A stretch of DNA of 64,000 nucleotides from Zygnema cylindricum (Eukaryota; Streptophyta; Zygnematophyceae; Zygnematales; Zygnemataceae): the NCBI GenBank assembly GCA_037447655.1, contig JBBHKE010001289.1, positions 85,691 through 149,690 of the forward strand, read 5' to 3'. The notes below the pieces were generated by a model. The model saw nothing but the letters and a program-made list of their open reading frames with translations. It made no database searches and was not told where the DNA came from. The translations under genes and the position numbers were made by a program. Positions within the stretch are counted from its first letter, which is position 1. The number at the start of each line of letters is the position of its first letter. Below, piece after piece: positions 1 to 64,000 of this stretch.

Positions 1-39
1 AACTGCTGTGAATAATAACCATAGTGTCATGTGTCTTAC

Positions 40-111
40 AAGTCAATGAGGTACAGGATTTCAACGATGGACGATAGAATGCTTCCACTCAACTGGTTGC
101 CATTTAGCCAA
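40..111 (-). CDS. LRR gene exon 15: LRR13, drifting from consensus
   Basis: The exon is 72 bp, acceptor GGTACAG, donor GTAAGACAC. It encodes WLNGNQLSGSILSSI then VEILYLID. Pro of SIPSS is Leu and the GQLTSL part is changed, but there is no stop. The gene must continue left of the window; this exon still ends in phase 2. Confidence 0.7.
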
Positions 112-3100
112 CTGTACCATCGGCCATTCTCTTACCCCCACCCCAACACCCACCCCAAAAGCCTCACCGTTGGTATGGGTGCAACGTTATTAAAAGTAAA
201 ACAAGTCGAGTAAACTTAAGAAAAGATGCTTTTAAAGGTTTTTTATCCACCATCATATTGACAAAAAACACCATAATTCGGTATGTTTGACTTTCACACA
301 CAATATTGCATTTTTTTCATATCTCAACCTCCCACCACTCTTCCTTGCAAATAGCCACCCCCCTCTTTAACATAACGTCACTCAATTTTTCCAGATTATA
401 AGATTTAATTGAGAATGATAATGTTAACATCAACTTAATAAATCTAAAAAGACGTAAGTCACATATTAAAAATTCTTAAATACGGAATCCCAAATCAGAA
501 AAAAGAAAGAACACATTGAAGAGGCATTCTATCATGTCAAGTTTTTAAACAAAAAATATTTATCAGTCTAATCCCTATTCACATTTTACTTGTCTTTACC
601 TCGGTCTCTTTTTGTCATCCCTTCCTTGCTTTAGCCGATTCAAAAGGTAAGAAAAATAAAAAAAAGAAAGTAATTCACAGAACCACAAAAAAACAAACAC
701 GCCTAACATATGCAACAGAAAAAAAAAATACATTTTTCTCCCACCATATGGCTTTTATTTAGCCTCCAACCCTTTCACTCCCATCCCTTTCATCATGAAA
801 AAACATTTCCCAAGGAACCTAAAAAAATGAAAAAAATCACTTGAAATAGAAAAAAAACTACACAAATGTTAGATATGATCTAACTACAACACTTTGGCTT
901 TCACTCACAATTTTCTACCCAAACTCCAACTTCCTCAATTAAGTCACTTAATTTCCAATATTTATATTGTATTAGTTATAAACAAAGATAGAACAAGTAA
1001 AGTAGTTTTACAAAAAGATTAAATACAATTATAAAAACAAAATAAACTATTAATGATAAAATGTCAAAGATAAATTTATTTTGTTCCTTTTTCCTCATTC
1101 AAACTCTTTTTTAATCTTGATCATTGTACTTTTACTAGTTCATATTTATTATATTGTTATTTTAGACATTACAAAAATCTATTAATATTTATAACAACTT
1201 GTGGTGATTTATCATTTATAATATTTATTAGTTATCACATACTTATTTGAAAACACTTCTCCAAGTAAATATGTCAATCAACCAAATAGTGAAATAATAT
1301 GATTATTTACAATAAGTTCAAAAAAAAAGTTGTCATAAACTATAAGAATTCAGAAATCAATGTTGATGCATGACATAACCAAAGTGTCATGTGTCTTACG
1401 ACTGTTTGAGCAACATCCCCCGATCAATAGAAAATGGAATGCTTCCACTTAATTGGTTGTTATATAAATATCTGTGACCATCCCCAACCCACGAATCCCC
1501 ATCTCCCCCCGTTTCCACCCAAAAAATACTTGTTAGTCAAAATATGTAATATTTTTTTCGTTTTGTTATTCACGAGTTCCTAGTTGATACATCTAGAGGG
1601 TTTTTATCCACCATCATACAACACAAAAGAAAACATGATTTTGACTTGATACTTTATTTTACTTAAAATATTGATGTTTAACGCAAAATACACTATACTG
1701 TGTTTGTTTGCATCTCTTTTATCTCCCCGTTTTTATAGTTTGTCACTCGATTTTTTATAATTTAAATGATTTATTTAGGAAAAATAAAAATATGAGTAAA
1801 AATAAACAATGTACTATTATGTAAACATAAAGAGATATCTCCAATAAAGATAACGAAGAGAAAAGAAAACCTTATTATCATGTTTCAAAACACAAGACAA
1901 ATATCAGTCTTATCGTTTCTTACAAAATATATATATATATATGCATGAGAAGTACATAGACACAAACCTACCTCGCATTTTATACCCCATAGCTGTTATC
2001 CATGGGTTATTCCATTTCAAATGATAAAACAAACATATTAAAACCATTTAAAAAAATAATAAAATCTCAAAGTTTGGAGAAATAAAATGCTCATGCAATG
2101 TTTTCACAACAAATGGATTTTTATCACAAGATCCCGTCCCCTCTTGTCCTTCCACACTAGAAAAAAGAAAGCTGTAAAACCTCTCCCTCTGTTTCCTTCA
2201 CGGTTTTGTGTTTTTTGAGATCTTCCCGGAAAAAAGGGGGGGGGCAAAAGGGGGGGGGCAAAAGGGGGGGTCAAGCAATAAAAATAATAAAAAATAACAA
2301 AATAAGAAAAAAATGTATAAAATTGACAAGAATGGCGTTTCCGAAACATCGCTCTCAAGCACAAAACCCTTTTCACCTCAAAAAAAAAAAAAAAATTACG
2401 TAACCTAACCCCTTCCCCCCCCCCCTCCCGCCCATATCTCACCACTCTTTACCCACCTTAAAATACTACCCGGTCACCTCTATTCTCAAAAACAAAAAAA
2501 CTGATAAAAGACAAAACGTACAAAATAAGCAATTTCCAGATTTTGTACTATAAGAGTTATGCAATTACTCATTTTGCATATTATTGTTATTATTGTTTTG
2601 TAGATGAAACGTATGCCCCCTGCATGTGTTCTCATTTATATATTATAACTTTGTACGTATATTGCCTCAAATTAACGGAAATTTCTCAAATTTCATATAT
2701 CTTAGATTTTTTTTTGTTTTTCTCTTTTTTTTCTGATTTTTCCTGCAACCACTGTAGGGTATGTCAATTGAAAACTATTGTACACACCTGAGAAAATAAA
2801 ACAGACGGGAAAGAAAAAAATGATATTGATAAAGTTATGGTGGCTTTAGAAGGTTTTCATCCTCCCTTTTTCAACCCACTGTTTAACAATGTTTAAACTT
2901 GCTAGTACTTTTTTTTTTTTAAAGGTTTGTTTCTAAATTTTTGGGAAGTTCATGTTCGACCTTTTACTGTCGATTAGGGTAGAAACAATCTACCGCGGCC
3001 TTATAGAATCCTCAATTTCAAATGCAGTTAAAAAAAAAAAATAACAGAAAAAAGCCCAAAATATTTTAAAGGAAAAATTCAAATTGTAAAGGAAAAAACT

Positions 3101-6100
3101 CGGAAATTGCAAAATTCCCTGTTTATACACTACTTTATATTTTTACCCTATCCCCTTCCCCCTTTATCATCACAAAAAGAAAAATCGTCAAAGCCATTTG
3201 AGACAAGAAAAAATTGTGAAAAAATAGAAGGAAAAGTTTGGAATCAGTTGTTTCCACACCGCATCAATTTCAATCACAATCCTCACCACCTCCACCTCAT
3301 CCTCCCCCCACTTCAAGTCCTTTTTTTCTTTTCTCCCATGAAGCCACTTACTACTCTGCGATTAATTTTTTTTTAATAGAAAAATGAGTCAAATAAAAAT
3401 GCATGTTATAACATAATGAAATTACAAATTTTCCGTAAAAAAATCGAAATGCTGGCAATAAAAGTTAAAATCATAAATGAGTATTCTAACGAGTGTTGAA
3501 AATTATTATGATAACTAAAACTCTATTTCAATATTTTTTATTAAAGTTTTTAGGTATGTTTATACACAAGCTATTAAAATTACAATTTATGATTATTATG
3601 TTTTTCCCAAGTTCTCTTACTCTTTTATGATGTTTTTTTATCATAAAATACATTAAAATATATTTTATATATTCATTACGATATAATTTTTTAATTAATA
3701 TTTATTACCACTGATGATTTACACTTGTTTACCACTATTAATTGATTTGTACCATATAGTACATATTACCATTTTGCGTTTTACTTGATAACACTATTAT
3801 GGATAATAAAGTAGTGTCACTAGTAGAAAATATTATACTTCAATTCAAAAGGCCCTCCATCCCATCCCCCCTTCCAACAATAAAAACTATCACTTTTCAT
3901 CCGTGACATAGCCAGAGTGTCGTGTGTCGTACAAGTAATCGAGCTTTATGAGTTGAGAAAAGGAAGATGGAATTCTTCCACTCAATTTGTTGCCAGAAAG
4001 ATCTCTGTAACACCGACCATTCTCCTTCCCCTCCCCCTCCGCCCCAAGGTGTTTGTGAGCTAGTATGGGCTCTAAGACTAGACCAAAAGAAAAAACTCAG
4101 TAAGTATATTTAGCAAACACGAGTGACGATTTTTTCATCGGATGCTCATCTTTCCCCCTCTTGTAATTTGACAAACTGAAAAGGAGAGAAAACACCCTTT
4201 CGAATTTTGAAGCATTTTTCACCAAGTGAAAAAATCAACAAAAAACATACAAATTATAAAACACGAATGTTTGGCTTTCTTAACACCCTTTCCCGACCCC
4301 CCCTCATGCTCGGCTCACACGCATAGAAAACAAAAGATTAAAAGGAAAAAGTAAATGAAATGTAAATTTTCAGTTTTTTTATTGAAAATAAATACTTCAC
4401 AATATTTCTATTTTTTCATATTCGTGCAAGATGTAACCCCCAACCTTGTGTTCCTCCACAACCTCTGACTTCGCTCTCTCTCCCTTTTTTGTCTAATAGG
4501 AGTTAAAAATGGCACAAGGGGTGGGTGGGAGGGAAGTATAAGGCGGAGCTGGCTGAGTGGAAAGCATGCGGGGTAGAGGGTAGAAGTGGTGGGGGGTGGA
4601 GATTAGTGGCTACGCGGGGTGGGAGGGAAGAGGGTAGGACAGCGAGGCAAGTAAAGGGTGAGGGGTCCAGCGTGGGTAGAGGGCAAAGGGAGTGGTGAAA
4701 GATATCGAGTAGGGAAAGGCGCAGGTGGATTTACTTATGAAATATAGTAGAGGGTAAAATGTTATGGGGGGGGGAGAGGGTAGAGGACCACAAGGAAGGC
4801 GAGTGGTGTTCTCCATGGGTTATGGTGTGAGTATGGAGTATCGTTGAAAGAAAGGGGGGTGGTGTGTATGTGTGTGTGTTATGTTTTCTTGGATGGATTC
4901 TAAGCATCTACTTATTTTCTATATAATGGATTTTAGGGATTTTTCATAAAAGGAACTACTTTTGGGATTCAACGGGTGATGTTTGTTTTCTTTTGCACAG
5001 ACGACGGCTTGAAATAGTGCAAATATGGGAAAGGTGACAAGGGGAAGGGAGGTGTTGGAGGGAACTTCTTAAATATTATTATATTCTATAGTACAACTCG
5101 CATATTTTTTCTTATGTGTTGAAATCGTTTTAGGGTTTTTCAAGGTTTTATGTGGATTTTAAAGGATTCTTAGGGTTTTTTGGGGTTTTGTTGAAGTGTC
5201 CGTTGTGATCATCAAATGTTATCATTAACGAGAGAAAAAAAAAGAAATTTTACTCGCAAACATGTTAATTATTTTTTCAATCTGTTTGTTACTTTTTATC
5301 TTTTTATTTCTTTTGAGTTTGAGATAAGATGGGTTTCAATTTCAAACGTGTCATTGTTTCTATTCAAAAATGAAAAAAAAAACTTCGTAACGAAATTTAT
5401 GGAAATTTCATGGTCGATTCTCTAGTCGAAGTTAGGTTTAAAAACATTTACCCATCCTATAAGTTGTTCTGTTTCAAATTTTGAAAAACTTTAAATTTTT
5501 AAAATCCGGAAAAAAATTGAAAGAAGATTGAAATTCGCAAATCCAATAAACATCGAAATATGCAAAATTTCACAACACATTACATTTGCTATGATTACCC
5601 CTCTCGGCTAGCGCTCGCCCCTAGTTTAACGTCTCAAAATAAAATCCATCGAAACCATTTGAAAAGGTAAATATACTTTGAAAAACATTAAAGATTTATG
5701 CACCACATTGCTTTTACACCACATCAATTTCATTCACAATCCTCTCTAATACATTTATTATTTTGTAATTTTGATAAAATCTAGCAATATGTTTGTTCTA
5801 ATGATTTTTGTGTTATACAGCATTACTTATGATTAATTCCTATTTATTTTTTAGTATTTTATTGTAAATATTGTATGTTTACTTATTATTAATGATAATG
5901 AAGTATCATTAATATTACTAATATAAAACACTTTTTTGATCACGATCCCCTCCATTCTTCTTTCCGCCATCCTCCACCACTAACCACAACCATTCAGAAT
6001 ACACTTTTGATATGTAACGTAACCATAGTGTCACGTGTCTTACAGCCATGTGAGGGATTTCATTTCACCAATGGACGATGGAATGCTTCCACTAAATGTG

Positions 6101-9100
6101 TTGTTAAACATCCATCTGTGACGCCGAGCAATTGAAGTAGACCAATTTCCACAGGAGTGCCCCCAAGTTAGCATTGGCGACAAGGTTACACAAGAAAAAA
6201 AATATTCAATAAGAATATTTAGGAAGTACATGAGAAAATATTGTATCAAACACCCATTTTGTAAATGTTAACAGCAATAGGTTTGTTAGTGGTTCTGAAA
6301 CCCTCTCTTACTAAACACTGAATATGGATAACCTAAAATAATAAAAAAAAAACGAATTCGCAATGGAAAAAAACCCAAAATTGCAAAATGCCATGTTTTT
6401 ACAGTACATGACATTTTCCCCTATCCTTCTTCCCTTTCATTGTCACAAAAGAAAAACCATCAAAGCCATTTGAAAATAGAAAAATTGTAAAAAAATTGAA
6501 GAAAGACTTTGGAATCCGATAATTTTACATTGCATCAATTTCAATCGCAATCCTCTCCATCTCCAGCCCACCATCCCGCCACTTGAAGTCCTCTTTTTTT
6601 TCCCTCACCAAGTCACTCAGTATTCTATGATTGAATTTCTTTCAGTAAAAAAATGAGTAAAATGAAATACATGTTATAACATAAGAAAAAAACAAATTTT
6701 CCACAAAATAAAAATCTGAAATATTGAATTGAAAAAACAGCATAAAGAAAGTGTATTATGAACGAGTGTGGAAAATTATTATAACAATCATAATTCATTT
6801 TAAACAAATATATACATATTTTAATATGTTTTTATACAGGCTATCATTATTATAATCAATTAATACTATATTTTTTCTCAAGTTCTCTCACCCTTTACTC
6901 AGGCTTTATTATGATGGAATATATTAAAATATATTTTACATATTTGTTAAGAATATGAATTGTTAGTTCATATTTATTACCATTTATGATTATTTACACT
7001 TGTTTACCACTGTAAATTTTTATACAACTTATGATCATTTTTGTATATTTACTTGATAACACTATTGTTGATTATAAACTATTGTTACTAGCAATAAATA
7101 TTATATTTTAATCCACGATTCCCTATTTCCCATCGCCCCATTCACCTCCAAAAACTATCACTTTTGATCCGTGCCATAGCCAAAGATACACGCGTCTTAC
7201 AAGTGTGGGAGGGATGTCAGTTGACCGATGGACGATGGAATTCTGCCACTCAATTTGTTGCTAGAAAGATCTCTGTGACACATGGCATTCGCAGCAGACA
7301 AATTCCCACCAGATTGCAACCAAGTTAGCATTGGCTAATAAGTCACAAACGAAAAAAAATATTTTGATCCGTGACATAGGCAAAGTGTCATGTGCCTTAC
7401 AATTCTCGGAGGGATTTCATTTGACCAATGGAACATGAAATTTTTCCACTCAATTGGTTGCTCGAAAGATGTCTGTAACACCGTCCATTTTCCTTCCCCT
7501 CTCCCCCCACCCCAAGGTGTCTGCCACTAAGTATGGACTCCAAGGCTATACACCAAAAAGAAAAAACTCAGTAAGAATATTTAGCAAGCATAAATGTCGA
7601 TTTTTTTATCAAATACCCATCATCCACCTTTTTTTATTCGACAAACTGAAAAGGAAAGAAAACACAAAACAACAAAAAACATACAAATTACAAAAGAATG
7701 ATGTTCCGCTCCCTTAACACCACCCTCCTCCCCCGCCCCCCCCCCTCCTCGGCTCACAAACATAAAAACAAAAGATTAGAAGGAAAAAAAAATGACATGT
7801 AAATTTTTAGTTTCTTTAATTGTAATTAAATACTTTACAACATTTTTATTCTTTTATTTTCGTGCATGAGATGTATGCCCCCACCTTGTGTTCTGCCATA
7901 ACCTTTGACTTCACCCTCCCCCCTTTTTTTGTCAAATGGGAGTTAAGTATGGCACAAGGGGCGGGTGGGAGGGAAGTATACAGGTTGACTGGCTGAGTGG
8001 AAGGCAGGCGAGGTAGGGTAGGGCAGAGAAGAGGGTAGAGGGCGAGGGGGCCTAGCGGGTAAAAGGCAAAAGGACCAGCAGAGGATATCGGGTAGGGAAA
8101 GGGCTAGGTGGAAGTAATCATGAAATATGGTGGAGGGTAAAGTGTAAAAGGGGGGTAGGGGGTAGAGGACCACAAGGAAGGCGGGTGGTGTTTTACATGG
8201 GCTGTGGTGTGAGTAAAGGCTGTAATTGGGGGAAAGGTGGGTTGTGTGTTTATGTGTTTGTCCGTTTTAATTTTTTGGAGTGGTTGTAAACATCCACTTA
8301 ATTTCTATATAATGGATTTTAAGGATCTTAGAGAAAAAAACACCATTTTAGGGAATCAACGGGTGATTTTTTTTCTCTTTTGCTCCACCGAAGACTTAAA
8401 TAGTGTGGATGTGGGAAAAGGCCGCAAGAGAGGGGGTGTTGAGAGGAACTTTGTGAAGATTATTATATAATTTTATTTTACAACCAACCGTAATTTTTAT
8501 TTGTTGAAACCATTTTAGGCTTTTTGTGGGCATTTTATGGATTTTTAGTATTTTTTGGAGTTTTTTTAAAAAGTTCGTGTGACCTTAAAATGACAAAATT
8601 AACGAGAGAAAATAAGAAAATAAGTCTACTTTCAAACTTGTTAGTTTCTACTTCAATTTTTCAATAAACCATTTCTTTGTTTTTTTATTGTGAGTTAAGA
8701 TGGGTTTCAATTTCTAGCGTGTAAATTTTTATTCAAAAAGAATAAAAAATATCCTAACGAAATATATGGAAGTATGGTCGGTTCTTCGGCCAAAATTAGG
8801 TTTAAAAACATTTGCCCACCCATAGGTTGTTCCGTTTCAAAGTTTAAAGATTTTATTTTTGTAAAATCCGCAAAACAAGTTAGAATAAAATTGAAAATTC
8901 GCAAAAAAAATAAACACCGAAAAATGTAAAATTTCACACCACATAACATTTTCTATGGTTACTCCTCCCGAATCTCTCACTTCCCACCCCCCAATTTCAT
9001 TTCACAAAAAAAAATCCATCGGAAATATTCAAAAAATTAAATAAATGTCGAAAAACATTAAAAGATTATATACCACATTGCTTACACCACATCAACTTCA

Positions 9101-12100
9101 TTCATAATTCTCTTTTATATATTTTTTCTTTATTTTTTTTATAAAATTTAAAATACATATTTGTTCGAATTATTTTTTTTGTTATAACATTTTTCTATCA
9201 TTAATTCCTGTTTACTGTTTAGTATTTTATTGTAAATTTTGTTTGTTTACTTATGATTAATGGTTATGATATATCATTAATATTACCAATATATAACGTT
9301 TTTTTGTTCAAGATCCCCTCTTTTCTTCTTTCCTCCATCCTCCACCCACCACAACCATTTAGAGTACAAGTTTGATCCTTGACATAACCATAGTGCCACG
9401 TGTCTTACAAGATTTGGAGGCGTGTGAGTTGACCGATGGACGATGGAATGCTTCCATTCAACTGGTTGTCATTTAGATCTCTGTGACACCGTCACAGGGC
9501 AGTTGCAACAGACCAATCCCCACCGAGTGCCGCCAAGTTATCATTGGCTAAAAGGTTACAAACGAAAAAAATATATTCAATGAAAAAATTAAGTAAGTAC
9601 ATGTAAAAATATTCTATCAAACACCCATTTTATAGGTTTTACCAAAATAAAGTTTGTTAATGGTTTTGAACCCCTCCCGTTAGAAACATTGAAAATGGAT
9701 TTTACACCCGTTCAAAGGTTAGAGATTTTTTCCCTAAAAAGTGGAAAAAATCAAGACAAGACAAAAAATACATAACCTAAACCCTTCCCCCTCTTTTCCC
9801 ACCTATATCTCACCACTGTTTAACCTCCGTACAAACCTTACTTCATAGCCTCTATTCTTATAAACAAAAAAAATGAAGAAAAAGGTACATTACAAGCAAT
9901 TTCCGGATTTTGTTCTGTAATAGTTATGCAATTACTCATTTTTTATATTTTTGTTTTGTGGATAAAATGTGTACCGTTTTCTAATGTTCTAATTCACATT
10001 TTTTTCTCCAATTCTTTTTAGAAGCTGTACATATATTGCCCCGAAATTCACCTATATTTTTCAAATTTCACTATTCTTGGATTTTTTTTGTTTTTCTTTT
10101 TTTTTTTCCGGGTTTTCCAACATCCACTGTAGTGTAATTCTAGAAAGTGACTATGTACATATACCGAACAAAAGAAATACCGACGGGAAAAAAACATTTG
10201 ATATTGATAAAGCTATGGTGAATTTCGAAGGTTTTCATCCTCCCTTTTCCTCCCCGTTGGTTAACAATGTTTAAACTTCATAGTAGTTTTTTTTCTTTTT
10301 TTTTAAAAGGCTCGTTTCCTAATTTATAGGATTTTCATGTTCTATCTTTTATTCTCAATTTGGCTTAGAACAATTTACCGCGGCATTATAGGACATTCCA
10401 TTTCAATTAGAATAATACAAATAGAAAAACAAAAAAACCCCAAAATAACATTAAAAAAAAGTTCAAATTAGTAAAAGAAAAAACCACGAAATTGCAAAAT
10501 GCCATGACTTTACATTACATGACATCTGTCCCCTACCCCTTTCCTCCTTTCTCAATACAAAAAGAAAATCATCAAAGCCAATTGAAAAAACAAAAAAAAA
10601 TAGAAGGAATTTGTGAATGCGTTGTTTCTACACCTCATCAATTTCAATCACAATCCTCTCCACCTCCACCCCACCCTTCCCCTACTTCTAAGTACTCATT
10701 TTTTTTTCCCTCACCAAAGCCACTTACTATTCTATGATTGAATTTCTTTCAATAGAAAAATGAGTCAAATACGAATGCATGTTATAACTTAAAAAAAATC
10801 GTTCCACAATTTTTTTTATTATTTTGATAGTTAGAAATAAAATAATGAAAGAGTATTATTAACGTGTGGAGAATTCTTGTGATAATCATAAATATTTTTG
10901 AATTTACATACCTATTGCTTTGTATATATTTATATACAGACTACTATTATTTATACCATAATTCTCTCAAGTTTTCTCACCCTAAAATGATGTATATTAT
11001 CATGGAATATAATAAAAACATTTTACACATTCGCTGAAAATGTAAATTGTTAGTTCATATTTATAGCCATTTATGATTATTTAGACTTGTTTACCACTGT
11101 AAATTTTTATGCACTGTTCAGTACTTATGATCATTTTTGTATATTTACTTGATAACACTATCATTGATTATAAACAACTTTGACTAGTAATAAATATTAT
11201 ATTTCGATTCACGATTCCCTATGTCCCATCCCCCCATCCACCTCCAAAAACTATCATTTTTGATCCGTGACATAGGCAAAGTGTCATGTGTCTTACATGT
11301 AAAAGAGGGATGTGCATTGACCGATGGACGATGGAATTCTGCCACTCAATTTGTTGGTAGAAAGATCTCTGTGACACATGGCATTCGCAGCAAAAAAATT
11401 CCCACCCGATTGCAACCAAGTTAGCATTGGCTAATAAGTCATAAACGAAAAAATATATTGTGATCTGTAACATAGGCAAACTATCATGTGCCTTACAAGT
11501 ATCGGAGGGATTTTATTTGACCAATAGAACTTGGAATTACTCCACTCAATTGGTTGCTCGAAAGACCTCTGTAACACCGTCCCCCACCCCAAGGTGTCTG
11601 CCACTTAGTATGGACTCCAAGGCTATACACCAAAAAGAAAATACTCATTAAGAATATTTAGCAAGCAAAATTGTCAATTTTTTTATCAAATACTCATCTT
11701 CCCCCTTATGTTTATTTGACAAACTGAAAAGGAGAGAAAACATCCTTTCGAGTATTGAAGCATTTGTCACACCTCCCACCCCCGATTAAATTTCACATAA
11801 AAAAAATCCATCGAAACCATTAAAAAAAGTAAATAAACATTGAAAACATTAAAAGATTATTTACCACATTGCTTTTACACAAAATCAATTTCATTCACAA
11901 TCCTCTGTTATATATTTTTTCTTTATTTTTTTATAAAACTTAAATATATTTTTGTTCTAGTGATTTTTTTGTTATAATATTTTCCTATCATTAATTCACT
12001 ATTTAGTATTGTATTGTAAATTTTGTATGTTTACTTTTCATTAATGATTATGATGTATCATTAATATTACTAATATATAGCGTTCTTTTTTCACGATCCC

Positions 12101-15100
12101 CTCCTTTGCGCCATCCTTCTCCACCCACCACAACCATTTAGAGTACAATTTTGATGCACCAATAACCATAGTGCCACGTGTCTTACAAGATTTGGAGGGA
12201 CGTCATTTGACCGATGGACGATGGAATGCTTCCACTCAACTGGTTTTCTTCTAGGTGTCTGTAACACCAAGCATTTGCAACAGACCAATTCCCACCCGAG
12301 TGCCATCAAGTTAGCATTGTCTAAAAGATTACAAACGAAAAAAAACATTCAATAAGAAAATTATTAAGTAAAAGTGAAAACATTTTATCAAAAACCCATT
12401 TTTAGGTTTTAACAACAATAGGTTTGTTAACTTAGAAACCCTCTTTTTCGAAACTCTGAAAGTGGATTTTACACCCGTTCAAAGGTTGGCACATTTTTTT
12501 TCCTTAAAAGTGGAAAAAAGAACAAACAAGACACAAAGTACTTAACCTTACCCTTTTTTCCCCCCTCCCGCCTATATCTCACCATTCTTTGGCCTCCCTA
12601 CGACCCTTTCCCTGTTACCTCTATTCTCACAAACAAAATAAATTATGAAAAACGAAAAACGTAGAGAACATGCAATTTCTGGATTTTTTTCTGTAATAGT
12701 TATGCAATTACTCATTTTTTATTTTTTTTGTGCGTGAGATGTATGCCGTTTGCTAATGTTCTAATTCACATTTTCTTCTCCAATTTTTTTGAAGAAGCTG
12801 TACATTATTGCCCCAAAATTCATCTAAATTTTTCAAATTTCATTATCCTTGGCTTTTTATTTTTTTCTCTTTTTTTTCTGAGTTTTCCAAAATCCACTTT
12901 AGATTCTTTTTGAAAAATAACCATATATAATATATATATATGTGTGTGTACCGAACAAAAGAAATACCGACGGGGAAAAAAAAATTGAAATTGATAAAGT
13001 TACGGTGCCCTTTAGAAGGTTTTCATCCTCCCTTTCCCCCTCACTGGTTAACAATGTTTAAACTTGCTAGTAGTTTTTTTTTTTTTTTTAAGTTAGGTCG
13101 TTTCCTAATTTACAAGATTGCTATTTTCGGTCTTTTATTCTCAATTTGGCTTGGAACAATTTACCGCGGCCTTATAGGTCATTTCATTTCAAATAGAATA
13201 AAATAAAAAAAAACAAAAAATAACCCCAAAGTAATTTAAAGGAAAAATTTTAATTAGTAAAAGAAAAAACAACGAAATTGCAAAATGCCATGACTTCACA
13301 CTACATGACATCTATCCCTTATCCCTTTCCCTTTTTATCATCACAAAAAAACCATATGAAAAAACAAAAAAATTATAAAAAAGTAGAAAGAAAACTGTGG
13401 AATGCGTTGTTTCTACACCGCATCAATTTCAATCACAATCCTTCCACCTCCACCCCACCCTTCCCCCACTTCTAAGTCCTCGTTTTTCTTTTCCCTCACC
13501 AAAGCCACTTACTATTCTATGATTGAATTTCTTTCAATAGAAAAATAAATATGCATAAAAATACAAATTTTCCCCAATTTTTTTTTTGAAATATTGAGAC
13601 TAAGACATAAAATTATGAAAGAGTATTATTAACTAGTGTGGAGAAATATTATGAAAATCATAATAACTTTTTATTATATATATGTTTTTTTTTAAATATG
13701 TTTATCTACAGGCTATTATTATAATAATTATTTAATACCATATTTTTTCTCAAATTCTCCCACCGTTTTATGATGTTTTATTATTATGAAGTATATCGAA
13801 ATACATTTTTAATGTTTGTTAATAATGTAATGTTCATTCAAATTTATTATCATTTATGATTGTTTACCCTTGTTTACCACTACAAACTGCTATGTACTGC
13901 TGAATACTTAATTACCATTTTTTGTATATTTACTTGATAACACTATTATTGATTAAAAAGAGTTTTTTAATAGTAAAACATGTTATTTTTTAATTCAATA
14001 TGTTATATTTCCCATCCCCTCTTCCACCACCAAAAACTATCACTTTTGATCTGTGACATAGCCAAAGTGTCATGTGCCTTACAAATTTTGGAGGGATTTC
14101 ATTTGACCAATAGAACGTGGAATTTTTCCACTCAATTGGTTGTTCGAAAGACCTCTGTAACACCGTCAATTTTTATTCCACTCTCCCCCCACCCCGAAGC
14201 TATCTTCCACTTAGTATGGACTCCAAGGATATACACCAAAAAGAAAACACTCAGTAAGAATATCTAGTAAGTATAACTGACGATTTTATCAAACACCCAT
14301 TTTCCCCCCTTTCTTAATTGACAAACTGAAAAGGAGAGAAAACACCCTTTCGAGTATTGATTCACCAAGTGGAAAAAGCAACCAAAAACATACAAATTAC
14401 AAAATAACGATAATCCGCTCCCCCAACATCATCCCCTTCCCCGCCCCCATCCTCTTACTCGGCTCACATGCATAAAAAAAAAATTAGAAGGAAAAAGAAA
14501 ATGAAATGTACATTTTTATTTTATTTAATTGTAATGAAATACTTCACAACATTTTTATTCGTTTATTTTCTTGCATGAGATGTATGCCCCCAACTTGTGT
14601 TCTGCCATAAACTTTGACTTCGCCCTCCCTTTCTTTTTTGTCCAATGGGAGTTGAAAATGGCACAAGGGGCGGGTGGGAGGGAAGTATATAGCGGGACTG
14701 GCAGAGTGGAATGCAGGCGGGGTAGAGGGTACAGGGTAGAGGGTAGAGGGTAGGGGTGGGTGAAAGGTTGAAGTGGCAAAGGGTGGAGAGTAATGGCTAC
14801 GTGGGGTTGGAGGGTAGAGGGTAGGGCAGAGAAGAGGGTAGAGAGCGAGGGGGCCTAGCGGGTAAAAGTCAAAGGGGCTAGTGGAGGATATAGGGAAAGG
14901 GCTAGGTGAAAGTAATTATGAAATATGGTGGAGGGTAAAAAGGGGGTAGGGGGTAGAGGACCACAAGGAAGGCGGGTGGTGTTTTTCATGGGCTGTGGTG
15001 TGAGTAAAGACTGAAATTGGGGGAAAGGTTGGCTGTGTGTTTATGTGTTTGTCCGTTTTAATTTTTTGGAGTGATTGTAAATATCCACTTACTTTTTATG

Positions 15101-16507
15101 CAATGAAGTTTAGGGATCTTATAATAAAACAACCATTTTATGGAATCAACGGGTGGAGTTTTTTTTCTTTTGCTCCACCGAGGACTTAAATTGTGTGGAT
15201 GTGGGAAAGGCCGCCGGGGAGGGGGTGTTGAGAGGAAATTTGTGAAGATTATTATATAATTTGATTGCACAACCAACCGTACATTTTAATGTGTTGAAAT
15301 ACTTTTAGGCTTTTTGTGGGCATTTTAGGGATTTTTAGTGTTTTTTGGATTTTTTTTTTAAATTCGTTGTGACCGTAAAATGACAAAATTAACGAGAGAA
15401 AATAAGAAAATAATTCTACTTTCAAACTTGTTAGTTTCTACTTCAACTTTTCAATAAACCATTTCCTTTTATTTCTACTAGATTGCGAGATGGGTTTCAA
15501 TTTCTAACGTGTACTTTTTTATTCAAAAAGAATAAAGAAAATTCTTACATAATACATGGAAAGCTTTTAGTAATTTCTCTTATCAAAATTAGGTTTCAAA
15601 ACATTTATCTACCCTATATTTTGTTCCATTTCAAAGTTTGAAGAAAAAAAAACTTTTAAAATCCACAAAACAAGCTAGAAGAAAAATAAAAATTCGCAAA
15701 AATAATAAACATCGTAAAATGTAAAATTTCACACCACATAGCATTTGCTATGGTAACCCCTCCCGACTCCCCCTTGACCCTCCCACCCCCAGTTTAATGT
15801 CACACAAAAATCCATCGCAGCCATTTGAAAAAGTAAATGAATATTTAAAAACATAAAAAGATTATAGACCATATTGCTTTTACATTACATCAATTTCATT
15901 CACAATCCTCTTTGTTATATTTCCTTTCTTTTTTGGTTCAAAACAATTAGCCGCAGCCTTACAAGTTATTCAATTTCGAATAGAATAAAAAAAAAACAAA
16001 AAACAAATAAAATTCGAATTCGTAGAGGAAATAATCCCAAAACTGAAAAATTCCATTTTTCACACTACATGACATTTGTCCTATATCCTTTTCCCCTTTT
16101 ATCATCACAAAAAAAAAATTCATCAAAGCCATATGAAAAAAGATAAATTGTAAAAAAATAGAAGGAAAATTTTGAAATCCGTTGTTTCTACACCACATCT
16201 ATTTAAATCACAGTCCCCTCCATCTCCACCCCACCCTCCCCTCACTTCAAGTACTCTTTTTTTCCTCTCATCAAGCCACTTACTATTCTATGATTGAATT
16301 TCTTTCAATATAAAATTAAGTCAAATAAAAATGCATGTTTCAACATAAAAAAACACAAATTTATCACAAAAAAAACAAAAAAAACTGAAATATTGACAGT
16401 AAAAATAAAATGATGAAAGATTATTATTAACGAGTGTTGTTGATTATTATAATAATCATAATTCTTATTAAATATATATATGTATATATTATTTTTTTTA
16501 TTTTTTT

Positions 16508-16542
<35 letters not shown>

Positions 16543-19500
16543 ATATATTAAATCATATGTTTATGTACAGGCTATTATTATTATGATTTATTAATACTAT
16601 ATTTTTTCTCAAGTTCTGTTACCCTTTACTCATGTTTCATTACAATGGAATATATTAAAATATATTCCAAAGATTGGTTAAAAATATAAATTGTTAGTTC
16701 ATATTTATTACCATATATGATTATTTACACTTGTTTACCATTATAAATATTTATGTACTGTTCTGCGTACTATCATTGCTGTATATTTACTTGATAACAC
16801 AATTATTGATAATGAATTATTGTTACTAGTAATAGATGTATTATATTTTAATTCATTCCCCATTTCCCATCCCCCCATCTCACACCAAAAACTATCACTT
16901 AACTATCACTTTTTATATGTGACAGCCATAGTGCCACGTGTCTTACAAGTATTGGAGGGATGTCAGTTGACCAATAGACGACGGAACACTTCCACTGAAA
17001 TTGTTCCTAAAAAGGTCTCTGTAACACCCTTTCCCTCTCCCCCCCCCTCAAGGTGTCTACCAGTTAGTATATGCTCCAAGGCTATACACCAAAAATCAAA
17101 AACTCGGTTAAAATATTTACCTAGCAAAAGTGACGTTTATTATCAAATTCCCATGTTATCACCTGTTATTTAACAAAATGAAAAGGAGAGAAAACACCCT
17201 TTCGATTTCTAACGCATTTATCACCAAGTGGAAAAAACAATCAATCAAAAAAAAATTACAAAATAACAATGTTCCGCTCCCTTTTTGTGGAACATCGTTA
17301 TTTTTTCTCACTTTTTTTTTTTTGTCTATTGGGAGTTTTTACCACATCATCCCACTCTCCACCCGATCAAATGTCTTCCTGCTAATATCGACCCAAAATT
17401 AAACCCTTAAATATGAATGCATTCTATGTTTGTGCATGGTTTTAATCCACCATCAAAACGTGACAAAAAAACACAATTTTTTGTTTGATCTTTTGTTTTA
17501 ATTAATATATCTGATTTATGAAGGCACAAAATCCACACTAAAGCACTTTTTTTCATTTCTCCTCCCCTTTTTGCACTCCTACATTTCGCCACTCAGTTTT
17601 ACCCAATCTAAATGATTTATTCAAAAATACTAAACAGATAGAAGGTTAAGTAGTGAGGGTAAAAACTATGGGGCAGAGGGAATAGAGGTGAGACACCGAG
17701 CATCCTCACCCCATCATAACCCAACCCCCCCAAGAGCCTCTTATGAATTTAGGCTACAAGGTTATACACCAAAAATAAAACATGGTAGAATTATTTTTCA
17801 GAATTCCATCTGACAAATACAATTATGCATTACTTTACTGGTTTCTATTTTGCATACATTACATTTGACTCCCCCCCCAATTGAAAAAATTTAGACTAGG
17901 TTAAACATCCCCCAAAGGTTATAGAATTTTCTTAACAAATCAAAAATTAAAAAAAAAAAATCAACCTAAGAAATTTACCCCCGTCCACCTCCCCCCACCT
18001 GGTTTCCCCATCTACACACCCTCTCTGCGCCCCAAACCCCCTCCCTCGTGATTGCCCCCACCACCTCTTTTATTTCCTTAAACAAAAACAAAAGATCACA
18101 AGAACAAACAAACATGTGACACAACTTCCATTTTTTCGCGATAATAATTTTGTAATTTTTTTATTTTATTTGTTTCTATTTGTTTTTATTTGCGCCTTCC
18201 CCCCTCCTTGTATTTACTCACAAATGTGTCAGTTTTGTGAGGTTGCCAATCTCTGCCGCAATTCTACCCACCAATCCGGTTTCGCGTAAAGTTCTGCACC
18301 CCTTTGCACCCCTTTTCCTATTAGTTGATGAGGAGCATCCCCACGTCCTATCCCCCCACACCCCTCCTTTGGATTCTTTTATGCCCAAAGGAATATTTTC
18401 ACCACTTTTAAATTGTAGTCGGACACGTTTTTGATACTCAATCCTACCCCTCCCCTCTGTTACAACTCATAGAAAGAATCGTATGCGCGCAGAATCGGCT
18501 CGATTTTGCAAGATTACTTTCTAGAATGAATCGCAAAAGTACTTCCACGTACGATTTCGCGAAAGTACCATTATATTTGTTTTGCGATATATTTGTTGTT
18601 TCGTTTCAAGTATAGAATTGTCGTACGTCTAATATAGTACGATAGTACTTAAGATTTGTCTAGTACTTTCGTTCGTTTTGACTTGTCGTATTGCATTGTT
18701 TTCAGCCCTTAGTGAAAATTAGAGTGTTCTAGGTTAATCTGTGGACAGGTGGCAGATTTCTAGAGGTATCTTGGCGGTGCACGCTTACACGTGCCGCGCC
18801 ATGGCTATTGTGTTATCTAAGGGACACTATGGGCTTGTGTAATTATCAATCAGAAATGCATTAGAGAAATACATGGAGGAATAGAAGAGATAAAGGAGAT
18901 GGAAGAGAAACTGTAATTTCGGTTTTTATAAATGTGAGAATTTTTCCGAAATTTCTTCTCAATGTTGATTCAATGTATTGTAATCTGAATGCTTTTGCTG
19001 CCACATTCATTTGTTAGTGAGCTCTAAGTTTATTATCGATCCTTTCATTTGGCATCAAAGCGGGTAGAGCTCCATTGTAGTGCCACCTTCGGTCATGGGG
19101 GGAAGGAATAAAATGAAGGCCCCATTCACTCCCTCCTCTTCAGCTACCCCCGTCGCGAATATTTGGGAAAATCTGCCGACTCCCGAGAATCCTCCCAAAG
19201 AAGAAAGAGAGTTCACTTTTTCCGGAGCCGCATTTGAGTCATCAATCCCCACGGATTCGTTTGATCAAAATAGAGGTGTCGGTGGCTCGATGTCTGACAA
19301 TCAAATGCGAGAGTATTTCTAGAGTTTCATGCATCGAATTGATGAGAAATTTTCGGCCGTGGATAGGAGGCTTGATGATCTAGCTCATGGTGAGCCAGAT
19401 CGCGATACAGATAGAGGAGATTCCGCTGATGATGATGAGGGGGCGAAGAAAGAGAAAGATAAATGGAATCAAAAGCTTGATGATGATTCTGATTTAGAGG

Positions 19501-22500
19501 AGGATAGTCGAGGAGTGAAAATGTTTCAATGCCCGAAAAGACCGGTGTCTTCAATGGATCGAATTACCCTCCGTGGAAGAAGTACATACGAGCTCAATTG
19601 ATTTTGATAGGTCTTTGGAAAGACGTAAATTGAGAAGAGAAAATGCGGGTTGGAGATGCGAAGGCTCGTTGGTTGTGGAAGCGAAAGAATCTTGCGGCCA
19701 TCACCGGATTGATGCAAACGTGTTCGGTGTCTGTGCATGACCATTTTCTCACGTATAGCATCGCACACGGATGTAGGTGTTGGAATCCCAATTCAAGAGG
19801 GGAATCCAAAACAAGGAGCAATACATGTTCTCCAACTTCATGCAATTAAAAAACTAATCTAATGAATCTATTGACGATGCTGTGAAGAGATTCAATACTA
19901 TTGTGGAGTAGCTTCTTAACAATTGGAAAGTGATCACAGTGGAGGACAAAGAAACCGGATTTTTGAATGCATTACCGGATAAGTGGATCCACCTCAAAAA
20001 AGATTTTACTCGCGAGGGAGAATAATACTTACGCATTTATTGTGATTTATCTGAAGATGGCGGAGAGTAATCATGTCACTTCCTCAAAAGGCTCCTTGGT
20101 CACGGGATCCTTGCATGTGGCCGCTCTCAATTTCGCGGATATGCATTATTTCCGTGGAAGAGGGGTTGTAAAAGGAGGAGGATCAAGAGGTCGTGAAAAT
20201 GGCTTGATAGGGATTTGAGACCTCGGTCCATCCACAATGATAATAGCAACGTCTTGTGTTTCCGTTGCAATTGGCCTGGCCATATTTCGGCCTCTTGTCC
20301 GGAAAAAGAGACAATGATTCAATTGCGGAAAATTAGGTCATACACGTCAGCAATGCTACTCTAAATTAAGTATCGGAGGAGGAAGTGGCGCAGTTTTGCT
20401 GGCCGCGGCCGTGGACGTGAAAATGGTCATGGTCGTGGACGCTATGGCAGCTATGGCGGCAGCCACAGAAATTTCGTCGACTTCGGAAATTTTGAAGGAG
20501 GCGAAAGAGGACAACTCTAAATTAAGTATCGGAGGAGGAAGAGGCGCAGTTTTGCTAATCGCGGCCGCGAGCGTGAAAATGGTCATGGTCGTGGACGCTA
20601 TGGCGGGCATGGCGGCATCCATGGAAATTTCGTCGACTTCGGAAATTTTGAAGGAGGCGAAGGAGGACAGATGTTCACTTGTGTGCACCTCCCAATCGGT
20701 TCACTAACTGAATTAACTGATGCACGCAAAAAAAAGTGGAGAATTGACACGGGGGCGTCTCACCACGTGTGTACGGACGCTGCACTATTTGACAACATAC
20801 GTTCACTTACAGTACCAAAAATTACGGTCAAGAGTGGAGAAAACATTACAGTTGGTACAATGGGTACCGTTGATTGAATCTTACCCACGTGGGACCGTTT
20901 AGGAAATGAATTGATATCCGAGGCGCGTTTACTCAACGTGATCTGAGGCGCATTTACCCAACGTCCTATATATTCCGGATGGTTTAGTGAACCTATTGAG
21001 AGTACCACCTATTGAGCGTACCTCAAATTCAGCGCGCCGGTGGGAGCGTAGTAGCTTCATACATTTCGGGAATTTGCATACATCGGCAAATTAATCGGTG
21101 AAGGAGAAGTCACCAATTCGGTGCACAACCGACTTCTATGGAGGCGACCGAGGAAGAATGCTCTTTCAACGGGCATTCTAAATCAAATCTCAGAATTAAA
21201 GGGAGATTTGACGTTACGGCACCATTGGATGTGTCATACAGCCAAGGGCGATTTAAGGAGAATGAAAAAAACGCCATGTGTGAGGGGATTAGATCTTGCT
21301 ACCGCAAAAAAGTGAATGGATGCGATAGATGTAGTCAAGGACGACAAATTCGTAAACCACATCCAACGAAGGATGTGAAATTTCAAGCTCAACATCCTAT
21401 GGAGCTTGTCCATGCTGATCTATGTGGTCAAATTAAACCGTAAGCCGGAGAGCCTTGGAGGAAATCGATATATTATGGTCATCGTTAATGATTATTCGAG
21501 ATTTTTGTGGGTTCGATTATTGAAGCAGAAATCCGATGCTCTTGAAACTTTTATTGAGTGGCAAGCATTTGCAAAAAAGCCAATGCAAAAGTTGAAAGCC
21601 ATTCGTTTGGATAATGTGGGAGAGTTTATCGCATTTGAGGGTATTGTAAGGAAAAAGGAATTACTTAACAATTTATATCGCCTTTTTCTCCGGAATCAAA
21701 AAGAGTAGCCGAAGGAAAGAATAGAACCTTACAAAAATGATAAGAGCGATGGTGAATTCGGCCGGTCAAAGTATCTCATTAAGGGGAGATGCCATTCTCA
21801 CGGCCATATACATTTGTAATCGGAGACTTACTTCGGTCTCTGGTGACAAAACACCATTCGAATTACTTTATGGGCAAAAACCGGCTCTCTATCATCTCCG
21901 AATTTGGTGATGTCACACTACGTTGTATGTGGATCAAGTGAAAAGAAAAGGGAAATTTGCGGCGAGAAGTTGGCCCGAAATTTTCGTTCTATAGTACGAA
22001 AGAAAATCTTTATCGTGTATTTCATCCCGTTCGTCGCATCATGGAAGAATCCCGCAATGTGAATATTCAAGAAGATCTAAATTCGGTTGTTGAGAAATCA
22101 ACGAAATTGAAGAGGAATCTTGATTTCTATGAAGTGAACAATGTTGCCAATTTCCCGGAGATTGAAGACTACAATTCGGATGAAGAGCCGAAATCCATTG
22201 TCAACATTAAGAAGGGGAAATTGAATGTTGATTCGCGTTTGGATAAATTGGACATTGACATTGATGTTCGGAGTAATGTGAGCCGAAATTCCAAAATGTC
22301 GACGCAAAGTCGGAAATAATCAAGTTCAAAATCGAGTTTACCAAATGTGGATGGGAGGAACAAAATGTGGAACAAGTTCCGGTCCTTAGGCAGAGTACAC
22401 AAGAGAATAGAAGAAATAAACCAAATCTGCTTTCTTATGAAAAATTTGGTGGAGATAATTCTAATTCTCATTATTTCGTCTCCGATCCAAAAGAGAAGGA

Positions 22501-25500
22501 ATTTTTTTTATAGCAATTAATGTGCATGTATTTGGCCGGCGATCCTCAATCATACGCCGAGGCGAGAAACTTGTGTGATTGAAGACAAAGTGGAAGCTGG
22601 CATGGGAGGAGTATAAGTCAATTGTGGAAAATCGAACATTGCAGGAAGAAACATTATCGGAAGGGAAAAAGGAGATTGACACGAAATGGGTCTTCAAAAC
22701 AAAAACCGGTGCATCGGGTGAAGTAGTAAAGTTCAAGGCTAGACTTGTATGCAAAGGATTTCAACAAAGAGAGGGGGTAGATTACATGGAGACATATGCT
22801 CCCGTTGTGAATTCGATACTCTAAATGATTATGGCGATTGCTGGCGCAAAGAAGAAACACGTTTATCAAATGCATGTGGCGACCGCGTTTTAGAATGGAG
22901 ACTTAGAAGAGGTTTATATGAAGGTACATGAAGGCATGACGTCACGGAAAGGTACGGTATGGCGCCTTCGCAAATCACTCTACGGATTGAAGCAGGCGCA
23001 TCGCACTTGGTATCTACGCTTACATAAAGCTTTTTTGGAATTTGGTTTCAAGCGTACGTGAAAAGACACGGGTAGAATCCAATTATATTTTCAGTGTACG
23101 TCGACGATTTCTTGATGACGTCGGATAGTTTTGAACGTATACGCCAATTGAAGCGTACTTGCGTCAACATTTCAAATTGACAAATCTTGGCGAAGTAAAA
23201 TATATTAGGGATTGAAGTGATTCATAATGGGATCAAAGATATGAAGTTAAGTCAAGCGCAATACTGTAAGGAGGTATTAACGCGGATTTCCATGTTTGAC
23301 GCAAAACCTATTTCAACGCCTATAGACGCAAAAAGTCAATTTCGAAAGTTTGAGGAAGAAGCTATGGTTGACGTTCCTTACCCCAAAGCTATTGGAAGTT
23401 TAATGTAACATAGTGTTGGTACAAGACCCGATATTTCACCGGTCGTTCCAATTGTTAGTCGATATTGTCAAGCGCCCAAGAAATTGCATTGGGAGGCCGT
23501 AAAGCGAATCCGGGGGAGGTTTCGATTCGGAAAAATCCACGCCCGGATACGCATTCGTATTTGGTGGAGCGGCGATCTCGTGGAGTTTGCGTCTCCAACC
23601 AACCGTGGCACTGAGTTTATCGGAGGCCGAGTATATGGCGGCGTGCCACGCAAGCAAGGCGTCTATATGGATAAGCAAAATATTGGGCCAACTTGGATTC
23701 TCAATTGGTTGTTTAAAAATGTTTACAGATAGCATGAGTTCAATGGCCCTTGTGAAAAATCTCGTTTCTCAAAGGCGCACTAAACATATACGGAACCAAA
23801 GGCATTTCGTACGAGATCTTGTAGCGGCAAAAGAAGTGGAATATCAGTATGTATCAACACTTAAAAAGTTGTCGATATGCTTACCAATGCGGCGACGTTC
23901 GATGTACTTTCAAGAGGAAGACCTAAATTAGGATTGATGTGATGGAGACGATTCTTCAATGAAGAGGGGGAATGTTACAATTCATTGAAAGAATCGTACG
24001 CGCGCGAGATCGGCTCGATTTTGCAAGAGTACTTTCTAGAATGAATTGCAAAAGAACTTCCACGTACGATTTCGCGAATGTACTATTATACTTGTTTCTT
24101 GATATATTTGTTGTTTCGTTTCGCGTCTAGAATTGTCTTACATCTAATATAGTAAAATAGTACTTTAGATTTGTCTAGTACTTTTTTTTTGGCTTGTCGG
24201 TTTATAATGTTTTCAGTCCTTGAGGAAAATTAGAGTGTTCTAGGTTAATCTGTGGACAGGTGGCAGATTTCTAGAGGTATCTTGGCGGCGATCGCTTACA
24301 CATGCGCGCCATGGTTAGTGTGTTATTTAAGAGACACTATGGACTTGTGTAATTATCAATCAACAATGCATTGGAGAAATACATGGAGGAATAGAAGAGA
24401 TAAAGGAGATGGAGGAGAAACTGTAATTTAGGTTTTTATTAATGTGAGAATTTTTCCGAAATTTTTTCTCAATGTTGATTCAATGTTTTGTAATCAGAAT
24501 GCGATTTATTTGTTGGTGAGCTCTGTGTTTATTATCGATCCTTTCACCCCCAACCACCACTCCCTTTTGATGCATGTATGTAGAGAGATTTTAACATCCC
24601 TCCCATTGGTCGTACAAAACTTATATCGTTTATTTCAAACTCCACTACCACCCCCACCCGCTCACCCTTCCGACCTCCTTATCTCCCTCATGCATTAAAC
24701 AAAATCACCTACATATTTTATAAGGTCATTGAAATATTTCCTTATTCTCTCACCTTCCCCATCCCCACTACTCTCCACTTAACATAGATACCTAAGGGTT
24801 ATTTGCACCCACACATAGCTTATTGAGAAAGTTCTTTCATACATTCCTCCCCCCCATCATCTCTTTACAACTCCTCTACTAAAAAATCCCCTCATTCTCT
24901 CCACCACTCTTTACCCAACCCCCCTCCCCATGTCAACCAGTTACTTCAATCTCTCACCTCCTTTGCCCCTTTCACCCTCTCTCACCTTATGAGTTTTCTC
25001 ACTCTCTTCAACCCCTCTTTCCCTTCCGTGTTCCCCTTTCGCCCTTCTACCCTGCTCTTCTACGATATTCCTCATTCTGATATTCCCCCTTTCCCCCTCT
25101 TTTTGCCCTTGTCCTTCTCCTCACTAATTCCCACTTTCTTTCACCTTCCCTCTCCTCTCCCTTTTAGGACACAGTAATTATCTTCCACCCCTCCCTCCCT
25201 CTCTTTGCACACTTCCTCCTCCCTCCCTCTCCAAACAAGATCCCTTATTATCTCTCCCCCCCTATCCCCCTCACTGCTCCCTCTCCTAATGATTTCCCTT
25301 ATTCACCCACCTCCTCCCTCCCCTCCCCCCCTTCTCGTGCAATCCTTCCTTAACCCCCCCCTCCCTCTTTTCTCCCTCCGCTGCAACACACTCCTAGCGA
25401 GACACATCATTCTAGAATTCCTCCCTTCGCCTACCCACCCCCTATCTTTTTTCCACTTTTCCCCTCTCCCTCTCCCAACAAAATCCCTCAATATCCGGTC

Positions 25501-26738
25501 CCTGTTTTCCCCTTCCTCCCTATTTTCCCCTCCTTATCCTAACAAGATCCTCGGTATCGTCTCCCCCTCCCCCTCTGTTCTCCCACCCTCCTCCCGCCTC
25601 CCTCCTCCCTCTCCTTACGAGCTCCTAGTATCTCCTAGCTCCTCCCTCCACCCTCCCCCTTTCCCCCCCTCCCCCCCTTTCATTCCCTCCTAGCAAAATT
25701 GCGCACTCTCTTCCTCTCCCTTTCTCCTCCTTTCCCCTTTCCCCTCCTTTCGTCCCTTTCGTTTTCTTCTCTCCCTCTCCATCGAGATCGCTCATCCTCA
25801 TTCCTACCCTTCCCCTCTCCCCGCTTCTCTCCTCCATCTCCTAACGAGACCGTTCATTCTCTTCTACCCCTCTTCCACCCTCCTCCTGCCTCCCCCTCCC
25901 CGCCCTCACCACTCTGCCTCCCTTTCTCCTTTTCCTCCCCCTCCCCTCCCTCCCCTAAACAAATCCCTCATTCGCTCTCCTTCCCTCTCTCCCTTCCGCC
26001 CCCTCTCTCCTATATACCCATGTAGATATCATCATCCCTCTTCACTGGTCGTTGAAAGCGATGCCTCATTCTCCCCTTTCCCCTCCCTCCTTCCCCTCCC
26101 TCCTTCCCTCCCTCCTATCAAATCACCCTGCGGCTTGTTAATCCCCTCCCAATGGTCATCGATAGAGTCCTTTGTGTTCTTCTCCCCTCTCCCTTTCCTT
26201 TCCCTCCTCTCCCCTCCCCTCCCCTCCCCTCCCCTCCCCTCCCCTCCCCTCCTCTCCCCTCCCCTCCCCTCCCCTCCTCTCTCCTCCCCTCCCCTCCCCT
26301 CCCCTCCCCTCCCCCCTCTCTTTCCTAGTAGTTCAGTGCAATATTCAGTGCGAGATTCAGTGCGAGATTCACTTAGGAGAGAGTGCACGCAGCGCCCGTC
26401 ACTCACATCTCCAACACGCGGCCGTAATTGTCGCACGGGAAAGATCCTCCCCCGCATCTGATTGGGGGAAATTCCTCCTTGTTCGCGATCGCCGCCTTCA
26501 CCGCCTCCAGAGCCGACTCTGCAGCACAAGTACGGACAGACCAGGCAGAGGAGCCAATCAGATTACTATTTCGCACGTGTGAAGGCATGGACCACAGACC
26601 AGGAAAGGGGAAAGGGGAGGGTAAAGGAGGGGAAGACTTACTGTCGGGCTCCGGCATGGGTCCACGGTAGTGTCCCATCACAAGTGCCACGTGGCACGCT
26701 AAGATCAGCACTGTCGCGAAGACCATGGGAGCAGCCAT
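40..26738 (-). CDS. Giant-intron leucine-rich-repeat receptor-like gene, 5' part (15 exons seen; 3' end outside window)
   Basis: Probable secreted or cell-surface LRR receptor. Coding exons, in transcript order: 26642-26738, 26407-26518, 18222-18293, 16947-17018, 14083-14154, 12187-12258, 11497-11568, 11297-11368, 9409-9480, 7401-7472, 7201-7272, 6044-6115, 3933-4004, 1400-1471, 40-111. Joined they give 1,145 nt (381 codons plus 2 nt) with no stop. Exon 1 is a signal peptide, exon 2 an LRR N-terminal cap ending GRVLE, and exons 3-15 are 13 LRRs of 24 residues with the plant consensus NxLSGxIPSSIGxLxxL. Every LRR exon is exactly 72 bp and phase 2, usually splitting a Leu codon as TT/A. Introns are 123 bp to 8.1 kb and mutually related. 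Whether a transmembrane segment and kinase follow cannot be seen. Exon calls come from frame, length, splice sites and motif agreeing; no transcript was available. Confidence 0.9.
1400..1471 (-). CDS. LRR gene exon 14: LRR12, drifting from consensus
   Basis: The exon is 72 bp, acceptor GGTCACAG, donor GTAAGACAC. It encodes YLYNNQLSGSIPFSI then DRGMLLKQ. The N-terminal half keeps the consensus. The second half has lost GQLxxL, though the frame is open. Its last two bases (TC) give Ser with exon 15. Confidence 0.72.
3933..4004 (-). CDS. LRR gene exon 13: LRR11
   Basis: The exon is 72 bp, acceptor GTTACAG, donor GTACGACAC (slightly weaker than GTAAG). It encodes DLSGNKLSGRIPSSFSQ then LIKLDY. 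The donor-side flank matches the exon 8/11 type and the acceptor-side flank the exon 7/10 type, so it looks like a fusion of the two paired exons. Confidence 0.86.
4511..4815 (+). repeat. G-rich intron block, copy 1 (GGGTAGAGGG-like)
   Basis: A G-rich stretch starting GGCACAAGGGGTGGGTGGGA with recurring GGGTAGAGGG and GGTGGGG runs. It is homologous to blocks at 7951 and 14661. In the sense pre-mRNA of the LRR gene (minus strand) it is C-rich; the plus strand could form G-quadruplexes. Confidence 0.7.
6044..6115 (-). CDS. LRR gene exon 12: LRR10
   Basis: The exon is 72 bp, acceptor GTCACAG, donor GTAAGACAC. It encodes WMFNNTFSGSIPSSIGE then MKSLTW and ends CT/, giving Leu with the next exon. 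Aromatic and hydrophobic residues (W, M, F) occupy normally variable exposed positions. Confidence 0.86.
7201..7272 (-). CDS. LRR gene exon 11: LRR9 (paired exon)
   Basis: The exon is 72 bp, acceptor GTCACAG, donor GTAAGACGC. It encodes DLSSNKLSGRIPSSIGQ then LTSLPH. It is nearly identical to exon 8, which lies 4,096 bp away in the next duplicated block. Confidence 0.87.
7401..7472 (-). CDS. LRR gene exon 10: LRR8 (paired exon)
   Basis: The exon is 72 bp, acceptor GTTACAG, donor GTAAGGCAC. It encodes HLSSNQLSGKISCSIGQ then MKSLRE. Ser-Cys replaces the usual Pro-Ser of IPSS, a conservative framework change. It is paired with exon 11 across a 128-bp intron. Confidence 0.86.
7951..8200 (+). repeat. 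G-rich intron block, copy 2
   Basis: Same block as 4511-4815, inside intron 9. It starts GGCACAAGGGGCGGGTGGGA and carries many GGGTAGAGGG-type words, ending near GGTGGTGTTTTACATGGGCT. Confidence 0.7.
9409..9480 (-). CDS. LRR gene exon 9: LRR7
   Basis: The exon is 72 bp, acceptor GTCACAG, donor GTAAGACAC. It encodes DLNDNQLNGSIPSSIGQ then LTRLQI with no stop. Its intron flanks match exon 6. Confidence 0.87.
11297..11368 (-). CDS. LRR gene exon 8: LRR6 (paired exon)
   Basis: The exon is 72 bp, acceptor GTCACAG, donor GTAAGACAC. It encodes DLSTNKLSGRIPSSIGQ then CTSLFY. It ends AT/ rather than TT/, so the junction codon is Ile. A Cys replaces the usual Leu or Met after SSIGQ. Confidence 0.87.
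11497..11568 (-). CDS. LRR gene exon 7: LRR5 (paired exon)
   Basis: The exon is 72 bp, acceptor GTTACAG, donor GTAAGGCAC. It encodes GLSSNQLSGVIPSSIGQ then IKSLRY. It starts exactly 200 bp from the matching point of exon 8, across a 128-bp intron. The same 200-bp pairing recurs at 7201/7401. Confidence 0.87.
12187..12258 (-). CDS. LRR gene exon 6: LRR4
   Basis: The exon is 72 bp, acceptor GTTACAG, donor GTAAGACAC. It encodes HLEENQLSGSIPSSIGQ then MTSLQI. The acceptor-side intron is the second flank type, which contains a conserved stretch near 12270-12330 shared with exons 8, 9, 11 and 12. Confidence 0.87.
14083..14154 (-). CDS. LRR gene exon 5: LRR3
   Basis: The exon is 72 bp, acceptor GTTACAG, donor GTAAGGCAC. 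It encodes GLSNNQLSGKIPRSIGQ then MKSLQN. It is closest to exons 7 and 10 at residue level (GLSSNQLSG and HLSSNQLSG, with IGQ-[IM]-KSL). Confidence 0.87.
14661..15000 (+). repeat. G-rich intron block, copy 3
   Basis: The same block in intron 4, with the clearest tandem GGGTAGAGGGTAGAGGGTAG run around 14,720-14,755. Confidence 0.7.
16463..16556. repeat. AT-rich (TA)n microsatellite in intron 4
   Basis: Alternating TA tracts broken by short T runs. Simple sequence, with no coding signal. Confidence 0.8.
16947..17018 (-). CDS. LRR gene exon 4: LRR2
   Basis: The exon is 72 bp, acceptor GTTACAG, donor GTAAGACAC. It encodes DLFRNNFSGSVPSSIGQ then LTSLQY with no stop. It is the first repeat of the amplified family in transcript order. 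The donor-side intron resembles that of exons 8 and 11, and the acceptor-side intron resembles that of exons 7 and 10. Confidence 0.87.
18222..18293 (-). CDS. LRR gene exon 3: LRR1, diverged founder-type repeat
   Basis: The exon is 72 bp. The acceptor is GGGTGCAG before AACTTT and the donor is TT/GTGAGTA. It encodes TLRETGLVGRIAAEIGN then LTKLTH. Joined to exon 2 it reads RVLEI-TLRETGLVGRI, a normal first LRR after an LRRNT. It uses EIGN rather than SSIGQ and lacks the flanking intron repeats of the other LRR exons, so it is not part of the recent amplification. A Copia LTR begins 164 bp upstream of its acceptor. Confidence 0.85.
18458..19047 (+). repeat. 5' LTR of intronic Copia element
   Basis: TG...CA boundaries. 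Homologous along its length to 23973-24546, with several base changes and about 17 extra bases near the 3' end. Confidence 0.9.
19080..20700 (+). pseudogene. Copia gag pseudogene (UBN2-type Gag with zinc knuckles)
   Basis: A broken Gag: fragments include ITGLMQTCSVSVHDHF (about 19,700-19,745), which matches the Gag of the 57-62 kb element. It also has a CCHC zinc knuckle (CFRCNWPGHISASC) at about 20,255-20,300, and a second half-knuckle (CGKLGHTRQQC) at about 20,325-20,355 whose first Cys is lost in a frameshift. A Gly/Arg-rich tail follows, duplicated in tandem. Several stops and frame changes mean no intact Gag could be made. Confidence 0.85.
20361..20672 (+). repeat. 156-bp in-frame tandem duplication in Gag RG-rich tail
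   Basis: Two copies, 20361-20516 and 20517-20672, starting CTAAATTAAGTATCGGAGGA. Each encodes a GRGRGRENGHGRGRYG-like segment. 156 bp is 52 codons, so the duplication itself keeps frame. Confidence 0.85.
20720..23935 (+). pseudogene. Copia pol pseudogene (protease, integrase, RT, RNase H)
   Basis: Protease motif RIDTGASHHVCTD lies near 20,740-20,780. Integrase pieces follow at 21,120-21,900: an LVHADLCG start, NDYSRFLWV and a degraded catalytic region. RT begins near 22,580 with WVFKTKTGASGEVVKFKARL and reaches YVDD near 23,095-23,125. RNase H with LSEAEYMAACHA lies at 23,600-23,935. Many frame changes and stops separate the parts. The best resemblance is to the 57-62 kb element. Confidence 0.87.
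23973..24546 (+). repeat. 3' LTR of intronic Copia element
   Basis: Starts immediately after the polypurine tract and ends CTTTCA at 24546. Partner of 18458-19047. Confidence 0.9.
24700..26335. repeat. Pyrimidine-rich minisatellite in LRR intron 2
   Basis: Almost pure C/T on the plus strand, punctuated every roughly 80-120 bases by short purine-containing words such as AACAAGATCCC, CATCGAGATCGC and CTAACGAGACC, so it is a degenerate tandem repeat rather than random. In the LRR pre-mRNA it reads G/A-rich. Long plus-strand reading frames here (for example 25205-25693) are compositional artefacts. 24,547-24,700 is transitional, with nothing recognised. Confidence 0.75.
26206..26316. repeat. (CCCCT)n pentanucleotide microsatellite
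   Basis: About 20 near-perfect CCCCT units with occasional CCTCT. It begins about 90 bp downstream of the exon 2 donor of the LRR gene; the transcript strand is (AGGGG)n, with strong quadruplex potential. Confidence 0.9.
26407..26518 (-). CDS. LRR gene exon 2: LRR N-terminal cap (LRRNT)
   Basis: The exon is 112 bp. The acceptor follows a pyrimidine-rich stretch ending TGTGCTGCAG, and the donor is GAT/GTGAGT. The joined codon at the 5' side gives Lys, so the mature N-terminus reads PDKSALEAVKAAIANK, matching the helical start of LRR caps (D-x-x-AL-x-x-x-K). It continues to a two-Cys segment, IRCGGGSFPCDNYGRVLE, comparable to the usual C-x-x-x-GRVxxL end of plant LRRNT domains. The last codon is split after two bases, the phase needed to join the 72-bp LRR exons. 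Read without splicing it would stop at once (ATG TGA), which could mislead gene callers into a small secreted peptide. Confidence 0.8.
26642..26738 (-). CDS. LRR gene exon 1: signal peptide
   Basis: Starts at the ATG read from CAT at 26736-26738 and encodes 32 residues plus one base. The N-terminus MAAPMVFATVLILACHVALV is hydrophobic and followed by MGHYRG, a typical signal peptide. It ends at a strong donor, CCCGACA/GTAAGT, after the residues MPEPD. Intron 1 is only 123 bp. The start is chosen because it is the first in-frame ATG ahead of the hydrophobic core; a second Met at residue 5 is possible. Confidence 0.82.
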
Positions 26739-27600
26739 GGCTGAGCACTCGCCGCTTCAATGGGGCACGTGGCAGATCTGGCTCAAGAAAATCTACTTTT
26801 CAGAATGCCGAAGGAATTCTCCGTAGAAACTGGTTCTCTCTTTCTATCCAGCGATGCGAAGCAATTACAGGCGTCGTTTGAGGAATCGAAGGAGCGATCT
26901 TTTTTGTCGCCTTCTCTAGGTCGGTGGCACATGCGTCGACAACTTTTAGCGTGATAGTGCGCCGCGCTTCGCACGTGTGAAAACAGCTACGTTTCGAGAA
27001 CTGTCTCCGACGTGTAAACCTGTTTAAAGTACGAATTTACTTTTGGTTGAAAACTTGTTTTTTCGCTGAAATCTGAAATGAAATTTTCGAACTTGTGGAA
27101 TTCTTTCGCCTTTCCACGTCAGCACACGTGTCACCCTATAGAGAAAAGTTAACCAATTAATGAGCACATTTCCTTCCAGACAAAACAATCGACGAGTAGA
27201 ATTTTGTTGTTTGTGAGACTATCACATACGACAAGCCAAACGAAAGGGAACTCACTTAAAATGACCATTCGTTCTAAATTTCACGCGTGTGCTCGGCTCC
27301 CACGATTGGGCCGCTGCAAACTAAAATTCACGTTTGGCATTTTATTTTATTTTTTTAATGTTGAAATAGTTTTCATTACCTTCTAATGAACGAGTGCACA
27401 TTGCCCTTTAACGGTTTCGCAAGTGTAAACCTAATATTTTTGTGGTTTTGATACATGTGCAGCTACCTTTAACTTAGATTAATATCGGAAAGAGGATCGG
27501 TCAATCGCACCGAATTTTGGACAATCTGCAATAATGCAGTCGACGTGTTTTTGCCTTTTTCGCACGTGCCGTTTCTTTGACCGAAAGTCTACAATTGGAT
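26739..27600 (-). promoter_or_regulatory. Putative promoter region of LRR gene with CACGTG (G-box) cluster
   Basis: CACGTG cores occur upstream of the minus-strand start codon at 26766-26771 (as CACGTGGC), 26972-26977, 27125-27130 and 27563-27568. G-boxes bind bZIP/bHLH factors and often mediate ABA or light responses (established knowledge). Part of this stretch (about 26,922-26,980) is repeated near 33,981-34,043, so some boxes belong to a dispersed repeat. No convincing TATA box was placed. Confidence 0.35.
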
Positions 27601-27626
27601 CACCCACATGGACGCTGGACTTTTTT
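27517..27626 (+). repeat. Dispersed repeat module (partner near 30,567)
   Basis: Begins TTGGACAATCTGCAATAAT and continues with similarity to 30,567-30,675. A looser third copy lies near 31,180-31,260. A second shared module, ATCAATCGCTTA..., follows at 27,747, 30,776 and (looser) 32,725. This suggests copies of one unclassified element scattered through 27-33 kb. Confidence 0.55.
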
Positions 27627-27809
27627 GACCTATTTGCTCGCTGTAAAGACTGTCCTTTAGGACGGTGGAATTGTACATTTTGTCGTTTGTGGCCTGTTCT
27701 ATTTTGTCGTTATTTGGAACGGCATCAATCGCCAGAACCTTTGACCATCAATCGCTTAAGTACGGTGAGTACGGTAGGAAAAGTTGTTAGGGTTAATACT
27801 GAGCACTCA

Positions 27810-27903
27810 TTTAGCGACGAGACGGTCTCGTCGCTAAAGCAACATTGGCTAGCGACGAAGTGGTCTCGTCGCCGAAATAGCGACGAAGTGACGTCGTCGC
27901 TGA
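27810..27903. repeat. Three consecutive hairpins with TAGCGACGA arms
   Basis: Palindromes at 27810-27838 (14-bp perfect arms, TTTAGCGACGAGAC), about 27849-27875 and about 27878-27903 share the arm TAGCGACGA. Similar TAGCGACG palindromes are known in subterminal regions of plant CACTA-type transposons. No CACTA terminus or transposase was found, so this is a remnant at best. Confidence 0.6.
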
Positions 27904-29019
27904 ATATTTGAAATGACGTCGAAATGTTGGTTCGTTTCGGTTCGTTTGACTTTTTAGTACCGCGTGGGTTTGGTCGGTTGACGGTTCGTTGTATTTGTCG
28001 GTCATTTAGATTTGGACGTTCTACTTTTGTCGGTCCAATTGTACTTCAAGTAATTACACGCTGTCATGTGAAAGTGACACCTTTTCTTTGTTGGTCGAAT
28101 GTTGTTGTGAGGTTTCACCACGAAGACGTTTAGTTGTACAGTTATTTATGCCTTGTAGCTTTGTGTGTAATTTATCTTTTTGGGAGGCGTAGTTAATTCT
28201 GGAAGTGTAGAAGAAACAGTAACCTTTTGTTACCTGGACGTTACATTTTAATATATTGGAGTTTTGGAGGATCAAATCTTTTTTTATGTGTTTATTTTGC
28301 TTGCTTAGTTTCTTTCAAAAGTCGCACTAATAATGATTTACTTTGCGCGTTTCATTAGAAGGGGTTATCATATTTTTGAAAAGGGAAATCAAAATGTGCA
28401 AAGCAACTTAAACTCTATAAGTGTTACGAGTCGAATTGATTTTAGATCGATTTCAAGGCGGTCTGAGTACAGTTTAATTATCGGTAAGTATCGATCTTGG
28501 CATATATTTGTATCGCGATATTGCGAGTTTTTCTTCGATATTAGAAAATGCAGCGCTTACAAAGTGAAAAAATGTTGGGAAAAACTCTATCCTCGAGTCT
28601 TCATGCTTCTTAGGACGAGTGAAAAATAAATTAGAAAAGAAAAAAAATCCTTGTCTTACATGCCTTCCTCCTCCTGACCACCATATTCTCTTTTTCTTCT
28701 CTTCTCTTAAGGATCTTCTAGAGTTGTTAAAGGCATTTTGGCCCTCTTAACAGTTATTTAGGGTTTATTTTTAAGGTAATTTAGATTTTAACGTCTTCTC
28801 ACGTATGCACGCCGTGCACATTACCTTTTTAAGTTCTTTAACACTTTCACACGTGTAGAAATTAAAGGTTTCTTTTAGCATTTTATAGGTTTAAACTTAT
28901 AAAAATAAATTGCTGCATTTAACTCCTCTCTTCAACTCCCACACTTGTCGCAGTCATTGAAGGTTGGAGAGGGAGATAAAGCCATGCCTGCCTATGCTGT
29001 CAAGGGAGAGAGAGACAGG
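27904..29019. other. Unassigned AT-rich intergenic sequence
   Basis: No reading frame with recognisable motifs and no clear splice-bounded exon on either strand. 28,930-29,020 ends in an AG-rich stretch at the edge of the following terminal-inverted-repeat element. Confidence 0.5.
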
Positions 29020-29563
29020 TACACCGCCAATCGTTATTAGTGTGTACGTTTTTTTAGCGTATAAAAATAATTACTGTGATGTACGCTGTTTAAGAATTTG
29101 ATAATTTTGGAAAAAATCATACATTCTAATTGTTTAGTTTTGGTAATTTGGATCTTTGAAAAAAAAAATGTCGGTCGCAAACATGCTTACACTAATATAG
29201 GTCTTCGTACAAAATCTGACAAATCGTACACAAATCGTACATTCACACGGTCGAAACGCGGCTGTCGGACGAATATGTGCGAGCGGGATTTTTTACGACC
29301 TGGTTTTTTTTCCTTTTTAGAACGCACATTCTCATGCGTCCGCGGTTACTAAATCTAATTTATTGTATTTTTTAACTTAAAAAGGTACATTTATGTACGG
29401 TCTGACACTGACCGTACACCACTCTATTTAAGAGACAATGTATTGAAAATAAACCTAAATAGAATAAAGAAAAAAATAGAATGAACTACACTAATGGAGA
29501 ATTAAAAAAAAAAAAAGCGGGACGGAATTAGGGTACACAACGCTAATAACGATTGGCGGTGTA
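29020..29563 (+). mobile_element. Nonautonomous TIR element, TA-flanked, copy 1 (544 bp)
   Basis: Begins TA-CACCGCCAATCGTTATTAG and ends with the reverse complement CTAATAACGATTGGCGGTG-TA. The same termini and interior recur, inverted, at 45722-46261. TA at both ends fits a TA target duplication (Tc1/mariner-like) or a TA that is part of the inverted repeat. An 84-codon frame (29098-29352) is conserved in copy 2 but has no recognised domain. Too small for a transposase gene. Confidence 0.8.
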
Positions 29564-29575
29564 GTATATTTTGGT

Positions 29576-29632
29576 AAACCCGCTAATAACGATTGACGGT
29601 GTAGTATATTTTGGTAGGTTTACCAAAATGTA
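29576..29632 (+). repeat. Duplicated right terminus of TIR element
   Basis: CGCTAATAACGATTGACGGT plus the 15-20 bp of flank following copy 1 is repeated directly after it, with one base change in the inverted repeat. It includes an adjacent TTTTGGTAGGTTTACCAAAA palindrome. Probably a local duplication of the element-host junction. Confidence 0.65.
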
Positions 29633-32600
29633 CTAGACGGGCCAAAGATTTTATCCTTATACTTACCGTCCGTCAAGTCAGCAGTAGACGTTAGCTTTAT
29701 CCTACAGTCTATGAGTAGTGCTGAGATATATAGGCTTCGATAAGTATTTAAAAAGGTACATAATACATAAATTTATTTAACGCCACGAATAGACTTCTAA
29801 AATAAATATAGTTAGAATATACATAAAGCTTACAGTTCTTCACGAAACAAAAACCCCACATTTGTTTCGATGGCGAAACAAATACCGCGCATTGATTTTT
29901 GACGGCTAGAATCAAAAGTCGGTTTTGATCAAACGGCCACAATAGGTGCCGAGATCGCGGAAAAGGCGCTTTGGCGGTTTTCAGTCACCCCCACGTCAAG
30001 CACCACGTGGCACAACATCATTGGCTTCCGGCATCTCTGAAGAATATAGGAACTAATCCAGATATGGGAAGCGTCATCTTTTTGGCCATTGCCGTACGAT
30101 GGTCGTACAAAGAGTACTTCAGCACCTGTACCATTCTGTACGACATAATCTTCTGCTTGGTGCCATACTCTAGTAGTAGAGGGTTTAGAGAGGGATTTAG
30201 GACTTATAAAATTTGGTAGGTAGCCGCCTCTCTCCTAGAGTGCTTCTGTACAAAATGTCAACTTTGACCCTTCATAACTTACTGCTCAGGGGAGCAAATT
30301 CAGAGATTCTTTTTGCTATTCACTCACGTGAGTATTTTCTTCATAGGGGTGTAGGTGGTTAGGGTTTTTGTCTGCCAGGGTGGTAGTTATTCTTCCCGAA
30401 ACACAAAGGGGTAGAGTTATCCTAGGGGCTTTGTGTGAGCTGCCCATTCTGAGGACTTTTGGAGGTCTCAGAATTGCAACACGTGTGTATATTGGAAGTT
30501 TTTTTTATGTTTGTGATACGTTTGCAATTCCCTTTAGGGCGAAGAAGCGATTTTTATGACCGTTATTTGGACAATCTGCAATAATACGGTCGGTGTGTCT
30601 TTGTACGTTTGCCGTTTTTCGCACATGCGGTTTCTTTGAGCAAAAAGCAATAATTAGATCACGAACATGGACGTTGATTTTCTAGGGTATGGTATTTTTG
30701 TTTGCTCCGGAATACGTCCTTTCGTACAGGCTTTTGGCACATATTTTCATTATTTCCAATAGGAAATATCGTCTATCAATCGCTTACGTTACGATCAGTA
30801 TGGCAGGAAAACTCGCTTTTCAGTGAAATGATTATAATGTTTTTGAAAAGGAAAATCAAAATGTGGGAAGCAGCTTTAGTTTTAGTATTGAATGATGTGT
30901 ATCGAACTGATTTTAATCGAACTTGCTCCAAATCACTTGCATTTTGCCTTTTGTTTCTTTTGTTTAATGTTTTTCCATTGTCTTTATTAGCATTTTTGGC
31001 ATTCTTAAGCATTGTGGATTTATTTAAATTTGCCAAGGGTTTTTAGGTTTCTACGTGTTCCCATGTGTGTAATGTTTTTTTTTTGGGCGTGAAAATAGGA
31101 ACATTTGTTTGTTTGGGATACATGTGCCCACATCCTTATAGGTAAATCGAAAAAAAATATCTTTTGACTGTTTTTTGTACAATTTACATCGTACGGTCGA
31201 CGTGTCTTTATCGGTTTAGCAGTATTAGCACATGAAGTTTCTTTTACCTTTGATTATTATGGTGCGTCTCCATGTGCTAAAGTAAGGGTTTTTTTTCTGT
31301 TGTCTTTATCAAAAACTTAGAGCCGTACCGCGTAAGTTTCAACCGTACAAAACATTAGAAAAAAGAGAAATACATTTTGCGTCATCGTCAAATTTAGGGT
31401 GTACTACATGTTGTTGTCTTCTGTTCTTCGACCCACTACCACACCAAAAAATGTCATCTTCAAACTTTTCTTTAAAGCACATGGACAATGTGTTTTGAGT
31501 TTTTTTTTCCGAAAAAATAGATAAGAACACGTATTCACACGTGTAAAAAAATTTACAAAAATTTCAAACGAATTCAAGCGACGACGAAGGGTCTACTATT
31601 TGTAAAGTTTTGTCCGTTTGCGTCCATCATTGTACACAATTTGTTTTGTTTTGTCGCGTTTCGTTCAGTACGGATTTTTTCATTCCAAGGGTCTGAAAAT
31701 TACGATGCCATTTGACGAAGTCGTGAGAAATCTCTAAGGGCGCCCCAACAAGTCGCACACGCCGCCTCTCTCATGCAGCCTCGCATTCTCTCCTTCAAAC
31801 TGTATCACTCTTTCAAATTTTACTATTCCTCATCCTTTCACGAGGCGTTACGCTGACCGTTGGGAAGATGGAGAAAACTTTTTTTGCCTTAAAAAATTGA
31901 AAACCCACAATTATCATTGCTATATTTTTTAACTCGGACAAAGGTGGATAATAGTATTTTTATTATGGTGTTTTATCCGAAAATTTTACCACGTTTTTTT
32001 AGGCTTAGAATTACAAAAAAAAAATCTACTTATTGTGCTTAATATTGGTTTTATTACGTCACACGTAATCTATTGTGCAAATCGGTTATTCTAAAACCCG
32101 ATTTTATTATGAATATTATTATTTTTTTTTACTTTTTTCTTTATTTTCTTTATTTCTTTACACAAGAATGAAAAAATCAATGTATCTATTATGAGTTAAA
32201 AGAAAACTTAAATTTCTCGTGATTAAATCAAATATGAGATAGGTTTCTGAAATAGGAATAAAGATTTATTGCCAAAAGGCAGCCGTACAAGGAAGGCAGC
32301 GTCAGCCATGGAAAGCATCCATGGACAAAGGGTTGAAAAGGTAAATGTCTTCAAATGTAAAAAAAAACTATGCGACATCACTCACAATTTTAAATAATCC
32401 GGTGCGTCATCACAGATTATTGACGTTGGAAGTCATCACGGGCATTGTTAGCGTATACAAATGTCACACCCTTAAGTAACATTTTTTTTTTGTTACACAT
32501 AAGGACACCTGAAATGTGAGTACGCCAAATCTGCGCTAAAAAACAAAGTAATTCCCCTAAATTTTAAGTAGATGGAGACACACCCAGGTAATTCCCCTAC

Positions 32601-32930
32601 GTTTCAAGTACATGGAGTCGCACCTTTATTCTACTGTACATTTGTTAGCTATGGAGTATACCCGTTTCGTACAGGCTTTTGGTTCATTTTGTTGTTATTT
32701 CGAACCGTATTAATCGCCACAATCTTTGAGGATCATCACTTAAGTACAGTGAGTAACGTATGAAAAGTCGCACTAAATTCTTTGCGACTAACCTAAGTTG
32801 TAGTTCATGGGTTGGAGTATATTGAAACGGGATATAGAATTGGACGAAACAACTTGAACTTTGTTAATGTTGCATATCAACCTCATTTTCAAGCAATTTT
32901 AAGCAGTTTGAGTACAATTCTCAATTATTA
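29633..32930. other. Unassigned repeat-rich intergenic sequence
   Basis: Contains dispersed modules shared with 27.5-27.8 kb (near 30,567, 30,776, 31,180 and 32,725) and frequent CCGTAC/GTACGG words. I see no protein-coding exon with support. 31,740-32,530 is featureless AT-rich DNA. Confidence 0.5.
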
Positions 32931-32981
32931 GTCAGCAGAGGTCGCAATCGAGTACCCGATTCCTTACCCGAACGTTACCCA

Positions 32982-33930
32982 AACACCTGCTCCGGAACAG
33001 ATTCGGGTGCCAAATTTAGGGGGCCGGTCAGATTCGGGTGAGTGATTCACAAAAAATAAAAAATTCGGGTACGGTAAGGTAAGCAAATAACGAAAAAAAA
33101 TGAAGGTTTTCAACTGTCCATACTATCCAACATTATTGTTCTTTCTACTCTAGGTATTGTGAAAGGTATGAGGGAGATGTACCATTAATTTTGTTTTTAT
33201 TCTGTTACGGGCGGTTACGAGTAATCGCCAAAAATGGAGTTTCGGTTTACTTTTATCTTCGTAAACACGTATCGGGTAACGGTTAACAATTTAGGAGAGT
33301 GACATAAGCTAATCAGGTATTGGGTGTTCAGATTTTGAAAAAAAAAACCATCGGTTTCGGTTATCCGAAACTTTGACTTTTGCGACCTTCTGGGCGTAAA
33401 GATAAGCTAATGACTTTATATCGCTTGATACATATCGTACAGTAAGCGCTCAAGACGATACGCGCCACAGCGAAGTGTATTCATGCGTCTTACCATGGGA
33501 AACTTTCTATTGCTGAGGTCGCAAAAGTCAAAATTTTAGATAACCGAAACCGACAATTTTCTTTTTCAAAATTTGTGTACCCGACGCCCGACCGGGTTAT
33601 GTCACGCTCCAAAATTGTTAAACGTTACCCGAAATACTTTGACAAAAAATATAAGTTAACCAAAACTCAATTTCTCGCAACTACCCGTACCCGCCCGTAC
33701 CCGAATAAGTACAACATTAATGGTACATTTCCTCTAAACCTTCCACGATACCAAGAGTACAAAGCACAATAATGTTGGATAGTATGGAGAGGACAAAACT
33801 TTCAATTTTTTCGTTTTTTGCTTACCAGACCGTACCCGATTTTTTTTTTTCATGAATCTCCTGACTGAATCCGGCCTGCCCCCCAAATTTGCCACCCGAA
33901 TCCGTTCCAGATCCGACGCGGCCAGTGGGT
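32982..33930. repeat. Large imperfect inverted repeat (foldback element), arms about 400 bp
   Basis: The left arm (about 32,982-33,390) matches the reverse complement of the right arm (about 33,515-33,930) along almost its whole length, by eye roughly three-quarters identical, with a spacer of about 125 bp. The inner ends are TTTTGCGACCTT and GAGGTCGCAAAA, and the outer ends share GATTCGGGTG-CAAATTT. A further GAGGTCGCAATCGAGTACCC lies just left, at 32,938. No transposase frame. Confidence 0.75.
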
Positions 33931-36064
33931 TAACGGCCGTTCACGGTTTCAAACTTTTGGTTAACCGTTTGCGACATCTAGGCGGTGGCACATGCGTCCA
34001 AGAATTTGAACTTGAAAGTGCGCTAGCGCTTCGCACGTGTGAATATCATAAAGCCCAAAAAACGCAAGATTGAGCTACGTTTTGTGAGCCTATTCCCACC
34101 AGAGCATTTCCCATTCCGATGATTTTCCAAATTATGATAATAATATGATACTTTTAAAATCCTATGTTCGTGCAAAACTCTCTTTCTATTTATGGAACAC
34201 CGATCCTTTCATTCATAGCCTATTCCCACTGGAAAAAAATTCACTTCTACAACAGATGGACGTTGGAATAATGTACGGCTTTCTATGAAAACCGTACAAA
34301 CGAGCTTCCTCAAAATATTTGCGGATATTGAAGTCGGGTTGAAGTCGCGTATTTCGCCGAAAAGCTGATGTAGCCAAAACAACATCTGAACGGCAATTTC
34401 ATTTTAATCGCTCGAAACAACTGCAAGAATTTGAACCATATTTTTAAAGTACGTGAAAGAGGCCCATACAATATGCATATTGTATGCAAAAAATACAATA
34501 TACCCTTAAGACCCATATTGTGTTGGCCTCAAAATGAAATAAAATAGTAACAAGGTTGAGTTGCACATGGATCGATAGAGAATTAAATGTCATGTCTAAA
34601 TTTGAAAAAAAAATTGGACAAAAAATTATTTTTCTGTGAGTTTTGAGCAACTTCTTATGTAAACTGTCAGATTCGGACGATCTCACGATCGTTGGTGAAA
34701 GTTTTGATCTTAGAAGATCACATGGAAAGCCCGTAACACAACTTACGCAAAAGGCGGCCTACAAAAGGCCTACGAAAAAACGCCTACTTTTGAACTATGC
34801 TTTTAACCACCGTCGTCGTACATCGAACATTGAATACAAGTTTGTTTCGCGCATATGTTTGATGACGTCGAAGCGTGTACGTTTTCCGATGAGTTCTCGC
34901 AAAATCAAATGCTCTCGTTGGAATAGGCAATCACAGCATGTTCCCAAAAAAAAATCACTCCAAAAAAAAATCACTTCCGCAACAGACGGGCGTTCGAAAA
35001 ATGTACGCCTTTCTGAGCACCGACTTTTTTGTTTTCGGAAGTTCCCTACTCTCCCTTCTTTATTTCAAAAAGAGCGATAGAAAAATCCATCAAGGTACAA
35101 AAGGGTTCAAAAAAAGGAAATAAACGCTTAATGCTAAAAAATAGGCAAATAAAACAAAGGTAAAGAAAACATGTGAAGCCACCAAATCTACTTAGAATAA
35201 ATGCCAAAACTAAGCAAGTTTACTAAAGATGACATTATACAAAGGGAAAAACTACACAACCCTAACAAACTAAACTCCACACCCTCGAAGATCGTGGATG
35301 TGGATTGGATCCCTTGGTGGAAGATCTGGGAGGCCCCGCTTGTCATCCGCCACTGTGCTCCGCCGCAGAAGGGCCGCGGCTTGCGCCCGTTGAAGAGCTA
35401 TTGATACTCGTTGACGGTAAAACGAAACAAGAAGGCTTGGGGAAAGGCTCCCCGGACCTCGAGACTCAAATGTCTTCTTCACACAGTTGCGGGGGAAATC
35501 ATCAAAAGACTTGTCCAAAGTACCAAAAATTTCTGCGGCAAATGGCACAAATTGGTCCGCCGGGTCTCAATGAGCGTAATCTCTTTCCTTAGAAGTTGCT
35601 GCGTCCCGAGCCGCCAAGCTTGTATGTACCGCCGCGCGAGAAGAAAGGAGGGTCCCAGTCGGATCCGTGAGACCACATCACCCAAAGTCCTCCCAGCCCC
35701 ATTTGCTAGACCTTTTATTTCGTGCGGTATGCTTCGATTCGTGCGTATGCACGCGATTTCGAAGTATTTACGCGAGGTATCGTTTGGAGGCAAATCACGA
35801 TTTTCCGAGCGAAGCTTCAATATATCTATTTATTTAAGTCGCGAACCCATGTAGGTTCGCGCATACATGTAGTTAGGGAGGGTTTTTACCCTCGGACGGT
35901 GGATTTTGTCAAGCGTACGGCAGACAAAGTTGGCCGCCTATTGGCCAACATCTTAAGTAGTTTCATGCATGTAAAGTAGACTAGACGTAGGCTAATTTTG
36001 CTTAGGCCTAGCGTAGCTCTTACTTAGCCTAATTCTCAGACTTAGAGAATTTAGCTTTTGGACA
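33931..36064. other. Unassigned sequence with repeated modules; GC-richer patch 35,280-35,830
   Basis: 34,087-34,290 and 34,900-35,030 share modules (a TTCACTTCTACAACAGATGG-like word and AGCCTATTCCCAC with its complement), and 34,835-34,940 resembles 44,885-45,065. The GC-richer patch has open frames on both strands but none with a recognisable domain; it may belong to the neighbouring Copia remnant or be noncoding. Confidence 0.45.
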
Positions 36065-36180
36065 AGAATTTTCTCTTGGCAGCGGAGCTTTTCTCTTGCT
36101 CTCTCTCTCACCGATTGCCCACGTGTCTTTCTTCTCCTTGCTTGCTAGCTGTAGAGGCTAGATAGGTTAAGAACATTTCC
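36065..36180 (+). repeat. Dispersed repeat, copy 1 (partner 42,955-43,075)
   Basis: ATTTTCTCTTGGC-GCGGAGCT, then a CTCTCTCTCTCACCGATTGC core, then GCTAGCTGTAGAGGCTAGAT. The same order is found at 42,955-43,075. Its position next to the truncated Copia suggests an LTR or UTR piece of that family, but LTR borders were not found. Confidence 0.6.
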
Positions 36181-36656
36181 CCTTTTATTTTTGCCCACGT
36201 TTTTAATCCACACGGCCTAAGGCCACGTCCGGAAGGTTTCCCTCCAAACTTGGTCTTTTGGTGGAAGTGTGGAATTAGAGATCGTGGGGGAGCACATCTG
36301 TACCTTGCTGTGCCTTCCTCGGGCAGCTTGACGGTTTGGTTGTGTGTTTGTGTCTTGTTTGTATTTCGGTTGGCTTGGAAGGAGTGTATTTTTGATCGGA
36401 ATTGGATTTTCCCTTGTTCCGGTTGGAATATTTCTTGCTTTGCTGTCGTAACGAGATAACTCTTGTAGGGAATGTGATAAAGACCAGAGAGCCTAGTGGC
36501 TACCTCCTGGCTTAGCATTAATTATTGGGTCCACTTCACTCTAGGGGAGTATTCTTCCTCTTCTCTCTTTGGGTCATTTTTAGTGCTTTTCCTTCTCATA
36601 GTGTATATATTTTTTTGACTTTTGATATTTATTTTCGTTGTTGTATATGTTTGTGC

Positions 36657-38935
36657 TCATGACTTTGCTGGTTGTGATGCATGTTTGCTTGCTTGCCTCT
36701 CATGCACGATACATTGCTCATCATATCCCACGAATATCCCCTCAATCGCTTTCTTTGCTAGCTTTCCTCCTAGATTGTTGTGGTTGTAAATGTAAGTTGT
36801 GCTACCAAACATTTTGAGATGGGAAAGAATAGGACGTCTGCCGTAACACTTTTCAAATGGGGTTGAGTTTTCTAACGCCCTCGTTGGGCATCGATTTCTG
36901 AGATATGTTGTTGTGCAGACTGCTTCTCCCCAAAAGTCGGAGCTCACTGTGTGCGTTGCCATCATGCTTCGTGACATTTCCAAAAGTGTTCGGTTCATTC
37001 GTTCCGCTACACCATTCTGTTGCGGAGTTCCCGGTGCTGTCAATTGGTGTTCGATTCCTTCTAAGGTGAGGAATTTCTTAAACCCCGCAGACAAATATTC
37101 TCCTCCGTTGTCGCTCTTTAAGCACTTCATTTTTGTATCGTGCTTTTTCTCCGCCATTGCTTTTAATGCATTAAATTTCTCAAACACCTAGCTTTTCTGT
37201 CGGAGCAGGTACGTGTGAGTCATCCAGGAGAAGTCATCAATAAAGGTGACCAAGTATCTTCTCCCACTACATGAGGGCACCCTTGTTGGGCCCCATACAT
37301 CGGAGTGAATTAGTTCGAGCGGGTAAGTAGCCCTCGTTCCTCCAGATTTGGGAAATGAGAGACGGTGGCATTTCCCCATCTCGCAACCATGGCAAGATTT
37401 TTTGGAATCTTTGATAGAGGTAATACTTATTCCGTTAGCCATGTTGCTTGCAATTAGTTTCTTCATTCCGTCAGTGCGGAGATGGTCGAGTCGCCTATGC
37501 CAGAGGAGTTGGTTGTAAGTTGGCTGTATAGGCTTGTTAATCTTCTCTTTGTTAATTGTATCATCTTTTCTAACGTCATTTTCTTTGATCTCCTCTTTCT
37601 CTTTGGTGTTCTCTCCTTGTGATGGAAGAACAGCTTGGGCTGCAAGAGTTAGGGATCGAGGCTTCGGGCTACACTTCAGCCGATATGTGCGATTCGCCAT
37701 TCTCTCCCCTTCCGCGATGATAAGTCCGTTTCTCACCGGTTTTATCTTTCCTTCTTTTTCGCCAGATCGGGGTGATTCCGTTGTCTTCAGCTTGGGGAAT
37801 GGAGTAGAGGTTACGTTTGAAGCTGAGAACATAAAGCACATTTTTGATTGTGCGGGAAACCATTCTGCCATCTACTAATGCCTCAATATCAATGTCTCCT
37901 TTTCTCGTGCAGGGTGACGTGTGATTGTCTCCCATGTATATGCGGGAGGGTGTACTCTCCTTGAAGTTGGAGAACCACTCTCGGCGGTAGCACATGTGTT
38001 CGGACGCCCCGATGTCCACCATCCAATCGTTGTCGTTGATCGATAGAGTGGACGCCATCATGGCTTACGATTGAACGATTTTCCTTCCCTTTTCCTTTCC
38101 CTTTCTTTAGCTTTGATTCGTCAACCTTGTCGTGTTACTTGTCATAAGTGTATTTTCGGCAAACAGAGATGAAGTGTCCAGGCTTGTCGCAGTTGAAACA
38201 CTTTTTGCCTTTCTTGTCCCGATTTTGACTCTCTCGTTTGTCTTTCTCCTTTTGGGGAAATCTCCCCTTTCCAGATGCGAACGCGGAGATCTCTCCATTA
38301 AGCTAACGATTGGACATAATTTGAGTGTTGAACTCGTCTTTCAAAAGAGCTTCGACAACCTCATTCCATTTCCAAGTCGTGGGGTCCGATCGTTCGAGCC
38401 ACGTGAGTATAGGTTTGCACTCAACGGGCAGGGACATCATGAGGAGTGTGATCTTGGTGTCCATGGGAAGAATGAAACCGACAGCGTCAGTTTCGGCCAA
38501 GAGGTTAACGTAATGTGAGGTGTAAGCCTCCATCGTTGTTCCGTCTTGGTAGATAGTGGTCATCAATGATTTTCCTAGCTTGATTCGTGCAGTCATTCCC
38601 GAGAGTTTGTGAGTCGTCGCGAGTGACTCCCAAATTTCCGCAGAAGATTTGCAGCGAGTGACATTGCGTAGCTAGTTATCAGCAAGACCTCTGATCAAAG
38701 TATTCTTTACACTGATCTCCTTAGTATCCCATTTCGCCATTGATTTCTTCTCATCAGCTTTGATGTTGTTTGCGTGTGCAGGAACAGGACGCAACTCTAT
38801 TCGGGTAACAATACCCAGACAGCCTCTCTCCTCAAGGGCTGCTTCAACCCGGCATCTCCAGAGTTGGTAATTCGTGCCTTCGAACTTATCGAGATTGGAA
38901 TGGGGGCCCGTAACCTGTAAATCGGAGGCTGTCAT
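36657..38935 (-). pseudogene. Truncated Ty1/copia remnant (gag, protease, integrase; RT and RNase H missing)
   Basis: Minus-strand order: Gag from an ATG at 38933-38935 (LDKFEGTNYQLWRCRVEAAL); a zinc knuckle CFNCDKPGHFISVC near 38,160-38,205; protease WMVDIGASEHMC near 38,000 (the usual DTGAS is DIGAS); GAG-pre-integrase LLWHRRLDHLRTDGMKKL near 37,470-37,520; integrase with HSDVWGP, SDNGGEY and PQQNGVAERMNRTL between 37,320 and 36,940. Gag has an in-frame TAG at about 38,670 and other stops; protease and integrase are shifted. The sequence ends after the integrase C-terminal FVGYD motif near 36,720, with no RT. It is a different Copia lineage from the other two in the window. Confidence 0.88.
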
Positions 38936-39037
38936 TTCGGGTAACCAAGAAGAAACGTGGGACCACGGTGGTACAATCCTGCAGAGGAAACTCAAGTCCA
39001 AACTCAGATTCGTCACGAAGTGCAGAGAATTAGACAA

Positions 39038-39600
39038 AATAGGAGAGAGAGAGAGTAATGGGCATTCACATGTAAAACAAGATAGGAAAGGCTTTTAGGA
39101 ATCCATTCTAAAATAGGGGTGAAAACAAAAGATATAAATTTGGACAATTTGTCCCTATCAATAAAGCCTTGTCGCTTTCCTTGCCTCTGTGAATGATAAT
39201 TCTATGTTTGCAAAAACGAACTACTTAAGCCAAAGAGCAAGAAAATAATCTAAGTGACAGTCCAATGAATGAATGCCACGTGTCTAACTTGACAGCCTAC
39301 AATAATACGCCTACAATAATGCACCTGCAGAGGCGGTGACACACAAACCCACCCAAAATAGTGTACCCTAAAATATCGCGGATCAAAGTGGGTACGATTC
39401 GATTTCGCGTGAAGCCGAAAGCGGTATAGTACTGAATCAGAATTATTGCCTTGAGTCGCACGAAAAACAACATTTTTTTTTCTCTCTCTCTATCTCTCTT
39501 TTTTCCTTATTTCTGCTCCTTTTTTTCATTTCTATTTTATTTTCCCTCATATCGATATCAATTTCAGTTTTATTTGTCAGGGTTTTGATTTTTTAGTTAC
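39038..39600. other. Unassigned sequence upstream of truncated Copia
   Basis: Expected to contain the 5' LTR of the minus-strand Copia remnant, but no TG...CA pair or clear primer site was found. 39,472-39,500 is a short CT repeat. Confidence 0.4.
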
Positions 39601-41110
39601 TAGTCTGTATAATAAGTATTATCATATTTTTTAGTATGTATCATAAATGTTTTACAGTTAGTAGTTTGTATAATCAGTAGTGGTTCAGTTAGATGTTTGT
39701 ATAATTAGTTTTAGTGTATAATTAGTTTTAGTGTATAATTTGTTTTAAGGTATAATTAGGATTACTATTGTTAGTAGTCTTTATAATCAGTAATCCGTAT
39801 TAGTACAGTTATTACTTTGTGTAATTAGTATTAACACTAGTGTTGTGTATCGGTAAAAAAATTATCGCGATAATACCGATACCGATAGTTATCGGTTATG
39901 GAACGGTCAGCGGTCCCGATATATTTGTACTTTCTGTACTTTCTGTCCGGAGTGCTTTCTGTCCGGTAAACTGAACGTTAAATTTACGATAAATTTACGG
40001 TTTTTTACGGTAAATGTACGGAATTTGATGAAAAAATACGTTGCACTTTGTAGTACTTTTTAGGCGGTTAACCGAACATAAATTTTACGAGAACGTACGG
40101 AATTGTAATGATAAACTGATTATCATGGAACGGTAAAAAGACGGCGGACACAAAGTACAACGGGTGCAAAATAACATTATGCGCGCCTCCAGAATCGAAC
40201 GGACGACATTCAATGAGAAAATACGAGCGGAGGGTCAGCGTGAGCGCCGGCATCTTGGAATGGCTTTTTTGGCTGCTTTTGCCAAAAAAGCCAACGGATT
40301 GACACGTGGCAGGTTTCCAGTGGATCCCAAAAAATAATGGGACAAAGCCACTGCGTCGGATGTGAAAGGTACATCGTTTTAACTGTAGCCGTACTAAAGC
40401 CGTACACAACCTATGCCGGCTACTGTACTTTCGGCTTGTACAAATGATCTGATTGGTAGGTACCTCAGGGGTTGTGAGTAAGGCGCGTCGGGGGAATAAG
40501 ATGTACAGTTGAGTGTATATATGCCGTACATTTATCTGTACGGCTCGTACAGTTATCGCCGATAGTTATCGTTATCGGCATTATCGCCGATAAGTAGCCG
40601 ATATTATCGGCTATTTATTGGCGATAAGACCGATATCGATACATCGTACCAATATATCGATTATCGGGTCCCCGAAAAAAGGCCCATATCGGTTATCGGC
40701 AAATCTTAACCGATACACAACACTAATTAACACAGAATTAGTCGGTATAATTAGGGTTAGTACAGTTATAAACACTGTTTAATTCATATTAACACAGTAA
40801 TTAGTGTGTACAATTAGTATTAACACGGTTATTAGTTTGTATAATTAGGGTTAGAACGGTTAGTCTGTTTAATTAGTATTTTTACAGTTATTAGTCCGTA
40901 AAATTAGAGTTAGAACAGTTTTAGTTTGTATAATTAGTGTTAGTACAGCTAGAATTGTGTATAATTAGTGTGAGAACAGTTAATAGTCTATATAATTAGT
41001 GTTAGTGCAGTTACTAGTACTGTATAATTAGTATTAGGACAGTTTTTAGTAATGTATAATTAGTATTAGGACAATTATTACATAATCATAATTTTTACAG
41101 TTATTTGTTT
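39600..41110 (+). repeat. Minisatellite (about 30-bp units) split by a hAT element
   Basis: Tandem units like GTATAATTAGTATTAGTACA with GTTATTAGTTT, repeated in 39,600-39,837 and again in 40,726-41,110. The break is exactly the element at 39,838-40,725. Confidence 0.8.
39838..40725. mobile_element. Nonautonomous hAT-like element (888 bp) with 8-bp target duplication
   Basis: Termini are TAGTGTTGTGTATCGGT and its exact complement ACCGATACACAACACTA (17 bp). Flanking octamers are identical: ATTAACAC at 39830-39837 and at 40726-40733. An 8-bp duplication and a TAGTG-type end are hAT hallmarks (established knowledge). Subterminal DNA is rich in ATCGGTTATCGG-type words in both orientations. No transposase domain was found in any frame, so it is nonautonomous. 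Confidence 0.9.
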
Positions 41111-41479
41111 GTATATAGACATCTGAAGCCTTCAAAATTGATGTGGTCAGCCTTTTTTCGAAAGCAGCACAAGGGCATCAATTTTACCGCAATCTTGTCA
41201 TTTTCTTCTAGACTTGCTAGATTTTGACATTGTAGTCTATTTTTTGTCTTTTTGCTGTTGTTGGACGATTTCAGCAACGTAACTGGTCATTAGATTCTGT
41301 CAGAATTTTAACCCTAAAACATAAATCAGTGGTTACAACATTGTTTAGGTCAGTTGCCCATGATTAGGCAAGAAGTTTTGAAAGCAAATCAGAGTTATGG
41401 ACGTTGTTTCCGGGTTTTTTGACTCCATGCTGGTCTTTTTAGCGTCTTTACTCCTACTTTGTGGAAATTCAACTTGGGA

Positions 41480-41850
41480 ATTTTTTTGAAGGATCTACAA
41501 TCAGATGGCGTAAATAATAAGAGGTGCAATTTAGGGATCTGTGTAGTTCCTGTTAGGTTTCTGGTCCTGTTTTTTGGTTAACATCCAAAGTTCGAATGTT
41601 TGAAAGGGTTTATGATCAGAAGGTGTTAAAAAAAGAGGAGCTTTTCCAGTTTTTTCTTATCTTCTCACTCTTGCTGGTTATTTAAAGCCCAAATTGCGAT
41701 TTTTCTTGTCAGGATTGGCAATCAGAGGTTGTAGAAAAAAAGGGCCAAAAAAGCCTAATGTCGTTTTTGTTATCTCCTCTCACGCTCGCTCGTTTTTTAA
41801 ATTGTATTTTTTGCAGGATTTGCAATCAGAGGGTGTGAAGAAGTTTCTTT
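41480..41850 (+). repeat. Degenerate tandem repeat, unit about 105 bp, 4 copies
   Basis: A GGATTTGCAATCAGAGGGTG-like core recurs near 41,490, 41,600, 41,710 and 41,815, each followed by an A-rich stretch and then TTTTTxTTATCTxCTCxC. Surrounding 41,110-41,480 and 41,850-42,590 has nothing recognised. Confidence 0.6.
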
Positions 41851-42587
41851 TTTTATTTTGTGGTACAATGGAGCATCTCTCTAATTCACACTCTCACCGA
41901 CATTAATGTGACTGACACACTATTTTTTTATCCACACCAAACCACATTATCTCGAATCCACACTTATGGTGGTAGCATTGAAATAAACATAGTCTGTTGA
42001 TGTCAAGTCAACAACCACCTTCACTTTTACTATATTCACAAATACCTTTTATCAAAAAATTTAATGTAAGGAATAGAAAGAGCACCAACTTTTGACAGGT
42101 CCAAAAAAGCAAAAAGCTTAACAATTTTCTTTTATCTTCAAATTTTAATGAATTTCTTGCCTGCAAAAAGAACATTTATTTAATAAAGAAAGATCCATAC
42201 ACACAATTTAAATTGCCTTTTTTCTTATGCCAACTGTTACTCATATAGTACGAAATACTAACTAGTTCTTTACCAACATCTGATATTGTCACATTTTTTA
42301 CCAAATCCTAAATCTTAACTGGTCACTCGGATCCCAAAAAAAAAAAAAAAAAAGTAAAAATGTATTAAAAGCTTTGCTGACATTATACGAAGGAGCATCG
42401 CCGTAAAAAATTGTAACATTTTACAATGGGAGTATGGAGGCTGTATGCATTGAAAAACAAACTAAGTATTAATAAAAAAGCAATTTTTTGCCTCGGAGTC
42501 GGTTCACTATTTCTGTGGCCAAGCTTCGAGGATCTGCAAGTACAAAAAGTAAAAAAAATACAAAAGAAAATCAAATTTTCACTTTGT

Positions 42588-42780
42588 CAAAAAAAAACAA
42601 AACAAAACAAAACAAATTAAATTAAATCAAAACCTATGAAAACAAAACAAAACATATGAAACAAAAACATATGAAAACAAAATGTATTAAAACAAAACAT
42701 AGTAGAACAAAACATTTCAAAACAAAGCAAATTAAATCAAAGCATATGAGAGCAACACATATTAAACAAGACAAATCAGA
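42588..42780 (+). repeat. AAAACAAAACATATG low-complexity tandem repeat
   Basis: Runs of ACAAAACAAAAC alternating with CATATGAAAACAAA words over about 190 bp. Confidence 0.75.
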
Positions 42781-42954
42781 ATAGTTATTCCCGTCAGCAA
42801 AGTTGAGATCTTAATGCTTTCCTAAACCCAAAAAAAAAAGACTTCTTTTTCCCAAAAAATACGTATGAAGCGTGGTTTAAAAAAAATGTATTTTGATGAG
42901 ACCCACATTGTCTCTGATCATTCGATATATTTAAACATGTTCAATAGTCTACAG

Positions 42955-43075
42955 AATAGAATTTTCTCTTGGCGGCGGAGCTTTCTCTTGCTCTCTCTCT
43001 CACCGATTGCTCAAGTTTCCTCCTTTCTTTTGCTAGCTAGCTGTAGAGGCTAGATAGTTTACGTACATTCTCCTT
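42955..43075 (+). repeat. Dispersed repeat, copy 2 (partner 36,065-36,180)
   Basis: Same word order as copy 1: TTTTCTCTTGGCGGCGGAGC, the CT run, CACCGATTGCTC and GCTAGCTGTAGAGGCTAGAT. Isolated, with no coding Copia sequence beside it. Confidence 0.6.
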
Positions 43076-43742
43076 TGTAATTCTTATCAACACCTCGCTG
43101 GCAATTCAATAATCAGCTCTAACTTTTCAGAGTCTGATTTAATACGCTAAAATGTAGTACTTGTGTAATATAATTAGTCGTAGTTCGTCATTAGAACTTA
43201 AATTAGTTCATCAATATAGTTCAGTAATTATATTTCATTATTGTAACTAAGACAATCAAATTACTTGACATTCCTGAAACTGTTTAGAAGCTTGATTAAT
43301 ATGGCAATACATAGTAACAAAAACATAATTAAATTAGTTCATATTGTCATTAAGCAATCATAGTATACACACAAACTGTTCATCATTGCAATTAACAAAA
43401 TCAATTTACCTCGCAATCCTGTAAACGATTCAAACAGTTTAGAAGCTATAATTAATATAGCAATGCAAAACATATAGTGACAAAGACATAATTAAATTAG
43501 TTCATCATAGTCATATAGTAACTTCATTAAATACATAAACTGTTCTCCGAATGAGCTTACCTGGCATTCTTCTAGTTTTGCAGTTTTCTGTTTTTCAATT
43601 CTCAGTTTGCAGTTTTTTTATCTAAAAATAAAAATTAGTATATAATATAAATTATTTTTGTCTAAGTAATATGGTAATATGTTACGATCTTATACAGTAA
43701 TATGCTAGATAGAGTAATATATACTAATACATAATAGTATAG
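43076..43742. other. AT-rich unassigned sequence with an internal duplication
   Basis: AATTAAATTAGTTCAT and ACGATTCAAACAGTTTAGAAGC-like segments recur near 43,260-43,340 and 43,430-43,520 (about 165-bp spacing), indicating an old local duplication. No coding signal. Confidence 0.45.
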
Positions 43743-43746
43743 AAAT

Positions 43747-43788
43747 ATAATATATATATATATATATATATGTGTGTGTATATGTGTA
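43747..43788 (+). repeat. (TA)n/(TG)n microsatellite
   Basis: Pure TA repeat passing into TGTGTG and TATATGTG. Confidence 0.85.
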
Positions 43789-43989
43789 CACTACACTATT
43801 TCTGCCATACTATTTTGTTTCTGCCACACTATTTTTATGTCACACTATTTTTATGTCACTCTATTTTTAGTTTGCAGTTGCCAGTTTTCAATTTTCAGTT
43901 TTGCAGTTTTCTGTTTCCAAATAAACAAATAAAAACACCACAAATTCTGACACAAAAACTTATAAAAATCCCAAATACATAACACAGCT

Positions 43990-44730
43990 ATTGGTACAGA
44001 GTTCAAAACTGGACTTTTCTTTCAGTTTGGGAGGCAAAATCTGGAGATTTTTCCAGTTTTAAACCCTAAATCCAGAGTTAAAAACTGGAGTTCTTTCCAT
44101 TTTCGAATCCGGATACTGAAATTATTTGCAGTTTCATATTAAAAATCAGTTTCCTTCATAAACTTAGTTAAAAACTGGAGTTAGTTTCTCCAGTTTTGAA
44201 CCCTAAAACTAGAGTTCTTTCCAGTTAAGAGTTCAAAACTCTCAGTTTTTTTCCCAGTTTTTACCTCTCTATCCAGACTTCAAATTTAGGGTTTCTATTC
44301 AGTTTTGGATACAGAAACTGCAGATTTTGATTTCAAAATTGGAGTTTTTTTCCAGTTTTGAACCCTAAAATTGGAGCTCTGTTCAGGTACATCTGTATCT
44401 AGAGTTCAGAACGGTACTTTTTCTACAGCTTTCGATGTGGAAACTGGAGCTTTTCAATGGTTGAAATCTGTAGTTTAGGTTTAAAATATGGAAATCTTAT
44501 ATATTTTATGGATATTTTTAACCCTAAAACTGGAGTTCTCTCTTGTTATAGGATTCAAAACGGGATTTCTTTCCAATCTTGAACTCTGTATCTGGTGTTA
44601 AAAAATGGAAATCTTAAAATGGAAATCTTTTCAGTTTTTGATACAGAAACTGGATTTTTTTCCAGTTTTGACCCTTGACCCTTGACCTTGGGATCCAGAG
44701 TTCAAAACTGGAAATTTTGAAAATACACAC
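43990..44730 (+). repeat. Minisatellite of AAAACTGGA / TCCAGTTTT words (about 50-60-bp units)
   Basis: At least ten repeats combining GAGTTCAAAACTGGA with TTCCAGTTTTGAACCCTAAA. Each unit carries the word and its complement, so single units can fold into hairpins. Pieces also occur at 43,870-43,910. Confidence 0.75.
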
Positions 44731-45721
44731 GGAACTCCTCGCATAACATATTTACAAACATAATTCGTAAAAAAAAAAATTATTTCATACCGGGAAAGAA
44801 GAGCTCTACTTTAGCGAGGGAGCAGAGGAGAACGGGGGGCGGAAGGGAAAAGGGGGACGTATTAGTAAATTTGAAAATCTGCAGGTTTGTTTTCGCGCCT
44901 TTGTTTGATGACGTCAAAGCGTGTGACGTGTCACGGGACACCTTCAATCGGAGTTACGTGCCGAAATTTTGGTGTGAACAAGACCCGTTTTCCGATGACT
45001 TTTCGGAAAATTATCGGAATGGGCAAAAAGTTACATATGCTCCGGTGGGAATAGGCTATCAGCAAGATCCGCAGACTTTGACCGTAAACCGTACAAAAAG
45101 CTCTAAAAGTCAAAGTCAACCATCGCGAAATTTGTATCGCTATGCCAAAAGATATACCAGTAAACGGTAGCAATATCCTCTTTTCAGTATATCGACCCGA
45201 TACATCGATTATATGTGGGCCAAAATGAAGGTACACCCGATTATCGGTGGAGCCGTACTGATACACATCAGTACAAAATACTGAAATAGCATGAAGCAAA
45301 AAATCGATTGCCTCCGTTCCGGTTTAGTCTAATTTGATAGGGTAATTTAAGACCGTCTAGATCATCATCTACGGCCAGTAACTGCCAAATCATTCCAAAC
45401 TTTGACCGAAACGGAGCCAATGGAATTTCAGTTTTTCACCCTAAGGGTGGACCTCCATTATCTAAAAAATGAGTACCCGATGCCGTACGTTTTCGTTTTC
45501 ATTCGTACCATTCTTTCTTTAAATAAAACATGTTTACTATTTTACAATCTTACGTAAAATTTGACCGCCCTATTTTTTTCATGTTTTTCAGTTTTTTCAC
45601 AAAATTTTGACGTCTGCTTACGTGAGACCACGTAGGCGAATGGCTGCTCACTTGCCACGACCTAATGGAGGATTCAGCAAAATATTACTGCCAGTCTACG
45701 TCTCCGTACGATTATTGGCAC
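44731..45721. other. Unassigned sequence with fragments of local repeats
   Basis: 44,885-45,065 resembles 34,835-34,940, and 45,180-45,260 resembles the subterminal part of the hAT-like element near 40,620-40,680, so transposon debris is likely. No supported gene. Confidence 0.45.
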
Positions 45722-46261
45722 TACACCGCCAATCGTTATTAGCGTTGTGTACGCTAATTCCGTCCCGCTTTTTTTTTATATTCTCCATTAGTGTAGTTCA
45801 TTCTATTTTTTTCTTTACTCTATTTAGGGCTATTTTCAGTACGCTTTCTCTTAAATAAAGTGATGTACGGTCAGTGTCAGACCGTACATAAATGTACCTT
45901 TTACAGTTAAGAAGTACAATAAATTAGTTTTGGTAACCGCGGGCGCATGAGAATGCGCGTTCTAAAAAGGAAAAAATACCAGGTCGTAAAAAATCCCGTT
46001 CGCACATACTCGTCGGATAGCCGTGTTTCGACTGTGTGAATGTACGATCTGTGTACGATTTGTTAGATTCTGTTTGGAGACCTATATTAGTGTAAGCATA
46101 TTTGCGACCGACATTTTTTTTTTCAAAGATCCAAATTACCATAGTCAAACAATTAGAATGTATGATTTTTTCCAAATTTTCAAACTCTTAAATAGCGTAC
46201 ACCACGGTAATTATTTTTATACGCTAAAAAAACTTACACGCTAATAACGATTGGCGGTGTA
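45722..46261 (-). mobile_element. Nonautonomous TIR element, TA-flanked, copy 2 (540 bp, inverted)
   Basis: Reverse-orientation copy of 29020-29563 with the same TACACCGCC...GGCGGTGTA ends and high similarity throughout. The conserved reading frame is on the minus strand at 45924-46175, 83 codons, mostly identical to copy 1, sharing WIFEKKNVGRK and MCERDFLRPG. Confidence 0.8.
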
Positions 46262-46330
46262 CCAAATGGATTCGAGTTATAAAGGACCAAACTTACTTGC
46301 AAAACTCGTCTGTCAAGCCTATCACATAGT

Positions 46331-46378
46331 CGATCCGCCACTCGATCCGCCACTCGATCCGCCACTCGATCCGCTACT
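46331..46378 (+). repeat. 12-bp tandem repeat, 4 units
   Basis: TCGATCCGCCAC repeated three times and then TCGATCCGCTAC. Confidence 0.9.
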
Positions 46379-47504
46379 TCACACGTGTGAGACGTCTAAA
46401 AAACTTTAGTCCGGATGAATCTAGCACGGTCTTGAGCCGTCGCGACACTTCCGCCTCGCTGGATTCGGATGAAATGAAACTGGACCGAGGACTTCACACG
46501 ATGTCCTGTGACTACACTGCACCGTGTATCGCTAGTAATTTCTGCGTGCACACCCGTAGAGCTGAAAGTTGAAACCCTAATCTGCCGTATTTGAACTTTG
46601 AAGTGGTCGGCGCGTACGATACAAAATACGGAATCCGCGCCTGCCGCACAAGTGGAGAATCGCGCCGATTCGTTGACCGAGCGAAGAAACGAGGGAAGCA
46701 GAAGATGGACCGAAAACGAGTGGAGGAGACTGGAGAGGACCATTCGCAGACTTACAGGATAATCTTGCTCCGTACAAAAGGGAGAGGAGAGGGAGACAGA
46801 AGGAGAGAGGGAGAGGTTAAGTAGAAGAGGGAGAGATTAGGTGGAAAGGCAGAGAGGGAAGGGACAGAGAGAGAGAGAGGGAGAGAACGACAGTAGCAGG
46901 TGGAGAAAGATAATGGAAAGTAATTTTAGTACCAAAAATTAATAATCTCCGTACAGTAAAAAGTTACAGCTGTTTTTTTTTGCATTGTATGTAAAGAAAG
47001 TTTCTACGCGAGACTGCACGTGGTAAGGAATCTAAAAGAAGTCAAAAATTGGGTAATTCTTTACTCGGAGACTTAAAATTTGCCAAAAAAAGGTTCAAAA
47101 TGAGTGACGAAGATTGCCATTGCAGGTTGTTATTATTCTCTCCCTCTCCCTCTCCCTCTCCCTCTCCCTCTCATAATTTTCTCATTCACGGAAAACCTTA
47201 TTCCTAACAGATAACGAAATGTCAGTTTCCGTAACGGAATCCGTACGTTTTGTCTTCACATGCCCATTTGTCACCACATTATTTGTCATTTTGTGACAGA
47301 CAAGAAGTCATTTTCGTTTGTCAGACTTCACTGGAAAACGATGGATAGTGTGGAGATTGGCTTTTAACGGAAACTGATAACGGAACGGATGTTTCTATGT
47401 TTCCGTAATGCAGACCGCTCGGTTTCCTTTTGGGTCTGCCCTTCGCTCTCCTCGCATGCATTCTCTGCATTATAGGAGCCATTCTCTTGATTATCGGGTG
47501 AGAA

Positions 47505-47506
<2 letters not shown>
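46379..47506. other. Unassigned sequence with purine-rich and CTCTCC repeats
   Basis: A GAGAGGGAGA-rich stretch lies at 46,780-46,895, and six CTCTCC units near 47,137-47,172. CACGTG occurs near 46,383. No supported exon. Confidence 0.5.

Positions 47507-47587
<81 letters not shown>
47507..47587 (+). repeat. (CT)n microsatellite, about 40 units
   Basis: Uninterrupted CT dinucleotides. Confidence 0.95.
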
Positions 47588-47590
<3 letters not shown>

Positions 47591-48470
47591 TATCCCTCCT
47601 CTCTTACTCGCGTCCATGCTGTTTCTCTCACAGGGCCACTCACACACTTTCTCCCTCTCCCCTCTTACGCTCGCTTTCTCTATCGCTCCACTCTCTCCCT
47701 CTCTCCCTCCCTTCCTTTCTCCTTCTTTCCCTCTCTCTCTTTCTCCTTCCCTCCCTCTCTCCATCCCTCTTTCACTCTCTCCCCTTCTCTCCTTCTCTCT
47801 CCCCCTCTCTCTCCACTTTTCCACTTTCCCTCTCCTTTCCTCCCCCCCTTCTCCTCTCTTTCACTTCCACTCCCTTTCTCCCTCTCTCGCTCCCTCTCTC
47901 CCGTCCTCCCTCTCTCCCTTTCTCATTTTCTCCCTCTCTCCCGCCCTCCCTCTCTCCCTCGCTCTTCCCCTCTCTCTCTCCCTCTCTCTCCCCCCTTTTT
48001 CCTCTCTCCCCTCTCCCTCGCTCTTCCCCTCCGTCTCTCCCTCTCTCTCCCCTCTTTTTCCTCTCTCCCCTCTTTTTCCTCTCTCCCTCTCCCTCCTTCC
48101 CCCCTCTCTTCCTCTCTCTCTCCCCCTTCCCCCTCCCTAACTCTTTCTCTCCCTGTCTCTCCCCCCTTCTCTCTCTCCCTCTTTCCCTTTCTCTGCCTCT
48201 CTCTCCATCTCGCCTTCTCTCTCCCTATCTCTCCCTCTTTCCCTACCTCTCCCTCTTTGGCCATCTCTCTCCCTCTACCTCTCGTCTCCCTTCTTCTCAC
48301 CCCCTGTCACTCTCTCTTGCTCTTCTCTCTCCTCTCCCCTCTCTCCTCTCCCCTCTCCCTATTTTTCGCTCTCCATCTCTCGCTCTCTCCTTCCCTCTCT
48401 ACTTCTCTCCTTCTCTCCCTCTCCCTCGCTGCCTCCCCCTCCCCCTCCCCCTCTCTCTCGCTCTCCATTG
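47588..48470 (+). repeat. Long polypyrimidine tract following (CT)n
   Basis: Almost entirely C/T for about 880 bp, with recurring CCCTCTCTC and CCTCTTTTTCCTCTCTCC words. It forms a 380-codon Ser/Leu/Pro reading frame that is a compositional artefact. Confidence 0.9.
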
Positions 48471-48689
48471 CTTTTTTTGAATCCCTTATTGGTGTGGTGA
48501 AGTTTCTAAACATGACGTCATCCTTTGCTTTGGAGTCAAATTTGATTTAATTTTATGTTTTCTCGGATTTTAATTGCACTCCTTTATTTGTTTATTTATA
48601 CCATTTTATTTCCTCTTCATTTCCTTTTTGGGCACATATCCCATACTTGACATCTAACACTGTTATTCTTGTCCACACTATGTGTGAAA

Positions 48690-48712
48690 ACGAATATATA
48701 TATATATATATA
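48690..48712 (+). repeat. (TA)n microsatellite
   Basis: About 11 TA units after GAACGAATA-type sequence. A run of about 24 A follows at 48,836-48,858. Confidence 0.8.
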
Positions 48713-49280
48713 TAGTGTTTGTTTCCTTAATAGGATTTTTGTTAAAAAAAATTAGCGTGAGGGGTGGGAAATTTTTATGTAACTTATATGAAGAGTTTAG
48801 ACCTGAACATTGGCAAAGGTTTGTGTTTCTGCTTTAAAAAAAAAAAAAAAAAAAAAAACGCCACATTAATAATGGTTTGAATTGCAACTAGATTTTCTTC
48901 TTTTTGTGGTTTAAAGTTCTAGATACTTTAAGAGTTATACCAACATATAGCTTTTGAAAATCCCACAATACCTCTTAAAGTGGCCTTCGAGGTTGTAATC
49001 TATGACTAATACTGTTTTAGCTTATTTCTTTTTGCTTATTAAAACACCTTTACCGCCTTCACGAATATCATGATATGATGAGAAAATAAAAATCATCGCT
49101 TCAACTATTGTTGTGTATTTCTTCAGGGAAAATGGTTTGACAATTGAGGATGAAAATTTGTTTGTTTCTTTCGATGTTTTCTTAATTCGTTTGTTTCTTT
49201 CGATTTTTTCTTACTTCATTTTTTTCTTAATCCGTTCGTTTCTTTCAATTTCTCCATTCTTTTTTTGCGTCTCCTTGCAG

Positions 49281-49405
49281 GTATATTCTCAGTTGTTGCT
49301 GCCCTTGTTGCCTCTGTGTGACTCCTCTCATAAGATTGGCAAATTGGCTCTTAAGGGCTCCCTTGGAGGTCATACTTTGGTTCACACACAGAATCCCGTG
49401 TTAAG
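49281..49405 (+). CDS. Candidate isolated exon, unknown gene
   Basis: Bounded by CTCCTTGCAG and GTAAAC and open in one frame for 41 residues, including LALKGSLGGHTLVHTQNPVL. The other two frames have stops. The composition is less AT-rich than its surroundings. No partner exon with matching phase was found within about 2 kb on either side, and I do not recognise the peptide. It could be an exon of a gene with long introns, a noncoding RNA exon, or chance. Confidence 0.3.
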
Positions 49406-51815
49406 GTAAACAACTTAATTATTTTCGCTTTATCGTCGCTTTATTATTCCCGGCCAAGGATTTTCCTAATTAGTCTTTTTGTTATCGATTATTTATGGTT
49501 TTATGCATACTTTATTTGTTTAAGGTTAGTTGAATCCCTTGTACAGCAAATGAGGGTTTTTCAGTTATAAAAGAATGGATTCAGTGGACTTGAGAGAGTA
49601 ATGATTACATTTCAAAATTTTGGTTGACCTAGATTACTGTATTTGTTGTAAGGGAAAAATTCAAATGAGTAGTCGAATTCAGTGGATAGTTTTTCGATGA
49701 AAATAAAACTTGTTTTTTTATTTTATTTTTTGGCTTTGAAGGCATTGTTTTGGCCAGGACTTCTGTAATTATTAGCTTTCAGGTTAGTAAGTTTGAAATG
49801 AATCTTATCATTTTCGGAGCATGAATGCCAAGAAAAAGTGGATCCTTACAAGTTCTTTCTACAAATGTACTGCTTTGTAATATGTAAATGTGTCACATGA
49901 ACATACTTTTCATCTTATTATTTATTTATGGTTATTATTTTACCACTGTTCCCTGGATTTCCTCTACTTTGCAGTTTCTATAGCTCTACGTGTAGAAACA
50001 TAGGCACATAATTCCGTCCAGACCTGTAATATTTCTTGCTATCACTTAAATGAATTGTTGGTGGAGCATTGCACTAGAAATCACTATCAGAGTGAAGAGG
50101 ATATTAACTCAGGTTAATACCACTGTTATTTATTCTGATTCAGTTACAAATGGTGTGGCTAATTCAGAACTGCTGTATAGGATAAGCCTTGAAAACAGAA
50201 AAATGTTAACTATCTAATCCATATTATTGTCAGAGGGCAATAAAAACCAGCATGGGTTTGTATTGTCAATGTTAATAGCAGTTCACGGTGTACTTTGTGA
50301 GGATGTCTTCATGCAAGAAAAGCAAAGTTATGGACATTTTTTCAGCTTTACAATGATGATACTGGGAAGCGAGTATTCACTTAATGCATGAATATAACAA
50401 AAACCATCAGTGCTGAAAAAGCCGGGAAGGTATCAGTATACTGTGGGTTGCTTTGGTCAATCTTTCGGACAAAGGACGCTTTTTCATTTTATATTTAAAC
50501 AGAAGTTACCAGTGCTTCCATCTTTAAATTCATGATGCAATTTAGTCGTTGTCAAGCTAAATTACAAGTGTCTTGCTAATCGCTTTAAATCAGACAAACA
50601 ACAAGAATTGTAAGGCAACAGTTCGATATGGCACATCAGTTCGATATGGCAAATGGTTACTGTCAGACACCAACATACTTCGACTTTGAAGCGGCGAAAG
50701 AGCAACATTAACCTCAGTAACCAAGATATAAAGATCACTGAATACCCGTCTTCATCATCTATTTAACCCCTAGTCCTCACTAATTGAATACCTGTAGTGT
50801 GCAACTCAAAAATTACCAGAACAAACTGATGCAACTAACCACATTGCAGTGTGAGCTATCAACTAAACATCCTATAATGCTCAGGTACAATTCAACTGCG
50901 GTTGATCAATCATTAATTAGCCAACACTTTGTAGTGGGCATGTATTTTTTTCCTGATCTAATAAACTTGACCGCGGTTAACTATTGCCACTACAAAGTAA
51001 ATGCCAAGAAGTTTAATCTAGGGCTACCAATCCTACATGAGGTCCATGTGACATTCCCACTTTTTGACAGTTTTTCAAATTAGTAATGAACTAGAAAAAT
51101 TATAATTATGTACTGTAGGTTGCATTCAAAGATCAAATTAAAAGGGCATCAACATTGATGTAGACGCTAGTAGCAATTCAGTGTGTACTTTTTGCACATT
51201 CATACTGCATTTTCACAAACAACAGCAGATAAAAAACTAGATGGACCAGATTCGACGTTTTTAAAAGCCACGGTACAAATGTCCTCAATCCAAAAAGCAT
51301 ATACATGATTTTTCTCTCCCTGAATGCTGGTGTCTCCACAAGGAAAAGAATATATACGAAGGTAAAACCAAAAGACATCTAGTACCACCAGGCAATGATA
51401 AATAAGCAGGCTACCTGATGTCACTGGGAAATCAACAAACTTAAACAGATGCGTGAAAAGTGCGCAACTGTATTTGGCTAGATTGTTGAACAATGCCCAG
51501 ACAAAGGACACTAAGAACAGCTTAAAAACTCTTAATTGTTTGACCTTGTCATAAATGATGGGCTGATGCAATGACATCGCCAGAGCAGATAAGGCCTCCA
51601 AATGACATTTGATCCAGCTCTGGAAAAACTGATAATACCCAGGACAGCCATGAGCTTAACTAACTTTGCTTACAAGGCATCCCACACTTCATGAACTTGT
51701 TCTGGAGAACCAATATTTTCATCTTATGAGCACCTTCAAGCAGCAGTTTAAATTTGGCCAGTCAGATTTAAAAATTTCATTTTAACACACCCGCTAGCGT
51801 GTGCACCATAATCAC
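49406..51815. other. Unassigned intergenic sequence
   Basis: No repeat family from elsewhere in the window and no recognisable protein. It may hold UTRs or distal exons of neighbouring genes. Confidence 0.4.
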
Positions 51816-51821
51816 TTTATT
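51816..51821 (-). terminator. Possible poly(A) signal of the GDP-mannose pyrophosphorylase gene
   Basis: AATAAA on the minus strand, about 345 nt beyond the stop codon. A plausible but weak call, since plant poly(A) signals are loose. Confidence 0.3.
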
Positions 51822-52164
51822 GAAAGAACCATCTCACATCCTAAAAAGTTGTCAAGCAACTTGCAAATCCCAAGTACTTCTCAGCACACTGTAAGCAGCT
51901 ATGAAATTCATATCTATCCCACTCGTCACAATAAGAGCTATACATCCCGAATATGGTTAAGGGGTTTGACCCATCCGACTGCCTTGATTTAAAAGTACAC
52001 TAATTAACCTGCCTAATTCCTTCCTCCTCTATATCACGACAGGACAGCTCCAGCAACAAAAGAATTCTACCTCTAAGTCTAAATCTCTATAAAATATAAG
52101 TGGTCCAGGGAGAAGGGGACTTCACTCTGACTCAAGAAAACCCAATTAAATATAACTCACTTGC

Positions 52165-55269
<3,105 letters not shown>

Positions 55270-55438
55270 CTGGCGGTAATTGAAACTGAAAACTTTAATG
55301 GCAGCTTGTCCAGAGTAACAGAATGTCAGATAGGCCAAAACAATACTAAATGAAGCGTAAACGCCTAAACGGGATTAAAAGAGGAAAATGGAAATTTGGA
55401 CTTTGGGGAACGGCGTAAACGGGGCCGTTAAACAGGAG

Positions 55439-55447
55439 TTATATAAA
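55439..55447 (-). promoter_or_regulatory. Putative TATA box of GMPP
   Basis: TTTATATAA on the minus strand, about 170 bp upstream of the predicted 5'UTR exon's donor. A start site near 55,410 would give a leader of about 140 nt before the intron. Confidence 0.4.
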
Positions 55448-57099
55448 TGGAAAAGTACGGCACCAATGCGGATGCTAATTTACATGTGCAGGGTCACATG
55501 CTCTCACGGATTCGTTGGAGCTACCCCAGAGGCCAGGTCAAAAATGACTGGTACCTGTCTACCGCCAGGAGATTTTCAGCCGGTACAAAACGCTAACAAT
55601 ATTTCTCATCAAAATTCCTCGATAAAGAATTTTCACGATCTGCACAAGATGCCCCGACTTACCGTACACCAAAACATGAAAAGATACCGGTATAGGCCTG
55701 GTTAATACGTATATCCAGTTATCAACATTCTGAACTCGAACTAAGGTAGAGACCGGGTTCCCCACACACACATCGCGATTACAGTAATACTGGAAGCATG
55801 TAGCTGTGACCACGTACAGGTACAATATTGCAGCTACGGTAAAATACCGGAAGTGCGATAGACTCGTACAGTTCGATAAGGAAGTCAGATATACCGTGTA
55901 TCGTTAGCGTCAAGGAATTATTACCGTGGGGTTTATATCAGTGTTACCAGCTATAATTCAGATTCAAGTGACGTGGCGAATTTAAAACCGCTTAAAGTAG
56001 CTAGATAAAAGAGAAAAAAACACCTACTTCAAGTTTGAGAGGTAAAGTTTAAGGGCACCGATATAGTGTTCCTGATGCTAAAAGCTACACAGTTGCACTG
56101 TAAGAAATTGAGTCTGTAATAGGCTACAAAAAACCACTCCCAGTTGGCCCGATATAGTACTACTGTACCCTATATTGATCGTACAACAGCTCGCTACCTC
56201 GCACACCGGACGATCGTATGACCGTAGATCTGAAACGCTCGGTGAAAAAGCTTGCGAAGTTCTAACCTGCCCCCAAACAAACTTGATATTGAAAAAGAAG
56301 GAAAAAAAACATTGGCAGGGTTATAAAATGACCTGACGTTTTCTGCGTCGTAAAGAACAAAAAGACAAGATTCACATATCTGTTTGCACAGTTTACCGTA
56401 CGATGATCCTGCAGGATAGGTACAACAATGCTGTCCCAAAACGCATTTCTGGTTATCCTTGTAGATGGGAACGCAATTCCCGTCGGCCAAGTTGCGTCTC
56501 CATAAATTAGTAAATACCACATGCGGCAGATTTGATGTGCTCTACAAGTGCGCCAAGTCACAAGGCTGCCACGCTGGAATGGCTCGGCAAAACTCGTGGC
56601 GAGGCCCGTCGATTCGAATCAAAATTGTTGACGAAAGATTCGATGTATATTCTGTTAGTGTACTATTTTAAGATTTCGTTGTCGTTTTCAACAAAAGCTT
56701 TCACCTAGCTGTCGGTTTTGTTGCGTGCGGAAGGTATTTTGTCTTACCTATAAGTATTAGTAAGGATGCAAACCGGTATATAGCAGGAATATTCCTGTCT
56801 TTTATCATAATGAATAAGGTTGTAAGCCATGCTATTCATAGCACAACAAGTCAAAGCATTTCGGCCTTGCTGGTTTTTATGCTTTTTCTGCATACTGATC
56901 AGTCATTGGCTACTCTTCAGTCCATACCTAGGAGCCAGTTGTTAATTTGTCGGCTTGTGACTTTCCTACTTCGGTCAAGTCTAAACAAGCATTCGAATAT
57001 GATAGTGTTGTGTAATGGTAAATTTCTCATCGCTCTAGTATTTTGGTTTTTGATACTCGATGTTATCGATCATCGAGCGGCAGGAACAGGCAATATAAG
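55448..57099. other. Unassigned intergenic sequence between GMPP and Copia element
   Basis: Rich in CCGTAC/GTACGG and CCGGTA words. Several short open frames, none with a recognised domain or splice-bounded exon. Confidence 0.45.
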
Positions 57100-57382
57100 T
57101 GAAAGAAAAAAAAAACTGAACCACTGCAGCACATAACAATAACGTTCCTCCAAAATAAAGTCCCTCTTTTACTCAATTATATAAACTGCCAATTACATAT
57201 GTTCAGTTAATAATTCCTCCTACGACGTCAACATTTAAGTGTATTGCCGCGTGAAAACCGCACGCGGACGCGAACTAACATTTCACATGAACTTGAAAGT
57301 CCGTACAGGACTAGGAGCGAAGTCCGCCGTGCATGAAACAAAAGGCGCGTACGGATTCGTACCAATGTACGGAAAACTAACA
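57100..57382 (-). repeat. 3' LTR of young Copia element
   Basis: On the minus strand it starts TGTTAGTTTTCCGTAC and ends CTTTCA. Partner of 62063-62346. Confidence 0.93.
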
Positions 57383-57413
57383 TTCCCCCTCTCAATGGAA
57401 GAATCCTTACACA

Positions 57414-60400
57414 CTAGAACAAACCAAGTCTAGGTCTACCTTTCACAAACACATCACTAACTGCAGATTTTGTTAACATATCAGCTGCTTCTTCGCCTGT
57501 AGGCACAAAGACAAACTCAATCTCCTTAGCCTGTACTAAGTCTCGAATAAAATGCCATTGTATACGTATATGCTTTGTTCTCTTATGAAATACAGGATTT
57601 TTAGCAAGAGCAATACTAGACATACTATCTGAATAAATGGTCATGCAATCATGTCGAAACCCTAGCTCACTCATCATCTCCTTGATCCAAATTGATGCCT
57701 TTGCTGCATGGCAGGCGGCCATATACTCAGCTTCAGTAGAACTCAACGCCACGGTCGGTTGTAACCTCGAACTCCACGATATCGTCGCTCCAGATAAAAT
57801 AAATGCATAACCGGATGTTGATTTTCCCGAATCAAAATCTCCTCCCCAGTCAGAGTCACAATATCCGTAACACTCCAAGTCCATGTCAGACTTGTACACA
57901 AGTCCTATACTCATGGTTCCCACCAAATATCTCAAGATTCTCTTAACGCTTTCCCAGTGTGTTTTTTTTGGTTCTTGACAATATCGACTCACAATGCTAA
58001 CCGCTGCTGAAATGTGTGGTCTAGTTCCCACACTAAGGTACATTAAACAGCCAATTGCCTCTCTGTACGGAACTTCAACAGTAATTTCATCTTCAAATTT
58101 ACTCAATTGCAACTTAGGATCCAAAGGTGTGCTTACAGGTTTTGCATCTAACATTTTGAATCTGGTTAAAATTTCTTTACAATACTGCTCCTGACTCAAC
58201 TTAATAAAACCATTACTATCTCTAATGATTTCAATCCCCAAGATGTATCTTGCCTCCCCTAAGTCTGTAACCTTAAAATGTGTTCTCATTGAAATTTTTA
58301 ATCCCTTAATCTTGTCCAAGCTATCAAAAATCATAAAGAAATCATCAACATATACACTAAACAAGATTTCCTCACTTCCGTGTCCTTTCACATAAACCCC
58401 TGAATCAGAAGTGGTTCTTTTAAAACCAAAGGAAATAAGTACCTCATGAAGTTTTCGGTACCACATTCGAGGGGCTTGTTTTAAGCCATAAAGAGATTTC
58501 TTGAGTCTCCACACCATTCCTGTCTTAGAAGGGACCCCCTCTGGAACCTTCATATACACTTCTTCGTCCAAATTGCCATTCAAAAAGGCAGTCTCAGGCA
58601 GTCTCCACATCTGTTTGATGGATGTGCTTCTGTTTCGCAACTCCTACAACAACAAAATTTGGTAAAGAGTCGAATTTAACAACCGCTGAGTATGTTTCTG
58701 TGTAATTGATGTGTAATTGATGACTTCCTTCTGTGGAAAAACTTTTCCTACCAATCGTGCTTTATATTTTAGAATTTCTCCAGAAGAACCTGTTTTTGTC
58801 TTAAAGACCCACCTAGAATCAATAACCTTTTTATCAATAGGCAACATGACTTCCTCAAATGTGCCATTATCAACTATGGACTTAAACTCTTTTTCCCAAG
58901 ATGGTTTCCAATTTGTTTCACAATCTCTAGATTCACAAGCCTCCGAATAGGAATTAGGATCACTATTCAAGGTCTCACTCAGTATTTGCTATGGAAGGAA
59001 TTCATTGAATCAAACCTCAAAAAAAAAATTGCTAGATTTCTCAATATTTACTCCAATTCTATCATAAGACAATTTGTCAACTTTCTTTCCTTTATTCTCT
59101 CGTGTGCTACGTCTCAATCCAACTTCCTCATTGACAACTACTTGTGTAATTTCGGAAATAATGGTTGGTGAGATGAGGAGACTTTTGTGAGAGATGGTTT
59201 TGGAGGATTCACTACCAAATTCAGTTTTAGGAATTGTGGAATCAGTTTCAGAGTGCTTACCACCTTCCCATATTTTTTTTTATTGGAGGGATGGCATCTT
59301 TTTCGTCACTTTCGATATCAATGTTTGCTTTTTTACCAATGTCCTCTTCTTTGAAATCCAAAGTAAATGGATAATCTGCTGCCGACTGTGCTATAAGAGG
59401 AAGCTCTAGTATTTCATGAAATTCAACACTTCGTGACTCTACGACAGAATCCCTAGTTGGGTCGTACACTCTGTACAAACTCCCTCTTTCACTGTAACCG
59501 ACAAACTATCTTGTCCAAGACCGCGGATTGAATTTGCCGGTTCGTTGACGCGCCTAGATGTAAACTGCAGCTTTACATCCCCATACTCGTAAGTGGTGTA
59601 CGGTCGGTTTTCGGCCACTCCATAATTCATCCGGTGTCTTATCACTTAAGACGGACGTTAAGCGCAAGACGCTTATATAGTTAGCCATCAAGATTGCGTC
59701 TCCCCAAAGTCGACTGTCAAGATGTGAGCTGGTGAGCATACTTCGTACCATTTCCTGCAACGTGCAATTTTTTCTATCTGCAATATCGTTAGATTTTGGT
59801 GAGTACGGTGCTGTAAATTGTTGTTGGATTCCAATGCGTTCACAAAATCCCATTTGAACGCGACAAATTCACCGTCGTTATCTGAGCGTACGTCTATCAA
59901 TTTACGCTCAGAGAATCTTTCTGCCCAAAGTACAAATCTTCGAAATGCATTTAATGCGTCAAAATTTTGTTTAAGTAGGTACACCCAACTCTTACGACTG
60001 AAATCATCAATGTTGAAAAAACTGTAATTATTGCCGCCCAAGGTTGTTGGCAATTTTTTTCCATAATGATCTACGCGTACTAAGTCAAGTGGGGCGCTAG
60101 GCTTATGTTTCATGGTCTTGACCGGATGCGGTTTACGTATCTGTTTACCTTTAATGCATCTGTCTCAACCAATGATTTTTTGTCCTGCGCTATTTTTTAG
60201 ACCTCTAACCGCCGACACTTTAATAATTTTTTTAATTTTACATTTTGACGTATGAGATAATTTGTGATGCCATAAACTCAAACTGTCCTTAGTGCATTCT
60301 GTGACGTTGACCTAAATGATTGATTTATTTGGCTTACGCCACATAAGTTTGCTCTAAAATATTTTATTTACGTACCTTTCCCCAAAAGTACATCTATTTC

Positions 60401-60715
60401 TGTCCTGTAGTAAAATGTAGTTGTCCTCTAGTGTTGTAACCCGTCCGTATTGTCTGTGGGACACTTAAGAGATTGAGAATGCCGTTAGGAATATAAAGTA
60501 CATTTTGAAATTTGACAAGATGAAACTTGAGATTACCGTATACATCATGTACGGGTAGATCTAATTGAACTGTACCTACGCTGTCGACAACTCGCTAATG
60601 TAACTTTTTTGGGTACAGTTATATTTCACATATCGCTAAATAAGTTCACGACCGTGCACACGTGATGTGTTGCACCTGTATCAACAATCCAATCATTAAT
60701 CATTTGTAACAACTT
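57414..60715 (-). pseudogene. Copia pol: protease, integrase, RT-RNase H (RT-RH long open frame 57414-58640)
   Basis: Protease DWIVDTGATHHVCTV near 60,650-60,700. Integrase 59,554-60,113, with FFNIDDFSRKSWVYLL and VRSDNDGEFVAF, then NSTI-type linker pieces to 59,257. RT starts near 58,970 (WVFKTKTGSSGEILKYKARL). A 408-codon frame carries LYGLKQAPRMWY, FSVYVDDFF and the RNase H motif SSTEAEYMAACHAAKASIWI. RT is split by two direct duplications, 10 bp at 58586-58605 and 11 bp at 58701-58722, both out of frame; integrase has stops. Confidence 0.9.
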
Positions 60716-60719
60716 TTTT

Positions 60720-62009
60720 GTCAATAGCGTTAACTGTACATGGTACATCTCCATGAATCATGATAACAAAGGTTCGATAACTGTCGTTACAGTCATCATC
60801 GTAATAATCTCTATAATAATATTGATGACGTCCACGTCTAAATTGATTGGGACCTCTGCCGCGACCTCTTCCTCTTCCGCGGCCTCTGTTTATATAAAAA
60901 GACGAATTGTATCTTTCGCCATCCCCTCGATCATAACAATTTGTACTGACATGTCCCCATTTTTGACATATATGACACTGTTTGTCTTTAACCGGGCAAC
61001 TTGATGAGTAATGACCTAACTCATGACATTTGAAACAGGTTATGCTATGCTACTCGAATCAGATTTATTTTTGTCAGGTTCTCTTCCATTCCCGCTATTT
61101 TGACCACTAGTACCCCTTTGACCGCGGATTGCTTTAATTTCCAGATTATCGGTGGTATTTACATTAAGATTTCCTTTGCTATCTAATTTGACCTTTTTGA
61201 CATTTTGAGATGGTTGACAGCAAATGAGAAGGATGGATTAGGATTACCCGTAATAACATTTTTTTGACATCTCATACCTAACAGGTAGGCCATTTAAGAA
61301 AACCCAAACCCTCTCGTCCTCTACTGGGAATTTTCCCAAACTGTTTAATTGTTCAATTAAGACATTAAAGCGTTTGACAACGTCATCTATTAACTCATTT
61401 GGTTTCATCTAAAATTGAAGCTATTAACTCATTTGGTTTCATCTTAAATTGAATGTACTCACTGAACACTAAGTTAACTTTTGAGGATACTCCTTTTTCG
61501 TAGACGTCTTGTAATGTCGTCCAACATTTATATGCTGTGTCATGAGTAAGGAAGTGATCATGTACCGAACTCAGACACGTTTGCATAAGTCCAGTTATGG
61601 CCGCCATATCCCTTAACATCCATTTTTTTCTTTTCTTCGGATCCTTAGGTTTTGTCTCTTCTCCAATGGTGATTTTCCAAAGTTTCTTCATCGTAAAGGT
61701 TCCTTTAATGTATCGTTTCCAAATGGCATAGTTACTTCCATTAAACATAATAGGCTTTCTTGATGATCTGAGGTCATCATCTATGGAGACATCACTAAAG
61801 TCATCATCATCAGAATCTTTTGAATCACTATCACTAGGTTCTTCATCTTTTACTTTCTTTTTTCCTTTTTTCTTTTCTCTATCTTTCATAAATTCTGCCC
61901 ACTCATTAAATAATTCGGCATTGAGATTGACCGTTCTAGAGCCAAGTTCAAAGGGATCGGCTTGCAGTTTACTGTCTGAATTTGATCTGTTAAGTTTCCT
62001 TGAGCCCAT
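60720..62009 (-). pseudogene. Copia gag, interrupted by a 34-bp tandem duplication
   Basis: Starts MGSRKLNRSNSDSKL at 62009. It has an acidic, Lys-rich stretch, then the UBN2-type Gag core (GSNYAIWKRYIKGTF and MAAITGLMQTCLSSVHDHF). The frame ends at 61395 because CTATTAACTCATTTGGTTTC is repeated with a 34-bp offset (61387/61421). After that come two intact CCHC knuckles (CFKCHELGHYSSSC and CHICQKWGHVSTNC, about 60,955-61,045) and an RGRGRGRGRG tail near 60,850-60,890. Confidence 0.88.
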
Positions 62010-62062
62010 TACGTATTTGCTAAAAACTACGTCCTGGGATCGTAACTAGCTCCGATACCAAA

Positions 62063-62346
62063 TGAAAGAAAGAAAAAACTGAACCACTGCAGCACATAAC
62101 AATAACGTTCCTCCAAAATAAAGTCCCTCTTTTTACTCAATTATATAAACTGCCAATTACATATATTCAGTTAATAATTCCTCCTACGACTTCAACATTT
62201 AAATGTACTGCCGCGTGAAAACCGCACGCGGACGCGAACTAACATTTCACATGAACTTGAAAGTCCGTACAGGACCAGGACCGAAGTCCGCCGTGCATGA
62301 AACAAAAGGCGCGTACGGATTCGTACCAATGTACGGAAAACTAACA
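62063..62346 (-). repeat. 5' LTR of young Copia element
   Basis: Same TG...CA borders; adjoins the primer-binding site at its inner end. Confidence 0.93.
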
Positions 62347-63324
62347 ATATCCAATTTTCGCTGGGAGTCTGCCAGTCGAAAGTTGAGAATCTTACTCTTC
62401 AATCGTTAAGGTTAGAATGGTGGGAAAGGAGCAGGAAATTTCAGCGACAGCTATCGGATCTGATGAAGTGATAAGTTTCCGATAGCATCTGATGTATGAC
62501 TATCTATAATGCTGTGTCTTTCATAGTGGATATACTCTCTTTGGAATTCAGCGTGTGCATTGTATTCAAATCGCACAAGCAATTACATATATTTGAGGTC
62601 ATATAACCATTTTCATGATAAACATTACCAAAAATTAGGTGGAGAATAGACCGAGAACGAAGAGGAAGTGGAAGGTAAAAACACAAATTATCTTCCGCTA
62701 AAGAGAAAGATTTTTAGTTCGACATTATATCTTACCTATCTCGTGTCATTTAACGACTTTTCGCATTTCAGTTTTTTATCCTTTTAGGCTTTCATTATAC
62801 TGTTTCAAGTGATATACTTCGTCAAAAACCAGCATTTTGTCATTATTGTTTACCGCAAAACATGTCAGGCAAAGATAACAGATTCAAACCACGAGCAGAT
62901 TTCAGAAAGGTAAATACACTTTCCACGGTCTCATTTCAATGAGATTGTATTACGTATTTTCATATTCAGTAAAAATAGCACGTAACCACCAGTACAGTTC
63001 CATGAATTTCATACAAAACAAAGAATTTTTCATGTTGTTACGGATTAAAGAAAGTGGACTTAAAATTTGTCCAAATAGAATGTACAAAAGTAATAAACAA
63101 ACATTACACCATTGACAACACTATACATGTAAAGCGACATGTCACAAAAATTGACAAAGACGCTAGATTCTCCCAGCTATATTAGAGAAAAGGTCTTTTG
63201 GTAAATCTTTCTCAGGTGATAAAAAATTAGCAAGAGTAGCCATTGTGAATTTGCCTTGTTGATGCTTGTATTGGATCCTGACTTTTGTGTCACTTATTTG
63301 TATCATTTCCAGGCTGAAGTCGTC
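62347..63324. other. Intergenic sequence between Copia and LEA-like gene
   Basis: Contains the candidate short exon at 62,862 and presumably the 3'UTR of the LEA-like gene. Nothing else recognised. Confidence 0.45.
62862..62909 (+). CDS. Candidate first exon of an unknown plus-strand gene
   Basis: ATG in AAAACATGTCAGG context encodes MSGKDNRFKPRADFRK and ends at AAAG/GTAAAT in phase 0. A basic, RNA-binding-like start, but no following exon was found before the minus-strand LEA exon, so it is weak. Confidence 0.2.
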
Positions 63325-63938
63325 TTAATTTTGGTTAGAGCTCGATTTTGACATCCCAGCTGCTTCAGTTGCACCTTTCGCCTTTTTCCACAAAGAATCT
63401 CCCGTCTGAACACCCAGTTCTACAAGTTCCTCTGGTGTTTGAGGTATACCCTCTCGCGCCTTGCCCGCCAAGTCCTCAGCCGTACTCTTTCCTTTTTCAA
63501 CTTGTTCACCAGCAGCATCTGCGGCTCTTTTCACATTGTCTTGTACAGATCCTCCCATGTCCATCCCATGGTCCTTCACCTCTCTGCCGGCATTGGTCGC
63601 CTTCTCTGCCCCATGTTTGGTTGTATCTGCAACAATATTGGCATCTTCCGCCATTGATTTACCAACCTGATTGCCAGCTTCTTTAAGTTTTCCTGCAGTT
63701 TCTGAACCAACACCGGCTTGGTCCAAAACTTTTGCCCCTAGTACTGTAGCATCACGTTGTACAGATTTCGCTGCGAGCTTTCCAACTTCCCCTATTTGCT
63801 GCGCTGTATCCATGGCTGACGAAGTCTGCTCCTTCACCTTTTCTGCCATACTTCCAGCATCTCGTTGCACTGATTTAACAACTTCCCTCCCAATATCTCC
63901 AAGTCCTTTGACTGTCTCTTTAACAGTTTCTACTCGTT
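63325..63938 (-). CDS. LEA-like (group 3/LEA_4-type) protein, last exon; 5' exon outside window
   Basis: Late-embryogenesis-abundant-like protein: hydrophilic, Ala/Lys/Glu/Asp/Gly-rich, predicted helical, of the kind that protects membranes and proteins during drying (family knowledge). The exon follows the acceptor TTTTGTGGCAG, starts in the last two bases of a codon, and runs 203 residues to TAA at 63325-63327. A 36-residue unit repeats four times, marked by KSVQRD, KSVQRD, KSMAED and GSVQDN at regular spacing. The C-terminus (TPEELVELGVQTGDSLWKKA) is non-repetitive. Upstream ATG-led sequence (to 63963) is intronic by this model. No Cys or Trp in the repeat part. The missing first exon leaves targeting unknown. 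Confidence 0.82.
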
Positions 63939-64000
63939 CTGCCACAAAATAGTCAAATAACACTTATCATTAACCAAGCTTCAAATTTCAGGTCAAAATA

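Follow-up and report, generated by a model that had tools for sequence, protein, structure and literature searches.

How is a gene to be recognized when most of its visible exons are 72-bp pieces strewn through tens of kilobases of repetitive DNA, and what keeps such pieces in order while the sequence around them is copied? These questions are raised by the left part of a 64,000-nucleotide stretch of DNA, analysed at its full length and called the window below, in which an initial annotation had described a minus-strand LRR gene hidden in DNA that looked like satellite. On our reading, the locus is quite probably a protein-coding streptophyte gene whose LRR product is secreted or exposed at the cell surface.

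A chain of 72-bp LRR exons

A scan of both strands for open 72-nt segments between AG and GT or GC located 13 minus-strand segments, each exactly 72 bp, preceded by AG, followed by GT and in phase 2 (Table 1). All of them stand, to the base, where the initial annotation had put them; when joined they read as LRRs with zero stops. The start and cap exons, also part of that proposal, have splice sites and join the LRR exons in frame. The ATG exon translation begins MAAPMVFATVLILACHVALVMG..., a start judged hydrophobic by eye. The minus strand holds 12 LRR-patterned AG-72-GT segments (12 rather than 13, because the divergent LRR exon 1 fails the pattern used); none occur on the plus strand, and none arose in any of the 20 cases in which the minus strand was resampled by a Markov model. 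A DNA profile built from the exons with 20-base flanks recovered the same 13 exons from the window, with the next match at E 2.6; a protein profile run over its six frames did likewise, with the next match at E 0.64. By these profile searches the window contains no second LRR gene, and no decayed LRR exon copy was found.

Table 1. Location of the array exons and of other features, in window coordinates
Feature	Position	Strand	Basis and remarks
ATG exon, hydrophobic signal-peptide-like start	26642..26738	-	97 bp; leaves phase 1; donor GTAAGT
Cap exon, LRRNT-like, two cysteines	26407..26518	-	112 bp; leaves phase 2; acceptor CTGCAG, donor GTGAGT
LTR retrotransposon, in intron before LRR exon 1, antisense to gene	18458..24546	+	Direct repeats and peptide
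LRR exon 1 (divergent)	18222..18293	-	72-bp scan, profile searches
LRR exon 2, class K	16947..17018	-	72-bp scan, profile, intron alignments
Intron 2-3, mosaic	14155..16946	-	Class X over bases 1-1,005, class Y over 1,013-2,792 (blastn)
LRR exon 3, class K	14083..14154	-	72-bp scan, profile, intron alignments
LRR exon 4, class C	12187..12258	-	72-bp scan, profile, intron alignments
LRR exon 5, class K, first of close pair	11497..11568	-	Scan, profile, self-comparison, intron alignments
LRR exon 6, class K, second of close pair	11297..11368	-	Scan, profile, self-comparison, intron alignments
LRR exon 7, class C	9409..9480	-	72-bp scan, profile, intron alignments
LRR exon 8, class K, first of close pair	7401..7472	-	Scan, profile, self-comparison, intron alignments
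LRR exon 9, class K, second of close pair	7201..7272	-	Scan, profile, self-comparison, intron alignments
LRR exon 10, class C	6044..6115	-	72-bp scan, profile, intron alignments
LRR exon 11, class K, sole donor here GTACGA	3933..4004	-	72-bp scan, intron alignments
LRR exon 12, second half off LRR consensus	1400..1471	-	Scan, profile, entropy analysis
LRR exon 13, second half off LRR consensus, last exon in view	40..111	-	Scan, profile, entropy analysis
GMPP (mannose-1-phosphate guanylyltransferase) gene, six exons, streptophyte type	52168-54992	-	tblastn edges

Pfam LRR_1 matches the joined LRRs with E 2.3e-47. Set against the plant-type consensus LxxNxLxGxIPxxIGxLxxL, the 13 repeats read as a tandem of plant-type LRRs, exons 12 and 13 in part only. 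Among the best 60 of 378 matches, the closest PDB sequences are plant LRR ectodomains, with GSO1 first and FLS2 and MIK2 also present. A search with the joined protein, which scored just the 7,961 candidates with the most shared words, returned a top match of 47% identity and a highest identity of 52% among the 120 listed of 6,816 matches; with residues 1-125, identities reached 61%, but across 39% of the stretch (120 listed of 529). No close relative of either query stands among the matches listed. The sequence gives good support to the proposal of a single split gene in which each 72-nt phase-2 exon encodes one LRR.

Coding sequence makes up 1,145 of the 26,699 bp of the visible gene, or 4.3%, in line with the earlier estimate of about 4%. 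Exon 13 has no stop and closes with a donor that lies 39 bases from the left window edge, so the gene very likely continues beyond that edge, as had been supposed. What is visible comprises a signal-like start, a cap and 13 LRRs, and any transmembrane or kinase part would lie left of base 1.

Between the cap exon and LRR exon 1 there are 8.1 kb that contain an LTR retrotransposon, and the two 5' exons (26738-26407) might belong to another transcript, the 13 LRR exons being real and their gene starting elsewhere. Distance and inserted element would suit such a separation, as would the cap itself, which gave weak alignments to other proteins (cap-like ones, for example P0070 and P0009) and no match to PF08263, which we take to be the usual plant LRRNT cap family, at E up to 1 or up to 10. 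We nevertheless regard it as unlikely: phase 2 is found on both sides of the gap, the join of the cap exon into LRR exon 1 reads MAAPMVFATVLILACHVALVMGHYRGPMPEPDKSALEAVKAAIANKEEFPPIRCGGGSFPCDNYGRVLEITLRETGLVGRIAAEIGNLTKLTH, with GRVLEITLRETGLVGRIAAEIGNLTKLTH as expected of an LRR cap, and the bases just left and just right of the retrotransposon are both C-rich, as in one interrupted intron. The putative link of cap and LRR exon 1 rests on phase, on the reading of the join and on these C-rich flanks. The label 'receptor' is unproven, since the left edge cuts the gene and no LRRNT family was matched.

The LTRs of the inserted element are direct repeats (18458-19047 and 23973-24546) of 87.8% identity. 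The element ends in TG...CA with near-matching 5-base flanks (CCCTC and CCCCC), and its strand was read from an integrase-like peptide recognised by eye at 21453-21524 on the plus strand. Elsewhere in the window lie two minus-strand Ty1/copia-like fragments, one with RVT_2 (57414-58643) and one with integrase, SH3-like and gag_pre-integrs domains (36657-37871). Long C/T-rich low-complexity stretches occupy 25655-26314, in the long intron just downstream of the two 5' exons, and 47507-48465. The peptide TPPIVIS recurs in three open segments (28972-29043 and 45695-45766 on the plus strand, 46309-46238 on the minus strand), which suggests a dispersed repeat.

Duplicated introns and modular exons

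None of the 13 exons is covered by an array in the output of Tandem Repeats Finder run with periods up to 500. The satellite-like look noted in the initial annotation was therefore misleading and satellite DNA is ruled out: the repetition is a multi-kilobase duplication of exons and introns together. Self-comparison revealed duplicated exon-intron blocks of up to 3.4 kb, and in the 15 blocks that span at least 500 columns identity is 70-84%. When the 12 inter-LRR introns were compared with each other by blastn, two classes emerged, X (introns 3-4, 6-7, 9-10 and 11-12) and Y (introns 4-5, 7-8 and 10-11), which alternate such that the unit reads K exon, intron X, C exon, intron Y. Since the introns were duplicated too, and in two alternating classes, the alignments show a two-exon, two-intron unit that was evidently copied about five times. 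Intron 2-3 joins parts of both classes, and either it has lost a C exon with its flanks or the other units have each acquired one. The end of intron 1-2 is Y-like, and intron 12-13 has just 44 bases in common with another intron. In two units the K exon is doubled by a 200-bp step (exons 5/6 and 8/9), and the 128-bp introns inside these close pairs are 92% identical between the two units. Array introns span 128-2,792 bp with a median of 1,552, and the five introns of the GMPP gene measure about 174-465 bp. Unequal crossing-over or slippage within introns would have made the duplicated blocks. With introns that can still be aligned, the growth of an LRR domain, its frame protected, becomes directly readable.

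Each LRR is one symmetric 72-nt phase-2 exon, and an exon-intron block can therefore be duplicated or deleted without a frameshift. All 13 exons split the first Leu of xxLxLxx. The split codon at the 12 adjacent joins encodes Leu in ten cases, Ile in one and Ser in one, and 144 of the 156 ordered exon pairs would give Leu, Ile or Phe at the join. Any LRR exon or block can, as far as its ends tell, be gained, lost or skipped in frame.

Such symmetry, with nearly all joins compatible, would also allow in-frame exon skipping to draw many LRR proteins from one gene, as reported for brown-algal ROCO genes in PMC11378527. Donors in the array differ, with GTACGA at exon 11, and identity is 0.829 over the opening 20 bases of the intron in the 11 copies of exons 2-12, with zero gap events in 300 aligned columns, compared with 0.744 and 0.676 (ungapped) for the two exon halves. 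These features would suit combinatorial splicing, which we consider quite unlikely here: the 40-base donor-side element (GTAAGRCACRTGRCACTWTG...) that follows LRR exons 2-13, in 12 places, has neither a consensus RNA fold nor a further significant site in the window, and its conservation in aligned intron copies is barely above that of the intron body (0.837 versus 0.813). The element may reflect simple common descent; an RNA structure or docking element past the donors was considered and rejected on the fold and site searches.

Constraint and variation in the exons

In all 13 exons the length, the frame and the two splice dinucleotides are preserved, and the aligned introns are full of indels. 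Over the 15 blocks of at least 500 columns, 431 gap events fall within 15,906 intron-body columns versus 5 within 1,055 exon columns, and because all exons have 72 nt these five (in two blocks) are alignment shifts. Identity in the same blocks, which overlap and are thus not independent, is 81.3% in the intron body and 76.1, 80.7 and 75.9% at the three exon codon positions; by substitutions alone the exons are no better conserved than the introns. In drift simulations at the milder setting, which is the fairer one since MAFFT gave 0-19 gaps per kb, P for 12 of 12 copies staying intact is 1.5e-6 on a star tree and 1.2e-3 with six lineages; the harsher setting, which adopts the BLAST gap rate of 27 per kb, gave 3.5e-9 and 5.9e-5, respectively.

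Variation is highest at the exposed beta-strand positions. Mean entropy is 2.29 bits at six exposed positions (1, 3, 4, 6, 22 and 23 of the 23 whole codons), a set chosen from the general LRR pattern with the exon sequences already in view, versus 0.82 at the other 17 (permutation P 0.0005). Positions 10, 18, 19 and 20, outside this set, vary as well. For the 66 pairs of exons 2-13, dN/dS is 1.29 at exposed positions, 0.68 elsewhere and 0.90 overall; for the 15 intron-supported pairs the corresponding values are 1.42, 0.82 and 1.07. In the four recent pairs, which have few changes, the contrast is gone (1.30 exposed, 1.46 framework, 1.47 overall). Relaxed constraint would also give values near or above 1 without a contrast in recent pairs. 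Intron rates provided a further yardstick for four pairs that were picked after the identity and dN/dS results, the intron rate of pair (5,8) being weighted by hand: 23 exposed changes were found versus 14.4 expected (P 0.022), and 28 non-exposed (framework) changes versus 40.8 expected (P 0.022). Pair (3,11) supplies 9 of the 23 exposed changes, and once it is dropped a weak excess of 14 versus 9.7 expected is left. On balance, this modest and mixed record fits a framework that is kept and a binding face that is varied.

The same numbers bear on whether the gene is alive. Were it recently silenced, or the array one of pseudo-exons, with decay too young to show and the antisense retrotransposon as a possible killer, one would expect dN/dS near 1 overall and the framework value of the recent pairs; the degenerate exons 12-13, LTRs of 88% identity in the intron before LRR exon 1 and the lack of a close relative among the matches listed would be in keeping. 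That 13 of 13 exons have stayed intact in length, frame and splice dinucleotides despite so many intron indels, and that framework changes in the four chosen pairs fall below the intron expectation, make silencing improbable to us. A functional coding gene is the reading we prefer. Selection would then keep frame, splice sites and LRR framework as ligand-facing residues diverge; the encoded protein would bind a ligand outside the cell, and a membrane anchor or kinase may be encoded left of the window.

Host lineage and known LRR exon arrays

The 72-bp phase-2 pattern had first suggested a brown-algal ROCO gene, a candidate that was dropped on the host evidence of the GMPP gene. At least 120 listed protein matches of GMPP are 74-96% identical (a Logan protein 96%, two other proteins 88%, four liverwort proteins 83-86%), and every listed match with an organism name is from a streptophyte. 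Given these matches, the host is a streptophyte. In a tree of 27 rows the window sequence, the Logan protein and a single EukProt protein form one group (100/99). Of four groupings named after inspection of the tree, with ferns, lycophytes and seed plants left out, those with liverworts (p 0.185), Closterium (0.461) and mosses (0.085) were retained and that with Chara plus DN7345 was rejected (p 0.0026). At 63325-63963, also on the minus strand, an open frame looks LEA-like to the eye, being repeated and rich in Lys and Ala, with no Pfam family at cut-off. Rfam searches at gathering scores and tRNA scans of the window were empty.

Gene callers and repeat masking could cause a gene to be lost when, as here, its visible part is about 96% intron and its 72-bp exons are set in duplicated introns. 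Should related genes be present in this genome, one could test whether copy number and splicing diversify receptors beyond the flowering plants. Quite unlikely, too, is the wider idea that LRR exon arrays of early-branching streptophytes form a standing generator of diversity, in which germ-line recombination or splicing of frame-safe blocks would yield a cell-surface binding repertoire independently of brown-algal ROCO genes, which employ the same 72-bp phase-2 module. A limited look at open-access titles and abstracts found no such array in a bryophyte or a streptophyte alga.

The plant precedent invoked by the initial annotation is in print: according to PMC3050792, rice LRR kinases with complex structures mostly have 72-nt LRR exons, phase-2 introns and one LRR per exon, with introns that split the first Leu of xxLxLxx. 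The array described here shares with them the 72 nt, the phase, the single LRR, the split Leu and the plant-type consensus. It differs in that its introns can be aligned between copies, with the median length given above and a two-exon unit in view, and in that the gene is visible without a kinase part and runs past the left edge. Brown-algal ROCO genes, as described in PMC11378527, have 72-bp phase-2 LRR exons subject to shuffling and alternative splicing. Tandem exons of this kind and variable concave-face residues are common to both systems, whereas here the host is a streptophyte, as judged by GMPP, the gene has a signal-peptide-like start and any ROC-COR part would lie beyond the window. 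Tetrahymena offers a third case, with arrays of 90-bp LRR exons (PMC6564038): like the present array they consist of uniform phase-2 LRR exons, their growth is ascribed to unequal crossing-over and a retrotransposon lies nearby, but the host is a ciliate and the element LINE-like, where here the exons are 72 bp and an LTR element sits in one intron. The design of 72-nt phase-2 LRR exons is thus already known, and the array in this window is a clear, well-preserved and informative new example of it.
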